A stretch of DNA of 58,561 nucleotides from Betaproteobacteria bacterium (GTDB lineage Bacteria; Pseudomonadota; Gammaproteobacteria; Burkholderiales; SG8-39), in the NCBI GenBank assembly GCA_947466535.1, contig CANIEV010000004.1, positions 1 to 58,561 on the forward strand, given 5' to 3'. Below are positions 1 to 58,561 of the stretch, piece after piece (within the stretch, counting starts at the first letter, position 1; every line of letters begins with the position of its first letter). The notes below the pieces were generated by a model, which searched no databases, had not been told where the DNA came from, and saw only the letters and a list, made by a program, of their open reading frames with translations. A program made the translations under genes and the position numbers.

Positions 1-626
1 CTCAAGCCCGTCTTGTACTGGTAGGTGCCCAGTATCCATACGCCGTGTTCGTTCTCCTTGAAGGTGAAGGTGAACGCGGGGAAGGACTGCGTGCTGCCGA
101 GCCAGGCGAACTTGTTCTTGCGCCAGTCGAAGCTCGGCTTGAAATGATCCTTGTAGCGCTCGCGCACCGGGCTGTTGATGCCGTCGGCCGCGACAATCAG
201 GTCGTAGCCCTTCAGCGTAGTGACGTCGGCGACTTCCGTCTGAAACAGCAGCTCCACGCCGAGTTCGCGTGCCCGATTCTGCAGCAGGCCAAGAAGCGTC
301 TTTCGTTCGAGGCCGCAGAATCCGTGCCCATCCGAGCGGATCGTCTCGCCCCGGACCTTGACGTCGATCGCGCCCCAGTAGGCGAATTCCTCGGTGATTG
401 CGCGGTAGCTCTCGGGGTCGCGCTCCTGGAATTTGCCAAGCGTCTCGTCGGAGAACACCACGCCGAATCCGAAAGTGTCGTCCGGGCGGTTGCGCTCGAA
501 CACCGTGATCGAGTGGCGCGGATCGGCCTTTTTCGTCAGGATGGAAAAGTACAGCCCGCCCGGGCCACCGCCGATGACGGCGATGCGAAGCGGCTTGCGG
601 GAGGAGATGCCGGGAGTGGATGACAA
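1..626 (-). CDS. FAD-dependent aryl-CoA monooxygenase, N-terminal part (salicylyl-CoA 5-hydroxylase / anthraniloyl-CoA monooxygenase type), cut by window edge
   Basis: The first 208 residues are visible; the gene runs off the left edge. The reading begins at TTG 626 with GGAG upstream, because no ATG or GTG fits before the FAD motif. After about 13 residues comes the dinucleotide-binding motif VIGGGPGGLY, then FGFGVVFSDETL, which is typical of the class A flavoprotein hydroxylases acting on salicylyl-CoA or anthraniloyl-CoA, and later AADGINSPVR, the second FAD-binding motif. In that family an N-terminal hydroxylase is often fused to an old-yellow-enzyme-like domain, but this part is not visible. 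It is divergent from an aryl-CoA ligase across a palindromic operator, which fits activation of an aromatic acid to its CoA thioester followed by ring hydroxylation. The exact substrate is inferred. Confidence 0.8.
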   Translation of the reverse strand, partial: MSSTPGISSRKPLRIAVIGGGPGGLYFSILTKKADPRHSITVFERNRPDDTFGFGVVFSDETLGKFQERDPESYRAITEEFAYWGAIDVKVRGETIRSDGHGFCGLERKTLLGLLQNRARELGVELLFQTEVADVTTLKGYDLIVAADGINSPVRERYKDHFKPSFDWRKNKFAWLGSTQSFPAFTFTFKENEHGVWILGTYQYKTGL

Positions 627-650
627 GGTGTGCTCCGGAGAATCTTGCAA

Positions 651-672
651 AATATATTCCAAAGAATATATT
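651..672. promoter_or_regulatory. Perfect inverted repeat, candidate operator between divergent aromatic genes
   Basis: AATATATTC (651-659) is followed by a 4-base spacer and its exact reverse complement GAATATATT (664-672). It lies in the AT-rich 137-bp gap between the monooxygenase and the CoA ligase, where a shared regulator could control both. Binding by a TetR/MarR-type repressor is inferred; no such regulator gene adjoins it in this window. Confidence 0.55.
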
Positions 673-763
673 ATCGAATTTCCCCTGTCCACGTTGCCGG
701 GACGGCCGTCCGATGCTGGAATGGCGGCTTCTTCATGGCGCAATCCGAAAGAGGCACTCGACC

Positions 764-2071
764 ATGTACGAACCGAATCCGGCCGCACTTCCGAAATCGC
801 GCAAGGAAATCGCGGAGGTTCAGTCCGTTCGCAAGCGCGTTGCCTTCGAGCGCGCGAAGACCATCCCCTGGTACCGCGGCAAGCTCGATCACATCGACCC
901 GGCGCGACTGGATGATTTGTCAGTCTGGGAGCAGATCCCGATTCTCACCAAGGATTCGCTGCGTGCGCTCGATCACGCGGAGTTCATGCGTCAGTTCTGC
1001 GCGGTGCCGGTCACCGAGATCGCCGAGTACTGGCGCTCGGGCGGCTCCACCGGCAAGCCGGTGTTTTACCCGCGCAGTTATGAGGACGTGAAGTACGGCC
1101 TGATCTCGTGGGGGCGATCGTTTCCCTGCATCGGTCTGGATTCGTCGGACCTGTGCCATATCTCGTTTCCGATCGGCATCCATCCCGCGGGGCAGGTCTG
1201 GGCGCGCAGCGCGCAGGCTTTCAAGGTCGGCATGGCCTGGGTGGGTGCGGGCAATGCGCTGCCCTCGCGTGCGCAGCTCGAACTCATCCAGACGCTCAAG
1301 CCCACGTGTCTCATGGGCATGAGCAGTTTCGCGCTGCACCTCGCAAATCTGGCGGTGGCCAACGGCATCGACCTCACGTCGTCATCGGTGAAGACGCTGA
1401 TCTGTTCGGCGGAGACGCTCTCGGATGCGAAACGCCAGAAGCTCGCGCAGATGTGGGGCGCGGAGGTCTACGATGTGTTCGGCATGAGCGAGGCCGGGCT
1501 GATGGGCGCGGAAAATTCGGCGCACGACGGCATCCATATCTGGACCGACCTGTTTTATGTCGAGGTCGTCAATCCGGACACCGGCAAGCAGGTGCCGCAC
1601 GGCGAGGTGGGCAACTTCTGCGTGACGCCGCTCTGGACCGGTCACGCCACGCCGCTGCTGCGCTGGGATTCGGGCGACCTCGTGCGATACATTGAACATA
1701 GCGCGGGCACCGGGCCGTACGCCGAGCGCTTCCCGATGATCAAGCATGCCAATCGCACCACCGGCTTTTTCAAGATCCGCGGGGTTAACGTGAACCACGC
1801 TGAATTCGAGGACATGATGTTCCGCAATCTCGATGTCACCGATTTTCAGGCGGTGCTCGAGACGATGGAGGGTGACGGGCTGGAACAGTTGCGCGTGCTT
1901 ATGGAAATCAAGCGCGAGGCCGATCCCAAGGCGGTGACGCAGAGCATTCTGGACACGATCAAGCGGGTGTTTGAAGTCCGCGCGGCGGTGGATGTGCTTC
2001 CCAACGGCACGCTTGCGGCCGAGTTCGAGAAGTCGATGAAGGCACCGCGCTTCGTGGATTGGCGGATCTGA
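764..2071 (+). CDS. Phenylacetate-CoA ligase family (aryl-CoA ligase)
   Basis: A 435-residue adenylate-forming enzyme of the PaaK-like group, expected to activate an aromatic or other carboxylic acid to its CoA thioester using ATP in the cytoplasm. Visible signatures are the phosphate-binding loop SGGSTGKP near residue 113, the adenylate motif YDVFGMSEAG near 250, and a C-terminal segment around NRTTGFFKIRG with the hinge/AMP-binding region. Length matches PaaK relatives (about 430). ATG 764 is chosen because AGAGG lies about 10 bases upstream and the open frame before it has no conserved character. The divergent neighbour is a CoA-thioester hydroxylase, so salicylate, anthranilate or a related acid is a reasonable inferred substrate. 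Confidence 0.82.
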   Translation: MYEPNPAALPKSRKEIAEVQSVRKRVAFERAKTIPWYRGKLDHIDPARLDDLSVWEQIPILTKDSLRALDHAEFMRQFCAVPVTEIAEYWRSGGSTGKPVFYPRSYEDVKYGLISWGRSFPCIGLDSSDLCHISFPIGIHPAGQVWARSAQAFKVGMAWVGAGNALPSRAQLELIQTLKPTCLMGMSSFALHLANLAVANGIDLTSSSVKTLICSAETLSDAKRQKLAQMWGAEVYDVFGMSEAGLMGAENSAHDGIHIWTDLFYVEVVNPDTGKQVPHGEVGNFCVTPLWTGHATPLLRWDSGDLVRYIEHSAGTGPYAERFPMIKHANRTTGFFKIRGVNVNHAEFEDMMFRNLDVTDFQAVLETMEGDGLEQLRVLMEIKREADPKAVTQSILDTIKRVFEVRAAVDVLPNGTLAAEFEKSMKAPRFVDWRI

Positions 2072-2098
2072 GTCCGCCGTTTTTCCGTTTCGTCCTGC

Positions 2099-2656
2099 TC
2101 AGGCAGGCGTCTGTCGATCCCGCTTCCAAAGCACGTCGCCGCCGCCCGCGGCGATGTTGAGTGCGCGGGCAAGCACGAACAGGAAATCCGAGAGCCGGTT
2201 CAGGTAGATCCGCGCCGATTCGTTCACGTCCTCGTTGCGGGCCACCGTCACCACCGCGCGCTCGGCGCGCCGGCAGACGGTACGCGCCAGGTGTGTAAGT
2301 GATGCCGCGCGCGTGCCGCCAGGCAGGATGAATTCCTTCAACGGCTTCAGATCGCGGTTGAATGTCTCGGTCGCGGATTCCAGGCGCCCGACATGCTCTT
2401 CCCCGACGATCCGATAGCCGGGAATGGACATCTCGCCGCCGAGGTCGAACAGGTCGTGCTGAACGGCGAGCAGCACCGCGCGCGCGTCGTCGGGGAGGGC
2501 TTCGGCGAGCAATACGCCAAGAAGCGAGTTCAATTCGTCGATGTCGCCGAGCGCGACGATCCGCTCGTTGTCCTTGGTGCGGCGCGAGCCGTCGCCGAGG
2601 CCGGTTTCGCCGGCATCGCCGGTGCGGGTGGTGATTTTGGAGAGACGATGTCCCAT
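2099..2656 (-). CDS. Corrinoid adenosyltransferase, PduO type (cob(I)alamin adenosyltransferase)
   Basis: 185 residues. The N-terminus carries KITTRTGDAGETGLGDG (from about residue 7), the ATP-binding signature of PduO-type ATP:cob(I)alamin adenosyltransferases, and the C-terminal half has CRRAERAVV and YLNRLSDFLFVLAR, the conserved helix of the trimeric five-helix bundle. It transfers adenosyl from ATP to cob(I)alamin to make adenosylcobalamin. The open frame continues upstream to 2812, but ATG 2656 is placed directly before the conserved start of the family, so the longer start is rejected. It stands alone: convergent with the CoA ligase and divergent from arsS. No cobalamin riboswitch is evident upstream. 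Confidence 0.92.
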   Translation of the reverse strand: MGHRLSKITTRTGDAGETGLGDGSRRTKDNERIVALGDIDELNSLLGVLLAEALPDDARAVLLAVQHDLFDLGGEMSIPGYRIVGEEHVGRLESATETFNRDLKPLKEFILPGGTRAASLTHLARTVCRRAERAVVTVARNEDVNESARIYLNRLSDFLFVLARALNIAAGGGDVLWKRDRQTPA

Positions 2657-2895
2657 GCGCGGCTGCCGAAAAATCGAGTTGCGAATATAGCATGTCGCCC
2701 CTTGATTTTCCTCGGGAAAGTCCCTTCCATGAGAGGGGTGTTCTGCGTTGGCCCACACTGCTACATGTTTGTAAGGAATCCGCGGCTTGCGGGACCAATC
2801 CGGGTAGGGCAATGTGCTCCATTGCCGGCGCGGCGTACGCGCGGTACAGAAGTAATTTCAGCAACCGAATTCAGACAAACGCGGAGAACGAGAAC

Positions 2896-3861
2896 GTGCA
2901 CGCGACGCTTCCCCTGCTCGAAGTCAGCGATTTCCCTGCGATCAGGCGCCGCGGCGTGGAGATCCTGCAGGTCAATCTTGGCTACAAGTGCAACCAGTCC
3001 TGCCTGCATTGTCACGTGAATGCAGGGCCGACACGCACCGAGATGATGGATGCCGCCACCGTCGATACCGTGATCGACTACCTCAAGGCAGGACGGGTGA
3101 GGACGCTCGACGTCACCGGCGGGGCGCCCGAGCTGAACCCGTTGTTCCGTTCGCTGGTGGAGCGGGCCAGCACGCTCGGCGTGCATGTGATCGACCGCTG
3201 CAACCTGACAGTTATCGAGGAACCCGGGCAGGAAGATCTGCCGGCATTCCTTTCCCGTCACGGCGTCGAAGTCACCGCGTCGCTGCCCTGTTATACGCAG
3301 GAACTCGTTGACCGACAGCGTGGCAAGGGCGTGTACGACGCAAGCATTCGCGGCATCCTCAAGCTCAACGCGCTCGGCTATGGCAAGGCCGACAGCGGAC
3401 TCGTGCTCAACCTCGTCTACAACCCGCAGGGCCCGGTACTTCCGCCCGCGCAGCATGCGCTCGAGGCGGACTACAAGCGAATTCTCGGCGAGGCGTTCGG
3501 CATTGCTTTCAACGGGCTGTTCACGCTCGCCAACATGCCGATCGCGCGATTCGGTTCGACGCTGATCTCCAAGGGGCAATTCAATTCGTACATGAACCTG
3601 CTTCGCGACAGCTACAGCGAGAACAATCTCGATGGCGTGATGTGCCGCACCACGCTCTCGGTGGACTGGCAAGGCAATGTATATGACTGCGACTTCAACC
3701 AGATGCTCGAGCTGTCCGCGGTCATCGACGGCAGGTCGCAGACGCATCTGTCGTCACTGATCGGTCGCGATCTCGAGGGCAACGCGATCGTGGTGAAGCA
3801 GCACTGCTTCGGCTGCACCGCAGGTCAGGGATCGAGTTGCGGCGGAGCACTCGCCGCGTGA
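2896..3861 (+). CDS. arsS: Arsenosugar biosynthesis radical SAM protein ArsS
   Basis: 321 residues from GTG 2896, matching the usual size of about 320-340. The radical SAM cluster motif is CNQSCLHC (Cys32, Cys36, Cys39), followed by the SAM-binding stretch DVTGGAPELN. The C-terminus has the family-specific extra cysteines HCFGC (304 and 307) and Cys315, expected to bind a second cluster. In the literature ArsS joins an adenosyl moiety to dimethylarsenite during dimethylarsinoyl-sugar synthesis. The open frame extends to 2692, but the upstream stretch is unlike the family and the GTG fits the conserved start. It is followed 25 bases later by a TVP38-dehydrogenase fusion, a common arsS neighbour. 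No arsM methyltransferase is in the window. Confidence 0.88.
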   Translation: MHATLPLLEVSDFPAIRRRGVEILQVNLGYKCNQSCLHCHVNAGPTRTEMMDAATVDTVIDYLKAGRVRTLDVTGGAPELNPLFRSLVERASTLGVHVIDRCNLTVIEEPGQEDLPAFLSRHGVEVTASLPCYTQELVDRQRGKGVYDASIRGILKLNALGYGKADSGLVLNLVYNPQGPVLPPAQHALEADYKRILGEAFGIAFNGLFTLANMPIARFGSTLISKGQFNSYMNLLRDSYSENNLDGVMCRTTLSVDWQGNVYDCDFNQMLELSAVIDGRSQTHLSSLIGRDLEGNAIVVKQHCFGCTAGQGSSCGGALAA

Positions 3862-3886
3862 TCTTCCGCATTCGAGGGCGGCGGGG

Positions 3887-6121
3887 ATGAGTCGCGCCCG
3901 CCTGCTCGTTGCGACCCTCCTGGTCGCGCTGATCGCAGCCTTCGTTGCCTTCGATCTTGCCCAGTACCTGCGAATTGACACCATCAAGTCGCAGCAGGCG
4001 GCCCTGGATGCGCAGTACCGGGGGCATCCTATTGTTACGGCGGGCGCCTTCTTCCTGGTCTACGTTGCGGTGACCGCGGCCTCGATTCCCGGTGCGACCT
4101 TGCTCACGCTTGCCGCCGGTGCGATCTTCGGCCTCGGCTGGGGCGCGCTGATCGTGTCTTTCGCCGCCTCGATCGGCGCGACCCTCGCGTTTCTTGCAAG
4201 CCGGTTCCTGTTTCGGGATGCCATCCAGTCGCGTTTCGGTGCGCGGCTTGCCGCGATCAACGCCGGCGTTGCGCGCGAGGGCGCGTTCTACCTCTTTGCG
4301 CTGCGGCTTGTGCCGGTGTTCCCGTTCTTCGTGATCAACCTGCTGATGGGACTGAGCTCGATGCGCACCGTCACCTACTACTGGGTGAGCCAGCTCGGCA
4401 TGCTCGCAGGGACACTGGTGTACGTGAACGCAGGCACCCAGCTCGCGCAGATCGATTCCCTGCGCGGCCTCGCCTCGCCTGCGTTGCTCGGTTCGTTCGC
4501 GCTGCTCGGCGTGTTTCCGCTGATCGCAAAGAAAATCGTCAATGAGCTGTCGGCGCGCAAGGTCTACGCGGCGTGGGCGAGCCGCAAGCCGAAGACGTTC
4601 GAGCGCAATCTGGTGGTGATCGGCGCGGGTTCGGCAGGGCTGGTGTCTGCCTACATCGCCGCGGCGGTGAAGGCGAAGGTGACGCTGATCGAAAAGCACC
4701 GCATGGGCGGGGACTGCCTCAACACCGGGTGCGTGCCCTCGAAGGCGCTGATCCGATCGGCAAGAATCCTTGCGCAGGCCTCGAGGGCGCATGAGTACGG
4801 TTTCCGCTCGATCACCGCGGAGTTCGACTTCGCCGAGGTGATGCAGCGGGTGCGGCGGGTGGTGGCCGAGGTGGAACCGCACGACTCGGTCGAACGCTAC
4901 ACCGCGCTGGGCGTCGATTGCGTGCAGGGCGAGGCGAAGATCGTGTCGCCCTGGGAGGTCGAGGTGGCGCTTGCCGATGGCGGCACGCGGCGAATCACGA
5001 CACGCTCGATCATCATCGCCGCGGGCGCGCAGCCGTTTGTCCCGCCGATTCCGGGAATCGATCAGGTGGAGTGCCTGACCTCGGATACAGTGTGGAATCT
5101 TCGCGAACTGCCCGGGCGGATGCTGGTACTCGGCGGCGGGCCGATCGGTTGCGAACTGGCGCAATGCTTCGCGCGCTTCGGCTCGAAGGTGTCGCAGGTG
5201 GAGATGGCGCCGCGCCTGATGGTGCGCGAGGACCCGGATGTCTCGGCGCAGGTGATGGAGCGCTTCCGCGCCGAAGGCGTTGATGTGCTTGTGGGGCACA
5301 AGGCCCTGCGTTTTGCGGTGGAGGCGGGCGAGAAGGTGCTCTACGCGGACAACGATGGACGCGAAGTGCGCATTCCCTTCGACGCGCTCCTCTGCGCGGT
5401 CGGCCGCGTAGCCAACACCACCGGCTACGGACTCGAGGAGCTCGGCATTCCGGTGACCAAGGGCCGGACCGTCGAAGTCAACGAATACATGCAGACGCGC
5501 TACCCGAACATCTACGCCTGTGGCGATGTCGCCGGGCCGTACCAGTTCACCCACACCGCGGCGCACACCGCCTGGTATGCGGCGGTGAATGCGTTGTTCG
5601 GCGCGTTCCGGCGCTTTCGAGCCGACTTCTCGGTCATCCCCTGGGCAACCTTCACCGAGCCGGAAGTGGCGCGCGTCGGTCTGAACGAATCCGAGGCGAA
5701 GGAAAAGGCAGTTGCGTACGAGGCCACGGTGTACTGTCTGGATGAGCTTGACCGTGCGATTGCCGACGGCGAGGCGCACGGCTTTGTGAAAGTGCTGACC
5801 GTGCCGGGCAGCGACCGGATTCTCGGTGCGACCATCGTCGGCGAGAACGCGGGCGAGTTGATCATCGAGTTCATCGCCGCGATGCGGCACGGCATCGGCC
5901 TGAACAAGGTGCTGGGAACCATCCACATTTATCCGACGCTGGTCGAGGCGAACAAGTACGCGGCGGGCGGCTGGAAGCGGGCGCAGGTGACCACCGGGCA
6001 GATGGACTTTCTGGAGGCGTTCCAGGCCTGGGGACGCGGTGCGGCGGGCCTGGGCTCGGTACTCGGCCGCGCGCCAAAGTTGTTCTCGGACCGGCGTCGT
6101 GCGTATCCGAATGCTTCATGA
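3887..6121 (+). CDS. TVP38/TMEM64 membrane domain fused to mercuric-reductase-like FAD disulfide oxidoreductase
   Basis: 744 residues. Residues about 1-230 are a TVP38/DedA-type membrane module, with hydrophobic segments near 8-28, 50-105 and 135-215. Residues 240 onward form a dihydrolipoamide-dehydrogenase-fold enzyme: FAD motif VIGAGSAGL (244-252), redox pair GGDCLNTGC (Cys277 and Cys282), second nucleotide motif VLGGGPIGCELA, FAD motif YACGDVAGPYQFTH, and the C-terminal interface HIYPTLVEANKY. The final HPT of dihydrolipoamide dehydrogenases reads YPT here, and there is no terminal Cys pair or HMA domain of MerA, so mercury reduction is unlikely. The position behind arsS suggests a membrane-anchored thiol or arsenical redox role. 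GGCGGGG precedes ATG 3887. Its stop overlaps a possible ATG of the next gene. Confidence 0.87.
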   Translation: MSRARLLVATLLVALIAAFVAFDLAQYLRIDTIKSQQAALDAQYRGHPIVTAGAFFLVYVAVTAASIPGATLLTLAAGAIFGLGWGALIVSFAASIGATLAFLASRFLFRDAIQSRFGARLAAINAGVAREGAFYLFALRLVPVFPFFVINLLMGLSSMRTVTYYWVSQLGMLAGTLVYVNAGTQLAQIDSLRGLASPALLGSFALLGVFPLIAKKIVNELSARKVYAAWASRKPKTFERNLVVIGAGSAGLVSAYIAAAVKAKVTLIEKHRMGGDCLNTGCVPSKALIRSARILAQASRAHEYGFRSITAEFDFAEVMQRVRRVVAEVEPHDSVERYTALGVDCVQGEAKIVSPWEVEVALADGGTRRITTRSIIIAAGAQPFVPPIPGIDQVECLTSDTVWNLRELPGRMLVLGGGPIGCELAQCFARFGSKVSQVEMAPRLMVREDPDVSAQVMERFRAEGVDVLVGHKALRFAVEAGEKVLYADNDGREVRIPFDALLCAVGRVANTTGYGLEELGIPVTKGRTVEVNEYMQTRYPNIYACGDVAGPYQFTHTAAHTAWYAAVNALFGAFRRFRADFSVIPWATFTEPEVARVGLNESEAKEKAVAYEATVYCLDELDRAIADGEAHGFVKVLTVPGSDRILGATIVGENAGELIIEFIAAMRHGIGLNKVLGTIHIYPTLVEANKYAAGGWKRAQVTTGQMDFLEAFQAWGRGAAGLGSVLGRAPKLFSDRRRAYPNAS

Positions 6122-6127
6122 ATTGCG

Positions 6128-6197
6128 AACTTTCACGTTTTGAGAGGTCCGTCCGGTGCGTGAAATCGGTGAATTTGATTGCTAAATTTAGCAATTT
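6128..6197. repeat. Dispersed 70-bp element, copy 1
   Basis: Matches 56948-57017 without any gap at about 56 of 70 positions (counted by hand). It ends in the dyad TTGCTAAATTTAGCAA. Both copies begin a few bases after the stop codon of the upstream gene. This copy runs into the signal-peptide region of the DUF547 gene. Confidence 0.75.
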
Positions 6198-7002
6198 TCT
6201 TGTTGTCTCGGCTTTCCTGATTCTTGCATGTGGCGCAACCGTCGCCCGGTCGCAGGGCAATTTCGACCACGAACACCGTGCCTGGAGCGCGCTGCTCGCC
6301 AAACACGTCCTGGTGCGCGATTCCGGCAGTGCGACCCAGGTTCGGTATCGCGGCTTTGCGGCCGATCGCGCGGCGCTCAAGGCGTATCTCGACAGCCTTT
6401 CGCGGGTGACACCTGCGGACTACGCCGGCTGGAGCAAGCCGCAGCAACTCGCCTTCCTGATCAACGCCTACAACGCCTTCACGGTGGAGAAGATCCTCAC
6501 CCGCTACCCGAACCTGAAATCGATCCGCGACTTCGGCACGGTGTTCGGAAATCCGTGGAAGGACCGCTTTTTCATGCTGCTCGGCAAGTCGCAGAACCTC
6601 GACGGCATCGAGCACGAGACGATCCGCGCCCCGGGCGCGTTCGAGGAGCCGCGCATCCACTTCGCGGTGAATTGCGCCGCGGTCGGTTGTCCCGCCTTGC
6701 GCGAGGAGGCCTACACCGCGGCACGGATCGATGCGCAACTCGAGGACCAGCCCCGGCGCTTTCTTGGCGACCGCTCTCGTAACCGCTTCACCGCCGGGAC
6801 GCTCGAGGTGTCAAGGATATTTGACTGGTACGTGAAGGACTTTTCGCTTGGCTGGAAAGGGTTCGCTTCACCGCAGCAGTTCTTCGCGAAATACGCCGAC
6901 CTGCTCGCCGATCGCGACGAAGACCGGCAGTTGCTGCGCGACGGCCGGTTGCCGATCCGGTATCTCGACTACGACTGGATGTTGAACGACGCCTCGGGTT
7001 AG
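6160..7002 (+). CDS. DUF547 domain exported protein
   Basis: 280 residues from GTG 6160. The N-terminus is a good Sec signal: a short basic start, the hydrophobic run FLVVSAFLILACGA, then ARSQG. The mature part is a DUF547 domain with AFLINAYNAFTVEKIL near residue 90 and HFAVNCAAVGCPAL near 165, the conserved core holding paired cysteines. Function is unknown; DUF547 proteins often neighbour TVP38 and arsenosugar genes. An alternative ATG at 6118 overlaps the upstream stop as ATGA but would put about 14 extra residues before the signal. Those residues are read through a dispersed 70-bp repeat, so I prefer 6160, which has GAGG 12 bases upstream. The last 30 bases of the gene are duplicated at 7298. 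Confidence 0.8.
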   Translation: MKSVNLIAKFSNFLVVSAFLILACGATVARSQGNFDHEHRAWSALLAKHVLVRDSGSATQVRYRGFAADRAALKAYLDSLSRVTPADYAGWSKPQQLAFLINAYNAFTVEKILTRYPNLKSIRDFGTVFGNPWKDRFFMLLGKSQNLDGIEHETIRAPGAFEEPRIHFAVNCAAVGCPALREEAYTAARIDAQLEDQPRRFLGDRSRNRFTAGTLEVSRIFDWYVKDFSLGWKGFASPQQFFAKYADLLADRDEDRQLLRDGRLPIRYLDYDWMLNDASG

Positions 7003-7491
7003 GCGGCGGGCATCTCCAGGGCCGCTGATCAATCGGGTCATTGCGAGCGAAGCGAAGCAATCTCGCAGTTCCGCTAGCGATTGCTTCGCTTCGCTCGCAA
7101 TGACAGCAGGGGTGCGACCATTAGGCAGTTCCGGATGCCTTGGAGCGCGTTGCAGCAGTTAGGAGCGCAGCGGCGAAGCAATCTTTCTTGCCCGCTAGCG
7201 ATTGCTTCGCTTCACTCGCAATGACAGCAGGGTTGCGACTACGAGGCAGCGCCTGATGCCTTGGAGCGCGTTGCAGCAGTTAATATCGATCACATGCCTA
7301 CGACTGGACCTTGAACGACGCCTCGGGTTAGGCGCTGATAAATCGGGTCATTGCGAGGAGCGCAGCGACGAAGCAATCTCCCAGTTCCGATAGCGATTGC
7401 TTCGCTTTGCTCGCAATGACAGCAGGGTTGCGACTGTGAGGCAGCTCCTGATCCCTTGGAGCGCGTTGCAGCAGTTAATATCGATCACATG
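6969..7491. repeat. Triplicated intergenic cassette carrying gene ends and REP-like palindromes
   Basis: The 486-bp gap between the DUF547 gene and the glycosyltransferase holds three related units and no gene. The last 10 codons of the DUF547 gene (6969-7002) recur, with stop, at 7298-7331. The segment from CCTTGGAGCGCG through GCAGTTA occurs near 7138, 7259 and 7454. The last two of these run on through ATATCGATCACATG, which is the start-codon context of the next gene (ATG 7489). Each unit also holds an ATTGCGAG...CTCGCAAT palindrome. Repeated amplification of an intergenic block including both flanking gene ends explains this. Confidence 0.88.
7037..7104. repeat. REP-like perfect inverted repeat (ATTGCGAG family)
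   Basis: Two exactly complementary 26-base arms (7037-7062 and 7079-7104) flank a 16-base loop. Related but diverged versions lie at 7161-7225 and 7347-7420 in the same gap, and further copies at 42525-42603 and 57025-57198. A transcript would form a very stable hairpin. This resembles REP/BIME-type extragenic palindromes. Confidence 0.85.
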
Positions 7492-8166
7492 CTGTCCATC
7501 ATCATTCCCACGCTCAACGAGGCAGACGGCATCGCTGATGTGTTGGAGTCGCTCGCCACGCTGCGCGAGCGCGGTGCCGAGGTGATCGTGGCCGACGGCG
7601 GTTCGGACGACGCGACAATCGAGATCGCCGCACCGCTCGCCGACCGGGTCATCGACGCGCCCCGCGGCCGCGCGCTGCAGATGAATGCGGGTGCCGCAGC
7701 CGCCTCGGGCGATACGCTGCTGTTCCTGCATGCGGATACGCGCCTGCCTGACGATGCGGACCGGTTGATCGCTTCTGCCCTTGCGGCCGGCGTGGCCTGG
7801 GGGCGCTTCGACGTCCGCATCGAAGGCGTGCATCCGATGCTCGCCGTGATCGCCTCGATGATGAACCTGCGCTCGCGGATCACCGGCATCGCCACCGGCG
7901 ATCAGGCGATATTCATGCGCAGACGCACCTTCGATGCCGCGGGCGGATTCCCGGAACAGCCGCTGATGGAGGACATTGCGATGTCCTCGGCGCTCAGGCG
8001 CCTCTCGCCTCCCGCATGCCTGCGCGAGCGGGCGCGCACCTCCGGGCGACGCTGGGAGAAGAACGGCGTCCTGCGCACGATCGTTCTCATGTGGTCGCTG
8101 CGTCTGCGCTATTTCCTCGGCGCCGATCCGGCTGCCCTCGCCCTCATCTATCGACGCGGCCGATGA
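7489..8166 (+). CDS. TIGR04283-type arsenosugar biosynthesis glycosyltransferase (GT2 family)
   Basis: 225 residues. It starts MLSIIIPTLNEADGI, the canonical GT-A fold nucleotide-sugar binding start, followed by VIVADGGSDDAT and, near residue 84, LFLHADTRLP with the metal-binding DxD-like site. GDQAIFMRRRTFDAAGGFP near 140 and LMEDIAMSSALRR are hallmarks of the TIGR04283 family that accompanies arsenosugar genes. ATG 7489 is chosen because upstream sequence belongs to the repeat cassette. The stop overlaps the next start (8163-8166). It probably transfers or modifies a sugar on the arsenical or a related lipid; the acceptor is not readable from the sequence. Confidence 0.85.
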   Translation: MLSIIIPTLNEADGIADVLESLATLRERGAEVIVADGGSDDATIEIAAPLADRVIDAPRGRALQMNAGAAAASGDTLLFLHADTRLPDDADRLIASALAAGVAWGRFDVRIEGVHPMLAVIASMMNLRSRITGIATGDQAIFMRRRTFDAAGGFPEQPLMEDIAMSSALRRLSPPACLRERARTSGRRWEKNGVLRTIVLMWSLRLRYFLGADPAALALIYRRGR

Positions 8167-8792
8167 GCAGCACCCTTGTCGCGGTGTATGCGCGCGCGCC
8201 GGTGCCGGGCGAGGCGAAGACGCGCCTGATCCCGACGCTGGGTCCGTGCGGTGCCGCGGTGCTGCACGCGCGGCTGGTCAAGCGGATGCTCGGCGAGGCG
8301 ATCTCGGCGAACATAGGCCCGGTCGAACTCTGGTGCGCGCCGGACGAAACGCATCCATTTTTCGTCCATTGCGCAACGCATTTCGAAATTTCGCTCAGAA
8401 CGCAGGCGCGGGGCGAACTCGGCGAGCGAATGGCGTGCACGATCGCGGACGGACTCGGCCGGGCCGATTCCGTGCTCCTTGTCGGCTCCGACATCCCCGA
8501 TCTTTCGGCCGCGCATCTCGTTCGGGCGCGCGAGGCGCTCGCGGCTTCTGATGCGGTGTTCATTCCCGCGGAAGACGGCGGCTATGTGCTGGTGGGCATG
8601 GCGCGGCCGCACGCAGCGCTGTTCAAGGGCATCGGCTGGGGCGGACCGCAGGTGATGCAGGCAACGCGCGAACGCGCCGCGTCGGCGGGTTTGCGGCTGG
8701 CAGAACTCGAAGCGCTGTGGGATCTCGATCGGCCCGAGGATATTTCGCGCCTTGCGCCTGCGTTGCTAGACGGACTGCTCAAAATCGCATGA
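8163..8792 (+). CDS. TIGR04282-type arsenosugar biosynthesis glycosyltransferase-like protein (DUF2064)
   Basis: 209 residues. The start VAVYARAPVPGEAKTRLIP is the signature of the DUF2064/TIGR04282 nucleotidyl- or glycosyltransferase-like family (GT-A fold, with the KTR loop). LLVGSDIPDLSAAHLV near residue 105 and PAEDGGYVLVGM near 140 hold the conserved acidic residues, and the C-terminus has LWDLDRPEDI. Start and stop each overlap a neighbour by four bases (ATGA), so the three genes from 7489 to 9922 are probably translationally coupled. In other genomes this family pairs with TIGR04283 and arsS. The reaction is not established from the sequence. Confidence 0.85.
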   Translation: MSSTLVAVYARAPVPGEAKTRLIPTLGPCGAAVLHARLVKRMLGEAISANIGPVELWCAPDETHPFFVHCATHFEISLRTQARGELGERMACTIADGLGRADSVLLVGSDIPDLSAAHLVRAREALAASDAVFIPAEDGGYVLVGMARPHAALFKGIGWGGPQVMQATRERAASAGLRLAELEALWDLDRPEDISRLAPALLDGLLKIA

Positions 8793-9922
8793 AACGCCTC
8801 GTCCTTCTCGGCGGCGGCCACAGTCAGCTTGCGGTGCTCGCGCAGCTTGCACGCGCGCCGGCAAGCGGCCACGAGGTGGTGCTCGTCAGCCCGGCGCGGC
8901 ATGCGGTGTATTCCGGCATGGTTCCCGGCTGGATAGCGGGCGAGTATCGCTTCGAGGACTGTCGCATCGACCTGCAGCCGCTTGCGCAGGCGGCAGGCGT
9001 GCGGCGTATCGAGGCGCGGGCCGTAGCGCTCGATCCGGATGAACGTCGCCTGCATCTTGATGACGGGAGTACGCTCGACTACGACCTGCTTTCGATCGAC
9101 GTCGGTTCCACCGCGGCCACCGAAGGTATCGCCGGTTCGGAACACGCGATTGCCTTGCGGCCGATCGAGGCCCTGCCCGGGAAGCTCGATGCGTTCGATG
9201 CAGGCATTCGCAAGGGCCGGATCCGGCAGATTGCGGTCGCAGGCGCGGGTGCGGCGGGTGTCGAGGTGCTGTTCACCCTGCTGCATCGCGCGGCGACGAA
9301 ATTTGGCACGGTGCTCGACTCGGTTCTGGTCGCCGACACGGGCGGGCTGCTGCCCGGTCACGGCGAACGCGCGCAGCGGCTCGCCGGGCGCGAACTCGAC
9401 CTCCGCGGCGTGGTGATGCGTTTCGACCTCGCCTTGCGTGAGGTCGGTCCGGAAGGGCTGGTGCTTTCGAATTTGCGGCGCCCCGCGGGGCTGCCGGTGC
9501 GTATCGCCGCGGACGCGGTGATCCTCGCCACCGGCGCCGCGCCGCATGCCTGGTTGTCGGCATCCGCGCTGGTGCGTGACGATCGCGGTTTCGTCGCGGT
9601 CGATGCGCGCCTGCGTTCAGTGTCGCATCCCGAGGTGTTTGCCTCGGGCGATTGCGCGACGCTGCTTGCCAATCCGCGACCGAAGTCAGGCGTCTATGCA
9701 GTGCGGCAGGGGCCGGTGCTGGCGGCGAATCTCATGGCGGCGCTGAACGGAGGTGAGCTAAGCGATTTCTCCTGTCCCGACCGCGCGCTGGCGATACTCA
9801 ATCTCGGTGACGGGCGCGCGATTGCGTCCTGGCGGCGCTTCGCGGTACTGGGCAGCTGGGTCTGGCTCTGGAAAGACCGGCTGGATCGAGGTTTTATCGA
9901 GCGTTACCGGCGGGCTGGTTGA
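8789..9922 (+). CDS. FAD/NAD-dependent pyridine nucleotide-disulfide oxidoreductase (Nterm_to_SelD-like, NDH-2 fold)
   Basis: 377 residues. The N-terminal FAD motif LLGGGHSQLAVL (GGGHS variant) and YSGMVPGWIAGEY are typical of the family that also forms the N-terminal domain of some SelD proteins. The NAD motif VAGAGAAGVEV lies near 152 and the second FAD motif VFASGDCATL near 290. There is no redox CxxC, so it probably acts as a type-II NADH-dehydrogenase-like or quinone-type oxidoreductase. ATG 8789 overlaps the upstream stop by four bases, tying it to the arsenosugar-type operon. Its role there is inferred to be electron supply or redox handling of an arsenical or lipid. Confidence 0.8.
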   Translation: MKRLVLLGGGHSQLAVLAQLARAPASGHEVVLVSPARHAVYSGMVPGWIAGEYRFEDCRIDLQPLAQAAGVRRIEARAVALDPDERRLHLDDGSTLDYDLLSIDVGSTAATEGIAGSEHAIALRPIEALPGKLDAFDAGIRKGRIRQIAVAGAGAAGVEVLFTLLHRAATKFGTVLDSVLVADTGGLLPGHGERAQRLAGRELDLRGVVMRFDLALREVGPEGLVLSNLRRPAGLPVRIAADAVILATGAAPHAWLSASALVRDDRGFVAVDARLRSVSHPEVFASGDCATLLANPRPKSGVYAVRQGPVLAANLMAALNGGELSDFSCPDRALAILNLGDGRAIASWRRFAVLGSWVWLWKDRLDRGFIERYRRAG

Positions 9923-10275
9923 CGAATTCAGTGTAGCTGCACGCTCGTCAGGCCGCCCCAGATCGGGGTGCTGAAGCTGTCCGCGAGGACTATTGGCCAT
10001 GCCCGTCGCGGCTGCGACGACGATCAGATATTCAACGAATTCGATCCAGTGTTTCCTGTCCATGCTCGTGCCCCTCGTTTGCTCAACCGTGCACTCCTAG
10101 CGTGCCTTGCGCCCGCCCTCTCATTGTTATAAACATAGGGGTGCCTCCAACGGATTTCCAGAGCCTCAACCGGTTATCTGTGCAATCCTGCGCAAATCGA
10201 ACCACAATCCGGGCGGTACGACCGGAGACAAAAACTATCCGGGCGGTACGGCCGGAACCACAGGAAAGAGACACC
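9923..10275. other. 353-bp intergenic region ending in a tandem repeat
   Basis: No convincing gene. A minus-strand open frame starting at 10063 has a plausible GAGGGG site and a short hydrophobic start, but it runs into the FAD oxidoreductase gene and shows no conserved character. The right end holds two 30-bp-spaced repeats directly before the Bug receptor gene; they are listed separately. Confidence 0.5.
10207..10258. repeat. Two tandem direct repeats, 30-bp period, upstream of a Bug receptor gene
   Basis: ATCCGGGCGGTACG-A/G-CCGGA occurs at 10207 and 10237, exactly 30 bases (about three helical turns) apart, 18 bases before the receptor start. Placement and spacing suggest a regulator-binding pair. 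The activity is inferred. Confidence 0.5.
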
Positions 10276-11241
10276 ATGTTCAAGGCAGTGACATTGATGT
10301 TCGCGGGTACGGTGCTTGCGGCCGGTTCTGGCGCGGGCCATGCCCAAAGCTTCCCCACCAAGCCGATCCGCATGATCGCGGGCATCGGACCGGGCGGCTC
10401 GCCCGACGTGCTGGCGCGCACCATCGCCGCACGCATGTCCGAAACGATCGGCCAGTCGGTGGTCGTGGAAAACCGCACCGGCGCGAACGGCGCGATCGCG
10501 GCGGAATACGTGCTCAAGTCGCCGCCCGACGGCTACACGCTGTTCGTGGCGGACGCGGGGCACTATGCGATCAACCCCGCGCTGTATTCGAAGCTTCCCT
10601 ACGACGCGTTCAAGGACTTCACGCCGGTGTCGCTAGCCGGCGCGCCGCCGATCTACCTTGTGGCGAACGCCAACACCACGATCCGCAGCGTGCAGGACCT
10701 GATCACCCAGTCCAAGCAGGCGCCGATTCCCTACGGTTCGTCGGGCAACGGCAACGGCAACCATCTTGCGATGGAACTGTTCAAGAGCCTCACCGGTGCC
10801 AACCTCACCCACATCCCGTACAAGGGGGCGGCGACGCTCACGCCGGCCATCGTCTCGGGTGATGTCGCGGTCGGATTCGCCGGACTTTCCACGATCCAGC
10901 CGCATGTGAAGTCGGGCCGCCTGCGCATGCTCGGTGTCGCCTCGGGGCAACGTTCCTCGCTCACGCCGGATGTGCCGACGGTGGCCGAAGGCGGCGTGCC
11001 CAAGTTCTCGATCGACATCTCGGTGGGATTCCTCGCGCCGGCTGCCACGCCGCGCGATGTCATCATGAAGCTCAATACCGAGATCAACAACGCGTTGAAG
11101 GTGCCGGATGTGCGTGCGCGCCTCGAGGCGGTGGGCGTGCGTCCGGTGGGTACTACGCCGGAACAGTTCGGTGAGGCGATGCGGGCGGAAGCGGCGCAAC
11201 TCGGTGCGCTGGTGCGTGCAGTGGGCGCAAAGGTCGACTGA
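10276..11241 (+). CDS. Bug-type (TctC) periplasmic substrate-binding receptor 1
   Basis: 321 residues with a Sec signal ending near GHAQS, then the Bug signature FPTKPIRMIAGIGPGGSPDV. The core motifs VVVENRTGANGAIA, PPDGYTLFVAD and LAPAATPRDVI are all present. Such proteins capture carboxylates or related small molecules in the periplasm for TctAB-type tripartite tricarboxylate transporters, or act as orphan receptors. No tctA or tctB lies in the window. ATG 10276 follows GGAAAGAGA. The next gene is a close paralogue, and a drug/metabolite-type permease follows, so the three may be co-transcribed. The ligand is unknown. Confidence 0.9.
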   Translation: MFKAVTLMFAGTVLAAGSGAGHAQSFPTKPIRMIAGIGPGGSPDVLARTIAARMSETIGQSVVVENRTGANGAIAAEYVLKSPPDGYTLFVADAGHYAINPALYSKLPYDAFKDFTPVSLAGAPPIYLVANANTTIRSVQDLITQSKQAPIPYGSSGNGNGNHLAMELFKSLTGANLTHIPYKGAATLTPAIVSGDVAVGFAGLSTIQPHVKSGRLRMLGVASGQRSSLTPDVPTVAEGGVPKFSIDISVGFLAPAATPRDVIMKLNTEINNALKVPDVRARLEAVGVRPVGTTPEQFGEAMRAEAAQLGALVRAVGAKVD

Positions 11242-11305
11242 TACGCGGCATGCGAGGCAACGACTTCGCCTGTTACGGGTGGCATCGAAGCGCAGGAGGC
11301 GCAGC

Positions 11306-12292
11306 ATGGTCAAGGCACTGAAGTTCCCTGCGGTCGCGGGCGCATTGTTCGCAGCGCTCGTGGCGACGCTTCCCGACGCGCAGGCGCAGGCCCCGTCGGC
11401 GTTTCCCTCGCGGCCTGTGCGATTCATCGTGCCGAACGCGCCGGGTGGCGTGCTCGACGTGGTGGCCCGCACCGTGGGCCAGAAGGTGTCCGAAGCCATC
11501 GGCCAGCCGGTGCTGGTGGAGAACCGCGCCGGCGCAGGCGGCATGATCGGCACCGAACTCGCGATGAAGGCGCCCGCCGACGGCTACACGCTGCTGGTGG
11601 CCGACGGCGCGATCTACGGCATCAATCCCGCGCTGTATGCGAAGCTGCCTTACGACGTGTTTCGCGATTTCGTTCCGGTGACGCTCGCCGCCGCGCCGCC
11701 TATCTACCTCGTGGCGAATGCCGGTACGGCGATCCGCAGCGTGCAGGACCTGATCACCCTGTCCAAACAGACGCCGATCGCCTACGGCTCCTCGGGCAAC
11801 GGCAATGGCAATCATCTCGCGATGGAACTGTTCAAGAGCCTCACGGGTGCGAACCTGAATCATGTGCCCTACAAAGGGTCGGGCTCTCTCTCGCCTGCGC
11901 TGCTGGCGGGGGATGTGAGCGTCGGCTTCATTGGACTTACCGCGGTGCTGCCGCACGCGCGGGCGGGCAAGCTGCGCATTCTCGGGATTGCGTCCGCGCA
12001 GCGTTCCTCGCTCACGCCGGACATTCCCACGGTGGCCGAAAGCGGCGTGCCGAAGTTCGCGATCGACATCTCGGTGGGTTTTCTTGCGCCGGCGGCCACT
12101 CCGCGCGAGGCGGTGCTGCGTATGAGTTCGGAGATCAACAAGTCGCTCGCCCTGTCGGACGTGAAGCAGAAATTCGAGGCGGCGGGAATTCGCGCGGTGG
12201 GCACCACGCCGGAGCAGTTCGGCGACACCATGCGTATCGAGGCGCAGCAGCTCGCGGCGATGGTGAAAGCCGCCGGCGCACGGGTCGACTGA
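11306..12292 (+). CDS. Bug-type (TctC) periplasmic substrate-binding receptor 2
   Basis: 328 residues, with a signal peptide ending near DAQAQA. It is clearly a tandem duplicate of the preceding receptor: long stretches such as NGNGNHLAMELFKSLTGAN and GTTPEQFG are shared, and the overall alignment needs almost no gaps. It differs in the ligand-facing loop after the first strand (PNAPGGVLDV against AGIGPGGSPDV), so the two may bind related but different ligands. AGGAGG lies 8 bases before ATG 11306, a strong ribosome site. No cognate membrane subunits are nearby. Confidence 0.9.
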   Translation: MVKALKFPAVAGALFAALVATLPDAQAQAPSAFPSRPVRFIVPNAPGGVLDVVARTVGQKVSEAIGQPVLVENRAGAGGMIGTELAMKAPADGYTLLVADGAIYGINPALYAKLPYDVFRDFVPVTLAAAPPIYLVANAGTAIRSVQDLITLSKQTPIAYGSSGNGNGNHLAMELFKSLTGANLNHVPYKGSGSLSPALLAGDVSVGFIGLTAVLPHARAGKLRILGIASAQRSSLTPDIPTVAESGVPKFAIDISVGFLAPAATPREAVLRMSSEINKSLALSDVKQKFEAAGIRAVGTTPEQFGDTMRIEAQQLAAMVKAAGARVD

Positions 12293-12350
12293 GACACGCC
12301 GGCCAGACGATGCCGAATCGCCCTGAGGACGCCTCGCGGGAGGGCGGGGT

Positions 12351-13271
12351 CTGAGTTCCGCGTCGTGGATATGGATACCGGTGGTGTTGGTGGCGGCGCT
12401 TGCGCAGACGCTTCGCAACGCCGCCCAGCGCGAACTCACCCAGACGGTGGGCACGCTTGCCGCCACCTTCGCGCGTCTGGTCTACGGCCTGCCGTTTGCG
12501 GCGGTGTGGCTCGTCGCGGTGCTGCTCTGGTTCCACGCGACGCTTCCGGCGGTGAATGCGGGCTTCGTCGGCTGGATATTTCTCGGTGCCATCACCAATG
12601 TGGCCGGCACCGCGCTGCTGCTCTCCGCGATGACGCGGCGGAACTTTCTCGTTGCGGTGGCCTACGGCAAGACCGAGATACTGATGGTCGCGCTGTTTTC
12701 GTTGCTGCTGATCGGGGAGCTGGTGAGTCCCGTCACCGCGGGTGCGATGCTGCTGGCAACCGTCAGTGTGCTGCTGCTTTCGATGCAGGGCGAAAAGGCC
12801 GACCTGAAATCGCTCGTCGCCGCGGCAGTGTCCGCCACCGGATGGATGGGCATCGGTTCCGGTGCCGCATTCGCGGTGGCGATCGTGAGCTACCGTGCCG
12901 CCGCGCTGGAACTCGGGCATGGCATTCCGTTCGTTCTTGTCGGTGCCTTCGGCATGGCCTGCGCGCAACTCATGCAAAGCGCGCTGCTCGGTGCCTACCT
13001 TGCACTGCGCAGGCGGGACGTGCTCCGGCAGGCGCTGCGCTCCACCTGGATGTCGCACGCGGCCGGCATGCTCGGGGCGCTCGCCACGATCGGCTGGCTC
13101 ACCGCGGTATCGGTGCGTTCCGCCTCCGATGTGCGAACGCTCGCGCTTATCGAGGTGCTGTTCAGTTACGTGATCTCGCGCCGCCTGTTCAAGGAACGGC
13201 TGCGGGGGATGGAGCTTGTCGGGATTGTCCTGCTCGTGATCAGCCTGGGCGTGCTGTCCTCGCAGTTGTAG
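12351..13271 (+). CDS. EamA/DMT-superfamily permease
   Basis: 306 residues and about ten hydrophobic helices, the usual architecture of drug/metabolite transporters. I place the start at CTG 12351, because GGGAGG lies exactly 7 bases upstream and the residues it adds (SWIWIPVVLVAAL) complete the first membrane helix and resemble relatives. The first standard codon is GTG 12381, giving 296 residues with a clipped first helix. The protein ends with FKERLRGMELVGIVLLVISLG, the typical last helix of EamA proteins. It follows two Bug receptors and may export or import a metabolite; the substrate is unknown. Confidence 0.82.
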   Translation: MSSASWIWIPVVLVAALAQTLRNAAQRELTQTVGTLAATFARLVYGLPFAAVWLVAVLLWFHATLPAVNAGFVGWIFLGAITNVAGTALLLSAMTRRNFLVAVAYGKTEILMVALFSLLLIGELVSPVTAGAMLLATVSVLLLSMQGEKADLKSLVAAAVSATGWMGIGSGAAFAVAIVSYRAAALELGHGIPFVLVGAFGMACAQLMQSALLGAYLALRRRDVLRQALRSTWMSHAAGMLGALATIGWLTAVSVRSASDVRTLALIEVLFSYVISRRLFKERLRGMELVGIVLLVISLGVLSSQL

Positions 13272-13286
13272 GCTTGCTGCCGCGGG

Positions 13287-14009
13287 TCAGGCGCTCCCGA
13301 GATACGCTTCGCGCACGCGGGGGTCGGAGATGAGCGAGGACGAGGCACCCTGGAGTGCGATCGACCCGCTCTCGAGCACATAGGTTCGGTCGGAAAATTT
13401 CAGTGCGGCCAGCGCATTCTGTTCCACCAGGATGATCGTCAGGCCGGAGGCCTTCAGCTGTGCGAGGCCCCGGAAGACTTCCTTCATCATGAGAGGCGAC
13501 AGGCCGAGCGAGGGTTCGTCGAGCAGCAGCATTCGCGGTTTGGCCATCATCGCCCGCCCGATCGCGAGCATCTGCTGCTCTCCGCCCGAGAGCGATCCGC
13601 CGAGCTGCGACTGACGCTCGCGCAGGCGGGGAAACAGCTCGAATATCCGGTCGAGGTCCGCGGACGTCGCGCCTTCCTTGAGACGATAGGCGCCGAGCTC
13701 CAGGTTTTCCCGGACCGACATGCGTCGGAGTATCGCGCGGCCCTCCGGGCAATGGACTAGACCCTGATTGACGATCAGGTCGGCGCGCAGATCGCTGATT
13801 TTCCCTCCCGCAAAGCGGATCTGCCCGGAGCTTGCCCTCAGGAGACCGGAGATCGCGCGAAGGAGCGTGGTCTTGCCCGCGCCGTTGGCGCCGATGATCG
13901 CGACTGCCTCGCCGGACTCTACGTGCATGCTGATCCCCCGCAGGACCGGGATATCCCCGTAGCCCACGGACAGGTCGGCGATATCGAGCAGGGCGGTCGA
14001 GGTGCTCAT
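13287..14009 (-). CDS. livF: Branched-chain amino acid-type ABC transporter ATP-binding protein LivF
   Basis: 240 residues. Walker A GANGAGKTT near 41, ABC signature LSGGEQQMLAIGRAMM near 139 and Walker B MLLLDEPSLGLSP near 160 identify the LivF type, the second ATPase of a HAAT-family importer. It energises uptake through LivH and LivM. Its ATG overlaps the livG stop by four bases, and it is the last gene of the minus-strand run that starts with the amidohydrolase or with livK. Because the transport genes follow hyuA and hyuB, the cargo is inferred to be a cyclic amide, amino acid or related nitrogen compound rather than necessarily leucine. Confidence 0.93.
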   Translation of the reverse strand: MSTSTALLDIADLSVGYGDIPVLRGISMHVESGEAVAIIGANGAGKTTLLRAISGLLRASSGQIRFAGGKISDLRADLIVNQGLVHCPEGRAILRRMSVRENLELGAYRLKEGATSADLDRIFELFPRLRERQSQLGGSLSGGEQQMLAIGRAMMAKPRMLLLDEPSLGLSPLMMKEVFRGLAQLKASGLTIILVEQNALAALKFSDRTYVLESGSIALQGASSSLISDPRVREAYLGSA

Positions 14010-14761
14010 TCGTCGGTGGTGCCGCCAAGATAGGCTTCGACGACGGCCGGGTCCTCGAACACGGCGGCGGGTGTGCCCTCGGAGATCTTTTTCCCGAAAT
14101 TCAGCACGGTCACGCGCTCGGCAAGATCTTTTACCACGGGAAGGTGATGTTCGATGATGAGCACCGTCATCCGGCGGTCAGCCGCCTTGCGGATGGCCAC
14201 GACCATCTCTTCCGATTCGCGCGCATTCATTCCCGACGTGGGTTCATCCAGAAGCAGCAGCCGCGGAGAACTCGCGACGGCGCGCGCGATCTCGACCAGG
14301 CGCTTGGGGCCGTACGCCAGCTCCCCGGCCTGTCTCGATGCGATGTCGTGCAGCCCGAAGGCGCGCAGCAGGTCCATTGCCTGCTCGCGCTGTGCGCGCT
14401 CCTTCGCGCCCCACCAGCGGACAAGGCTGCCGATACCGGTGTTCGAGATGGCGTGCTGTCCCACAAGGACATTTTCAAGAACGTTCAGGTCCGCAAACAG
14501 CTTGATGTTCTGAAAGGTTCGGGTGATGCCTAGCTGGGCGCGCTTGTGCGGGGGCAGCGCTTCGATGCGCCGGCCCTCGAAGCTGATCTGTCCCGAGGTC
14601 GCGGGAACAGCGCCGCTGATCAGATTGAACAGCGTCGTCTTGCCCGATCCGTTCGGGCCGACCACCGCATGAACCTCGCCCGGTGCAACGGACAGATGCA
14701 TGTCATCGACCGCCGTGATGCCGCCGAAGCGCTTGGTCAGGCCGGCAATCTCGAGGATCAT
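14006..14761 (-). CDS. livG: Branched-chain amino acid-type ABC transporter ATP-binding protein LivG
   Basis: 251 residues starting [20 protein letters not shown], the usual LivG opening. Walker A is GPNGSGKTT near 34, the signature reads [14 protein letters not shown] near 150 (the LivG variant of LSGGQ), and Walker B is [12 protein letters not shown]. The C-terminal extension [20 protein letters not shown] is also typical. The open frame extends upstream to 15196, but that part is antisense-like sequence in livM, and ATG 14761 overlaps the livM stop by four bases, so it is the real start. It pairs with LivF as the ATPase heterodimer. Confidence 0.93.
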
Positions 14762-15606
14762 GCCGTGCGCTTCCGCGAGAACGCTGCCCCGAGCCTGCGC
14801 AGCAGCGGACGGTCGATGACGCCCTGCGGCCGGAAGATCATCAGCAGCACAAACAGCAGGCCGTAGACGAAGAGATACCAGTCCTTGAGAAAGCGGAACA
14901 GGTCGGGGAGCAGGGAGAGCACAGCGGCACCGAGTATCGCGCCCCAGAAGGTCTCGATGCCCCCGAAGATCACGAAGAGAATGATCGCCACCGACATGTT
15001 CAGGCCGAAGGTGGAGGGCTCGATGAAAAAGAAATGGTGTGCGTACAGACCGCCGCCGGCGCCGGTGATACCGGCGCCGACTCCGAAGGCCATCACCTTG
15101 TTCATCCGCACGTTGATGCCCATGGCCGCCGCGGCATCTTCGTCCTGACGAATCGCATCGCAGGCGAGTCCCCAGCGAGATCGCGAATGCAACCATGAGA
15201 AGGCAATCGCGGCGACGACGAATCCGAGCACGAGCGGCACACCGGTACCGTTCATTCCGCGCATGCCGCCGACGCCGCCGACGTAGTCGATCACGGAAAA
15301 GATGCTTCGGACGATTTCACCGAAGCCAAAGGTGGCCATCGCAAGATACAGGTGAGAGAACCGCATCACCGGCAGACCGATCAGGATGCCGATGGCGAAG
15401 GCCGCGAGTGCGCTGCAAAGAACCGCCGGCAGCAGGGTCCAGCCGAAGTTCACCGTCAGGATCGAGGCGGTATAGGCACCCACCGCCATGAAGCCGCCGT
15501 GCCCTACCGAGAACTGTCCGGTGGCGAGCGTGAAGTACAGGCCGAGCGCGATCAGGACATTGATGCCCACGCCGATGATCACGCTGTCGATGAAGGGACT
15601 GAACAC
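14758..15606 (-). CDS. livM: Branched-chain amino acid-type ABC transporter permease LivM
   Basis: 282 residues, eight or more hydrophobic helices. The family motifs LATGQFSVGHGGFMAVGAY near 26 and AIRQDEDAAAAMGIN near 178, the cytoplasmic coupling loop that contacts the ATPase, are clear. It forms the inner-membrane channel with LivH. It overlaps livG by four bases and follows livH by three bases. Length is shorter than E. coli LivM but usual for this subfamily. Confidence 0.93.
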   Translation of the reverse strand: MFSPFIDSVIIGVGINVLIALGLYFTLATGQFSVGHGGFMAVGAYTASILTVNFGWTLLPAVLCSALAAFAIGILIGLPVMRFSHLYLAMATFGFGEIVRSIFSVIDYVGGVGGMRGMNGTGVPLVLGFVVAAIAFSWLHSRSRWGLACDAIRQDEDAAAAMGINVRMNKVMAFGVGAGITGAGGGLYAHHFFFIEPSTFGLNMSVAIILFVIFGGIETFWGAILGAAVLSLLPDLFRFLKDWYLFVYGLLFVLLMIFRPQGVIDRPLLRRLGAAFSRKRTA

Positions 15607-15609
15607 GAT

Positions 15610-16488
15610 TCAGGCCCGGTCGCGGATCTGGACGCCGAAAATGCCGGCGGGCTTGAACATGAGAACTGCGATCAGTGCGGCAAAAACGATGACGTCCTGG
15701 TAGGCGCTCGACAGGTAGCTCACCGCGAGCGTCTCGAGGACGCCCACAAGCACTCCGCCGAGCATTGCGCCGTAGACATTGCCCATGCCGCCTATCGCCA
15801 TTCCGGTCATGCCCTTGAGCAGGATGTTGAGCCCGATGAACGGGGTGATCGTGTGGTAGACGAGCGAAGTCAGCAATCCCGCTGCACCTGCGAGCAGGCC
15901 GGAGATGAGAAAGGTGAACGCGATCGTGCGTTCGACCGGAATGCCGAGCAGCGCGGAGGCGACGTGATTCTCAGCCACCGCACGCATCGCCTTGCCCAGT
16001 CTCGTGTAGCGCAGCAGCGCATGGAGGCCAAGCATCAGGGCCACGGTGAGGCCGAGGATCATGATGTGCGACAGGCCTATCGAGACCGGCCCGATCTGGA
16101 TTTGCGCATCGCCCATCGGATCGGGCACCGCCTTCTGATCGGTACCAAAGAGGCGGGTGGCGCCAGTCTGGAGGATGAGCGCAAGCCCGACCGTACTGAG
16201 CGCGGGGGCGGTCCAGTATTTTTTGCTGACCCAGCGGAACGATCCGGCGTAGACGACGAGACCCAGCACGGCTCCGGTCGCGATCGCGACCGCGAGGGCG
16301 GCGGTGATACTGCCGCCGGTCGCGAGCAGTGCAAGCAGGCCGGTGTAGGCGGCAAACATGATCGTTTCGCCGTGGGCGAAGTTCAGCAGATCCAGCGTGC
16401 CGAGAACGAGCGTGAACCCGAGCGCGACAAGCGCGTAGGTACTTCCGATCAGGATGCCGTTGAACAGTTGCTGCAAAAACAGATCCAT
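15610..16488 (-). CDS. livH: Branched-chain amino acid-type ABC transporter permease LivH
   Basis: 292 residues starting MDLFLQQLFNGILIGSTYAL, the standard LivH opening, with LDLLNFAHGETIMFAAY and the coupling motif GKAMRAVAENHVASALLGI. Eight hydrophobic helices. It is separated from the upstream receptor gene by a 13-bp perfect hairpin, which probably lets the receptor be made in excess of the membrane parts. Confidence 0.93.
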   Translation of the reverse strand: MDLFLQQLFNGILIGSTYALVALGFTLVLGTLDLLNFAHGETIMFAAYTGLLALLATGGSITAALAVAIATGAVLGLVVYAGSFRWVSKKYWTAPALSTVGLALILQTGATRLFGTDQKAVPDPMGDAQIQIGPVSIGLSHIMILGLTVALMLGLHALLRYTRLGKAMRAVAENHVASALLGIPVERTIAFTFLISGLLAGAAGLLTSLVYHTITPFIGLNILLKGMTGMAIGGMGNVYGAMLGGVLVGVLETLAVSYLSSAYQDVIVFAALIAVLMFKPAGIFGVQIRDRA

Positions 16489-16515
16489 GGCCGTCGATTC
16501 CCGGTGTCAGAAATG

Positions 16516-16545
16516 CCGGGGGCGCCGCACTCGCGGCGCCCCCGG
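16516..16545 (-). terminator. 13-bp perfect stem-loop between livK-like and livH genes
   Basis: CCGGGGGCGCCGC (16516-16528) pairs exactly with 16533-16545 around a 4-base loop, inside the 77-bp gap downstream of the receptor gene. There is no U-run on either side, so a full intrinsic terminator is doubtful. A partial terminator or 3'-stabilising hairpin for the receptor message is more likely, as is common in binding-protein operons. Confidence 0.75.
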
Positions 16546-16565
16546 ACTAATCGCTGGAACGGTGC

Positions 16566-17747
16566 TCACTTCACTTCGGTGAGAACCCACTTCCCGCCGC
16601 TGATCAGCGCTTTCATCGTGGGGCGATCGACTTCGCCGGAATCACCTTTCAACGCGTGTTTGCCCGACATGCCCACCACCTGGATGCCATTTAGCGCGTC
16701 GCGCAGTTTCTCGCGGTCCTTATCGAGGTCCGGGGCGCGATTGGTCACGCCGCTTTTCTTGATCGCGTCGACGAGGGTGAGCAGCGCGTCGTAGGCATAG
16801 GCCTCATGCAGCACCGCCGTCTGGCCGGTGCGCTTTTCGTACGAGCTTACATAGCCGCGGACCACAGGATCCGGGTTGTCACGCCAGAACTGTGCGGCGG
16901 TGATCGCGCCTTCGACCGCAGCACCGCCGGATTTCAGGAACTCGTCACCGAAGAGGCCGCCCGCACCGAGCAGTTGCTGCTTCAGGCCCTGGCGCCGCAC
17001 TTCGATTGCGATCTTGGCCGCGTCACCCGGCGACGCCGCAAGGACGATCGCATCCGGGTTCATCGACTTGAGCTTCGACACCTGCGCGGTGACGCTCGGG
17101 TCGCCGGATTGGAAGGTGACCGGGTCCTTCTTGGTCAATTCCTCGACGCCCATCTTCTCGAACAGGGCGGGCCAGAAGGCGCTGCCCATGTACTTGCTGA
17201 TCGGGTCCTTGATATCCATGATGACCGCGACCTTCCTGATGTTTTTTTCCTTGACCACCGCGGTGATCACGGGTGCAGTGTTCAGGTCATCGGGCATGAT
17301 GTTGCGGAACGCCCAGGGGCGGTTCTTGTTCATGATGCCGCCCTTGGCCACGGACGTGCCGAGGATCGGTACCTTCAGCTGATTCGTGATCGGGAACACG
17401 ATTTCGGCGTCGCCGCTCGCGTTGGGGCCGACGATGGCAAGCACATTGTCCACGGTCGCGAGACGGCGGACGATGTTGGGCAGTTCGCTCGGATTGGCGC
17501 GGTTGTCGTATTCGACAAGCCGCACCTTAACGCCATTCACGCCGCCCTTGGCGTTGATGTCTTCGGCCGCGGCGCGGATGCCGCGGAACGACTTTTCGCC
17601 GTATGAACCCCAAACCCCGTCGACCGTGTAGAGAACACCGATCTTGATCTCGGGCCCCTGCAACTGGGCAAGTACTGCTTGCGGCAGCAGGGCGAGGGAC
17701 AAAGCGGCTGCGAGAGTGAGTCTTCTGCCAGTGTTGATGTACGACAT
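16566..17747 (-). CDS. Branched-chain amino acid-type ABC transporter substrate-binding protein (LivK-like)
   Basis: 393 residues. A signal peptide covers about residues 1-27 (LTLAAALSLALLPQAVLAQ), followed by a type I periplasmic-binding fold starting EIKIGVLYTVDGVWGSYG. IVGPNASGDAEIVFP near 110 and PVITAVVKEKNIRKVAVI near 165 fit the HAAT receptor family. It delivers ligand to LivHMGF, encoded immediately downstream. Hydantoinase genes lie upstream on the same strand, 45 bases away, so ligand and enzyme substrate may coincide. The ligand cannot be read from the sequence. Confidence 0.9.
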   Translation of the reverse strand: MSYINTGRRLTLAAALSLALLPQAVLAQLQGPEIKIGVLYTVDGVWGSYGEKSFRGIRAAAEDINAKGGVNGVKVRLVEYDNRANPSELPNIVRRLATVDNVLAIVGPNASGDAEIVFPITNQLKVPILGTSVAKGGIMNKNRPWAFRNIMPDDLNTAPVITAVVKEKNIRKVAVIMDIKDPISKYMGSAFWPALFEKMGVEELTKKDPVTFQSGDPSVTAQVSKLKSMNPDAIVLAASPGDAAKIAIEVRRQGLKQQLLGAGGLFGDEFLKSGGAAVEGAITAAQFWRDNPDPVVRGYVSSYEKRTGQTAVLHEAYAYDALLTLVDAIKKSGVTNRAPDLDKDREKLRDALNGIQVVGMSGKHALKGDSGEVDRPTMKALISGGKWVLTEVK

Positions 17748-17792
17748 GGGTCCTCCGTCTGGAAAGTCAAACCGCGATCAAAATGCTGTGGG

Positions 17793-19850
17793 TCAAATGA
17801 CAACCTGGGTCACGTCTTTTCTGCATTGCTCGAGCGCTGCGGCAACCTCCGAGGCCTTGATTCTAGGCGACTTGGCACGGCCGTTGTCAGTGACCACTTG
17901 CCATACCCTCGACTTGTAGAACTGGCGCTGCGACGCGGGAAAGGCAAGCAATGCGGATGCGAGGGCATCCTGGATCTCCGGCGTGAACGCCGCCTCGTAG
18001 GCATCGCGCTCCGGACCGTAGGAGAACTCCGCGGCCGGACCGGCGGGGCGTGCCTTTCGTGCCGCCGCGGTCGCAGCGATGTCGATTGCCGGGCCCGCGG
18101 AGATCACCACGCCGTAGTCCCGGAGCGCGGTTTCGACGCTGATCAGTCCGTCGGACACGTCCTTGAGTACCTTTTTCGGGTCGCGCTCGATCGCATTGCC
18201 GTAGCCGCCGCCGCTTGGGGTGATGATCTCCACAACGTCGCCGGGTTCCGGGTGCAGCGCGCTGGTAATCTTGCCGATGGAGCGCTCTGCTGGGGTTCCG
18301 GGATTGAGGATGGTCTGCGCGAGCGATCCGTGGCTACCGCCTTTACGTCCCCACGGACGGAACTGGAAGCGCTCCATGCCGCGCGCCGTGACGATCGCAT
18401 TGGGTGCGAACACCTGGAAGGAAAAGTCGATTCCCAGACCGCCGCGGTACTTGCCCGGTGCCGGCGGCTCGGCGGAAAGCTGGTACTTGTGGATGAGGAT
18501 CGGCATTTCCGCTTCGCTGGTTTCCGTCGGAATGTTGCGCAGGAATCCCGCCGCGAAATCGGCGCCGTCGATCGCGTCCTTGGTCGGGCGCGCGCCCGAA
18601 CCGCCCCACATCGGCTGCAGCACGTTGACCTTGGTCGCGCCCGTCCGTGCGTCTATGTAGGAAAGCAGGCTCACGCCAAGCAGCCCGGAGCCCGCTGCGG
18701 GCAGGATGCCGCGCGCCTCGCCCGATGATCCGGTGCCGGTGCCGGAATCCACCGCCAGCGACAGGGCGCCGATGATGATGTCCATCACTCGCACCGCTGT
18801 GGCGAAGCGAACGCCGACCGCCGCGTATTTCTCGGGATTGATGATGGTTCCGCGCGGGATGGTCACGCGAACCGGACGCAGCATGCCGCGGTTGAGCGGC
18901 GAACTCTTGTCGACGCTATGGAAGAAATTGAACACGCCGGCATTGATGAAGTGGTGATTCTTTCCGTCGGTCGGCAGGTTCAGCGCTGCGCGCACCTGCG
19001 GGTCGGTGCCGGAGAAATCGAGGTGCATGTCCTCGCCCGCGATTTCCAGCCGGAGCTTGATCCGTGCCGGCGGTTCGCCGGTGATATCCAGCTCGATGTA
19101 GTCCTGGAACTCGTAGGCGCCGTCAGGAATTTTTCCGATGATCTGCTTGGCCCGCTGCTCGCCCCATACCAGCAGGTCCTCCATGCCGTCGCGAACACGC
19201 TCGACGCCGTATTTCTCTATCGTCTGGTCAAGGCGTTTTTCAGCCACGTCCATCGAGGCGAGGAGCGCCTTGAGATCGCCCCAGTTGTAGAACGGGATGC
19301 GGCAGTTGGCGAGGAACAGATCCACCAGGTCGCGGTTGAGTTCGCCGCGTCGGTACAGCTTCATCGGCGGAATGCGGAAGCCTTCCTGGAAAATGTCGTA
19401 GGCCGAGGGGGCGATGCTGCCGGGCACCAGGCCGCCGACATCCGAGGAGTGAATGAAGGTCCAGGAGAAGCAGAGCAGCTCGCCCTTCCAGAAATACGGC
19501 TTGAGCAGATGGATGTCGGGCAGGTGGGTGCACAGCCCGCCGCTGGTGTTGGGGTCGTTGCAGACGAGGACATCCCCCGGCTCGCAGTCCTTCATGAAAT
19601 GCTCCACCAACTCGTCCATCAGCGCGGTTGCCATGAAGGCGACGCCGATGTCCCTCGGGTAGCTGAAGATTTCGCCCTTGAGATTGACCAGTGCCTCGCC
19701 GAAGTCCCAGGCTTCCTTGATGAAGGGCGTGAACGAGGCCTTGTGGATGATGTGGCCCATCTCGCTCGTGATGCCGTTCAGCCGGTTGTTCAGGATCTCG
19801 AGAAAGACCTTGTCAGTGGTTCGTCCGGTAGCCGGATTACTCGCGCTCAT
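17793..19850 (-). CDS. Hydantoinase B / oxoprolinase family protein (HyuB)
   Basis: 685 residues, a full-length HyuB-type subunit. It opens with VFLEILNNRLNGITSEMGH and carries PGDVLVCNDPNTSGGLCTHLPD near 95 and GSGGYGNAI-like glycine motifs (SGGGYGNAIERDP) near 558, characteristic of hydantoinase/5-oxoprolinase and acetone/acetophenone carboxylase subunits. Together with HyuA it would hydrolyse a cyclic amide such as hydantoin, N-methylhydantoin, 5-oxoproline or a lactam with ATP. The C-terminal third is longer than in many homologues and ends near residue 685 without an obvious known domain. It overlaps hyuA by four bases. The substrate is unresolved. Confidence 0.9.
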   Translation of the reverse strand: MSASNPATGRTTDKVFLEILNNRLNGITSEMGHIIHKASFTPFIKEAWDFGEALVNLKGEIFSYPRDIGVAFMATALMDELVEHFMKDCEPGDVLVCNDPNTSGGLCTHLPDIHLLKPYFWKGELLCFSWTFIHSSDVGGLVPGSIAPSAYDIFQEGFRIPPMKLYRRGELNRDLVDLFLANCRIPFYNWGDLKALLASMDVAEKRLDQTIEKYGVERVRDGMEDLLVWGEQRAKQIIGKIPDGAYEFQDYIELDITGEPPARIKLRLEIAGEDMHLDFSGTDPQVRAALNLPTDGKNHHFINAGVFNFFHSVDKSSPLNRGMLRPVRVTIPRGTIINPEKYAAVGVRFATAVRVMDIIIGALSLAVDSGTGTGSSGEARGILPAAGSGLLGVSLLSYIDARTGATKVNVLQPMWGGSGARPTKDAIDGADFAAGFLRNIPTETSEAEMPILIHKYQLSAEPPAPGKYRGGLGIDFSFQVFAPNAIVTARGMERFQFRPWGRKGGSHGSLAQTILNPGTPAERSIGKITSALHPEPGDVVEIITPSGGGYGNAIERDPKKVLKDVSDGLISVETALRDYGVVISAGPAIDIAATAAARKARPAGPAAEFSYGPERDAYEAAFTPEIQDALASALLAFPASQRQFYKSRVWQVVTDNGRAKSPRIKASEVAAALEQCRKDVTQVVI

Positions 19851-21925
19851 TGCAGTTCTCCGATGATGTTGCCGAGACGGTCCACCTTCGCGGTGAAGCC
19901 GGCGGGAATGAAGACCGTGGTGTCGTACTGGTCGACGATCGCGGGGCCGCTGAATTCATGGCCCCAGGTGAGCGATTTTCGGTCGAACACCGAGGTCTCC
20001 TGGGTCTTGCCGTCGAAGTAGATCTGGCGGCGTGACGCGGGCGGCGCGGCTCGCGCGGCACCGGTGAGTTCCTTGTCGCTGATCGGGGCGAGCGGCGGCT
20101 TCGCGGTGATGCCGATGGCCGTCACCCGGATGTTGATGATCTCGATCGGCGCGGTGGTGTCCGCCTGTCCGTAGATCGCCGCATAGCCCTTGTGGAAGGC
20201 CTCGGCGACCTTGCGCGCGGCACCCTCTGCGGCGAGATCCACATGCGAAAGGTCCACCGCGATCTCGAACGACTGGCCGAGGAAGCGGACGTCAGCGCCC
20301 TTGGCGATGCGTTCCTCCTCGACGTTGATTCGCTCCGATTTGATCCAGGCGGAGGCGCGTTGCTCGAGTCCGGCGAATGCCTTGCGGATGTCGGCGAGCT
20401 CGTCGGTACCGGACGCCGGATCCAGCGCCTGGTGCACGGTGGCGATGAAATCGCTCTTGACGTCGGCGACCATCGAGCCGAGCGCGCACAGCGTGCCCGG
20501 GGACATCGGGACAAACACCTTCTGGATGCCGACTTCGCGGGCAAGTACGAATCCGTGCGTGGCGCCGGCGCCGCCGTAGACCAGGAGGGCGAATTCGGAG
20601 ACATCGACGCCCTTGCGCGCCATCAGCGGCACGAGCTCCGAATACATGTTCGAGGTGGCGACCTGCACGATTGCTTCGGCGGCCTTGACGCGGTCAAGGC
20701 CGATTGCAACGGCGATGCCATCGATCGCCGCGGCAGCCTTGTCGGGGTCGAGTTTCAGCTCGCCGCCAAGAAATTTTGCGGGATCGACAATGCCCATCAC
20801 GACATAGGCGTCGGTGATCGTCGGCAGCGTGCCGCCGCGACCGTAGCAGGCCGGGCCGGGATCGGCGCCGGCGCTCTTGGGGCCGACTTTCAGCACGCCG
20901 GAGGCATCGGTCCACGCGATCGATCCGCCCCCCGCACCGATGGAGGATACGTCCACCGCCGGCATGATGATTTCGAAATCACCGACGTGTGATTCGGTCG
21001 AGTACCGGATGTCACCGTCAATCACCGCGACCTCGGTGCTCGTGCCGCCCATGTCGATGCCAATCAGTTTGGTAAAGCCTGCCTGGTTACCCACGTATCG
21101 CGCACCGATCACGCCCGATGCCGGGCCGGAGGTGAGCGTTTCCACCGGGACGAGGCGCGCGCTGGCGGCGGTCATGATGCCGCCGTTGGATTTCGTCGAA
21201 AGCAGCCTCGCGGTCACGCCCGCGGCAAGCACTTCCTTCTCGAGGGAACTGAAGTACTGGTCCATCTTGCGTCCGACGAAGGCATTGATTGCGGTGACGA
21301 GCGTGCGCTCGTACTCGCGGATCTGCGGCCAGATCTCGGAGGACGTCGACACGTACAAATCCGGGAAATGTTTTTGAACAAGTTCCTTGGCGCGACGTTC
21401 GTGCGCGGGGTTGCGATAGGAGTGGAGAAACGACACGGTCAGTGCTTCGATTCCGTCATCCACGAGTTCCTTGACCGCCTGCAGCAGTTCGGCTTCGGGA
21501 AGCGCCTTGTACGGTGCGCCGGTCTTGAGCATGCGCTCCCCGATTTCCTTGACATCGCGCCGGGCGACAAGCGGCTCCGGCTTCTCGGTGAAGTAGTCGA
21601 ATATGTCCGGCAACCGGGATCGGCCGAGGTTGAGGATGTCCTTGAAGCCCTGGGTCACGATCAGTCCGGTGCGCGCTCCCTTGCGCTCGATCACGGTGTT
21701 GACCGCGATCGTGGTGCCATGCACGAAGTAACGGATGGCCGATGGAGGAACCTTGTAGCGATCGGCGAACACCCGTATGCCTTCGACCACGCTGCGGGTG
21801 GGGTGGCTGGGGGTCGAAGGAACCTTGACCGATGTGAGTACTCCGGTGGTCTCGTTCATCAGGCAGAAATCGGTGAAGGTGCCGCCGATGTCGATGCCAA
21901 GACGATAGCTGTCAGTGGAACCCAT
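19847..21925 (-). CDS. Hydantoinase A / oxoprolinase family ATP-binding subunit (HyuA)
   Basis: 692 residues. The actin-like ATPase motifs are LGIDIGGTFTDFCLMN at the N-terminus, RYFVHGTTIAVNTVIERKG near 65, and LIGIDMGGTSTEVAVIDG near 290, as in HyuA/OplA. GAGGGSIAWTDASG near 335 and GRGGTLPTITDAYVVMG are further conserved blocks. It phosphorylates or activates the cyclic amide for hydrolysis by HyuB. The gene lies 21 bases downstream of an ATZ/TRZ amidohydrolase and overlaps hyuB, so the three are surely one transcript. That order resembles the logic of creatinine degradation (deaminase, then N-methylhydantoinase), but carbamoylsarcosine amidase is absent. Confidence 0.9.
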   Translation of the reverse strand: MGSTDSYRLGIDIGGTFTDFCLMNETTGVLTSVKVPSTPSHPTRSVVEGIRVFADRYKVPPSAIRYFVHGTTIAVNTVIERKGARTGLIVTQGFKDILNLGRSRLPDIFDYFTEKPEPLVARRDVKEIGERMLKTGAPYKALPEAELLQAVKELVDDGIEALTVSFLHSYRNPAHERRAKELVQKHFPDLYVSTSSEIWPQIREYERTLVTAINAFVGRKMDQYFSSLEKEVLAAGVTARLLSTKSNGGIMTAASARLVPVETLTSGPASGVIGARYVGNQAGFTKLIGIDMGGTSTEVAVIDGDIRYSTESHVGDFEIIMPAVDVSSIGAGGGSIAWTDASGVLKVGPKSAGADPGPACYGRGGTLPTITDAYVVMGIVDPAKFLGGELKLDPDKAAAAIDGIAVAIGLDRVKAAEAIVQVATSNMYSELVPLMARKGVDVSEFALLVYGGAGATHGFVLAREVGIQKVFVPMSPGTLCALGSMVADVKSDFIATVHQALDPASGTDELADIRKAFAGLEQRASAWIKSERINVEEERIAKGADVRFLGQSFEIAVDLSHVDLAAEGAARKVAEAFHKGYAAIYGQADTTAPIEIINIRVTAIGITAKPPLAPISDKELTGAARAAPPASRRQIYFDGKTQETSVFDRKSLTWGHEFSGPAIVDQYDTTVFIPAGFTAKVDRLGNIIGELQ

Positions 21926-21946
21926 TTGAACCTTTCAGGGAAATTT

Positions 21947-23350
21947 TCAATGCACCGGCCAGCGCTGCTCTTCGGGGATGTTGGCCCCGCGTGCCGCGCT
22001 GGCGGCGTGTTCGATGACTTTCTGCTTGAGCAGATCCTCATCGATCGTGAGGAGTTTCCGGTGGCGCATGACGAAACGCCCGTCGATCATCACCGAGTCC
22101 ACCGCCTCGCCGCTCGATGAGTAGACAAGGTTCGCAACCGGATTGAGCAGGGGCCGGGGAAACCATTCGAGCCCGTCTGTTCTTACGAGCACGAGGTCGG
22201 CGCGCTTGCCTGCCTCGATCGAGCCGATCTCGTCATCCCAGAGCAGCGCCTTCGCGCCGTCGCAGGTCGCCATCTCGAAGGCCTTGTGCGCGCCCATGAC
22301 CTCGGCGTCGATGTGCGTGTCCTTGTGGGCGCAGGCGACGATGTACATTTCGCGCACCAGGTCGAGAAAGCGGCTGATCGAGGCGGCGTCGGTGCCGAGA
22401 GACATCGTGGCGCCTGCCGCGGCGAGTTCGACGAACTTGCCGTGCGTGATGCAGCCGAAAGCGCCGAACATGCTCGCCGAGGCGCAATGGCAGACCTTGG
22501 TTCCGGTTTTTGCGACGAGTTCCACTTCCGCGTCGTCGAGCGCGCCCATGTGCACGGCGTAGAGATTCTGGTCGAGCAATCCGAGACGGCGGAAGCGTTC
22601 CATCGGACGCATGCCGAATTTCTTCAGGACCTCGGCCGTTTCCGCGGGATTGATCGCGAGATGCACGTGGATGCCGGTGCCGAGCTCGTCCGCCCGATGT
22701 TTCACCAACCGGCAGAGTTCGTCGCTGACGTTGAAGGATGTCCGAAGGCCGTACCAGATGCGTATCCTGCCGCTGCCGGCGCCGTGCCAGGCAGCGTGGA
22801 GTTCATCGAGCTTCGCCAGCGCACCCTCGGGCGAGACTGTCAGGTCGTCCGGCGTGGGGCGGATCGGGTCGGAGATGTCGCGCGTGGACCGGGTGACGCA
22901 GGCGCGAATGCCGATATCGACCGCGGCTCGGATGGTCGCCTCCGGCTGATAGCTGCCGGGATCCGAGAAACAGGTCGTGCCGCTGCGGATCATTTCCGCG
23001 AACGTCCCCATCGAGCCCCAGTAGGACTGCTCCGCATTGACCGACACGTCGAACGGGTAGAGTCGGGTGGCCCAGCGCCGTGGCGTTGCGATGTCGTCGA
23101 GCAGTCCCTTGGTCAGGTAATGCCCCGGGTGATTGTGGCCGTCGATGAGGCCAGGTATCACCAGCATGCCGCGCGCATCGATCTGCTTCGCCCCCGGGTG
23201 TCGGACCCTGAGGTCGGCGGCCTTGCCGACCTCCACGATCCTGTCGCCGGATATCGCAACGGCGCCATCGAGGATGATTGAGCGCCCCGCGTTCATGGTG
23301 ACCACGGTTCCGTCAACTATGAGGAGATCGACTGGGCGCATTGCCGTCAT
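21947..23350 (-). CDS. ATZ/TRZ-type metal-dependent amidohydrolase (aminohydrolase) 1
   Basis: 467 residues. Metal ligands are visible as DGHNHPGH (HxH), HVHLAINPAE, HMGALDDAEV and LGTDAAS, the Zn or Fe amidohydrolase pattern of the ATZ/TRZ/SsnA/cytosine-deaminase-like group. Such enzymes remove amino or chloro substituents from N-heterocycles. The frame is open to 23413; ATG 23350 gives a start just before RPVDLLIVDGTVVTMN, the conserved beta-sandwich strand. A strong-looking sigma70 promoter sits at 23419-23447. It leads the amidohydrolase-hyuA-hyuB-liv run. Deamination of a heterocycle to the cyclic amide used by HyuAB is the inferred role. Confidence 0.85.
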   Translation of the reverse strand: MTAMRPVDLLIVDGTVVTMNAGRSIILDGAVAISGDRIVEVGKAADLRVRHPGAKQIDARGMLVIPGLIDGHNHPGHYLTKGLLDDIATPRRWATRLYPFDVSVNAEQSYWGSMGTFAEMIRSGTTCFSDPGSYQPEATIRAAVDIGIRACVTRSTRDISDPIRPTPDDLTVSPEGALAKLDELHAAWHGAGSGRIRIWYGLRTSFNVSDELCRLVKHRADELGTGIHVHLAINPAETAEVLKKFGMRPMERFRRLGLLDQNLYAVHMGALDDAEVELVAKTGTKVCHCASASMFGAFGCITHGKFVELAAAGATMSLGTDAASISRFLDLVREMYIVACAHKDTHIDAEVMGAHKAFEMATCDGAKALLWDDEIGSIEAGKRADLVLVRTDGLEWFPRPLLNPVANLVYSSSGEAVDSVMIDGRFVMRHRKLLTIDEDLLKQKVIEHAASAARGANIPEEQRWPVH

Positions 23351-23418
23351 TCCGTTGCTGGTTCGATGTGTGGATGCGGGGCCTCGGAGGAACCGGAATC
23401 GGTTCGAGGGCAACCGAA

Positions 23419-23447
23419 AAATTAAGGCGTTGGGGATTAAAAGTCAA
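23419..23447 (-). promoter_or_regulatory. Sigma70-type promoter for the amidohydrolase-hyu-liv run
   Basis: On the minus strand TTGACT (23447-23442) and TAATTT (23424-23419) are separated by exactly 17 bases, in a locally AT-rich patch between the TetR gene and the amidohydrolase. TCAAA (23444-23448) and TTTGA (23455-23459) overlap the -35 as a small dyad that a repressor could use. Confidence 0.6.
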
Positions 23448-23484
23448 ATGTTTTTTTGATTTTGAGCCCGCCCGGGTTTTCCTG

Positions 23485-24147
23485 CTACGGCCTCAGTGCA
23501 TCGAGGACGAAGCGGACGATATGTTTTTTCCGCGTGCGGATTGCACCGGGCTGAAGCAGGTCGCGCCCGACGACCGCGGAAACGGTGTACGCGTTAGTGA
23601 AATAGAAATTGCAGACCGCGAAGATCGTCAGGTAGAGGTGCTCCGGATTCACATGCTTTGCAAACAGCCCGAGCGATTTTCCCCGGCGCAGAACGAACTC
23701 GATGTCCCGGAGCAGCGGCGAAGCGGCCGCTCGGACGCGCTCGCTCGCGTCGGCGGTGAGGTGTGCTCCGCGATTGCGGTTCACGTCGAGCACCAGGGCC
23801 ATATGTTCGGGCGTATCCCGTACGAACTCGAACACGTCGGACACGATCTCCACCATGCCTTCCAGCGGGGGGGTGTTTTTCAGATCCCGGGGCGCCTGGC
23901 GCGCGCGGAATGCGTCGTAGCCATTCTCGAGTACCGCACGGAAAAGCGCCGACTTGTTGCCGAAGTGATAGTAGAGCGCGTGATTGTTGACTTTGGCGGA
24001 TTTTGCAATCCGGTCAACCCGGGCACCGGCGAGTCCGTGGGTCGAGAATTCGCGGAGCGCGGCGGCGAGAATCGTGGCCCTGGTGCGCCCGGATTTGTCG
24101 TATTGGCGCCGTTGCCCGTTTTCGGAATGCTTGCGTTTTGCTTCCAT
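23485..24147 (-). CDS. TetR/AcrR family transcriptional regulator
   Basis: 220 residues. The N-terminal helix-turn-helix runs from about 24 to 68 (ILAAALREFSTHGLAGARVD, then KVNNHALYYHFGNKSALF), a textbook TetR DNA-binding domain. The C-terminal ligand domain resembles the TetR_C_15/RutR-like group (HLYLTIFAVCNFYFTNA near 170). RutR controls pyrimidine catabolism, which would fit the neighbourhood, but this similarity is only by eye. It lies between the minus-strand hyu/liv run and the divergent amidase, and is the obvious candidate to bind the two ATATTGC/GCAATAT dyads at 24341 and 24487. Confidence 0.9.
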   Translation of the reverse strand: MEAKRKHSENGQRRQYDKSGRTRATILAAALREFSTHGLAGARVDRIAKSAKVNNHALYYHFGNKSALFRAVLENGYDAFRARQAPRDLKNTPPLEGMVEIVSDVFEFVRDTPEHMALVLDVNRNRGAHLTADASERVRAAASPLLRDIEFVLRRGKSLGLFAKHVNPEHLYLTIFAVCNFYFTNAYTVSAVVGRDLLQPGAIRTRKKHIVRFVLDALRP

Positions 24148-24340
24148 ACCGCGTTACCCGCCTCCTCGGAGCGCTGCGCGTGGGATCGTTGCGATGTTGG
24201 CAAGGGTACCCGAAGGCGCCCGCTTCGATGCGAGACGGCGGCGTCCTCGTGAACATGGCAGCATTCGCCGAGCCATGGTTTATGGCGACGCGCACCGCGT
24301 CGGGGCGTTCGACTGAAAACATGCACTCTGAACGAGCAAA

Positions 24341-24360
24341 ATATTGCTATGCAGCAATAT
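24341..24360. promoter_or_regulatory. Candidate TetR operator O1
   Basis: ATATTGCT (24341-24348) and its exact complement AGCAATAT (24353-24360) are separated by ATGC. The inner arms ATATTGC/GCAATAT recur at 24487. It sits just upstream of the tetR gene, suited to autoregulation. Confidence 0.55.
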
Positions 24361-24395
24361 ATGCTATTTCAGATATCGGAACGCCGGAAAGAAAG

Positions 24396-24429
24396 AGGCC
24401 GGTAGGTCCATTAGAGGAGCTACCGGCCT
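24396..24429. other. 10-bp stem-loop in the tetR-amidase gap
   Basis: AGGCCGGTAG (24396-24405) pairs exactly with CTACCGGCCT (24420-24429) around a 14-base loop. It may be a leader hairpin or insulator between the divergent promoters. No U-run follows. Confidence 0.5.
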
Positions 24430-24486
24430 GAATGCGGGTCCAAAGGAGGAGGAGGAAAACACCGCAGAACCGATATTACCGAAAAA

Positions 24487-24503
24487 ATATTGCGTTGCAA
24501 TAT
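24487..24503. promoter_or_regulatory. Candidate TetR operator O2
   Basis: ATATTGC and GCAATAT flank GTT, sharing both arms with the site at 24341 but with a 3-base rather than 6-base centre. It lies 55 bases before the amidase start, a good position to block its promoter. Confidence 0.55.
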
Positions 24504-24557
24504 CGATATAGTGAGTTCCATCAAACCGAATCGCCTACCGTATTCAAAGGGTTTTCC

Positions 24558-25907
24558 ATGAGTAGAACTACCCCTGACTCCATCACCGAAACCGCTCGTG
24601 GGCTCGCGAACGGCACCGCGTCTGTTACGGTCCTTATCGCGACCGCGCAGCAACAGATCGCGCGGTTCAATCCGGTGTATCGGGCTTTCTCCCACCTCGC
24701 CGATGACCTGACCAATCAGGCGGCAAGCCTCCAGGCAGAACTCGATGCCGGGCGGTCGCGCGGACCGCTGCACGGCCTAGCGGTAAGCGTGAAGGGCAAC
24801 ATTCCGGTGGCGGGGCTTCCCTGGACCGAAGGCACTGCAATCCACGCAAAGCGCATCGCCGGGCGCGATGCTGGCATCGTCGCGCGTGCTCGCGCTGCAG
24901 GCGGCGTGGTGCTTGGCACGACGACGCTCTCGGAACTCGCGATGTACGGCGTCACCAATCCCTTCGAGCCGATGGGACTGAATCCCTGGGACGTCGAACG
25001 CACCGCGGGCGGCTCGTCCACCGGTGCGGGCGTGGCCTCGGCACTCGGCATCACGCATGTGAACATCGGCACCGACAGCGGCGGTTCGATTCGCAATCCG
25101 GCCGCGCACTGCGGCGTGGTCGGCTTCATGCCGAGCATCGGCGCGCTCACCGCCGAGGGCAAACCGAACCATGCCCCCAGCCTGTCCACGGTCAGCCTGA
25201 TCGCACGCAGCGTCGCCGATATCGATGTCGCTTTCCGTGTCCTTGGCGATGCGCGACCCGCGGCGACGCCGTCCCGTCGCGTGCTTGTGCTGCGAAAGCT
25301 GATCGACACGATGTGCGATGACGAGACGCTTGTGCTGTTCGATTCGGCACTCGATCGCCTGGCCGCCGCCGGTATTACTGCGATCGATGCGGACATCGAC
25401 GGCTGGATCGAAGGCGAGCGCGCGGCCGGCATCGTGTCGCTGTTCGAGAGCGGACTGGCGCTTGCGAACATGGACATCACGCTTGCCAGCGATGGCATAC
25501 GCGCCCGCGCGGTCGCGGCGGCGAAGCTCACGTCCGAGCAGGTGGAGTCGGCACGCACCGCCTGCGCGGTGCTTCGCGCCAACGTGACCCGGGCGCTGCG
25601 CGATGCCGGCGCGGATGCGATCGCCACGCCGACCTGGCCTTTCGCCGCGCCGAGGCTCGATGCGGTCGCTCTCGAGGTACGGGGCAAGACCGTGCCGGTC
25701 GATCCGCACCGCAATTGCTTCGTGCGTGCAGCCAATGCGATCGATGCCTGCGCAATCACCGTGCCGATGGGCGTGTACCCCACCGCCTGCGTGCCGGCGG
25801 GACTGCATTTCACTGCGGATCGCGGTAGCGAATCGCGGCTGCTGGCGCTTGCGGGACTCGTCGAGAATGTTCTTCCGGTGCTGCCGCTTGCACCGCCGCT
25901 GCGCTGA
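24558..25907 (+). CDS. Amidase signature family hydrolase
   Basis: 449 residues with the full Ser-cisSer-Lys catalytic set: Lys79 in AVSVKGN, Ser153 in AGGSSTGAG and the nucleophile Ser177 in GTDSGGSIRN. The spacing matches the family (74 and 24 residues). These enzymes hydrolyse linear amides, including biuret, allophanate, ureidomalonate and mandelamide. It lacks the C-terminal domain of allophanate hydrolase AtzF. Beside two ring-opening hydrolases, a ureido-acid or biuret-like substrate is a reasonable inference; ureidomalonase of the oxidative pyrimidine route is an amidase signature enzyme. ATG 24558 opens a typical N-terminus. The gene is divergent from tetR. Confidence 0.85.
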   Translation: MSRTTPDSITETARGLANGTASVTVLIATAQQQIARFNPVYRAFSHLADDLTNQAASLQAELDAGRSRGPLHGLAVSVKGNIPVAGLPWTEGTAIHAKRIAGRDAGIVARARAAGGVVLGTTTLSELAMYGVTNPFEPMGLNPWDVERTAGGSSTGAGVASALGITHVNIGTDSGGSIRNPAAHCGVVGFMPSIGALTAEGKPNHAPSLSTVSLIARSVADIDVAFRVLGDARPAATPSRRVLVLRKLIDTMCDDETLVLFDSALDRLAAAGITAIDADIDGWIEGERAAGIVSLFESGLALANMDITLASDGIRARAVAAAKLTSEQVESARTACAVLRANVTRALRDAGADAIATPTWPFAAPRLDAVALEVRGKTVPVDPHRNCFVRAANAIDACAITVPMGVYPTACVPAGLHFTADRGSESRLLALAGLVENVLPVLPLAPPLR

Positions 25908-26029
25908 TTAGAGGCCTGCTGCGCAGAAAGGGTGCATGTCGTCTCGCATGGCCATAGCGGGATTAGACTCGGGGTTCAGGCGCATGCTTTGGCGCAGACG
26001 AGTCGCAACGCAATTCAGGGAGACGTACG

Positions 26030-27019
26030 ATGAAAGGCAACATGTCCACGATGAGCAGGGCTATCGCCTCGGGCGCGCTCTTCCTTTTGACCGCGGTGGT
26101 GCAGGCGCAACCGGTTCCGCCCAGCGCGTTTCCGAGCAAGCCGGTTCGCATCATCGTGCCGTATTCCGGCGGATCCTCGGATGTCACCGCGCGCATCCTT
26201 GCGCCCAAGCTGCAGGAAGTGTTTCGCCAGCCGGTAATCGTCGAGAACAAGCCGGGCGCGAATGCGGTGATCGGTACCGATTACGTGGCCAAGGCACCGG
26301 CAGATGGGCACACGCTGCTCGCCGTGATCACCACGCACGTGATCAGCCCCAGCCTGATCACGACGCCCTACGACCCGCTCCGGGACTTCGCGGCGGTCAC
26401 TACCTTCTCTGCCGCGGAGCTCGGTTTTGCGATCTATCCCGGTGTGCCCGCCAACAACCTGCAGGAGCTGATCGCGCTCGGCAAGGCAAAACCGGGCGAA
26501 CTCAATTACGCGACGACACAGATCGGCGGCAACCAGCACCTCGCGGGCGAACTCTTTGCGATCCTCACCGGCGCGAAATTCACCGCGGTGCCGTTCAAGG
26601 GTGGCGGCGAGGCGCTGGGTGCGGTGCTCGGCGGTCATGCGCAGATGTACTTCGGATCCCTCACCAGCCTGATCCCGCCGATGAAAAACGGCAAGCTGCG
26701 GGCGATGGCGGTGTCCGGCGACAAGCGCACGCCGGCGCTGCCGGATGTCCCCACCTTCACCCAGGCGGGGGTGCCGAATTTCGATGTGCGGCTCTGGTAC
26801 GGGCTGCTTGCACCGGCGGCGACGCCGAAGGACGTGGTGGAGCGGGTGAACTCGGTGATCGCCAACATCATCAACACGCCCGAGCTTAAGGAAGCGCTTG
26901 CCAAGCAGGGCATGGACCCCTTGCTGATGTCGCCTGCCCAGTTCGGCGCGCTGATGCGCACCGACTTCGACCGCTACGCGAAGATCATCAAGACCGCAAA
27001 CATCAAGGTCGATAACTGA
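26030..27019 (+). CDS. Bug-type (TctC) periplasmic substrate-binding receptor 3
   Basis: 329 residues with a signal peptide ending near VVQAQP and the motif FPSKPVRIIVPYSGGSSDV. PADGHTLLAVITTHVISPS and LAPAATPKDVV are the usual Bug blocks. It follows the amidase by 122 bases in the same direction, so it may supply the amidase pathway. GGGAG lies before ATG 26030; a second ATG at 26042 would also give a normal signal peptide. It is convergent with the cyclodeaminase-like gene; a GCCGCGCGCGGC dyad at 27028-27039 lies between them. Confidence 0.9.
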   Translation: MKGNMSTMSRAIASGALFLLTAVVQAQPVPPSAFPSKPVRIIVPYSGGSSDVTARILAPKLQEVFRQPVIVENKPGANAVIGTDYVAKAPADGHTLLAVITTHVISPSLITTPYDPLRDFAAVTTFSAAELGFAIYPGVPANNLQELIALGKAKPGELNYATTQIGGNQHLAGELFAILTGAKFTAVPFKGGGEALGAVLGGHAQMYFGSLTSLIPPMKNGKLRAMAVSGDKRTPALPDVPTFTQAGVPNFDVRLWYGLLAPAATPKDVVERVNSVIANIINTPELKEALAKQGMDPLLMSPAQFGALMRTDFDRYAKIIKTANIKVDN

Positions 27020-27043
27020 TGTGACGGGCCGCGCGCGGCGGAA

Positions 27044-28030
27044 TCAGGGAAGCTCGACGACTTTTCCCCGTCCGAGATTTTCCGCCTTGCGCAACGCGTA
27101 CGCGGCAAAGGCGATGTCGCCGATCGCCATACCCTGCATGATCGAGACAATGCGATCCGATGCGGCGAGCCGGCCCGGCTTGCTGCCCGCGATCACCTCG
27201 CAGGCGAGCGCATCCACGCGCTCGACGAAGGCCTCGCGCGTCAGGTGGCCCTGCCGAATCCATGCCCCGCCTTCGCCCATCTCGGCGGCGAAGTCGGAAT
27301 CGTCCACGATGAAGCGGTCGGCCTCGCGCAGCACGCCGTAGTCGAGTTCGTTGTAGCTGCCCATCGAGCACACCACCGCGCCGGCTTTCAGCGTGCCGGA
27401 AAACACCAGCGGTGTCTTCGATTCGGTGAGGGTGATCACGACGTCCGCCTCTTTCACCATCTCGCGGCCATCCGGCACCGCAAGCATCGGGCAGCCGAGC
27501 GTCGGCGCGTGCTCGGCGACAAAGGACTGCATGCTTTCCGCGCGACGCGAATTGACACGCAGTTGCTTCATGTTCAGCACGCGATTGAGCATCGGAACGA
27601 TTTCCTTTGCGATGCCGCCGGTTCCGAACAGCGCCACCGTCAACTGGCCGGAATTGGCAAGCGCCTCGACTGCGACCGCGCCAAAGGCGGCGGTGCGAAT
27701 GCGGCTGAGGAACTGCTCCGAGACCAGGCCCGAGAGCAGAAAGCCCGAGTGGTCGTACACCGCGCTGTAGTTGCAGGTCTTCATCGCGGTCGGGCCGGGA
27801 TGCGAGAGCAGCCGGATGCCCGATGCATTCAGATGACCCACCGCTGCCGCCTTGAACTTGAAGCGCGGGCCGCCGAGCGTTGTCGCATCCAGCACCATCG
27901 CGGAGGGCGAGGAAAGGGTGCTGTGTCCGTCCGCCTGGTCTTTCAGGGTGCGGCGCGCGAGATCAAGCGCGGTGTCGGCATTGATTGCGGCGCGGACATC
28001 GTCCTCGCCGAGGATGCGCAGGTTTGCCAT
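27044..28030 (-). CDS. Ornithine cyclodeaminase / mu-crystallin family protein
   Basis: 328 residues, the family's normal length. The Rossmann motif VALFGTGGIAKEIVPML lies near 133, and FKFKAAAVGHLNASGIR near 58 plus GSYNELDYGVL near 225 match the conserved substrate and NAD regions (the acidic DS/ELD group). Members include ornithine cyclodeaminase, ketimine reductase and alanine dehydrogenase, so the activity may be deamination or imine reduction of an amino acid formed by ring cleavage. It lies 9 bases from the downstream side of the ring-opening amidohydrolase gene and is surely co-transcribed with it. Confidence 0.87.
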   Translation of the reverse strand: MANLRILGEDDVRAAINADTALDLARRTLKDQADGHSTLSSPSAMVLDATTLGGPRFKFKAAAVGHLNASGIRLLSHPGPTAMKTCNYSAVYDHSGFLLSGLVSEQFLSRIRTAAFGAVAVEALANSGQLTVALFGTGGIAKEIVPMLNRVLNMKQLRVNSRRAESMQSFVAEHAPTLGCPMLAVPDGREMVKEADVVITLTESKTPLVFSGTLKAGAVVCSMGSYNELDYGVLREADRFIVDDSDFAAEMGEGGAWIRQGHLTREAFVERVDALACEVIAGSKPGRLAASDRIVSIMQGMAIGDIAFAAYALRKAENLGRGKVVELP

Positions 28031-28039
28031 GGTGTCGCC

Positions 28040-29113
28040 TCAGGCGTTACGGACGATGCAGGCGCACAAGCCGCCGCCGGGCGGGGCCTGGTGCACCGTG
28101 TTCGCGGAAATGAACACGCGGGTCGAGCCAAGGATGGAACCGACGATGCCGCTCATCGCGGCGCGCACATGCTTGTCCATGTCGATATGGCTGGACTTCA
28201 TCGTGGTGCGCAGGCCACGCACCTTTCCGTCCGGTGCCGCACCCGCCTTGATCAGGGTCGCCATCACGCGCGCGGCGTCGGTCACTTCGCCGTCGGCGTT
28301 GATCGTGCAACCTGCCGCTGCGAACATGTCGCGCAGGCCCTTGGCATCCAGCACGTCGCGCAGGAAACCGGTTTGCACCACGAGATCGCCGGAGGCACCT
28401 GGCCGGTTGGCGAGCAGCATGATTTCCACGCAGTCGAGTTCCGAACCCGAGAACACCATTGCACGCTTCGCATACAGGCTGTGATCGGTGTCGAAGGCCT
28501 CCTGCACGATGCGCTCGCGCGCGACTTCGCCGAGAGCAAGCCCCGCGCCGAGCGCGCCCACCGCCTTGGAGTAGGCAGACGTGATGCGCTTGTTCTTCAC
28601 TGTACCCGCGGTGGCGGGGATATGGCTGGTCACCGGAGTTTTCACGATCACCAGCGCGACATCGGCGGGGGTGACGCCTGCGTCCTTCATTGCGGCGCGG
28701 ACCGTCTCGGCGGTGATGTCAGCGTGATCGACGGTGCCGATCTCCTCCGGTGTGAGCGAACGGCTGCGCGCGCAGCCGAAGGCGAGTGCCTTGCCCGAGG
28801 GCGAGGGTTTCGCACCGGGCTCGTCGTAGTCCACGAACAGATTGCCAAAGGGGGTCATCGCGCCTTCACAGCCGGTCGAGATGAGAAAGGTCGAGCGTTC
28901 AACAAGAGCATTGCCGCCGTGCGTTTCGAGGGCAATCGTCGCGCTCTGCATTGCGTATTCGCGTGAAAAATCGTTCACGTCCGAGTTGCCCTCGGTCTTC
29001 ACCAGCAGGGCGAGGCGCCGGATGCGCGCAGGATCGAACGCCTTGAGGTGGCGGGTGAGGTCGCTCACATCGCCCGGATTGGCGGTGTCATAGGTGATCA
29101 CATGAACGGTCAT
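28040..29113 (-). CDS. Ring-opening amidohydrolase (cyanuric acid amidohydrolase / barbiturase family) 1
   Basis: 357 residues, the usual length. The family is a Toblerone fold of three similar domains, each with a Lys-Ser pair. All three are visible: Lys39 (LVKTEGN) with Ser79 (ISTGCEG), Lys158 (IVKTP) with Ser222 (FSGSE), and Lys289 (LIKAGAAPDG) with Ser336 (FISAN). HQAPPGGG near 341 is the conserved metal/C-terminal loop. The enzyme hydrolyses a cyclic imide/ureide ring such as cyanurate or barbiturate. Sequence alone does not separate these. It is followed on the minus strand by the cyclodeaminase-like gene and preceded by an ATZ/TRZ aminohydrolase. Confidence 0.9.
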   Translation of the reverse strand: MTVHVITYDTANPGDVSDLTRHLKAFDPARIRRLALLVKTEGNSDVNDFSREYAMQSATIALETHGGNALVERSTFLISTGCEGAMTPFGNLFVDYDEPGAKPSPSGKALAFGCARSRSLTPEEIGTVDHADITAETVRAAMKDAGVTPADVALVIVKTPVTSHIPATAGTVKNKRITSAYSKAVGALGAGLALGEVARERIVQEAFDTDHSLYAKRAMVFSGSELDCVEIMLLANRPGASGDLVVQTGFLRDVLDAKGLRDMFAAAGCTINADGEVTDAARVMATLIKAGAAPDGKVRGLRTTMKSSHIDMDKHVRAAMSGIVGSILGSTRVFISANTVHQAPPGGGLCACIVRNA

Positions 29114-29175
29114 TGTCCTGTCTTTCCTTGCCTTGTATTTTCATGAGCCGCTTGCGCGGCCGCCGGTGCTCCGGG

Positions 29176-30705
29176 TCAGGCTGTCGGCTTGCCCACATAG
29201 CGGTGGATGGGCAGGGGTGTCGCCCAGGCGCGCCGCTGTACCTCGTCAAGATAGGGCAGCACTTTAGCGTAGCCGGACTGCAGTTTGGCGACGTCGCTGC
29301 GAAGCGACGGCATCATGCCTGCAATCTCCTCGCGCAGCGAGGCCTCGTCCACGCGGCTGGAACGTCCGTCGCGCACCACCACCTCGCCATCGACGATGAC
29401 AGTGCGGATCGAGCGGCCGGAATCGGCATACACCAGTTGCCGGACGGCGCTGTTGTAGGGCACGTAGGCGGGGTCGGCGAGGTCGAGCAGCGTAATGTCG
29501 GCCTTGTGGCCGGGGTGTAGCGCACCGATCGAGTCGGACAATCCGGCGGTCTTGGCACCCCCGAGGGTGGCGGCCCGCAGAGCAGCCTCGGCATTGACCG
29601 AGGTGCGCTCGGGGGAGCTGACTGCCGAGAGCAGGCAGAAGAGCTTCATCACCTGCAGCATGCTCTGCACATCGCTGCAGCTGCAGTTGTCGCAGCCAAG
29701 CGCAATATTCACGCCGCGCGAACGGTAGTCCAGGATCGGGGCCACGCCGCTCTTGAGTTTCAGGTTGCTCAGCATGTTGAGCACGACGTTCGTCTTTGTT
29801 TCGCCGATCAGGTCGAGTTCGTCGTCCTCGGGCCAGATGCCGTGCGCGATCGTCACATGGGGCCCGAGCAGGCCGGTGGCGCCGAGCAGGCGTATCGCCG
29901 AGCCGCCGTACGCGGCAAGCCGCTCGTGCGAGAAGATCCGCTGGGTGCGGGTCTCGTAGACGTGCGTATAGACCGGCAGGTCGCGGCGACGCGACAGATC
30001 CGCCACCGCGGCAAGCAACTCCGGCGAGCAACGCTGCGGCGCCGAGGGCGCGAGCGCCCAGCGCAGCATCCCGCCGCGGTCGCCGACGCGGGCAATCGCC
30101 TTTTCCACGAAATCCATCTGCGGGCCGGGCGAATCGCTTTGCGTGCCGATGATGGAATGCAGTTCACCCGGTGCGAGCTCCGCGACCCAGGGAATCGTGT
30201 CGATCTGCGACTTGTCGCGCACCGTGATCGCGAATACCACCCGGATGCCGGCTTCCGCGTAGGCCTCGAGAATCGTGTCCAGAACCTCGTCGCTCATCGG
30301 CGAGAACACGCTCATGTCCTGCACGGTGGTGATGCCGTTGCGAAGGCACTCGATCGCACCGAGCAGCGTGCGTGCACGGACTTCCGCCAGCGATCGCTTC
30401 GAGCCCACCTGCCCGGCAAGCACGCCCCAGTGCTCGAGAGCAAGGTCTTCGAGCATGCCCTTGGCAAGCACGTCGTGCGAGTGGTAGTGCGCATTCACCA
30501 GGCCCGGAATCGCGAGCATGCCGCCCGCGTCGATCACCTCCGCCCCGGCAGGCGGCGTGAGGCCGTCGCCGATGGACTTGATCAGTCCGTTCTCGATGAC
30601 TATGTCGCGCACCGGCGGATCGTCGAGATCGCCATCGAGGTCGAGCACGCGCGCGCCGCGCAGCAGCAGGGGTTTCCGGGCAGGGCTCATCGCTGGCTTC
30701 ATCAT
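29176..30705 (-). CDS. ATZ/TRZ-type metal-dependent amidohydrolase (aminohydrolase) 2
   Basis: 509 residues. Metal site residues appear as NAHYHSHDVLAKGMLED (HxH), VYTHVYETRTQ, IAHGIWPEDDE and ALGCDNCSCSD. It is related to amidohydrolase 1 (compare GLIDGHNHPGHYLTKG with GLVNAHYHSHDVLAKG) but clearly diverged. The C-terminus has about 40 extra residues (KLQSGYAKVLPYLDEVQRR). It is 62 bases upstream of the ring-opening hydrolase and would feed it by deaminating an amino-substituted heterocycle, by analogy with s-triazine degradation (AtzB/AtzC before AtzD). GAGGAA precedes ATG 30705. Confidence 0.87.
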   Translation of the reverse strand: MMKPAMSPARKPLLLRGARVLDLDGDLDDPPVRDIVIENGLIKSIGDGLTPPAGAEVIDAGGMLAIPGLVNAHYHSHDVLAKGMLEDLALEHWGVLAGQVGSKRSLAEVRARTLLGAIECLRNGITTVQDMSVFSPMSDEVLDTILEAYAEAGIRVVFAITVRDKSQIDTIPWVAELAPGELHSIIGTQSDSPGPQMDFVEKAIARVGDRGGMLRWALAPSAPQRCSPELLAAVADLSRRRDLPVYTHVYETRTQRIFSHERLAAYGGSAIRLLGATGLLGPHVTIAHGIWPEDDELDLIGETKTNVVLNMLSNLKLKSGVAPILDYRSRGVNIALGCDNCSCSDVQSMLQVMKLFCLLSAVSSPERTSVNAEAALRAATLGGAKTAGLSDSIGALHPGHKADITLLDLADPAYVPYNSAVRQLVYADSGRSIRTVIVDGEVVVRDGRSSRVDEASLREEIAGMMPSLRSDVAKLQSGYAKVLPYLDEVQRRAWATPLPIHRYVGKPTA

Positions 30706-30723
30706 TGAGTTCCTCGGTGCGGC

Positions 30724-31680
30724 TTACTTCTCGACCAGTTCCGACTTGTACTCGGTGACAAAGCCGTAGTACGAGGTGATCATCTTCTGCAGGTCGGCTG
30801 CCGGAATGATCTTCGGGAACACGCCGACTTTCTTCTGTTTTTCGACGTGCTCGGGATTGTCAATCGCCTTGGCAAAGGCCTGCTGCAGGCGCTGGATGCG
30901 GTCGGCGGGAACGCCCGGGCCGGTGCTTATGTAGATCACTTCGTTCACCGGCGCGATCTTGTGGCCGAGTTCCGCCACCGTTGGCACGTTCGGCAGAGCC
31001 GGGTCGCGCCCGTCGCGAAACACGCCGATAAAATTCACCTTGTCCGCCCGGCTCGCGGAACTCGATCCGCCGATCGCCATGTCCACATGGCCGCCGGCGA
31101 GCGCGACGTACGCCGGCGCGCCGCCGGCAAAGGGAACCGGCAGCAGGTCGAGGTTTAGCGCCGAGCGCAGCAACATTATCTGGAGGTGGCTCGGTCCGCC
31201 GTGGCCGAGGGTCGCCACCGTCACGCGCCGCGAACGTCCGATCTTGATCAGGTCATCGAAGCTCTGGATCGGGGAGTCCTTGCGCACGTACAGGTTGAAC
31301 GCGTTGACGAACCAGCCGATTACCGGCTGGATCTCCTTCACCTTGTAGTCGGCGTTGTAGACCACCTCGCCGAGCACTTCCTCGGGCGAGGCCTCGGTCA
31401 TCATGGTGTAACCGTCAGGCTTGCTGCGATAGAGCTGGGTACGGGCGATGCGGCCGGAGGCACCGCGCACGTAATCGAACACGGTGTTGATGCCCTGTTC
31501 CGCGAGGTAAGGCTGGATCAGGCGCGAGGAGGTGTCGATCAGGCCGCCCGCGGACTGGTAGATGATCCATTTCACGAACTGGCTCGGGTAGGCCTGCGCG
31601 AGGGCGGAACCGGTGGCTGAGGCAAGTGCAAGGCCGCCCGCGGATTTGAGGAAGTTGCGGCGATTGAAAGAGGCGGTCAT
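30724..31680 (-). CDS. Bug-type (TctC) periplasmic receptor 4, Tat-exported
   Basis: 318 residues. The N-terminus NRRNFLKSAGG is a twin-arginine signal, followed by LALASATGSALAQAYPS, so the protein is probably folded before export, which is uncommon among Bug receptors. The body contains WIIYQSAGGLIDTSS, DYVRGASGRIARTQLY and PALPNVPTVAELG. It is more diverged than the other three receptors in this window. ATG 31680 is chosen because it places the RR motif at the right distance; the open frame begins at 31737. It heads the minus-strand run of receptor, aminohydrolase, ring-opening hydrolase and cyclodeaminase. Confidence 0.88.
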   Translation of the reverse strand: MTASFNRRNFLKSAGGLALASATGSALAQAYPSQFVKWIIYQSAGGLIDTSSRLIQPYLAEQGINTVFDYVRGASGRIARTQLYRSKPDGYTMMTEASPEEVLGEVVYNADYKVKEIQPVIGWFVNAFNLYVRKDSPIQSFDDLIKIGRSRRVTVATLGHGGPSHLQIMLLRSALNLDLLPVPFAGGAPAYVALAGGHVDMAIGGSSSASRADKVNFIGVFRDGRDPALPNVPTVAELGHKIAPVNEVIYISTGPGVPADRIQRLQQAFAKAIDNPEHVEKQKKVGVFPKIIPAADLQKMITSYYGFVTEYKSELVEK

Positions 31681-31716
31681 GGCGTCGTTCCTGTGGGGGA
31701 TTGTGGCTAATATGCA

Positions 31717-31734
31717 CCATGCGCCAGCGCATGG
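31717..31734. promoter_or_regulatory. 7-bp inverted repeat in a divergent promoter region
   Basis: CCATGCG and CGCATGG flank CCAG, midway between the divergent receptor 4 gene and ring-opening amidohydrolase 2. A shared operator for both directions is inferred from position only. Confidence 0.4.
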
Positions 31735-31873
31735 CACGGCTTCGATAGATCCGTTCCGTTATATGCAATAAACAGGCCTGAATTCGCACGAGCTTATGCC
31801 GGTTTTTGCGCATCTTCGTCGTCGTGTTCGCACCCGGCAGGTGCGCCTCAGGACATCAAAGGGAGTCTGAACA

Positions 31874-32971
31874 GTGAAGGCAGAAAAATCGCCCCTGAGT
31901 GCACCGGCATTCGATTCGATGGAACTGCGGGTGATCCCGTTCGACATGGCCTCCGCGGGCGACGCCTCGGGCATTCGCCGGGCGCTGGCGCGGATTCCGT
32001 CCGCGCGCCTGCGTCAGCTTGCAGTGATCGCGAAAGTCGAGGGCACGGCCACGCTCAACGACAGCTCGCGCGAACTCGCGAGCGCGCGGATCGCATCCGA
32101 ACTCGCCCGTTCGGGCGGGGCAAAGCTCTCGCAAAAGACACTCGAAATCCTCTCGGTCGGCTGCGAAGGCCTGATCACCCCGGGCGGCTGGCTGATCGCA
32201 TCGTTGAAGGGTAAAAGTCGCGCGAAGGCGTCGTTGGTTCCCATGCCCCCGGGGCTCGTGATGGGCGCTGCGCGCAGCGCGCCGATACGCATGCAGGACC
32301 GTGCCGGTCTGCGGCATGTCGCATTCGCGGCGGATGCGGTGCGCGCGGCGATGCGAGAAGCGGGGCTGGACGCGAAGAGCGTCGCGCTGGTTCTGATCAA
32401 GAGCCCGATCCTGATGCCCGGTGCCACGGGTGCGATAGCGGCGGAGCAGCGCAGGCACATCGGTTCCACCGGTGCGTCGCGCGGCGCGGCGGCACTGGGT
32501 GCCGCAATCGCGCTGGGCGAAATCCGCAAATCGGCGGTGAACGCGGGCAGCCTCTGTGCGGACGCATCGCTGCACAGTGAGCGGACGATGGCGTTTTCCG
32601 GCACCGAGACCGACTGCTGCGAGGCGGTGGTGTTCGGTCATCGGCAGGGAGGCGATTCCTCCCTGCGTCTTGATCGCGCGGTGCTTGCAGATCTCATCGA
32701 TCGCGCGTCGCTCGAGGGACTTGCCGCGGGCGGCGGAGCGCTGTCTGCGATGTTCTTCAAGGCAGGGATCGGCCCGGGCGGGCTCTTGCGCGGGCGGCGC
32801 ACCACGGTCCTGTCAAGCGAGCTTGCCGCGGACAAGCAATTGCGCGCGGCAGCGAGCGGGGTGGTCGGCGCAGTGCTAGGCACCACGCGCGCCTTCATCT
32901 CCGGCGGTGCCGAGCATCAGGCTGCGCCGGGTGCCTGCCTCGCGGCGGTGATACGCAAAGCGGTACCCTGA
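31874..32971 (+). CDS. Ring-opening amidohydrolase (cyanuric acid amidohydrolase / barbiturase family) 2
   Basis: 365 residues from GTG 31874, with GGGAG 8 bases upstream; ATG 31919 is an alternative. All three Lys-Ser pairs are kept: Lys54 (IAKVEG) and Ser94 (LSVGCEG), Lys176 (LIKSP) and Ser242 (FSGTE), Lys296 (FFKAGIG) and Ser343 (FISGG). The third-domain loop reads HQAAPGA rather than the HQAPPGG of paralogue 1, a change next to the conserved metal/ligand loop. It is convergent in theme but divergent in direction from paralogue 1, with about 2.8 kb between them. Two full paralogues in one locus are unusual and suggest different substrates. Confidence 0.88.
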   Translation: MKAEKSPLSAPAFDSMELRVIPFDMASAGDASGIRRALARIPSARLRQLAVIAKVEGTATLNDSSRELASARIASELARSGGAKLSQKTLEILSVGCEGLITPGGWLIASLKGKSRAKASLVPMPPGLVMGAARSAPIRMQDRAGLRHVAFAADAVRAAMREAGLDAKSVALVLIKSPILMPGATGAIAAEQRRHIGSTGASRGAAALGAAIALGEIRKSAVNAGSLCADASLHSERTMAFSGTETDCCEAVVFGHRQGGDSSLRLDRAVLADLIDRASLEGLAAGGGALSAMFFKAGIGPGGLLRGRRTTVLSSELAADKQLRAAASGVVGAVLGTTRAFISGGAEHQAAPGACLAAVIRKAVP

Positions 32972-32983
32972 AATAAGGAAGGC

Positions 32984-33097
32984 TTCCCTCTGAAATGGGG
33001 AATTTACAAGGGGGCGTCACGCCCTTGTTCACACTCTCCTCTTCCCTCTGGAATGGGGGATATACAAGGGGGCGTCGCGCCCTTGTTCACACACTCT
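32984..33097 (-). repeat. Two tandem AAGGGGGC post-stop hairpin repeats
   Basis: Two units 58 bases apart (32984-33038 and 33042-33097), each reading on the minus strand GAACAAGGG..CGCCCCCTTGT followed by ATTCCCCATT-type sequence and CAGAGGGAA. The right-hand unit begins directly after the stop of the minus-strand SDR gene. The same unit follows the stop codons of glcF and of the BT1-type transporter. Each can fold to a hairpin and may act as a terminator for its upstream gene. Confidence 0.75.
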
Positions 33098-33820
33098 TTA
33101 ATCCCTGGTCGACCAGGGACGCAGGTCCATCTCCATCGTCCAGGAATTGCGTGGTTGGTTGTGGACCTGCCAGTAGGTCTCGGCGATCGCGTCCGGATGC
33201 AGCGCGCCGTCCGGACCAAGCTGCTTCATCCGCTCGGCGTAGTGCGTGTGCATCATCTCGCTGTCGATCGCGCCGTCGAGCAGCAGCGTAGCCACATGGA
33301 TGCCCTTGGGCCCAAGTTCGCGCGCCATGCTCTGCGCCATGAAGCGCAGCCCGCCCTTGGCCGCGGCGAAGGCAGAGAAGTTCGCCCGGCCGCGGATGCT
33401 GCCCGAGGCGCCGGTGTAGAGGATGCTGCCGCGGCCGCGCGGCAGCATGCGTCGCGCGGCTTCTCGTCCGATGATGAAGCCGGTGAGGCAGGATAGCCGC
33501 CAGACGTTTTCGAATTCCTCGACCGAGAGTTCCACGATCGCACCCTGCAGGCGCGTCGCGGCAACGAAGGCCACCGCTTCTATCGGGCCGACCTGTTCCG
33601 CGGCGTCGAACAGCGCGATTACTTCGGCTTCCTTGGTCATGTCCGCCGGGAAGCATTCGGCACGTCCGCCTTCGGCACGGATCTCGGCGGCGATGCGTTC
33701 GAGACGCTTCGGGTCGCGCGCCACCAGCGCCGCAACCATGCCTTCGCGCGCGAAGCGTTTGGCCACCGATTTGCCGAGACCGTCGCCGACGCCGGCGACC
33801 AGCACCACTTTGTTTGTCAT
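33098..33820 (-). CDS. Atypical short-chain dehydrogenase/reductase 1 (catalytic Tyr replaced by Phe)
   Basis: 240 residues. The nucleotide motif is AGVGDGLGKS (G10xxxG14xG16) and the downstream block is TGASGSIRGRANFSAFAAAK. The classical YxxxK reads FAAAK (Phe151, Lys155), so the proton-donating tyrosine is missing. Ser141 and Lys155 remain. A large group of SDR-like proteins shares FAAAK followed by MAQSMARELGPKGIHV, so this is a family trait rather than a mutation. Normal carbonyl reduction is doubtful. It is 65 bases downstream of a paralogue of the same length. Confidence 0.85.
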   Translation of the reverse strand: MTNKVVLVAGVGDGLGKSVAKRFAREGMVAALVARDPKRLERIAAEIRAEGGRAECFPADMTKEAEVIALFDAAEQVGPIEAVAFVAATRLQGAIVELSVEEFENVWRLSCLTGFIIGREAARRMLPRGRGSILYTGASGSIRGRANFSAFAAAKGGLRFMAQSMARELGPKGIHVATLLLDGAIDSEMMHTHYAERMKQLGPDGALHPDAIAETYWQVHNQPRNSWTMEMDLRPWSTRD

Positions 33821-33885
33821 GGGTAGGGCTTTCTATTCAGTGTGAACGAAATGATTCGTGATGGTCGGTCGCACGCCGGGTGCGA

Positions 33886-34608
33886 CTAGAACTTCTCCGC
33901 CCAGGGGCGGATGTCGGTCTCGAAGCTCCACGCCGAGCGCGGCTGCGAATGGATATGCCAGTAGGTGTCGGCGATCGCATCCGGATGCAGCGCGCCGTCG
34001 GGGCCGAGCGCGGCGATACGCTCGGGCGATTGCTCACGCATGCGGGCGCTGTCGATTGCGCCATCGACGATCACCGAGGCGACGTGAATGCCTTTCGGCC
34101 CGAGTTCGCGCGCCATGCTCTGCGCCACCATCCGTAGTCCGCTCTTGGCTGCGGCGAAGCCGGCGAAATGCGATCCGCCGCGCAGGCTGGCGGTGGCACC
34201 GGTAAAGATCAGCGTGCCGCGGCCGCGCGGGACCATCTTCCTTGCCGCCTCTCGGCCGACGAGAAATCCGGCGAAGCAACCCATGCGCCAGGAGTTCTCG
34301 AAATCGGCCGCGTCGAGTTCGAGGATCGAACCGCGAGCGCGCCCGCTTACATTGAACACCGCGGCGCCGAGCGGACCGAGATCCGATTCGACCGCGGCCA
34401 CGGCGCGGATGACGTCCGCTTCCTTCGCGACATCGCAGATATAGGCTTTTGCCTCGCCGCCCGCGGCCCGGATTTCATTCGTGATGCGCGCAAGGCGCTC
34501 GGCGCTGCGCGCAATCACCGCGACCCGGAAGCCTTCCTTTGCAAAGCGCTGTGCGACAGATTTTCCCAGCCCGTCGCCGACCCCCGCAACCAGCATCGAT
34601 TCGTTCAT
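33886..34608 (-). CDS. Atypical short-chain dehydrogenase/reductase 2 (catalytic Tyr replaced by Phe)
   Basis: 240 residues, a tandem paralogue of SDR 1 with the same layout: AGVGDGLGKS near 8, Ser141, and FAAAK at 151-155 in place of YxxxK. Segments MARELGPKGIHV and LGPDGALHPDAI are shared with SDR 1. The C-terminus WSFETDIRPWAEKF also parallels it, hinting that the two may form a heterodimer. ATG 34608 overlaps the cupin stop by four bases; the open frame runs up to 34731 but this is cupin antiframe. Substrate unknown. Confidence 0.85.
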   Translation of the reverse strand: MNESMLVAGVGDGLGKSVAQRFAKEGFRVAVIARSAERLARITNEIRAAGGEAKAYICDVAKEADVIRAVAAVESDLGPLGAAVFNVSGRARGSILELDAADFENSWRMGCFAGFLVGREAARKMVPRGRGTLIFTGATASLRGGSHFAGFAAAKSGLRMVAQSMARELGPKGIHVASVIVDGAIDSARMREQSPERIAALGPDGALHPDAIADTYWHIHSQPRSAWSFETDIRPWAEKF

Positions 34609-34976
34609 TGCGCATCCTCCGCGAGCAGTTCCGTGTCGTCGTGGCTGTATGCGGGCGAGCAGGCGCAGAGCAGCACCATGTCCGAATCGCCCGTGTTTTC
34701 CAGTCGGTGCGCGAGCCCCGGCGATATGCACACCGTGTCGCCCGCACGCACCGCGAAGCGTTCGTTACCAAGCGTCATCCAGCCTTCGCCCGAAATGAAA
34801 TGGTAGATCTCCTCGGTGATCGCATGCCGGTGCAGCAGGGTGACCGCACCCGGCGGCAGCGTGGCTTCGGCCAGACTCTGCGCCCGGTTGCCCTGCACCG
34901 AAGGGTGCATCAACTCGCGGATCACCGAGCGGTCCTTGGTGACATAGGCATCCACCGTTGTCCGATTCGATCTCAT
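34605..34976 (-). CDS. Cupin domain protein
   Basis: 123 residues, a single small cupin barrel. Motif 1 is LLHRHAITEEIYHFISGEG (His-x-His ... Glu) and motif 2 is VCISPGLAHRLEN, giving the usual metal triad. It probably acts as a metal-dependent isomerase, dioxygenase or sugar-binding protein; nothing more specific is visible. It overlaps the following SDR gene by four bases. Just upstream lie two 30-bp tandem repeats. Confidence 0.8.
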   Translation of the reverse strand: MRSNRTTVDAYVTKDRSVIRELMHPSVQGNRAQSLAEATLPPGAVTLLHRHAITEEIYHFISGEGWMTLGNERFAVRAGDTVCISPGLAHRLENTGDSDMVLLCACSPAYSHDDTELLAEDAQ

Positions 34977-35029
34977 ACCGCGACTCCGGAGCGGTTCAAT
35001 TTCTCCACCGCGACTCCGGAGCGGTTCAA
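34977..35029. repeat. Two tandem direct repeats, 30-bp period, before the cupin gene
   Basis: ACCGCGACTCCGGAGCGGTT, followed by CAA, occurs at 34977 and 35007, exactly 30 bases apart; each copy contains the palindrome CTCCGGAG. They fill the 55-bp gap between the SGNH hydrolase stop and the cupin start. The same 30-bp spacing occurs for an unrelated repeat at 10207-10258. Confidence 0.7.
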
Positions 35030-35031
35030 AT

Positions 35032-35658
35032 TCATACCGCGCCGGCTTTTTTCAGGAGCTGCGCGATCGCCTCGGCGAGCTTGGCGTAGCCGCGCGCGTT
35101 CGGATGCGTGAGATCGGCCTTGAGTTCGCTGTCGCCGAGTATCGTCGTGAGCGCCTTGGGTTCGTACGGCAATCCCGTTTCCTTGGCGATGTCCTCATAC
35201 CATGAGGCGGTGGACAGGAACAGTCCGGGCTTCGGAACCCCGACCAGCACCACTTCGATGCCGCGCGACTTAGCCAGCTTGATCATCGCCCGCAGATTGC
35301 CCGCGGTGGCGCGCTCGTCAAGACGCCTAAGGATGTCATTGCCGCCGTGGCAGAGGATCAGCAGCTTCGGCTGGACCTCGTCGAGCACCGCCGGCAGGCG
35401 TGCGAGGCCGGCAGCGCTCACCTCTCCGGGCACGCCCGAGGCGATGACCTTGCGTCCGATCATCGACGAGAGCTGCGCCGGGTAACTCGTCTCTGGGGTG
35501 GCACCGGTGCCGTAGGTGAGGCTGTCGCCGAAGGCGAGCACCACCGCGTCCGGGGGAAGGGGAGGCAGCTTTCCGGAACCGCCGCCGCAGGCGGCGAGCA
35601 GAAGCACCAGTGCACCGACGAGCAGTCGATGTCGCAGTCGTTTCATTGGAGGGTTCAT
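35032..35658 (-). CDS. SGNH/GDSL hydrolase lipoprotein (TesA-like arylesterase/thioesterase)
   Basis: 208 residues. The signal LLVGALVLLLAACGGG contains a lipobox (LAAC), so this is a lipoprotein. The catalytic blocks of the SGNH family follow: FGDSLTYGTGA (Ser), the Gly block around GVPGEVSAAGL, HGGNDILRR (Asn) and DLTHPNARGY (Asp, His). It probably hydrolyses short esters or thioesters in the periplasm. ATG 35658 overlaps the SulP stop by four bases, which decides it over the in-frame ATG 35646. It is likely co-transcribed with the SulP permease. Confidence 0.88.
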   Translation of the reverse strand: MNPPMKRLRHRLLVGALVLLLAACGGGSGKLPPLPPDAVVLAFGDSLTYGTGATPETSYPAQLSSMIGRKVIASGVPGEVSAAGLARLPAVLDEVQPKLLILCHGGNDILRRLDERATAGNLRAMIKLAKSRGIEVVLVGVPKPGLFLSTASWYEDIAKETGLPYEPKALTTILGDSELKADLTHPNARGYAKLAEAIAQLLKKAGAV

Positions 35659-37469
35659 TCGGTGACCGGCGGCGGCAGGGTCTTGCACTCGTTGAAGATG
35701 CGCGCGGTGCAGCGTGAGCACACAGCGCGGTCGAGTCGTTCAAAAACCGCCGCGATCGCTTCTTCCTTGCCACGGTAGACCCGGTCGCGGTCGATGTCCT
35801 CCATGTGGCCGCCGCGTTCGAGCATCGCCTCGACCGGTTTGCGCAGGCTGTAGAGATAAAGCGCACCGCCCGCCGCGCGACGTTTGCGGGCCTCGTTTGC
35901 GAGAACCTCCGCGCCCGCGACGTCGACGAAATTGATGCTCTTGCACATCAGGAGCAGGTGCTTCTGGCCGGGGGCGACTTCGCGAAGCGTGTCCAGGTAC
36001 TGCTCGACATGGTTCACCGCACCAAAATAGATCGAGCCCTCGATGCGAAGCAGCTTCAGCTGAGGGCATTCCCCGAGATCGCCTTCCACTTCGGTCACCT
36101 TGCGCTCGGGGTGGCGCGGATCGGGAACGATGCTGCGCATGTGCGGGCGGGAGGTCCGGTGCAGGTAGAGAAACAGCGATGCGATCACTCCCACGAGTAT
36201 CGCGATCTCGAGATTCAAGAGCAGTGTGGCCAACAGGGTTCCGTAGAGCACCCCCGCTTCCGCGCGACTGGCGGAGGTGATCCTGCGAATCTCGTCTGTA
36301 TTGAGCAGGCCGACGGCCACGAGGAACAGGACTCCGGACATGGTCGCGATCGGGAGATAGGCCGCCAGCGGCGCGACGGCGATCACGATCACGACCAGGA
36401 TCACCGACGAAAACACGCTCGAAAGCGGCGTGCGCGCACCGCCGTCGTAATTCACGCCGCTGCGGTTGAAGGATGCGGCCGCCGGGTAGCCGGAGAAAAA
36501 GCTGGCGGCGACATTGGCCACGCCCTGCCCGATGAACTCCTGGTTGCCGTCGATGCGTTGCCCCGACTTGATGCCGATCGAGCGGCCGATCGAAATCGCC
36601 TCGGTGAGAGCGAGCAGGGTGACCGCGATCGCCACGCCGGCGAGGCTTTGGAGCACATCGAGCGACAGGTCGGGGTGCGACAGCGGGGGCAGCCCGCCGG
36701 GCAGCGCGCCGAGCAGGCGTATGCCGGTGCGCTCCGCACCGAATGAGGCATTTGCGGCGGCGGCGGCGAGCGATCCCGCAAGCATCGCGGTGATCATGTA
36801 GGGGACGCGCGCAAGGTAGCGCCGCCCCGCCAGTCCCGCGAGCACGGTGATCACGCCGATGCTAAGTGTCCAGAGCTGGATCGCGCCCGGATCCGAGATC
36901 GCGATATAGACGGAGCGGAAGAAGGAACTTCCCCGGGGAATATCGATCCCGAGAAAACCGCGCAGCTGGCTGGCGAAGATCAACAGCCCTGCACCCGCGG
37001 TGAAGCCGACGACTACCGTATGCGAGATGAAATTGACCAGGCTGCCGAGCCCGAGCGCGCCGAGTGTGATCATCAGCACGCCGCACATGAAGGCGAGCGT
37101 GAGCGCGAGGCTGACGTAATCCGGGGAGCCCGGCGCGGCGAGCGGGGCTAGCGTCGCGAACACGATCAGGGACACCGCGTTCGTCGGGCCGGTCACCGCG
37201 TGCATTGACGAGCCCCAGAGCGCGGCCACCAGCGTTGGCACCATCGCGCAATACAGTCCGTATTCCGGCGGCATGCCGGCGAGTGTCGCGAAGGCCACGC
37301 CCTGCGGCAGCACTACCAGCGCGCCAACCAGGCCTGCGAGCAGATCTGCACGCACCGTGCCGCGGCTGACCATCGGCCACCAACGCAGGAAGGGAAACAG
37401 ACGAAGCAGGGCGGGTTGGCGGAAGCGGGCGGAGGCCAAGGGGCAGGACCGGAAGGGACAGGTCGACAT
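35655..37469 (-). CDS. SulP family anion permease with STAS domain
   Basis: 604 residues. The membrane part (about 30-430) has the SulP markers ALVVLPQGVAFATLAGMPPEYGLY near 57 and VTGPTNAVSLIVFA near 97, then FNRSGVNYDGGARTPLSS near 318. A C-terminal STAS domain (about 450-570) ends with a Cys-rich tail CSRCTARIFNEC. It is expected to carry sulfate, bicarbonate or a dicarboxylate, usually as a proton or sodium symporter. The minus-strand frame stays open to 38948, but that extension is antisense to the MFS gene, so ATG 37469 is chosen. It overlaps the SGNH hydrolase gene. Confidence 0.9.
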   Translation of the reverse strand: MSTCPFRSCPLASARFRQPALLRLFPFLRWWPMVSRGTVRADLLAGLVGALVVLPQGVAFATLAGMPPEYGLYCAMVPTLVAALWGSSMHAVTGPTNAVSLIVFATLAPLAAPGSPDYVSLALTLAFMCGVLMITLGALGLGSLVNFISHTVVVGFTAGAGLLIFASQLRGFLGIDIPRGSSFFRSVYIAISDPGAIQLWTLSIGVITVLAGLAGRRYLARVPYMITAMLAGSLAAAAANASFGAERTGIRLLGALPGGLPPLSHPDLSLDVLQSLAGVAIAVTLLALTEAISIGRSIGIKSGQRIDGNQEFIGQGVANVAASFFSGYPAAASFNRSGVNYDGGARTPLSSVFSSVILVVIVIAVAPLAAYLPIATMSGVLFLVAVGLLNTDEIRRITSASRAEAGVLYGTLLATLLLNLEIAILVGVIASLFLYLHRTSRPHMRSIVPDPRHPERKVTEVEGDLGECPQLKLLRIEGSIYFGAVNHVEQYLDTLREVAPGQKHLLLMCKSINFVDVAGAEVLANEARKRRAAGGALYLYSLRKPVEAMLERGGHMEDIDRDRVYRGKEEAIAAVFERLDRAVCSRCTARIFNECKTLPPPVTE

Positions 37470-37592
37470 GGTAGCAAAGCCCGTGGGTTTTTCCGGATCG
37501 TCACCTCGGCCGTTGCGCCTGACGCGGTATAGTTCGCTCGCATCAGCTCGGCGACCCAGAACCGTGCAGTGCGACACAGGAGAAAACGGACG

Positions 37593-38795
37593 TTGAAGAA
37601 CAAACTCGGCAACGCGGGCCTGATGCTCGTGTGCGGCAGCATCGTGCTCACGCTTGCTCTGGGAATCCGGCACAGCTTCGGACTTTTCCTGCAACCGGTG
37701 TCGGCCGACAACGGCTGGGGCCGCGAGGTGTTCAGTTTCGCGATTGCGCTGCAGAACCTGCTCTGGGGATTCACCCAGCCGATCACCGGCATGCTTGCCG
37801 ACCGCTTCGGCGCGGGGAAGGTGGTGATGGTCGGTTCTGCTTTGTACGCAGTGGGCCTCGCCATCATGGCGACGACCAGCTCCGCGCTGGTGTTCACGCT
37901 TGCGCTCGGCGTGCTCTGCGGCATCGGCATGTCCTCGACCACCTTCAACATCATCCTTGGCGGCCTGGGGCGCGCGTATCCGCCGGAGCGGCGCTCGAGC
38001 ATCGCCGGCATTGCCAGCGCGGCGGGGTCCTTCGGCCAATTCGCGATGCTGCCGATCGCGCTGGTGCTGATTTCCGTTTTCGGCTGGCACACCACGTTGC
38101 TGGTGTGGGTGTTCGTCGCAACCGCCATGGTGCCGCTGGGCTACGGCGTGCGCGATATCGGCTATCACGGGCAGCCACCTTCTGCCGGCATCGGCATGAA
38201 GGAAGCGTTTTCCGAGGCCTGCGCCAACAAGGGGTTCTGGTTGCTGAGCTTCGGTTACTTCACCTGCGGCTTCCAGATCGTGTTCATCGGCACGCATTTC
38301 CCCTCGTTCCTTCTGGACAAGGGCCTCACCGCGCGAGACGGCACGGTGGCGCTGGCGCTGATCGGGCTGTTCAACATCGCGGGCTCCTTCCTCGCCGGCT
38401 GGCTTGGCGACCGCTTCCCGCGCGCCTCGCTGCTGGCCGGCCTGTATGCGGTGCGCGGGTTCCTTCTCGCGGGCATTCTGCTGCTGCCCACCACGCCGCT
38501 GGTGGCGTATCTCTTTGCCGCGCTCTTCGGGCTCACCTGGCTGGGCACCGTGCCGCTCACCAACGGCGTGGTCGCGGGCATGTTCGGCGTGCGGCATCTG
38601 GCGATGCTCGGCGGCATCGTGTTCCTGTTCCACCAGATGGGCAGCTTCTTCGGCAGCTGGATGGGCGGGCTGGTCTTCGATGCCACCGGCTCGTACGACA
38701 TGGTCTGGATCATTGCGATCGGCCTGTCGGTCATGGCCACCCTGGTGAACATCCCGATCGACGAGCGGCCGGTGGCGAGGATGCGCACGGCCTGA
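37593..38795 (+). CDS. MFS transporter (monocarboxylate/oxalate-formate antiporter-like)
   Basis: 400 residues and about 12 hydrophobic helices. TTG 37593 is the start because AGGAGA lies 8 bases upstream; the GTG at 37569 is too early. The opening LGIRHSFGLFLQPVSADNGW is typical of the OFA/monocarboxylate MFS branch, GRAYPPERRSSIAGIA is the intracellular loop, and GLVFDATGSYDMVW is near the end. The following genes handle hydroxypyruvate, tartronate semialdehyde and glycolate, so a small hydroxy- or oxo-acid is the inferred cargo. Confidence 0.87.
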   Translation: MKNKLGNAGLMLVCGSIVLTLALGIRHSFGLFLQPVSADNGWGREVFSFAIALQNLLWGFTQPITGMLADRFGAGKVVMVGSALYAVGLAIMATTSSALVFTLALGVLCGIGMSSTTFNIILGGLGRAYPPERRSSIAGIASAAGSFGQFAMLPIALVLISVFGWHTTLLVWVFVATAMVPLGYGVRDIGYHGQPPSAGIGMKEAFSEACANKGFWLLSFGYFTCGFQIVFIGTHFPSFLLDKGLTARDGTVALALIGLFNIAGSFLAGWLGDRFPRASLLAGLYAVRGFLLAGILLLPTTPLVAYLFAALFGLTWLGTVPLTNGVVAGMFGVRHLAMLGGIVFLFHQMGSFFGSWMGGLVFDATGSYDMVWIIAIGLSVMATLVNIPIDERPVARMRTA

Positions 38796-38840
38796 GTCCG
38801 TCTCCCGTTGACATACGGTGAAACCGTCGTCCTGTAACGG

Positions 38841-38920
38841 CGTAATTCTTGAACTTTCATATGAAAACCCAAGAGAAGACGCCTGAAAGCGGGTGATTCT
38901 GATACCGGAGTCGGAATAAG
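38841..38920. repeat. Dispersed 80-bp element, copy A
   Basis: Aligns gaplessly to 45568-45647 with about 59 of 80 matches (counted by hand). It opens with CGTAATTCTT, contains the palindrome TTTCATATGAAA, and ends around ATACCGGAGTCGG. In copy B the second segment has become CTTTTATAAAG, still a hairpin, so base pairing is kept while the sequence changes. It lies between the MFS transporter and the hydroxypyruvate isomerase-like gene. Confidence 0.75.
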
Positions 38921-38945
38921 CTGAAGAACGTCGCGAGCATGCCCG

Positions 38946-38990
38946 CATCCCGCAATCCGGGATGTGATTCGCGTCGGATTGAATCCCGAC
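38946..38990. other. Two adjacent stem-loops upstream of the hydroxypyruvate isomerase-like gene
   Basis: CATCCCG (38946-38952) pairs with CGGGATG (38958-38964), and GTCGG pairs with CCGAC just after, in the leader before ATG 39017. They could be part of a regulated leader; no known riboswitch class is recognised. Only direct base pairing supports this. Confidence 0.35.
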
Positions 38991-39016
38991 GGCACACCGC
39001 CTAACATGCGCTGACC

Positions 39017-39835
39017 ATGCCGAGATTCAGCGCCAATATCAGCACCCTGTTCACCGACGTCGACCTGCCCGATCGCTTCGAGCGGGCGGCACGCGCGGGC
39101 TTTCGCGGCGTCGAGATCCAGTTTCCCTACGCGTACGACAAGGCGATGCTCGCCGAGCGCGCCAGGGCTGCGGGCGTGGAGGTGGTGCTGACCAATCTGC
39201 CGGCGGGGGATTTTTCCACCGGCGTGCGCGGCATCGCCTGCCTGCCCTCGAAGATGTCGGAGTTCCGCGACGGCGTGGCGAAAGGCATCGAGTACGCCCG
39301 CGCGCTTGGCGTGCCGCGGATGAACTGCCTCGCAGGATTTGCGCCGCCGAAAACCGACGACGCGAAGTTGCGTCAGACCTTCATCTCGAACATCCGCTAC
39401 GCGGCGGGTGAACTCGGGCGCCACGGCATACAGCTGGTGATCGAGCCGATCAACACCCGCACCCTACCCGGATTCTGGTTGCGGCATTCCCGGCAGGCGA
39501 TCGCATTGATCGAAGAGGCCGCCGTGCCGAACATCGCGATCCAGTACGACTTCTTCCATATGCAGATCATGGAAGGCGATCTTTCGCGGACGGTGGAGGA
39601 GATTCTTCCGCATATCGGCCATATCCAGTTCGCGGATGTTCCCGGCCGGCACGAACCGGGCACGGGCGAGCTGAATTTCACGCATCTATTCGAGGTGCTC
39701 GACCGGATCGTCTACAGCGGCTGGGTCGGCGCAGAGTACATGCCGTCGCTGCCGCGCACCGAGGACACGCTCGGCTGGTATGCGACCTGGCGCCAGCGCG
39801 AGCAGGCTCGACAACAGCAACAACAGCAGCAGTAA
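39017..39835 (+). CDS. Hydroxypyruvate isomerase family protein (Hyi/OtnI-like TIM barrel)
   Basis: 272 residues with the xylose-isomerase-like TIM barrel. Conserved metal-site blocks are VIEPINTRTLPGFWL near 140 (Glu), IQYDFFHMQIMEGDL near 175 (Asp, His), and IQFADVPGRHEPGTGELNF near 205 (His, Glu). It interconverts hydroxypyruvate and tartronate semialdehyde, or a related keto sugar acid. The last residues before the stop are a run of seven Gln encoded by CAA/CAG repeats, an oddity. The gene is 22 bases ahead of tartronate semialdehyde reductase, supporting the assignment. Confidence 0.88.
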   Translation: MPRFSANISTLFTDVDLPDRFERAARAGFRGVEIQFPYAYDKAMLAERARAAGVEVVLTNLPAGDFSTGVRGIACLPSKMSEFRDGVAKGIEYARALGVPRMNCLAGFAPPKTDDAKLRQTFISNIRYAAGELGRHGIQLVIEPINTRTLPGFWLRHSRQAIALIEEAAVPNIAIQYDFFHMQIMEGDLSRTVEEILPHIGHIQFADVPGRHEPGTGELNFTHLFEVLDRIVYSGWVGAEYMPSLPRTEDTLGWYATWRQREQARQQQQQQQ

Positions 39836-39857
39836 GAACGGAATCAAGGGAGTCGTC

Positions 39858-40745
39858 ATGGCAAAACTCGGATTCATTGGTCTGGGCATCATGGGCAAGC
39901 CGATGGCGGGCCATCTGATCGAGGCAGGTCACGAGGTGTTCCTGAACACGCGAAGCGGCGTTCCGCAGGACTTCGTCGACAAGGGCGGCAAGGCCTGCGC
40001 CTCGGCGAAGGATGTCGCGATGCGCGCCGATATCGTCTTCCTGATGTTGCCCGACACGCCGGATGTGGAGAAGGTGCTCTTCGGCGAAAACGGCGTCGCC
40101 GCGGGATTGACGAAAGGCAAGGCGGTGGTGGACATGAGTTCCGTCTCGCCGATCGCGACCAAGGACTTTGCCGCGCGGATCGAAGCGCTCGGCTGCGACT
40201 GGCTGGACGCGCCGGTCTCCGGCGGCGAGGTCGGCGCCAAAGCGGCCTCGCTCACCATCATGGTCGGCGGCACCGAGGCAGGCTTCGCCAAGGTGAAGCC
40301 GCTGTTCGAACTCATGGGCAAGAACATCACACTCGTGGGCGGCGCCGGCGACGGCCAGACCTGCAAGGTTGCGAACCAGATCATCGTTGCACTGACGATC
40401 GAGGCGGTCAGCGAGGCGCTGCTGTTCGCCTCCAAGGCGGGCGCTGATCCCGCGAAGGTGCGCCAGGCCCTGATGGGCGGGTTCGCTTCGTCGAAAATTC
40501 TGGAAGTGCACGGCGAGCGCATGATCAAGCGCACCTTCGATCCCGGCTTCCGGATCGAACTGCACCAGAAGGACCTAGGTCTTGCGCTCGACGGCGCGCG
40601 AGCGCTCGGCCTCCCCCTGCCCAACACGGCGACTGCGCAGCAACTGTTCTCGGTCTGCGTCGCCAACGGCGGACGCGCCTGGGACCACTCCGGCATGGTG
40701 AAGGCGCTGGAGATGATGGGCGGGCATGAGGTGGCGAAGGGATGA
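39858..40745 (+). CDS. glxR: 2-hydroxy-3-oxopropionate (tartronate semialdehyde) reductase
   Basis: 295 residues. The NAD motif GFIGLGIMGKPMAGHL opens the protein, DAPVSGGEVGAKAASL near 122 is the substrate-binding block of beta-hydroxyacid dehydrogenases, and GQTCKVANQIIV near 170 holds the catalytic lysine. The reaction reduces tartronate semialdehyde to glycerate. The upstream neighbour is a hydroxypyruvate isomerase-like gene and glycolate oxidase follows, the standard glyoxylate-to-glycerate gene set except that glyoxylate carboligase is not in the window. AAGGGAG precedes ATG 39858. Confidence 0.9.
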   Translation: MAKLGFIGLGIMGKPMAGHLIEAGHEVFLNTRSGVPQDFVDKGGKACASAKDVAMRADIVFLMLPDTPDVEKVLFGENGVAAGLTKGKAVVDMSSVSPIATKDFAARIEALGCDWLDAPVSGGEVGAKAASLTIMVGGTEAGFAKVKPLFELMGKNITLVGGAGDGQTCKVANQIIVALTIEAVSEALLFASKAGADPAKVRQALMGGFASSKILEVHGERMIKRTFDPGFRIELHQKDLGLALDGARALGLPLPNTATAQQLFSVCVANGGRAWDHSGMVKALEMMGGHEVAKG

Positions 40746-40785
40746 GTCCGACATCGCACGCAGCGTCACATTGTGCCGGGCTATC

Positions 40786-40971
40786 TTTTACCGCCAAGAC
40801 GCCAAGACGCCAAGGTCGCCAAGAAAGTCGTACTTGGACAAAGCCCGCTCGACGCGGGCTTTGTCGGGGTGGGAGGGGTAACGGGGAGGACGGGCTCTCC
40901 CGCCCTCCCTGTTCCGAAGCCTTCTGGTTTTGTTTTTTGCTTCTTGGCCCTCTTGGCGCCTTGGCGGTTAA
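40786..40971. repeat. Large imperfect inverted repeat (CCGCCAAGACG type) with internal hairpins
   Basis: The left arm (about 40787-40826) is a run of CCAAGACG-type units; the right arm (about 40941-40971) is its approximate complement ending CTTGGCGCCTTGGCGG. Between them are a 12-bp perfect stem (40837-40848 with 40854-40865) and a second stem (40884-40894 with 40899-40909). It fills the gap between glxR and glcD. The outer repeat type is a widespread extragenic element; the inner hairpin can serve as a terminator for glxR. Confidence 0.75.
40837..40865 (+). terminator. Perfect 12-bp stem-loop after glxR
   Basis: GACAAAGCCCGC pairs exactly with GCGGGCTTTGTC around TCGAC; the A-run and T-run lie inside the arms, the layout of a bidirectional intrinsic terminator. 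Confidence 0.7.
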
Positions 40972-40995
40972 GAGATCGTTTGCACTGGCACACAC

Positions 40996-42480
40996 GTGAG
41001 CGAACGTCCACAGGGCATCAATTTCATCCGCCAGGCCGAGGTGGTAGCGCGTCTTGCGCCGTTGCTGCCTGAGGAGTCGCTGTTGTTCGCAGCCGAAGAC
41101 ACGCGTCCCTACGAGTGCGACGGACTTTCGGCTTATCGCCAGACGCCGATGGTCGTGGCCATGCCCGCAAACGACGCGGAAGTGCAGGCGGTGCTGCGGG
41201 TGTGCAACGAACTCAAGGTGCAGGTGATCGCGCGCGGTGCGGGCACCGGCCTGTCGGGTGGGGCGCTGCCCTCGGGCGAGGGCGTGCTGCTGTCGATGGC
41301 GCGGATGATGCGCATCATTGCAGTGGAGCCGCTCGCGCGCATCGCGCGGGTGCAGCCGGGCGTGCGCAATCTCGCGATCACCGAGGCGGCGGCGCCCTAC
41401 GGCCTGTACTACGCGCCCGATCCGTCCTCGCAGATCGCGTGCTCCATCGGCGGGAACGTGGCTGAGAATTCCGGCGGCGTGCATTGCCTGAAATACGGTC
41501 TCACCGTGCACAACGTTCTGCGCGTGAAGGGATTCACGATCGAGGGCGAGCCGGTCGAGTTCGGATCGGAAGCCCTGGATGCACCGGGCTACGACCTGCT
41601 TGCGCTTATGCACGGCTCCGAGGGCATGCTCGGGGTGATCACCGAGGTCACGGTGAAACTGGTGCCCAAACCCGAAACGGCGCGGGTGATCCTCGCCTCG
41701 TTTGACGATGTGGAAAAGGCGGGTGATGCGGTGGCGGCGATCATCGCCGCCGGCATCATCCCCGCGGGCCTGGAGATGATGGACAAGCCCGCCACCCGTG
41801 CGGTGGAGGAGTTCGTGCGCGCGGGCTATGACCTCGATGCCGCCGCGATCCTGCTGTGCGAATCCGATGGCACGTCGGAGGAAGTGGAAGAAGAGCTCTC
41901 GCGCATGATCGCGGTGCTCGAAGGCGCCGGCGCCACTGCCTTCCAGGTCTCGCGCGACGAGTCCGAGCGGCTTCGCTTCTGGTCGGGGCGCAAGGCGGCC
42001 TTTCCCGCGGTGGGGCGGATCTCGCCCGACTATTACTGCATGGACGGCACCATCCCGCGCAAGCGCCTCGGCGAAGTGCTGCGATTCATTGCCGCCTGCG
42101 AAATCAAGTACGGACTGCGCTGCCCGAACGTGTTCCACGCGGGCGATGGCAACCTGCATCCGCTGATCCTGTTTGATGCCAATGACCCGGACCAGCTGCG
42201 CCGCACCGAGGAGTTCGCGGGCGAAGTGCTGGAGATGTGCGTCGCTGTCGGCGGCACCATCACCGGCGAACACGGTGTGGGCATCGAGAAGATCAACCAG
42301 ATGTGCACGCAGTTCGGCGCGGACGAACTCGAGGCGTTTCGCGGCATCAAGCGCGCCTTCGATCCCGACGGCCTGCTCAATCCCGGCAAGAACATCCCGA
42401 CGCTTCACCGCTGCGCCGAGTACGGGCGCATGCATGTGAAGGGGGGTGTGTTGCCTCATCCCGAACTGCCGCGATACTGA
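40996..42480 (+). CDS. glcD: Glycolate oxidase FAD subunit GlcD
   Basis: 494 residues from GTG 40996. The FAD-binding PCMH domain contains VIARGAGTGLSGGALPSGEG near 78 and NVAENSGGVHCLKYGLTV near 155. The C-terminal FAD-oxidase domain has HAGDGNLHPLILFD near 380 and GEHGVGIEKI near 422, close to the metal/FAD site. It oxidises glycolate (or D-lactate) to glyoxylate together with GlcE and GlcF. No clear ribosome site precedes the GTG, but the next in-frame Met is well inside the domain. Length matches GlcD. Confidence 0.93.
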   Translation: MSERPQGINFIRQAEVVARLAPLLPEESLLFAAEDTRPYECDGLSAYRQTPMVVAMPANDAEVQAVLRVCNELKVQVIARGAGTGLSGGALPSGEGVLLSMARMMRIIAVEPLARIARVQPGVRNLAITEAAAPYGLYYAPDPSSQIACSIGGNVAENSGGVHCLKYGLTVHNVLRVKGFTIEGEPVEFGSEALDAPGYDLLALMHGSEGMLGVITEVTVKLVPKPETARVILASFDDVEKAGDAVAAIIAAGIIPAGLEMMDKPATRAVEEFVRAGYDLDAAAILLCESDGTSEEVEEELSRMIAVLEGAGATAFQVSRDESERLRFWSGRKAAFPAVGRISPDYYCMDGTIPRKRLGEVLRFIAACEIKYGLRCPNVFHAGDGNLHPLILFDANDPDQLRRTEEFAGEVLEMCVAVGGTITGEHGVGIEKINQMCTQFGADELEAFRGIKRAFDPDGLLNPGKNIPTLHRCAEYGRMHVKGGVLPHPELPRY

Positions 42481-42524
42481 TGATGAGCCACCGTCATGGC
42501 GCACCATTGCACTTGCAATGCTCG

Positions 42525-42603
42525 TCATTGCGAGCGCAGCGAAGCAATCTGCCTTGGGGTCGTGCCGGGTGGGATTGCCACGTCGCTGCGCTCCTCGCAA
42601 TGA
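42525..42603. repeat. REP-like palindrome between glcD and glcE
   Basis: TCATTGCGAGCGCAGCGAAG (from 42525) and the imperfect complement ending CTCCTCGCAATGA (to 42603) form an ATTGCGAG-family inverted repeat. It separates glcD from glcE, which are usually adjacent, and the glcE ribosome site lies just after it. Confidence 0.8.
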
Positions 42604-42616
42604 GCCCGGAGGGTCG

Positions 42617-43723
42617 ATGAGCGACATTGCCGGGTTCGCTGAACGCATCCGCGCCGCAGCCAGCGCCGGAACACCGCTGCGCCTGCGCGGCGGCGGCACC
42701 AAGGACTTCTACGGTGGCGCGCTCGAAGGCGACGTGCTGGACCTCGGCGGGTACGCCGGCATCGTCGACTACGACCCGACCGAACTGGTGGTTACCGCGC
42801 GTTGCGGAACGCCGCTTGCCGACCTGAAATCCGAGCTCGCAGACAAGGGCCAATGGTTAGCCTTCGAGCCGCCGCACTTCGGCGCAAGTACCGGGGTGGG
42901 TGGCACGGGTGCCACGGTTGGCGGCACGGTGGCGGCGGGCTTGTCCGGCCCGCGTCGCTCAAGCGCCGGCGCGTTGCGCGATTTCATTCTCGGCGCGAAA
43001 GTGATGGACGGCCGTGGCACGGTGCTGGATTTCGGCGGCCGCGTGATGAAAAACGTCGCCGGCTACGATGCCTCGCGAATGATGGCGGGTGCGCTCGGCA
43101 CGCTCGGCATCGTGCTCGAAGTCTCGATCAAGACGCTGCCGCGCCCGCCGGCGGAGGCGACGCTGCGATTTGAAATGCCCGAAGACCGTGCGCTAGAAGC
43201 ATTGAATCGCTGGGGCGCGCAGCCGTTGCCGGTGTCGGCAAGTGTGTGGCATGCGGACGTGCTCACGCTCAGGCTCTCCGGCGCGGTGGCGGCGGTGCGT
43301 GCGGCGCGGGAGAAACTGGGGGGCGGGCTTGTGGACGAGCCGCAGGCCGCTGATTTCTGGAACGGCATTCGCGAGCAGACCGACCCGTTCTTCGCAGGCG
43401 ATGCGCCGCTCTGGCGGCTTTCCCTTCCTTCGGTGGCGCCTCCGGTAGGACTTCCGGGCGATGCGGAAAGCGAGAAGCGCATTCGGCATCTGATCGAATG
43501 GGGCGGCGGACTTCGCTGGATGCGCTCCACCGCGGATGCCGCAACGATGCGTGCGGTTGCGGCCCGTGTCGGTGGACATGCGACGCTGTTTCGCGGCGGC
43601 GACCGAAGCGAGGGCGTGTTCCACCCGCTGCCGGAGACGATGCTCAGGCTGCATCGCAACCTGAAAAAGCAGTTCGATCCCGCGGGAATACTCAATCGCG
43701 GCCGGATGTATCCGGGGATCTGA
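42617..43723 (+). CDS. glcE: Glycolate oxidase FAD-binding subunit GlcE
   Basis: 368 residues, the normal GlcE size. GTPLRLRGGGTKDFYG near 18 is the FAD-contacting stretch and VAGYDASRMMAGALGTLGI near 147 is the family signature. The protein ends with FDPAGILNRGRMYPGI, as in other GlcE. ATG 42617 with GGAGGG upstream is chosen over open-frame starts at 42446, which would lie inside the repeat and glcD. It forms the membrane-associated glycolate dehydrogenase with GlcD and GlcF. Confidence 0.92.
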   Translation: MSDIAGFAERIRAAASAGTPLRLRGGGTKDFYGGALEGDVLDLGGYAGIVDYDPTELVVTARCGTPLADLKSELADKGQWLAFEPPHFGASTGVGGTGATVGGTVAAGLSGPRRSSAGALRDFILGAKVMDGRGTVLDFGGRVMKNVAGYDASRMMAGALGTLGIVLEVSIKTLPRPPAEATLRFEMPEDRALEALNRWGAQPLPVSASVWHADVLTLRLSGAVAAVRAAREKLGGGLVDEPQAADFWNGIREQTDPFFAGDAPLWRLSLPSVAPPVGLPGDAESEKRIRHLIEWGGGLRWMRSTADAATMRAVAARVGGHATLFRGGDRSEGVFHPLPETMLRLHRNLKKQFDPAGILNRGRMYPGI

Positions 43724-43728
43724 GGTAC

Positions 43729-44973
43729 ATGCAAACCAATCTAGCATCCTGGATAAAAAATACCCCCGAGGGGAAGGATGCGGATGCGATCCTGCGCAAG
43801 TGCGTGCACTGCGGCTTTTGCACCGCGACCTGCCCGACCTACCAGTTGCTCGGCGATGAACTCGACGGGCCGCGCGGGCGCATCTACCTCGTCAAGCAGG
43901 TGCTCGAAGGCGTCGAGCCGACCGCGAAGACGCAGTCGCATCTGGATCGTTGCCTGACCTGCCGTTCCTGCGAGACCACCTGTCCCTCGGGTGTGGAGTA
44001 CGGTCGCCTGATCGACATCGGTAAGAAGATGGTGGACGACAAGGTCGGTCGCAGCGTGTTCGAAGGATTGAAACGCGGCGCGATGGCGGCGGTGCTCAGT
44101 CGCGGCGCGCTGTTTGCGCCGCTGGTTGCGCTCGGTCGTCTCGTGAAACCCGTGTTGCCGTCTGCGCTTGCGGCCAAGGTGCCGGCGCCCGCGCGCGATC
44201 CCGGCGCGTGGCCCGCGCCGCGGCATGCGCGCCGCATGATCGCGCTGGCGGGCTGCGTGCAGCCGTCGCTTGCGCCGGACACCAACGCCGCGGCCGCGCG
44301 CGTGCTCGACAGGCTGGGCATCTCGCTCGTCGAAGCGCCCTCGGCGGGCTGCTGCGGCGCGCTTCGCTATCACCTTGACCGGCAGGCGGACGGGCTGGAT
44401 GACATGCGCCGCGTGATCGATGCCTGGTGGCCGCTGGTGGAAGCGAAAGGAAGTGCGCGGGCGGAGGCGATCGTGATGACTGCTTCGGGTTGCGGCGCGA
44501 TGGTGCGCGAGTACGGCCACCTGCTCGCCCGCGATCCGATCTATGCGGACAAGGCAAGGCGCATCAGCGAACTGGCGCTGGATCTGGTGGAAGTGCTCTG
44601 GAACGAAACCGAGCGCGGCGCGCTGACGGCGGCAAGTCTTCGGCCTGCTTCAGGAAAAGTGGCGTTTCACGCACCCTGCACCCTTCAGCACGGCCAGAAA
44701 CTGAAAGGCCTGCCCGAGCGGCTGCTTGCGCGTCTTGGCTTCGAACTCACGCCGGTGCCGGACAGTCATCTCTGCTGCGGCTCGGCCGGCACCTATTCGA
44801 TCCTGCAGCCGGATCTTTCGAATCGCCTGCGCGTGAACAAGCTGGAGGCGCTCGGTTCGGGCGAGCCTGCGATGATCCTGACCGCCAACATCGGCTGCCA
44901 GATGCATCTCGACGCTGCGGCCGATCGCCCGGTGCGGCACTGGATCACCGAGCTCGAGGCGCGGCTCGGCTAA
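43729..44973 (+). CDS. glcF: Glycolate oxidase iron-sulfur subunit GlcF
   Basis: 414 residues. Two 4Fe-4S ferredoxin motifs are visible: CVHCGFCTATCP (residues about 25-36) and CLTCRSCETTCP (about 75-86). Two CCG-type domains follow: AGCCGALRYH near 204 and CCGSAGTYSI near 346, with HAPCTLQH near 317. It passes electrons from GlcD/GlcE to the quinone pool. ATG 43729 starts 5 bases after the glcE stop. A post-stop hairpin repeat follows. Confidence 0.93.
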   Translation: MQTNLASWIKNTPEGKDADAILRKCVHCGFCTATCPTYQLLGDELDGPRGRIYLVKQVLEGVEPTAKTQSHLDRCLTCRSCETTCPSGVEYGRLIDIGKKMVDDKVGRSVFEGLKRGAMAAVLSRGALFAPLVALGRLVKPVLPSALAAKVPAPARDPGAWPAPRHARRMIALAGCVQPSLAPDTNAAAARVLDRLGISLVEAPSAGCCGALRYHLDRQADGLDDMRRVIDAWWPLVEAKGSARAEAIVMTASGCGAMVREYGHLLARDPIYADKARRISELALDLVEVLWNETERGALTAASLRPASGKVAFHAPCTLQHGQKLKGLPERLLARLGFELTPVPDSHLCCGSAGTYSILQPDLSNRLRVNKLEALGSGEPAMILTANIGCQMHLDAAADRPVRHWITELEARLG

Positions 44974-44984
44974 AGAGAGAGCTT

Positions 44985-45040
44985 GAACAAGGGGGGGGCG
45001 GCGCCCCCTTGTAAATCCCCCGATCCAGAGAGGGAAGCTC
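44985..45040 (+). repeat. AAGGGGGC post-stop hairpin repeat after glcF
   Basis: GAACAAGGGGGGG...GCGCCCCCTTGT followed by AAATCCCCCGATCCAGAG and AGGGAAG, 12 bases after the glcF stop and in the direction of transcription. Same unit as at 32984-33097 and 50371-50417. Likely a terminator. Confidence 0.75.
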
Positions 45041-45090
45041 GTCAGGAACGTCGGCGTTCGGGCAATGGATCTGCGCTTCCCTGGCCGCTC

Positions 45091-45486
45091 CTACGAACGG
45101 GCCATCGCGGCGATGATGCCGATGATCGCGCCGACGAGCAGGATCGCCACCGCAGCAAACGAGAGCCCGAATCCGGGACCGCGCTTGCCGCCCTCGCGGG
45201 CGTATTCGATGCCGTACCAGATGCGGGCCGCGATCCACACCGCGCCAAGCACCGAGGCCCAGCCGATCGACACGTAGCTCGTGAACAGCCACATGCTCGG
45301 CAGGAAGATCGCCAGATGTTCTAGCGTGTTCTGCTGCACCCGGAAAATCCGTTCGAAATGCGGGTGACCGGTCGTGGCGGGGGCAGCGATCTTGTACTTG
45401 CCGCGCGCACGGCCGACGTTCAGCGCGAAGGCGACGTACATCACCAGCGACAGGCAGGTGAGCAGGGCGGGCATCGACTCGGTCAT
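45091..45486 (-). CDS. MAPEG family membrane protein
   Basis: 131 residues with four hydrophobic helices, the MAPEG architecture (membrane-associated proteins in eicosanoid and glutathione metabolism). VGRARGKYKIAAPATTGHPHFERIFRVQQNTLEHLAIFLP around residue 25 contains the conserved R-x-Q-N-x-x-E core (read in two parts: FERIFRVQQN, then TLEHLAIFLP). It probably binds glutathione and acts as a transferase or peroxidase. ATG 45486 follows AAGGAGA. The cupin next in the run may also use glutathione in its reaction, so the pairing is interesting but unproven. Confidence 0.88.
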   Translation of the reverse strand: MTESMPALLTCLSLVMYVAFALNVGRARGKYKIAAPATTGHPHFERIFRVQQNTLEHLAIFLPSMWLFTSYVSIGWASVLGAVWIAARIWYGIEYAREGGKRGPGFGLSFAAVAILLVGAIIGIIAAMARS

Positions 45487-45567
45487 CGGGATTCTCCTTG
45501 GGTGGGAAGGGCGCGCTGGCGCCATCCTACGCGGGTTCACGCCGGATTGCCGCATCCGTCAGCTGGC

Positions 45568-45647
45568 CGTAATTCTTAAACTTTTATAAAGAAACCCTAG
45601 AGCCCGCAAATGAAAGCGGGCAATTTCCATACCGGATTCGGCATAAC
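45568..45647. repeat. Dispersed 80-bp element, copy B
   Basis: Gapless partner of 38841-38920. The stem GCCCGC/GCGGGC (45602-45607 and 45616-45621) is perfect here and weaker in copy A; CCGGATTCGG ends the unit. It lies between the MAPEG gene start and the cupin gene end, 180 bp apart, in which no other gene is seen. Confidence 0.75.
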
Positions 45648-45666
45648 CCTGGACGCGACCGGCAGT

Positions 45667-46116
45667 TCAGATGCCTATGAACGCGGCAACCGCCGGATGT
45701 ATTCGAAGCTCGGCAAGATCGTCGGCACCGGGCAGCTGCGGCTTGTCGCGGTCCGCGTTCACCATGCAAAGAAAGCCGAGCGGTGCGTCGCCGGAGGGGC
45801 GGAACTGGTGCCACACCATTCCCGGGATGCTCACCAGGTCGTTGGTGTTCAGCTCATGCACCGTGTCGCCGAGGAGCACTCGACCCCGGCCGCGCAGGAT
45901 AAGCACTGCGTGCGCATGCTGGTGGCGCTCGAGCGTGGAGTAACCACCGGGACTCACTTCGAAGTAACGCAATTGCGCGGCGATCGACGGGTCCTCGAAC
46001 AGCACCTGCCGCGTCACGTCGCGGAATGGCGCGCTGCCCTCTTCCTTGTAGCGCAGCAGTTCCACGCCGTCCCAGCGGAAGTTGGAGGAGAAGGGGCGCA
46101 CCGGTTTGACGCTCAT
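45667..46116 (-). CDS. Cupin protein paired with a RuBisCO-like protein (probable methylthioxylulose-5-phosphate sulfurylase)
   Basis: 149 residues, one cupin domain. GGYSTLERHQHAHAVLILRGRG near 58 splits into the motif-1 ligands (ERHQHAHAVLIL) and motif 2 VSIPGMVWHQFRPSGD near 105. Its start overlaps the stop of the RuBisCO-like protein gene by four bases. In Rhodospirillum rubrum a cupin next to a RuBisCO-like protein releases methanethiol from methylthioxylulose 5-phosphate to give 1-deoxyxylulose 5-phosphate, so that role is inferred from the coupling. Cupin sequence alone would not decide it. Confidence 0.75.
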   Translation of the reverse strand: MSVKPVRPFSSNFRWDGVELLRYKEEGSAPFRDVTRQVLFEDPSIAAQLRYFEVSPGGYSTLERHQHAHAVLILRGRGRVLLGDTVHELNTNDLVSIPGMVWHQFRPSGDAPLGFLCMVNADRDKPQLPGADDLAELRIHPAVAAFIGI

Positions 46117-47288
46117 GCGGGGACTCCTTCGGAGGCGGCGGCGACGTTGCGCACGAACTCGCGTGTCCGTTCCGGCAATTGGGGGCCCGAGCGCAGCAGC
46201 GAGCCGCCGATCAGAAGCATCACGTCGCGTCCGTAGAAATCAACCAGTTCGCGCACGCGATCCACGCTCATGCCGCCCGCGGGCACCGGCAGGCTGGAAC
46301 GCACCGATAGCGTCGCATGCGCATTGCCCCACGCCGAACGCGCTGTCTGCGCGATGTCCCGGCAGGTGGCCTCCGAATACGCGAAGCGCCCGCCGAAGTG
46401 CGGGTAGATCACCGCATCCGCGCCGAGCAGGCGGAACAGGCGCCCGAGCAGGAAGGGCGGGGCCACCCGCGCCGCGCCTGCATAGGCGGGATGCGCGAGC
46501 ACCGGAACGTTCAGGTGCTCGGCGACAAGTTCCTGGAACACCGGCAGGCCGATCAGCACCGGCGCGACAAGCGCCGCGCCCACGCCTTCGTCGCGAAGGA
46601 TCTTTGCCCGTTCGTACAACGCCTTCGGCGAGCCGACGAGGCTGGGCGCATACAGCGCGCGGCGACCGGTTTCCTTCCCGGCACGCTCGATCTCGCGCTG
46701 GCAGGCACGCACTCGCGCGAGAAAGGGCGAGTAGTGCTGGTCCGAGATGCCGTGGTCGTCCTTGATGATGTCGATGCCGTTGGCGGCGAAGGTGTGGCAC
46801 AGGCGCGCGAGTTCCTCCACCGGCAGACCCTGGGGCTTCAGCGCGGCGCAGGTGAGCGCACGGCCGGTCGCACCGGTGAGCCGTCGCAGGCCCTCGATGC
46901 CGAAGCGCGGCCCGCCGCAGGCGCGTACAAGCGAATCCGGCAGATCCGCATCGACGAGTTCCACATGATCGAGCAGTGAACTGTTGCCGAACAGCATGTT
47001 CACCGTCTGCGCGACGTCGTCGCCGGTGGTGTCGGTGGCGAGCGCCACGCGAACATCAAACCTGCCATCGGCCGCAGTGAACCGCCTTTCGGCGGAGGGC
47101 TCGACCGAGATCACCCGGCCGACGATGTGATCGCGCACGCCCTCGTCGAACACCGCATCCATCGGCACCTCGACGCTTTGTTCGAGCGCGAGCGCGGCTG
47201 CGGCCTCGCGCGCGGCGTCAAGCGTCGCGGCGCGGATGCGGTAGCGGACCTCGAAGCGGCGGCCGGTGAGTGTGGGGGACGTGTTCAT
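46113..47288 (-). CDS. RuBisCO-like protein, form IV (probable methylthioribulose-1-phosphate isomerase)
   Basis: 391 residues with RuBisCO large-subunit architecture. LKPQG (Lys151) and GIDIIKDDHGISDQH (Lys176, Asp178, His179) align with the RuBisCO active site, but the Glu after KDD is His, the second lysine of KPK is Gln, and the loop-6 lysine region reads YPHFGGRFAYS. So it cannot fix CO2. IKDDHG is a mark of the DeepYkr-type group that includes the R. rubrum isomerase of the methylthioadenosine-isoprenoid shunt. D-apionate-pathway RuBisCO-like proteins that release glycolate are an alternative, given glcDEF nearby. The downstream cupin overlap favours the first. mtnP/mtnA/mtnK are not in the window. 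Confidence 0.85.
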   Translation of the reverse strand: MNTSPTLTGRRFEVRYRIRAATLDAAREAAAALALEQSVEVPMDAVFDEGVRDHIVGRVISVEPSAERRFTAADGRFDVRVALATDTTGDDVAQTVNMLFGNSSLLDHVELVDADLPDSLVRACGGPRFGIEGLRRLTGATGRALTCAALKPQGLPVEELARLCHTFAANGIDIIKDDHGISDQHYSPFLARVRACQREIERAGKETGRRALYAPSLVGSPKALYERAKILRDEGVGAALVAPVLIGLPVFQELVAEHLNVPVLAHPAYAGAARVAPPFLLGRLFRLLGADAVIYPHFGGRFAYSEATCRDIAQTARSAWGNAHATLSVRSSLPVPAGGMSVDRVRELVDFYGRDVMLLIGGSLLRSGPQLPERTREFVRNVAAASEGVPA

Positions 47289-47378
47289 CGAGGGCGCAAG
47301 TATGCGTTACCGCCGGAGACGGTGGCAATTCGCGCTTGCGCAGGCGATCGCCTGCATCGTGGAAGTTCTGCCGGACGA

Positions 47379-48581
47379 TCAGGCCGGGTCGGCCAGTCCC
47401 ATGAAGCCCCAGACCTTGCCCTTCGCAAGCCCCGCGAGTTCGCGCGCGCAGTCGGCGCGGACCTTGGGCGAGGAGGTGAGGTGCTGGGTCGCGGCGTGCA
47501 TGTCGCGGAAGCACCGCTGCAGCGGGCCTTCGCGAAGCGAGGTGCCACCTCCGGCGTAGAACGCGAAACTCGTCACCTCGGCCATGCTCCAGGTGACGTG
47601 GTTGAGGCACAGGCGCGAGAGTGTCCATTGCCGCGTGGACGGTTCGCCGCCCGCCTTCAGCGTCTTCTCGATATCGCCGAAGGTCTCGAATATCAGCGCG
47701 CGTATAGAGCGCACCTTGGCTTCGGCTGTGCCGTAGTCCTCGAGGAAACTCGGGTTGTCGGCGAGGTTGCCGAGGCGGCTCTGCTTGGTCTGCGCTACCA
47801 GTGCGATCTCGTCGAGCATCCGGCGGGCCACGCCGAGCGTGAAACCGATATGGCAGATGGTGGACAGGCCGCGGATGCCGAGGCGGAACAGGGATCCGCC
47901 GCGCAGGGGCACGTTGGTGTCGGTGATATGCGAGCCGCCTTCGGGGACAAACACGTCGCGGCAGGAATAATCGATGCTGCCGGTGGCACGCAGGCCGAGC
48001 ACATCCCAGTTGCCGCCGTAGGTGAAATCGCCGCGCGGGACGACGAACACGCGGATCTCCGGCATGCCGTTTTTGCCGGGACGCGGCTTGCCGTCGGCTT
48101 CATAAATTACCGCGCCGGTATGGATGAAATCCGCGTGCTTCACGCCCGAACCGTAGTTCCAGTCGCCGCTCAGGATAAAACCGCCTTTCGTGACGACCGC
48201 CTTGCCGCCGGGCGAGCCCTGGCCGCCTACGACCGGAAAACGCCCGAACGAGAACACCTTCTTCGCATAGTCGTCACTGACGAAGGCGCCGGCGGTGCCG
48301 GTGGACAGTGCGGTCGCCATCAGCACCCAGCCGGTGGAGCCGTGGGCATACGAAATTTCCTCCAGCACCTCGAGCGCCTCGACAGGGTACGTCTCGTAGC
48401 CGCCGAGCGACTTCGGTGCCCACATGCCGAAGAAATCGCCGTCGTGCAGCGCCTGCACGACTTCGGGAGCAAGCTCGCCCTGCGCTTCGTGCGCCGGGCC
48501 GAACTTGTCGATCAGCGGCCGCAGCGCGCGGGCGCGTTCAAGCAGGGTGGTCTTGCTGTTCGGTTGGACAACGGCGTTCAT
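47379..48581 (-). CDS. Acyl-CoA-dehydrogenase-fold flavin-dependent monooxygenase
   Basis: 400 residues. It has the N-terminal helical, middle beta and C-terminal helical domains of the acyl-CoA dehydrogenase fold: HDGDFFGMWAPKSLGGYE near 45, RATGSIDYSCRDVFVPEG near 200 and CFRDMHAATQHLTSSP near 355. The HAATQH and RATGS patterns resemble the HsaA/DszC/HpaH group of reduced-flavin monooxygenases rather than dehydrogenases, whose base Glu is absent. It needs a separate flavin reductase, not seen in the window. GGAGGAG precedes ATG 48581. It is 90 bases upstream of the RuBisCO-like gene; a sulfur substrate is possible but speculative. Confidence 0.83.
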   Translation of the reverse strand: MNAVVQPNSKTTLLERARALRPLIDKFGPAHEAQGELAPEVVQALHDGDFFGMWAPKSLGGYETYPVEALEVLEEISYAHGSTGWVLMATALSTGTAGAFVSDDYAKKVFSFGRFPVVGGQGSPGGKAVVTKGGFILSGDWNYGSGVKHADFIHTGAVIYEADGKPRPGKNGMPEIRVFVVPRGDFTYGGNWDVLGLRATGSIDYSCRDVFVPEGGSHITDTNVPLRGGSLFRLGIRGLSTICHIGFTLGVARRMLDEIALVAQTKQSRLGNLADNPSFLEDYGTAEAKVRSIRALIFETFGDIEKTLKAGGEPSTRQWTLSRLCLNHVTWSMAEVTSFAFYAGGGTSLREGPLQRCFRDMHAATQHLTSSPKVRADCARELAGLAKGKVWGFMGLADPA

Positions 48582-48720
48582 GGTTGTGTCTCCTCCTCGT
48601 GATGTCAACATTCTAGCGCCGCCTGCCGATGCCACCGGATACATGGACAGTGAATCAATCTGACGCGCGGCTTGAGGGCTGCTAGGCTTGCGCGCTGATC
48701 TCCCACCGGCGTGGATTCGC

Positions 48721-50361
48721 ATGAGCCTCTCACGATTTTCTGCAGCCCTTTATGGCTGGATCGACCGCAACTTCCTCGAACTCGTGCGGCAGATGCGCCT
48801 GTCCTACCTGCCGCCGCTGATGGTGTATGTCGCCGCCGGTATTTCGGGACTCACCGGCATCGTCGGGGTGTTCTATGTGAAGGAACGGCTCGGACTGTCG
48901 GCGGAGTTCCTCGCCGCGCTCGGCTTCTGGGGCGGACTACCCTGGGCGCTCAAGATGCCGCTCGGGCACCTGGTGGACCTGATCTGGCGCTGGAAATCGC
49001 TGCTGGTTTATCTCGGTGCATCGCTGATCGCGGCGAGCCTGCTGATCATGGTCGGCCTGCTCGGTCACACGGATGCGATGGCGGCGACGATGCCGATCGA
49101 GGCCTGGTACGTGCTCGCCGCGCTGCTCGCGCCGGTGGGCTATGTGGTGCAGGACGTGGTGGCCGACGCGATGACGGTGGAGGCGGTGCCGCACGTGGAC
49201 GACAACGGTAAGGCGGTGTCGCCCGAACAGCTGCGGCTGATGCACACCACGATGCAGACCCTCGGCCGGGTGGCGATCATCGGCGGCAGCCTGCTGGTCT
49301 CGGCGGTGAACGTGCTCCTGCTCGATGGCGTGGCGAAACTCTCCGAGGACATGCGGGCCGCGGCCTACCGCGGCATCTACGAACTCGCCCTGATCATTCC
49401 GCTGGTGTCGGTGGCGGGCGTGGCGCTCGCCACCTTCCTGCGCCGCCGCGACCATGCGCGGCTGGCGAAGCTCGGGCACGCGAAGGCGGAAATCGCCGCT
49501 ATGCTCGAGCGCGACGTGGAACGGCCGCCGATCAACTGGTGGATTCTGGGCGGCGGCCTCGCGTTTGCGGCGGTGTCGCTCGCGCTCGGCTTGGGCCGCG
49601 TGGCTTACGCGCAGGAGATCGTGTTCGGCGTCTCGATGGTCATCGTACTGTTCCTGATCGCGCAACTCACCCGCGAACTCGATCCGGATGCGCGGCGGGT
49701 GCTGATCGGCACCGCGATCGTGATCTTCGTGTTCCGCGCGGTGCCGGGGCCGGGCGCAGGCTCCACCTGGTGGATGATCGACGAGCTTAAATTCGACCAG
49801 CAGTTCCTCGCGCTGCTGTCGCTGATCGCAAGCGTGCTCACGCTCGCCGGCATGTTCGTGTTCCGGCGCTTCATGGCCGAGCGTTCTATCTCCTATATCG
49901 TGGGTTTTCTCACCGTGGTGGGTACCTTCCTCACACTCCCCACGCTTGCGATGTTTTACGGCGTTCACCACTGGACCGCGGCGCACACCGGCGGCGTGGT
50001 GGACGCGCGCTTCATCGCGCTGGTGGACACCGCGCTCGAATCGCCGCTTGGCCAGATCGCGATGATCCCGATGCTCGCCTGGATCGCGAACTCCGCGCCG
50101 GAGCGGCTGAAGGCCACGTTCTTCGCGGTGATGGCGTCCTTCACCAATCTCGCGCTATCGGCGGCGCAACTCGGCACGCAGTACCTGAACGCGGCATTCA
50201 TCGTGACGCGCGAAGTCAAGAACCCGAGGACCGGCCTGGTGACCACGCCTGCGGATTACAGCGACCTCGGCATCCTGCTGGTGACCGCGACGATCATCAG
50301 CTTCGCGCTGCCGATGCTCGCGATCTGGCTGATACGGGTGTTCAGGCTGCGAAGCGCCTAG
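48721..50361 (+). CDS. BT1/folate-biopterin-type MFS transporter
   Basis: 546 residues, about 12-14 hydrophobic helices. The start MRLSYLPPLMVYVAAGISGL and GFWGGLPWALKMPLGHLVDL are like the BT1/FBT family of the major facilitator superfamily (folate or biopterin transporters in other organisms). VGYVVQDVVADAMTVEAVPH near 142 is another family block. A cytoplasmic loop around residue 250 is unusually charged. The frame begins at 48688 but ATG 48721 fits the first helix better. Transported molecule unknown; AmpG-like assignment is possible. Confidence 0.75.
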   Translation: MSLSRFSAALYGWIDRNFLELVRQMRLSYLPPLMVYVAAGISGLTGIVGVFYVKERLGLSAEFLAALGFWGGLPWALKMPLGHLVDLIWRWKSLLVYLGASLIAASLLIMVGLLGHTDAMAATMPIEAWYVLAALLAPVGYVVQDVVADAMTVEAVPHVDDNGKAVSPEQLRLMHTTMQTLGRVAIIGGSLLVSAVNVLLLDGVAKLSEDMRAAAYRGIYELALIIPLVSVAGVALATFLRRRDHARLAKLGHAKAEIAAMLERDVERPPINWWILGGGLAFAAVSLALGLGRVAYAQEIVFGVSMVIVLFLIAQLTRELDPDARRVLIGTAIVIFVFRAVPGPGAGSTWWMIDELKFDQQFLALLSLIASVLTLAGMFVFRRFMAERSISYIVGFLTVVGTFLTLPTLAMFYGVHHWTAAHTGGVVDARFIALVDTALESPLGQIAMIPMLAWIANSAPERLKATFFAVMASFTNLALSAAQLGTQYLNAAFIVTREVKNPRTGLVTTPADYSDLGILLVTATIISFALPMLAIWLIRVFRLRSA

Positions 50362-50370
50362 GGAGCCACT

Positions 50371-50417
50371 GAACAAGGGGGCTACGCCCCCTCGTAACTC
50401 CCCCATCCCAGAGGGAA
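50371..50417 (+). repeat. AAGGGGGC post-stop hairpin repeat after the BT1-type gene
   Basis: GAACAAGGGGGCTACGCCCC followed by CTCGTAACTCCCCCATCCCA and GAGGGAA, 9 bases after the transporter stop and in its direction. The stem is near perfect. Fourth copy of the unit also seen at 32984, 33042 and 44985. Confidence 0.75.
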
Positions 50418-50499
50418 CGCTGAACCTTCAAGCCTCGAAATTGGACTTGATCAGCGATTCCCCAGGTCGCTGAGCTCCGTAGGCGGCGCACCGTTCCGA

Positions 50500-50925
50500 T
50501 CAGTCGTCCTCGAACATCTGCCCGTCGATGTAGTACCAGCGGCCTTCCTCGCGCACGAAGCGGCTGATCTCGTGCATGCGCTGCGCGCGGCCGTTCACGC
50601 GGCAGCGCGCGACGAACTCCACCACGCCCGCGTCGCCCGCTTCTTCGCAGTGACGAACATCGAGGTCTATCCATTTCACTGGCGAGAGGTCGAGATCGCC
50701 GGGCGCGGTGGACGGATGCCAGGTCGCGAGCAGGTAGGCGATATCGCCCACGACATAGGCGCTGTAGCGCGAGCGCATGAGAATTTCCGGCGTGGGCGCG
50801 AACGTCCCGGTGGCGATTCCCGCGTGCCAGGGCTGGCAGCAGGCGCTGTACGGCGCCGGGTCATCCGCCTTGCTCTGGCAGGGACAGGGGAAATGGCGCG
50901 GCAGGCTTTTCGGGTGGTAGGACAC
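50500..50925 (-). CDS. YchJ family protein (UPF0225, SEC-C-like zinc motif)
   Basis: 141 residues from GTG 50925. The N-terminus CPCQSKADDPAPYSACCQP is a SEC-C-type zinc motif, followed by the YchJ core ILMRSRYSAYVVGDIAYLLATW and the C-terminal FVREEGRWYYIDGQMFEDD. The family folds like NTF2 and its role is unknown. It is a single gene, convergent with the transporter. Length is typical (about 130-160). Confidence 0.9.
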   Translation of the reverse strand: MSYHPKSLPRHFPCPCQSKADDPAPYSACCQPWHAGIATGTFAPTPEILMRSRYSAYVVGDIAYLLATWHPSTAPGDLDLSPVKWIDLDVRHCEEAGDAGVVEFVARCRVNGRAQRMHEISRFVREEGRWYYIDGQMFEDD

Positions 50926-51121
50926 GTAACGGAAATTTCGCTGGATTCGAGCTACGGATTATGGGCGCGGATTCGACGGTGCGGGGACCTTGCGCTTTCG
51001 GGCGCGCTTTGTCCGCGCACCGGTTTTGCGCCGTCCGCTGTCGCGGCGTAGGATGGCCGGCGCTGCACGGACAGAGACGCACCGTCCGGAACAGAAACGG
51101 CGACCGCGCGAAAGGTATCGC

Positions 51122-51137
51122 GACAGGCACGCCTGTC
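51122..51137. promoter_or_regulatory. Dyad upstream of the molybdenum hydroxylase genes
   Basis: GACAGGC and GCCTGTC flank AC, 36 bases before the small-subunit start. It is a possible operator or leader hairpin; nothing else supports it. Confidence 0.35.
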
Positions 51138-51173
51138 CCGGCGATCTTCGGTACACACAAAGAGGAGGAGCAC

Positions 51174-51626
51174 ATGGCTTCATTCACGCTGAACGGCAAG
51201 CCGGCGACGGTTGCAAGCGATGCCCAGACGATGCTTCTGTGGGCGCTGCGCGACGAGCTCGGCCTCACCGGAACCAAATACGGCTGCGGTGCGAGCCTGT
51301 GCGGCGCCTGCACCGTGCATGTCAACGGACGCGCGGTGCGTTCCTGCGTCACGCCACTGTCGGCGGTCGAGGGCAAGAAGGTCACCACGATCGAGGGACT
51401 GTCGCCGGAATCGAAGCACCCTCTGCAGCAGGCGTGGGTGGATCAGGCGGTGCCGCAGTGCGGCTACTGCCAGTCGGGCCAGATCATGAAGGCGGCCGAG
51501 CTTCTCTCGAAAACCAGAAAGCCTAGCCGTGCGCAGATCGTCTCGCACATGAACGGCAACATCTGCCGCTGCGGTACCTATCACCGCATCATCGCGGCGA
51601 TCGAACAAGCCTCGAAGGGAGCCTGA
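51174..51626 (+). CDS. (2Fe-2S) small subunit of a molybdenum hydroxylase
   Basis: 150 residues with all eight cluster cysteines: the plant-type ferredoxin set YGCGASLCGAC (Cys38, 43, 46) with Cys58, and the second cluster QCGYCQSG (Cys96, 99) with NICRCG (Cys131, 133). This is the two-cluster small subunit of two-component enzymes like isoquinoline 1-oxidoreductase or aldehyde dehydrogenase, with no FAD subunit. It passes electrons from the Mo centre to a membrane acceptor. GAGGAGGAG precedes ATG 51174. Three bases separate it from the large subunit. Confidence 0.93.
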   Translation: MASFTLNGKPATVASDAQTMLLWALRDELGLTGTKYGCGASLCGACTVHVNGRAVRSCVTPLSAVEGKKVTTIEGLSPESKHPLQQAWVDQAVPQCGYCQSGQIMKAAELLSKTRKPSRAQIVSHMNGNICRCGTYHRIIAAIEQASKGA

Positions 51627-51629
51627 GCC

Positions 51630-53888
51630 ATGAACGCGCGCATCAAAAGCACGGCTCCTGAATTGCAGGCCACCGAAGTTCATGAAACCCAGAGCGGCAT
51701 GACCCGCCGCAGCTTCCTCGCCTCGATGGGAGGTCTCGCCTTCTGCGCCGCGGTCGGCAGTGACGGCATCCGCCTGATGTCGCAGGCGCAGGCGAACGCC
51801 ATGGCGAATGCCTTCGTCACGCCCTGGGTGCGGATCGCACCCGATGGCACCGTCACCATTCTCACCGCCGGGGCCGAGATGGGGCAGGGGACGATGACCT
51901 CGCTGCCGCTGATTCTCGCCGAGGAGATGGACGCGGACTGGTCGAAGGTGAAACTCGAATGGGCACCGCCGGAGCCGGAGAAATACGGCTATCCGAATCC
52001 CTCGGGGGCGGCGGGAAGGCAGATGTGGATCGTAGGCAGCCGGGCGGTGCAGTTGTATTACCCGCAGCTTCGCATCGCCGGTGCGCAGGTGCGCAAGGTG
52101 CTGGTTGCCAATGCTGCGCAGAAATGGGGCGTCGACGCGGCGTTGCTCCGGACCGAACCCGGATTCGTGGTCAACCCGGCCAACGGCCAGCGGCTCGGAT
52201 ACGGCGAAATTGCCGCATTCGGCGAAGTGCCGGGGACTCTGCCCGCGGTCGACCCGAAGGAGCTCAAGCAAAGGAAGGACTTCCGTCTTATCGGCAAGTC
52301 CGTGCCGCGACGCGACATTCCGTCAAAGGTCAACGGCAGCGCGCAGTTCGCGATGGACGTTCGATTGCCCGGTATGGTGTATGCGTCGAGTCTGCATTCG
52401 CCGGTCCACGATGCACAGCGCAAGGTCTGGGAGGTGACGGGACTTGCTGCGTCGGCCGAGCCCGAGTCCTGGAACGAGGAGGAAGTCAGGCGCATGTCCG
52501 GTGTGATCGCGGTGGTCAAGCTGCCCAATGCGATCGCGGTGGTGGCCGACAGCTTCGCCAGCGCGCGCGTGGCACGCGGTGCGCTCAAGGTCAACTGGAA
52601 AAAGGCCAAGGCCGAAGGCTTTGATTCCGAGCGGGCCCTGGAGGACTATCGGCGCGTGCAGGACGATGCCACCGCACAGGTGGCGAAGATCGATGCGAAA
52701 GGCGATGTGCAGGCGGCGTTCGCTTCTGCAGCCAGAACCTACAAGACCGAATTCCGCGGCGACTACGCGTATCACGCGCAGATGGAACCGCTCAATGCCG
52801 TGGTTCGCATCAACGAAGCGGGCGATCGGGTCGAAGTGTGGGAAGGTAGCCAGCAGCCCGATGACTCGGTCAGTGCGGTGGCCACTGCACTTGGCATGAA
52901 GCCGGAGCAGGTGAGCTTCAACCAGTGCTTCATGGGAGGCGGTTTCGGCAGGCGCACGCTGGGCGATTACGTTGCCGAGTGCGCGTTGATCGCCAAGGCG
53001 GTGCGGCGTCCGGTCAAGTTGATCTGGACCCGCGAGGAGGACATGGCCCAGGGCATGTTCCGGCCGCAGTCGTTCCAGCGGCTGGAAGCCGCCACCGACG
53101 CCTCGGGCAAGGTGACCGGCTGGAAGCACAGCGTGGTCGGAGATGGCGAAGGCCTGCTCGCAAGCGGTATGCGGCCTTTCTATTACGGCATTCCGAATCA
53201 GCTGATCGAGCGCCGTGGCGTATCGCACGGCGTCAAGGTCAAGCACTGGCGCGCGGTCGGACATGTAACCAATACGTTCGCGATCGAGAGCATGGTCGAC
53301 CAGATCGCGCTCGACCAGGGCATGGATCCGCTGCAGTTCCGCTTCGAGCGCATGAACGCGACACCCAAGGCGCGCCGGGTGTTCGATGCGCTCGCGCAGA
53401 TGGTGGATCTCAAGGCGAAGCGCCCTGCAGGACGAGCGATCGGTGTTTCGATATCCGATCGCTCGGGCTCGCTCGGCGCCGGCGCGGTGGAGGTTTCGCT
53501 CAACCGCAAGACCGGAAAGATCCGCGTGCACAAGGTCTGGGTTGCGATCGACGGCGGCGTGATCGTGCAGCCCGAGGCGGCACTCCATAACATCGAGAGC
53601 GGCATCATCTACGGAATCTCCGGCATCCTGCACGAGCGCGTGACGATCAAGGAGGGCGCGGTGCAGCAGTCGAACTTCCATGACTACAACGTCATGCGCA
53701 TGGCCGACCTGCCCGAGGAGATGAACGTCAGGTTCGTCGATGTAGACACCCGGCCGACCGGCCTGGGCGAAATCGGCACGCCGTTCCTTGGTGCGGCCAT
53801 CGCCAATGCCGTGGTACGGCTCACCGGCAAGCGGCTGACGCACCTGCCGTTCACGCCCGACAGGGTGCTTGCGACGCTGAAGGCCTAG
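51630..53888 (+). CDS. Molybdopterin-binding large subunit of a molybdenum hydroxylase (IorB/xanthine dehydrogenase family), Tat-exported
   Basis: 752 residues. MTRRSFLASMGGLAFCAAVG near residue 20 is a twin-arginine signal, so the pair acts in the periplasm or at its membrane face. The molybdopterin and substrate blocks FMGGGFGRRTLGDYVAE near 432, GAEMGQGTMTSLPLILAEE near 78 and the C-terminal GLGEIGTPFLGAAIANAV near 708 identify the aldehyde/isoquinoline-oxidoreductase-type beta subunit. It hydroxylates an aldehyde or N-heterocycle with water. A heterocycle substrate would fit the region 4 genes, but it is 18 kb away. A terminator follows. Accessory maturation gene not in the window. Confidence 0.92.
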   Translation: MNARIKSTAPELQATEVHETQSGMTRRSFLASMGGLAFCAAVGSDGIRLMSQAQANAMANAFVTPWVRIAPDGTVTILTAGAEMGQGTMTSLPLILAEEMDADWSKVKLEWAPPEPEKYGYPNPSGAAGRQMWIVGSRAVQLYYPQLRIAGAQVRKVLVANAAQKWGVDAALLRTEPGFVVNPANGQRLGYGEIAAFGEVPGTLPAVDPKELKQRKDFRLIGKSVPRRDIPSKVNGSAQFAMDVRLPGMVYASSLHSPVHDAQRKVWEVTGLAASAEPESWNEEEVRRMSGVIAVVKLPNAIAVVADSFASARVARGALKVNWKKAKAEGFDSERALEDYRRVQDDATAQVAKIDAKGDVQAAFASAARTYKTEFRGDYAYHAQMEPLNAVVRINEAGDRVEVWEGSQQPDDSVSAVATALGMKPEQVSFNQCFMGGGFGRRTLGDYVAECALIAKAVRRPVKLIWTREEDMAQGMFRPQSFQRLEAATDASGKVTGWKHSVVGDGEGLLASGMRPFYYGIPNQLIERRGVSHGVKVKHWRAVGHVTNTFAIESMVDQIALDQGMDPLQFRFERMNATPKARRVFDALAQMVDLKAKRPAGRAIGVSISDRSGSLGAGAVEVSLNRKTGKIRVHKVWVAIDGGVIVQPEAALHNIESGIIYGISGILHERVTIKEGAVQQSNFHDYNVMRMADLPEEMNVRFVDVDTRPTGLGEIGTPFLGAAIANAVVRLTGKRLTHLPFTPDRVLATLKA

Positions 53889-53907
53889 CCGGGCAATTGG
53901 TCCACGG

Positions 53908-53945
53908 GCGCGACGGGCAGATTTCCGTCGCGCCGCCGTTTTTGG
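53908..53945 (+). terminator. Rho-independent terminator after the molybdenum hydroxylase
   Basis: GGCGCGACGG (53908-53917) pairs exactly with CCGTCGCGCC (53926-53935) around an 8-base loop and is followed by GCCGTTTTTG. It is 20 bases past the stop. Confidence 0.85.
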
Positions 53946-54004
53946 GCGGGTGCTGTTCGCTAGCGCGCCGTCCGCCCGGGCGCGGGAGTCGATAGACTTG
54001 GGCG

Positions 54005-55837
54005 ATGCCTGCATCCGGTCTTCCTGGCGAAAAACCTCCGCGCGCGCATCCCGGTCAGTTGCGCCGGCTGGTGTCCTATCTTGTTCCGTACAAGTCCCGC
54101 CTTGCGGTTGCGCTGGTCGCGCTGCTGATCGCCGCCGGCTGCGTGCTCGCGCTCGGGCAGGGCCTGCGGCATGTGGTGGACTCGGGTTTTGCGAGCGGCG
54201 ATCCGAAAATGCTGGATGGCGCGCTTGCGGCGGTGGTGGCGCTTGCCTGCCTGCTTGCGCTTTCGACGTTTGCACGCTTCTACCTGATGATGACCACCGG
54301 CGAGCGCATCGTCACCGATCTTCGCCGGGCGGTGTTCTCGCACATCCTCACGCTCTCGCCTACATTCTTCGACACCGCGCGTTCGGGCGAACTGGTGTCG
54401 CGCCTGTCGAACGACACCACGCAATTGCAGCAGGTGATCGGCTTCGGCATTTCGATGTTCCTGCGCAACCTCCTGATGATGGTGGGTGCGGCGGTGCTGC
54501 TGTTCATCACCAGCCCGAAACTCGCCGCGTTTATCGTGCTTGGCGTGCCGGCGGTGCTGATTCCCATCCTGATCGTCGGCCGCCGAGTGAGGCGGCTTTC
54601 GCGCGAGAGCCAGGACAGGGTGGCGGATGTGTCGGCGTATGCGGATGAGGCGATCCACGAGGTGCGCACGGTGCAGGCCTATGCGCACGAGGACGCCGAC
54701 CGGCAGCGCTTTGGCGATCACGCGGAGGCCGCCTACAAATCCGGCGTGCGGCGGATCGCGGTGAAGGCCTCGCTGATCGCGGTGGTGATGCTGATCGGAT
54801 TCTGCGCGGTCGGTCTGATTCTCTGGGTGGGCGGGCATGACGTGATCGCCGGTCGTCTCACCGCGGGACAGCTTTCGGCCTTCGTGTTCTACGCGGCGGT
54901 GGTGGCGAGCGGCGCAGGGACGGTGTCGGAAATCTGGGGCGAGATCCAGCGTGCCGCGGGTGCGACCGAGCGCCTGATGGACCTGCTCGAAACCGAACCC
55001 GGGATTCGCGCGCCCGCGTCGCCTTTGGCGCTGCCCGCGCGCCTGAGAGGCGAGATCCGCATCGAGCGGGTGAATTTCGCCTACCCGACGCGCCTGGATG
55101 CACCCGCGCTGCACGATCTTTCGTTCGAGGTGCATTCGGGTGAGCGGATCGCGCTGGTCGGGCCTTCGGGCGCGGGCAAGAGCACCGTGTTCGGCCTGCT
55201 GCTCCGCTTCTACGACCCGCAGAGCGGGCGCATCACCATCGACGGCATCGACGTTGCCGGCTGCGATCCGCGCGCGTTGCGGCGGCAGATCGCACTGGTG
55301 CCGCAGGATCCGGTGATTTTTGCCGCGACCCTGGCGGACAACGTGCGCTACGGCCGGCCCGATGCGAGCTTCGACGAGGTGCGCGCGGCGTGCGAGGCGG
55401 CGCATGCGCTGGAATTCATCGAGCGCCTGCCCGAGGGCTCCGAGACGCAGCTTGGCGAGCGCGGCGTGCGCCTTTCGGGCGGGCAGCGACAGCGCATCGC
55501 GATCGCACGGGCGCTGCTCGCCGACCGGCCTATCCTGCTGCTGGACGAGGCGACAAGTTCGCTTGATGCCGAGAGCGAGCGCAAGGTGGCGCAGGCGCTC
55601 GAGCGACTCGAGCACGGCCGCACCACGATCGTGATCGCGCACCGCCTCTCGACGGTGAAGCACGCGGACCGGATCGTGGTGATCGACCACGGGCGGGTGC
55701 ATGCGGTGGGCACGCATGACGAACTGATGCGCGCGGGCGGCCTGTATGCCGAACTTGCGCGGCTGCAGTTTCTGAACGAGGCGCCCGACGAGCCGAATGC
55801 CGTCGCAGGCGGGCACGACGTCGCGCTCGTTTCGTAA
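54005..55837 (+). CDS. MsbA-related ABC exporter, fused membrane and ATPase half-transporter
   Basis: 610 residues. Six hydrophobic helices lie in about 30-310 (ABC transporter type 1 domain). The ATPase domain has Walker A GPSGAGKST (386-394), signature LSGGQRQRIAIARAL (490-504), Walker B ILLLDEATSSLD and H-loop IAHRLST. It forms a homodimeric exporter like MsbA or LapB-type lipid/drug exporters. The start lacks an MsbA-type long leader. It is 19 bases ahead of an AbrB-type gene. Substrate unknown. Confidence 0.9.
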   Translation: MPASGLPGEKPPRAHPGQLRRLVSYLVPYKSRLAVALVALLIAAGCVLALGQGLRHVVDSGFASGDPKMLDGALAAVVALACLLALSTFARFYLMMTTGERIVTDLRRAVFSHILTLSPTFFDTARSGELVSRLSNDTTQLQQVIGFGISMFLRNLLMMVGAAVLLFITSPKLAAFIVLGVPAVLIPILIVGRRVRRLSRESQDRVADVSAYADEAIHEVRTVQAYAHEDADRQRFGDHAEAAYKSGVRRIAVKASLIAVVMLIGFCAVGLILWVGGHDVIAGRLTAGQLSAFVFYAAVVASGAGTVSEIWGEIQRAAGATERLMDLLETEPGIRAPASPLALPARLRGEIRIERVNFAYPTRLDAPALHDLSFEVHSGERIALVGPSGAGKSTVFGLLLRFYDPQSGRITIDGIDVAGCDPRALRRQIALVPQDPVIFAATLADNVRYGRPDASFDEVRAACEAAHALEFIERLPEGSETQLGERGVRLSGGQRQRIAIARALLADRPILLLDEATSSLDAESERKVAQALERLEHGRTTIVIAHRLSTVKHADRIVVIDHGRVHAVGTHDELMRAGGLYAELARLQFLNEAPDEPNAVAGGHDVALVS

Positions 55838-55855
55838 CCGCAAGCGCACGAAAGC

Positions 55856-56941
55856 ATGACGGGAAAAACCGGCAGGGGATGGACGCGGCTGAGCCGGGCT
55901 CAGCTTCGCAGTCTCGCGGAAACCCTGCTGATCGGTCTTGCAGGCGGCGCGCTTGCGAACGCGCTGCACCTGCCCGCGGCCTGGCTGACCGGCTCGATGC
56001 TGGCCGTCGCGATCGCGGCGATCCGGCATCGCCCGATGTTCATTCCCTATCGCGCGGCGCAGGGCTCGTTCGTGGTGATGGGGCTCGCGATAGGCGCGAT
56101 GGTCACCCCCGAGACCCTGCGCGGCATCGTGACCTGGCCACTCAGCATCGCGATGCTGATCATCGCCATGCTCTCGATCATCGCCGGCACGAGCTGGTAC
56201 CTGCGCAGGGTGCACGGCATCGACCCGATGTCGGCGATGCTCGCTGCTTTTCCCGGGAGCATGGCCCAGGTGCTGGTGCTGTCCGCGCACAACGGTGTCG
56301 ATGCCCGCGCGGTGGCGGTGATCCAGTCGCTGCGGGTTCTGGTCCTGTCGATCAGCATGCCCTATGCGGTCCTGCTGTTCGGCGTAGGTGAGCCCACCAC
56401 GATCGCAACGGTGCCGGGGCGGCATGACGGCTCGCCGATGGAAATCGTGCTGCTGCTCGTGCTGTGCGCGGGTGGCGCGTGGCTGCTGCGGCGCCTGCGT
56501 TTCCCCGGAGGCCTGGTGCTGGGTTCGATGCTGTGCGCGGTCGCGCTCTACGGCAGCGGCGTGGTGAGCGCGGTCGTGCCGCAATGGATGGTGATCGCGG
56601 TGATGGTGACGACCGGTGCGATCACCGGATCGCGCTTTGCCAACACCGATGCGGCGGTGCTGAAGCGGCTTTTCATCGCGGCGATCGGATCGTTGTTCGT
56701 CGCCACTGCGATCGCAGCGGCATTCGCGATTGCGACATCGATGATGGTATCGGTTCGCACCGCCGACCTGGTGCTTGCGTTTTCGCCGGGGGCGCTGGAT
56801 GTGAACCTGCTGCTTGCGATCGCGCTCGGCCTCGACCCGATCTACATAGGTGCGCACCATGTCGCGCGCGTCACTTTCGTTTCCTTCTGTCTGCCGATTC
56901 TGATTCGCGCTGCACAGCGAAGGGCGAAGAGGAAACTTTAA
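55856..56941 (+). CDS. AbrB family membrane protein (putative ammonia monooxygenase/AbrB duplication family)
   Basis: 361 residues, about 10 hydrophobic helices in two internally similar halves: LIGLAGGALANALHLPAAWLTGSMLAV near 25 and FPGGLVLGSMLCAVALYGSGV near 219 (read in parts). Despite older names, this AbrB duplication family has a transporter-like appearance and no known substrate. FPGSMAQVLVLSAHNGVD near 137 is a conserved loop. ATG 55856 is the first plausible start after the exporter gene. The stop is followed at once by the second 70-bp dispersed element. Confidence 0.83.
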   Translation: MTGKTGRGWTRLSRAQLRSLAETLLIGLAGGALANALHLPAAWLTGSMLAVAIAAIRHRPMFIPYRAAQGSFVVMGLAIGAMVTPETLRGIVTWPLSIAMLIIAMLSIIAGTSWYLRRVHGIDPMSAMLAAFPGSMAQVLVLSAHNGVDARAVAVIQSLRVLVLSISMPYAVLLFGVGEPTTIATVPGRHDGSPMEIVLLLVLCAGGAWLLRRLRFPGGLVLGSMLCAVALYGSGVVSAVVPQWMVIAVMVTTGAITGSRFANTDAAVLKRLFIAAIGSLFVATAIAAAFAIATSMMVSVRTADLVLAFSPGALDVNLLLAIALGLDPIYIGAHHVARVTFVSFCLPILIRAAQRRAKRKL

Positions 56942-56947
56942 AAGTTA

Positions 56948-57017
56948 AACTTTCCGGTTTCCAGAGGTCCAGCTGGTGCGGGAAAGCGGTGAAGTCTATT
57001 GCTAGAGTTAGCAATTT
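56948..57017. repeat. Dispersed 70-bp element, copy 2
   Basis: Gapless match to 6128-6197 at about 80 percent. It starts 6 bases after the AbrB-type stop and ends in TTGCTAGAGTTAGCAA. The stem arms are kept while the loop differs from copy 1, which fits selection for the hairpin. Confidence 0.75.
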
Positions 57018-57024
57018 ATCGGCA

Positions 57025-57198
57025 GAGATTGCCGCGTCGGGCGTTGCCCTCCTCGCAATGACGGGGTAGATGGCGTCATTGCGAGCGAAGCGACGCAATC
57101 TCTTTCAGCCCGAGCGAAGCGACGCAATCTCTTTCGGCCCGAGCGAAGCGACGCAATCTCTTTCGGCCCGAGCGAAGCGAAGCAATCTCCTCGGATGC
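57025..57198. repeat. REP-like element with four 29-bp tandem units
   Basis: An ATTGCGAG palindrome (arms near 57025-57064 and 57075-57102) runs into a tandem array of GAGCGAAGCGACGCAATCTC plus TTTC-A/G-GCCC, period 29, at 57083, 57112, 57141 and a partial 57170. This region, 56942-57210, holds no gene. Confidence 0.85.
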
Positions 57199-57210
57199 AG
57201 CGGGTCAGAG

Positions 57211-57582
57211 TCACGCCGTAGGAGGCGCGTTCAGCGGATGTCGCCGGTCAAAGATCGCTTCCGGTTCAGGCAGTTCGATCGCGAGCATCACCGAGGACAG
57301 GCTCTTGCCGTGCGGGTCGGTGGAGAGCGAGATCGTGACCCCGCCGCCCAGCACCTGCTCGAGCACGAAGTTGATCGCGCCCAGGCCGGGCAGGGGATAA
57401 CGCCGCACTTCGCCGCCCCGCATCTCGTTTCCCAGAATGCCGACGAATGCGGCGCGCACCCGTTCGACGGTGAGTTCTCGTTCGAGCAAGGGGTAGTCAT
57501 GCGGATCGTTGCAGATCACCGCGATGTTCAGCGTGTCGCCCTTGTCGCCGGCGCGGGCGTGGGCGATCTCGCGAAGCTTCAT
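57211..57582 (-). CDS. AtuA-associated C-terminal domain protein
   Basis: 123 residues. It begins LREIAHARAGDKGDTLNIAV, the conserved motif of the C-terminal domain found in AtuA-type proteins of acyclic terpene utilisation, and has LPGLGAINFVLEQVLGGGV. Elsewhere this domain is fused to the AtuA core; here it is separate and overlaps the core gene by four bases (57579-57582). It probably binds the core protein as a small subunit. The biochemical role of AtuA is not firmly known. Confidence 0.85.
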   Translation of the reverse strand: MKLREIAHARAGDKGDTLNIAVICNDPHDYPLLERELTVERVRAAFVGILGNEMRGGEVRRYPLPGLGAINFVLEQVLGGGVTISLSTDPHGKSLSSVMLAIELPEPEAIFDRRHPLNAPPTA

Positions 57583-58561
57583 GTGGCACCGTGCTGCAGG
57601 ACTTCAACCCGGGCTTCCACCGCCTCGCGCGGCACCAGCACCGAACGCACGCCGATGAGTTCGCGCACCTGCATGAAATCGCCTGAGCCGCCGTAGGGGC
57701 CGTTGGTGAGCAGTGTCTGCACTTCCTGCGCGAGTGCTTCCGCATCGCCTCGGCGCGCGCATCGCCCGGCAACGCGCAGCCGGATCTCGTAGGGATCGGC
57801 CGAGGGCGCGGACGCGGCGCCGTGCACCGCGGACAGGCCGATCAGGTCGACGCGAAGCGCCTCCGTTGCAATGCCGCGCTGCACGAGACGGCTTTTCACG
57901 ATCTCGCCCGCGAGCCGAGCGCGATCCGCTGCGCCGATACCGGCGTACGACACATGGCCTTCGCCGATGAAACCGGCGCGGTAGCCGACGCTTGCCTTGT
58001 AGGTCGCGGTGCGCGGACGCGCGCGTGCGCCGCTCACCGACACCCTATCGGGCGCGACCTGCGACATGCGCACGCCGCTGAAGTCCGCCACGCAGTCGGG
58101 CGTGATGTAGGCCGCGGGGTCGTGCACTTCGTAGAGCAACTGCTCCTTGCAGGTGGCAGGCGTCACCATCCCCCCGCTGCCGTCGCACTTGCCGATCGTG
58201 ACGCTGCCGTCCTCGCGGACATCGGCAAACGGAAAGCCGAGGCGGTCAAGATCGGGAACGTCCTTCACGCCCGGGTCGGCGAAATAGCCGCCGGTGACCT
58301 GGCCCGCGCATTCAAGCAGGTGTCCGGTGACGGTGGCTTGTCCCAGCTTCGAATAATCCTCCACGCCCCAGCCGAGACCGTGCAACTGGCAGGCGACAAA
58401 CAGCGACGGATCGGCAACGCGACCGGTGAGCACGAGGTCGGCGCCGGTGCGAAGCGCATCGAGGATGGCATCCGCGCCGAGATAGGCGTTCACCGAGACG
58501 AGCCTGTCGCCAAGCGACGAGACCGGCTCGCCCGTCTCCGGCATGACTAGATCAAGGCGGC
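57579..58561 (-). CDS. AtuA family core protein (DUF1446), cut by window edge
   Basis: The reading frame is open through the right edge, so the start lies outside; the ATG at 58544 is internal. Visible blocks are VSVNAYLGADAILDALRTG, LVLTGRVADPSLFVACQLHGLGWG (read in parts), AGQVTGGYFADPG and TVGKCDGSGGM-like VTIGKCDGSGGMVTPATC. The family occurs in citronellol/geraniol degradation (atu) and in many short-chain acyl clusters, often beside acyl-CoA carboxylase genes. Only the C-terminal 327 residues or so of the usual 400-450 core are present. Its companion domain is encoded separately downstream. Confidence 0.85.
   Translation of the reverse strand, partial: RLDLVMPETGEPVSSLGDRLVSVNAYLGADAILDALRTGADLVLTGRVADPSLFVACQLHGLGWGVEDYSKLGQATVTGHLLECAGQVTGGYFADPGVKDVPDLDRLGFPFADVREDGSVTIGKCDGSGGMVTPATCKEQLLYEVHDPAAYITPDCVADFSGVRMSQVAPDRVSVSGARARPRTATYKASVGYRAGFIGEGHVSYAGIGAADRARLAGEIVKSRLVQRGIATEALRVDLIGLSAVHGAASAPSADPYEIRLRVAGRCARRGDAEALAQEVQTLLTNGPYGGSGDFMQVRELIGVRSVLVPREAVEARVEVLQHGAT

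Follow-up and report, generated by a model that had tools for sequence, protein, structure and literature searches.

The window, by which we mean the whole stretch of 58,561 nucleotides that was analysed, contains two adjacent sets of ring-breaking genes rather than a single pathway. The left set is a block of minus-strand genes (TetR-ATZ1-HyuA-HyuB-LivKHMGF, 13290-24147), and the right set (24432-32971) consists of Amidase-Bug1, convergent with OCD-AtzD1-ATZ2-Bug2, together with the divergent gene AtzD2; 284 bp separate TetR from Amidase. Judged from its residues, the most unusual feature of the locus is that the two Toblerone proteins of the right set form part of a clade in which the equivalent of Ser226 is replaced. 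We read the two sets as independent modules lying side by side, the right one being an orotate-type pyrimidine module that in its orotate version would end in aspartate; we hold this reading tentatively, at a little short of an even chance.

Each of the gene types named in an earlier sequence-only reading of this DNA was found by Pfam where that reading had placed it. Its span of 17793-32971 cuts the Liv genes, which continue to 13290, and the TetR regulator, which it had set over the whole region, instead heads the left block. The genes of the two modules are:

13290..16488, minus strand: LivH, LivM, LivG and LivF-like ABC importer genes (best models LivH/LivM/LivG/LivF, all under the equivalog cut-offs)
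16566..17747, minus strand: LivK-type periplasmic receptor (PF13458, 193 bits)
17793..19850, minus strand: HyuB, hydantoinase B/oxoprolinase family (PF02538, 436 bits)
19847..21925, minus strand: HyuA, hydantoinase A/oxoprolinase family (PF01968, PF05378, PF19278; 275 bits)
21947..23413, minus strand: ATZ1, COG0402-type amidohydrolase (PF01979)
23485..24147, minus strand: TetR-family regulator heading the left block (PF17938/PF00440)
24432..25907, plus strand: Amidase-signature hydrolase (PF01425, 203 bits)
26030..27019, plus strand: Bug1, TctC-type periplasmic receptor, convergent with OCD (PF03401, 205 bits)
27044..28030, minus strand: OCD/mu-crystallin family NAD(P)-binding protein of the imine reductase type (PF02423)
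28040..29113, minus strand: AtzD1, Toblerone-fold cyclic-amide hydrolase-like protein of 357 aa (PF09663, 261 bits)
29176..30705, minus strand: ATZ2, COG0402-type metal amidohydrolase (PF01979)
30724..31737, minus strand: Bug2, TctC-type periplasmic receptor (PF03401, 112 bits)
31874..32971, plus strand: AtzD2, second Toblerone paralog of 365 aa, divergent from Bug2 (PF09663, 185 bits)

Conservation of gene order in relatives, which the sequence-only reading had itself proposed as a test, splits the locus in two. Orthologs of AtzD1 are present in 16 other genomes (62-85% identical), and in all 17 genomes, including the window's own, an OCD gene is close by, adjoining AtzD1 in 14 and AtzD2 in three. 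An amidase is close by in 15 of the 17, a Bug1 ortholog (49-65%) occupies the same place in 13, and a second Toblerone paralog of the AtzD2 clade is found in five, each time no more than 7 kb from AtzD1. The order Amidase-Bug1-OCD-AtzD1-ATZ2 is conserved in Burkholderiales and the order AtzD1-AtzD2-OCD-Amidase is seen in three further genomes outside this group. The right module is present also in distantly related bacteria, and on these sequence comparisons its conserved order looks clearly beyond chance. Bug2 does not appear to be a conserved part of the module, since its best match in the other AtzD1 loci is only 30% identical and no close ortholog was found there. We note that the G850 contig begins at AtzD1. 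The enzymes accompanying the Toblerone proteins have intact motifs: the HxH, HxxE, H and D of ATZ2, which we take to be its metal and active-site motifs, are complete in all nine aligned sequences, and the Lys, cis-Ser and Ser motifs of the Amidase catalytic triad are intact in each of the 13 different sequences of its alignment, which has 14 rows because one gene appears twice. The PDB matches of OCD are alanine dehydrogenase, pyrroline-2-carboxylate reductase and iminosuccinate reductase, the best solved relative being alanine dehydrogenase at just 57 bits, with a weak match to the iminosuccinate reductase 6rqa (46 bits). Two genes to the right, SDR1 and SDR2 (33098-34731), were considered as module parts and rejected, as they have no match in AtzD1 loci at E 1e-5; they match other stretches weakly, none of these being AtzD1 loci.

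The Toblerone family is small and structurally isolated, with two known substrates. Both AtzD1 and AtzD2 belong to it, exceeding the PF09663 cut-off of 25, and the TIGR02714 cut-off of 153 is passed by AtzD1 (205 bits) and missed by AtzD2 (125 bits). The structure prediction, which covers AtzD1, gives a Toblerone fold (AlphaFold pLDDT 84, pTM 0.88, TM 0.84 to 6bum), and the top 33 PDB matches to the model are all Toblerone enzymes. The equivalent of Ser226 is replaced in every one of 22 AtzD1/AtzD2 proteins (21 full-length and the G237 fragment), by Phe in 21 and by Tyr in one; 51 other Toblerone rows, five of them PDB chains, have Ser (50) or Thr (one) here. AtzD1 and all of its full-length orthologs (16/16 including the window's) combine this Phe with Lys at Arg188, and AtzD2 has the Phe with Arg188 retained. 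The Ser226-Lys156 dyad is thereby broken in both, Lys156 being retained opposite a Phe, and the dyads Ser79/Lys40 and Ser333/Lys285 are kept; throughout the 21 full-length proteins Lys40, Arg52, Ser79, Lys156, Glu230, Lys285, Arg314 and Ser333 are invariant. The sequence-only reading was right that the window holds two Toblerone genes, although it overlooked the loss of the serine in both, and a third such gene lies on another contig. At the specificity sites AtzD1 has Lys188, Asp310, Arg314, Ala334 and Asn335, and AtzD2 has Arg, Asp, Arg, Gly and Gly; neither set is that of cyanuric acid hydrolases (Arg195, Thr321, Arg325, Gly345 and Gly346 in AtzD numbering, PMC3758960) or that of barbiturases (Asn195, His321, Lys325 and Val345 in the same numbering and source).

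Of 13 module loci that measure at least 10 kb, seven have genes for PyrE, the orotate phosphoribosyltransferase, and for an M20 carbamoylase next to the module. None of the 10 controls, which are Toblerone loci of at least 10 kb but for one of 9.2 kb, has them (Fisher p = 0.0075; leaving out the short control, 0.017; the loci are not independent). This linkage spans four lineages (genus g37, G850, G851 and G1057), and the remaining six module loci have no such genes beside them. PyrD/PyrK genes, too, are linked with the module in related loci. In the window's own genome (a MAG, 90% complete with 5% contamination) the orotate catabolic genes are present outside the window: no match to PyrE, M20, PyrK or PyrD was found within the 58.6-kb window, and contig C13 carries a PyrE-XRE-PyrK-PyrDB-M20-ATZ2' cluster in which ATZ2' is a 47% identical paralog of ATZ2. 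In this cluster PyrE (389 bits, cut-off 245), PyrDB (340, cut-off 269) and the TIGR01879 match (244, cut-off 204) pass and PyrK does not (113 vs 219); the family assignments of PyrE, PyrD and the carbamoylase were confirmed against curated cut-offs. A PyrK ortholog is present in 12/12 AtzD1 genomes and 6/387 others in a sample of 399 genomes, with 11 of the 12 belonging to one genus. Reductive orotate degradation of the Clostridium oroticum type employs a dihydroorotate dehydrogenase, a dihydroorotase and an N-carbamoyl-aspartate hydrolase, and module-carrying genomes share with it PyrK, PyrDB, M20 and PyrE (as well as PyrC in two genomes tested). However, that route has no need of the extra enzymes of the right module (two Toblerone proteins, OCD, Amidase and ATZ2); and since the PyrD clusters of G047 (genus g37) and G849 include their own dihydroorotase PyrC, no Toblerone enzyme is needed for dihydroorotate in these two. 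One Toblerone family member, 5hy0, has the PDB title 'orotic acid hydrolase', and AtzD1 scores just 99 bits to it vs 180 bits to cyanurate hydrolases; the AEM paper of 2017 on 5hy0 reportedly gave no substrate, so that the title is no test of orotate activity. The available text of PMC6557486 describes carboxylates held at two sites of the Toblerone pocket in published structures, as orotate would need.

The route that we infer for the right module, from its substrate through the order of its steps to an aspartate end product, would begin with import of the ring compound by Bug-type receptors, followed by removal of an exocyclic amine or a first hydrolysis by ATZ2. AtzD1, perhaps with AtzD2, would then ring-open orotate, or a compound close to it, to give a ureido-dicarboxylate, whose carbamoyl group may be stripped by the amidase or by an M20 carbamoylase encoded elsewhere, and the OCD-family reductase would convert the imine or enamine acid to an amino acid, which for orotate would be L-aspartate. 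ATZ2 and Bug1 are without a proven place in an orotate route. We consider it unlikely that the module, though real, acts on some other cyclic imide or ureide and that the orotate genes are near it merely as fellow nitrogen-scavenging genes: the window, G849 and G273 show no linkage of PyrE and M20 with the module, neither PyrE2 nor a close M20 was found in G023 and G198 (12 carriers tested), and the pocket signature fits neither of those in PMC3758960, but the linkage in four lineages and in no control, and the constant presence of PyrK in the AtzD1 genomes sampled, argue against it. If orotate-type rings are indeed opened, this would be an unrecognised route to pyrimidine nitrogen in alpha- and betaproteobacteria. 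The gene set may be undescribed, as the sequence-only reading had supposed, in that no description of it was found among the open-licence papers searched; nothing on point was found in that literature on orotate catabolism of this kind, on serine-less Toblerone proteins or on 'orotic acid hydrolase', and the available portions of PMC4016543 and PMC5806882 do not describe this system.

Which of three pseudo-equivalent serines attacks the ring in Toblerone enzymes has been debated since 2013. Ser85 in domain A was argued to be the nucleophile in PMC3758960. The available text of PMC4051656 and PMC6557486 terms Ser226 absolutely or strictly conserved and favours the domain B serine (Ser226/231), the latter on geometry; that of PMC4051656 also gives a loss of activity of about 1e9-fold for S226A and of 5,000-fold for R188K in a cyanurate hydrolase. 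Because the Ser226 equivalent is gone in both AtzD1 and AtzD2, another serine would have to be the attacker, either that of domain A (the Ser79 equivalent, with its lysine) or that of domain C. It is possible, if rather unlikely, that orotate (or a closely related pyrimidine carboxylate) is degraded to aspartate by an undescribed route in which AtzD1 and AtzD2 open the ring, with the domain A serine attacking while the Phe that replaces the family nucleophile shapes the pocket round an asymmetric substrate, and with the OCD-family reductase finishing the product. That the proteins lacking Ser226 are no longer hydrolases, one or both serving instead as binding or regulatory subunits, or the two each supplying part of the site in a mixed oligomer, seems to us quite improbable. 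The loss, in all 22, of the nucleophile favoured in the available text of PMC4051656 and PMC6557486 would agree with it, as would the occurrence of AtzD2 only near AtzD1 (5/5 in the fetched data), but eight invariant site residues are unlike a decayed site and PMC3758960 argues for a domain A serine as the nucleophile. A lineage without the domain B serine and with the rest of the site makes the nucleophile question directly testable.

The left block would serve uptake and degradation of a cyclic ureide (hydantoin or creatinine-like), independently of the right module. HyuA and HyuB are adjacent, with a 4-base overlap, and both belong to their families without reaching specific equivalogs; HyuA, for example, scores 534 bits to the caprolactamase alpha model (cut-off 1000). 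Known members of the HyuA family are ATP-dependent. The best NCBIfam model for TetR is RutR, at 71 bits far under its cut-off of 368. An amidohydrolase next to HyuAB is also the arrangement of N-methylhydantoin/creatinine-type clusters, and we take clusters of this kind to be tied to such substrates. The core genes ATZ1-HyuA-HyuB are found as a cluster of their own, at 50-62% identity, on a plasmid of Variovorax RA8 (IclR-ATZ1-HyuA-HyuB-M20-TctC), where a 50% identical ATZ1 gene immediately precedes HyuAB and the 25 kb displayed include no Toblerone gene; the window has the Liv ABC importer and TetR where Variovorax has M20, TctC and IclR. In Paracoccus pAMI1, the vicinity of HyuAB includes an N-methyl-amino-acid oxidase as well as C1 genes.

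For the 16 other AtzD1 genes, the surrounding sequence that was fetched spans 3 to 40 kb, and no more than 10.3 kb in five cases. It contains no match to TetR or LivK and no close match to HyuAB or ATZ1; ATZ1 has just ATZ2-level matches there (24-26%), and HyuA and HyuB have distant ones (27-35%) toward the edges of three. With the module conserved without the left genes and the left core standing alone elsewhere, we reject as very improbable the sequence-only reading's single pathway, in which HyuAB, both ATZ and both Toblerone enzymes, the amidase and OCD would degrade one substituted heterocycle, even though the genes are contiguous over about 20 kb and TetR lies so close to Amidase. What survives of it is the general character of the locus, which does look like N-heterocycle catabolism, with enzyme types for deamination, ring-opening and ureido/amide hydrolysis present. 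The density of such genes is real and surprising only in part: the genome has 10 HyuB-family genes and the window two further Bug genes upstream, so the placing of HyuAB near another amidohydrolase may be chance. An apparent LivG-LivM fusion was dismissed, as the 396-aa ORF merely overlaps LivM in another frame, and a promoter/terminator scan of 23000-33200 gave sites no more numerous than in shuffles.

Ordinary cyanurate or barbiturate catabolism, with AtzD1 and AtzD2 as cyanuric acid hydrolase or barbiturase, is hardly credible and was rejected on the residue signatures, for although family membership and fold would allow it, AtzD1 has Lys at Arg188 and both have Phe at Ser226, both are under the NF052395 equivalog and CyanAcHdlAtzD cut-offs (259 and 175 vs 360 for the latter), the amidase is far under those of biuret and allophanate hydrolases (139 vs 426 for AtzE, 126 vs 511 for allophanate hydrolase), the AtzE/AtzF class that accompanies AtzD in the atzA-F s-triazine pathway, and the genome has a separate Toblerone gene on contig C16 that a quick tree, the source of our clades, places with barbiturases. 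AtzD1 resembles the cyanuric acid hydrolases AtzD, TrzD and MtCAH in its modelled fold (TM about 0.84) and at 33-36% identity, and the window proteins share with them two of their three Ser-Lys dyads as well as the arginines of domains A and C; they differ in the Phe at Ser226 and, in AtzD1, in the Lys at Arg188 and loss of the loop glutamate at 337, and, unlike at cyanuric acid hydrolase loci, the neighbours do not score as biuret or allophanate genes. If orotate-type rings are opened, this also warns against naming such genes cyanuric acid hydrolases from family membership alone. Barbiturase (5hwe) of oxidative pyrimidine catabolism shares the fold and, with some module loci, a pyrimidine-type context, but is 28% identical and has Ser226, Asn188, Lys314 and Val334, none of which occurs in the window proteins. 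A phosphoribosyltransferase beside a Toblerone gene is common to some module loci and to the barbiturase gene, where Soong is said to have reported one in 2002.

Every gene listed by the sequence-only reading is found in the window, and strand and spacing divide these genes into two blocks, in which ATZ1 and ATZ2 are amidohydrolases, AtzD1 and AtzD2 the two Toblerone-fold proteins, OCD a member of the OCD/mu-crystallin family, and Bug1 and Bug2 TctC-type receptors.

23485-24147, minus strand: TetR, the first gene of the left block
down to 13290, minus strand: left block of TetR, ATZ1, HyuA, HyuB, LivK and LivHMGF
right block, plus strand: Amidase-Bug1, facing Bug2-ATZ2-AtzD1-OCD
right block, minus strand: Bug2-ATZ2-AtzD1-OCD, with gaps of 18, 62 and 9 bp

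From LivH to TetR the gaps between neighbours are -4 to 77 bp; in the right block Bug1 and OCD are convergent and 24 bp apart, and AtzD2 is divergent from Bug2 at a distance of 136 bp. Because the window's own genome carries 10 HyuB-family genes, the density from which a single pathway had been proposed is by itself weak evidence for one. The left block resembles a common HyuAB-type cluster for cyclic ureides. When gene order is compared, as that reading had suggested, a core of right-block genes is kept together, but TetR, LivK, ATZ1 and close HyuAB relatives are not beside other AtzD1 genes in the fetched stretches. These stretches around AtzD1 are 3 to 40 kb long, five of them 10.3 kb or less, which limits how far the lack of further genes can be trusted; within them TetR and LivK have zero matches at E 1e-5, and ATZ1 matches ATZ2 genes only (24–26%). 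HyuB matches loci L081 and L127 at 27–30%, and HyuA/HyuB match L131 at 27–35%, at least about 10 kb from AtzD1 in the Pseudolabrys-titled genome G849, as expected since the family is abundant. The best ATZ1 and HyuA matches in a plasmid collection (50% and 62% identity) are adjacent on one Variovorax plasmid, in the order IclR-ATZ1-HyuA-HyuB-M20-TctC, with no Toblerone gene within the 25 kb shown.

AtzD1 orthologs were collected from a named scan (5 loci) and by searching whole genomes, 98 from the family, 399 from the order, 398 from the phylum, 347 from G849's order and 43 from G850's order. This gave 17 genomes with the window included: the own genome (G000), G023 of the same family, 11 of genus g37 (another family of the window's order), G849, G850 (titled Rhodospirillales), G851 (Polaromonas) and G1057. 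The other 16 share 62–85% identity with the window's AtzD1. An OCD gene adjoins AtzD1 in 14 of the 17 and a second Toblerone gene in the remaining three (G849, G850 and G1057). The amidase is present at 58% identity or more in 15/17 (cut by the contig end in G443 and G237), with none in the 13.5-kb contig of G851 and the G303 contig ending before its place; Bug1 is in the same convergent position in 13. ATZ2 is found at 63% identity or more in 10/17; of the other seven, G332, G237 and G850 have contigs that start at AtzD1, and G023, G849, G851 and G1057 have no ATZ2 in what was fetched. Five genomes have a second Toblerone gene, of the AtzD2 clade, within 7 kb of AtzD1 (G000, G273, G849, G850 and G1057). 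In L024 and in G1057 (L127) a TRAP-type transporter (DctM plus an NMT1-like receptor) lies between AtzD1 and the amidase, replacing the Bug receptor. The named relatives are metagenome-assembled, and one titled Bordetella parapertussis looks like a mislabelled environmental assembly. The own genome is a draft assembly in 341 contigs with 90% completeness and 5% contamination, so that absence from it is weak evidence and a contig may be foreign.

Toblerone proteins are described as having three Ser-Lys dyads and a pocket with three-fold symmetry. In the available text of PMC4051656, Ser226/Lys156 (A. caulinodans cyanurate hydrolase numbering, used here) is the only dyad conserved in all 119 members, with S226A costing about 1e9-fold in activity and R188K 5,000-fold. 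The accessible passages of PMC6557486 again give the nucleophile role to this domain-2 serine, termed strictly conserved; those of PMC3758960 find it conserved throughout 68 members, yet favor the domain-A serine (Ser85 in AtzD). In ungapped register with the solved enzymes, AtzD1 has RAMVFSGSEL for the reference RASCSSGIEL, with Phe at 226 and Ser at 227. Our alignment covers the fetched loci, after removal of proteins whose match spans under 290 residues: the 116 family proteins collapse to 71 distinct sequences, including the window's two, and one PDB reference, followed by four further PDB chains, brings the total to 77 rows, 76 of them different. Phe226 is present in 16/16 full-length AtzD1 proteins and in the G237 fragment, examined separately, and AtzD2 proteins have Phe (4/5) or Tyr (1/5). 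All 21 full-length AtzD1/AtzD2 proteins keep Lys40, Arg52, Ser79, Lys156, Glu230, Lys285, Arg314 and Ser333. Position 226 in the remaining 55 rows is Ser in 50, Thr in one, and Ile or Val in four that are also without Ser79. A quick tree, with several long branches and a program warning of possible long-branch joins, splits all rows without Ser/Thr226 from the others (SH-aLRT 100), and AtzD1 (99) and AtzD2 (97) form separate clades. AlphaFold predicts the family fold for AtzD1 (pLDDT 84, pTM 0.88, TM about 0.84 to 6bum), with residues 83–87 and 307–310 poorly predicted. By family model both are Toblerone proteins, AtzD1 also by predicted fold, but they lack the only part of the active site that has been called invariant.

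The specificity signatures of cyanurate hydrolases and of barbiturase both fail to fit AtzD1 and AtzD2. The PDB title of 5hy0, 'orotic acid hydrolase', is a depositor's title, and the paper on it reportedly gives no substrate. A third Toblerone gene of the own genome (contig C16, 16738-17820; L033, L051) belongs to the barbiturase clade, with Asn188, Lys314 and Ser226 intact and 55% identity to barbiturase 5hwe. The catalytic motifs are intact in 9/9 ATZ2 and 13 distinct amidase sequences, and 17 distinct OCD sequences have the NAD motif, somewhat varied.

In other genomes, genes beside the module encode, among others, orotate phosphoribosyltransferase (PyrE) and an M20 enzyme from the hydantoinase/carbamoylase family. 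Both occur in 7/13 module loci of at least 10 kb (L028, L080, L081, L082, L026, L129 and L127/L128), and not both in L023, L024, L079, L083, L085 or the window; none of 10 other Toblerone loci (L031-L033, L088-L094), of which L093 measures just 9.2 kb and L032 contains a fragment, has either gene (Fisher p 0.0075; 0.017 without L093; 0.020 for all module loci over 5 kb, 7/15). The module loci are not independent, as four of the seven linked loci are from one genus. An NAD-type dihydroorotate dehydrogenase (PyrD) with a PyrK-like subunit is also present in L025/L129 and L026. Curated cut-offs are passed by PyrE in L028, L128 and the own genome, by PyrD in L026 and the own genome, and by 4/4 M20 proteins tested (TIGR01879); the L026 PyrE (220 vs 245) and both PyrK-like proteins tested fall under theirs. 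Ten of the 12 carriers searched (17 in all) have a PyrE2-M20 pair or cluster, which is missing in G198 and G023 and provides the sole PyrE above 45 bits in G000 and G849. Contig C13 of the own genome has the row PyrE, an opposed XRE regulator, PyrK, PyrD, M20 and a 47% paralog of ATZ2. With the best 5–6 candidates per genome scored, a PyrK ortholog (at least 46% identity) is found in 12/12 AtzD1 genomes vs 6/387 others (399-genome sample; p 6e-19), two draws of 399 being taken as the same genomes because their listed handles agree; as 11 of the 12 are one genus, this amounts to two independent lineages. A dihydroorotase role is made less likely by the true PyrC that lies beside the PyrD gene in G047 (g37) and G849 (TIGR00856, 404 and 436 bits; cut-off 293). 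In L143 of genus g37, genes for a molybdenum hydroxylase of xanthine-dehydrogenase type (CoxG, FAD, 2Fe-2S and large subunit) lie near PyrK-PyrD; in L142 and L144, also of g37, relatives of the large subunit are found close to PyrD, and in L129 the large subunit flanks the cluster.

Orotate has two ring carbonyls and a carboxylate on alternate ring positions and can therefore mimic the three-fold ligand; in the available part of PMC6557486, carboxylates occupy two of the three sites of a cyanurate hydrolase. Ring-amide opening would yield a ureido-dicarboxylate, loss of its carbamoyl group via the amidase or M20 an imino or enamine acid. Reductases of the OCD type act on such imines; the PDB matches of OCD include iminosuccinate reductase 6rqa, weakly and ranked behind alanine dehydrogenase. 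This chain would account jointly for AtzD1, OCD, amidase and M20. ATZ2 is probably a deaminase at the start of the route or else a ring hydrolase; its paralog on C13 comes after M20, the position of PyrC in G849. AtzD2 may act on a second substrate or be part of a mixed oligomer.

Elsewhere in the window, the pyridine-nucleotide-disulphide reductase of 3887-6121 carries a VTT membrane domain at its N-terminus, and its gene adjoins a radical SAM/DUF3641 gene. The row at 39017-44970 (sugar-isomerase-like, 3-hydroxyisobutyrate/tartronate-type reductase, and glycolate-oxidase-like with FAD and CCG iron-sulphur parts) suggests glyoxylate/glycolate metabolism. A gene resembling the RuBisCO large chain, whose 391-aa product (70 bits) is probably a RuBisCO-like protein of form IV, lies beside an acyl-CoA-dehydrogenase-like gene (46116-47288 and 47382-48722), and a 752-aa molybdenum-cofactor-binding oxidoreductase large subunit is encoded at 51630-53885, ∼19 kb from AtzD2.
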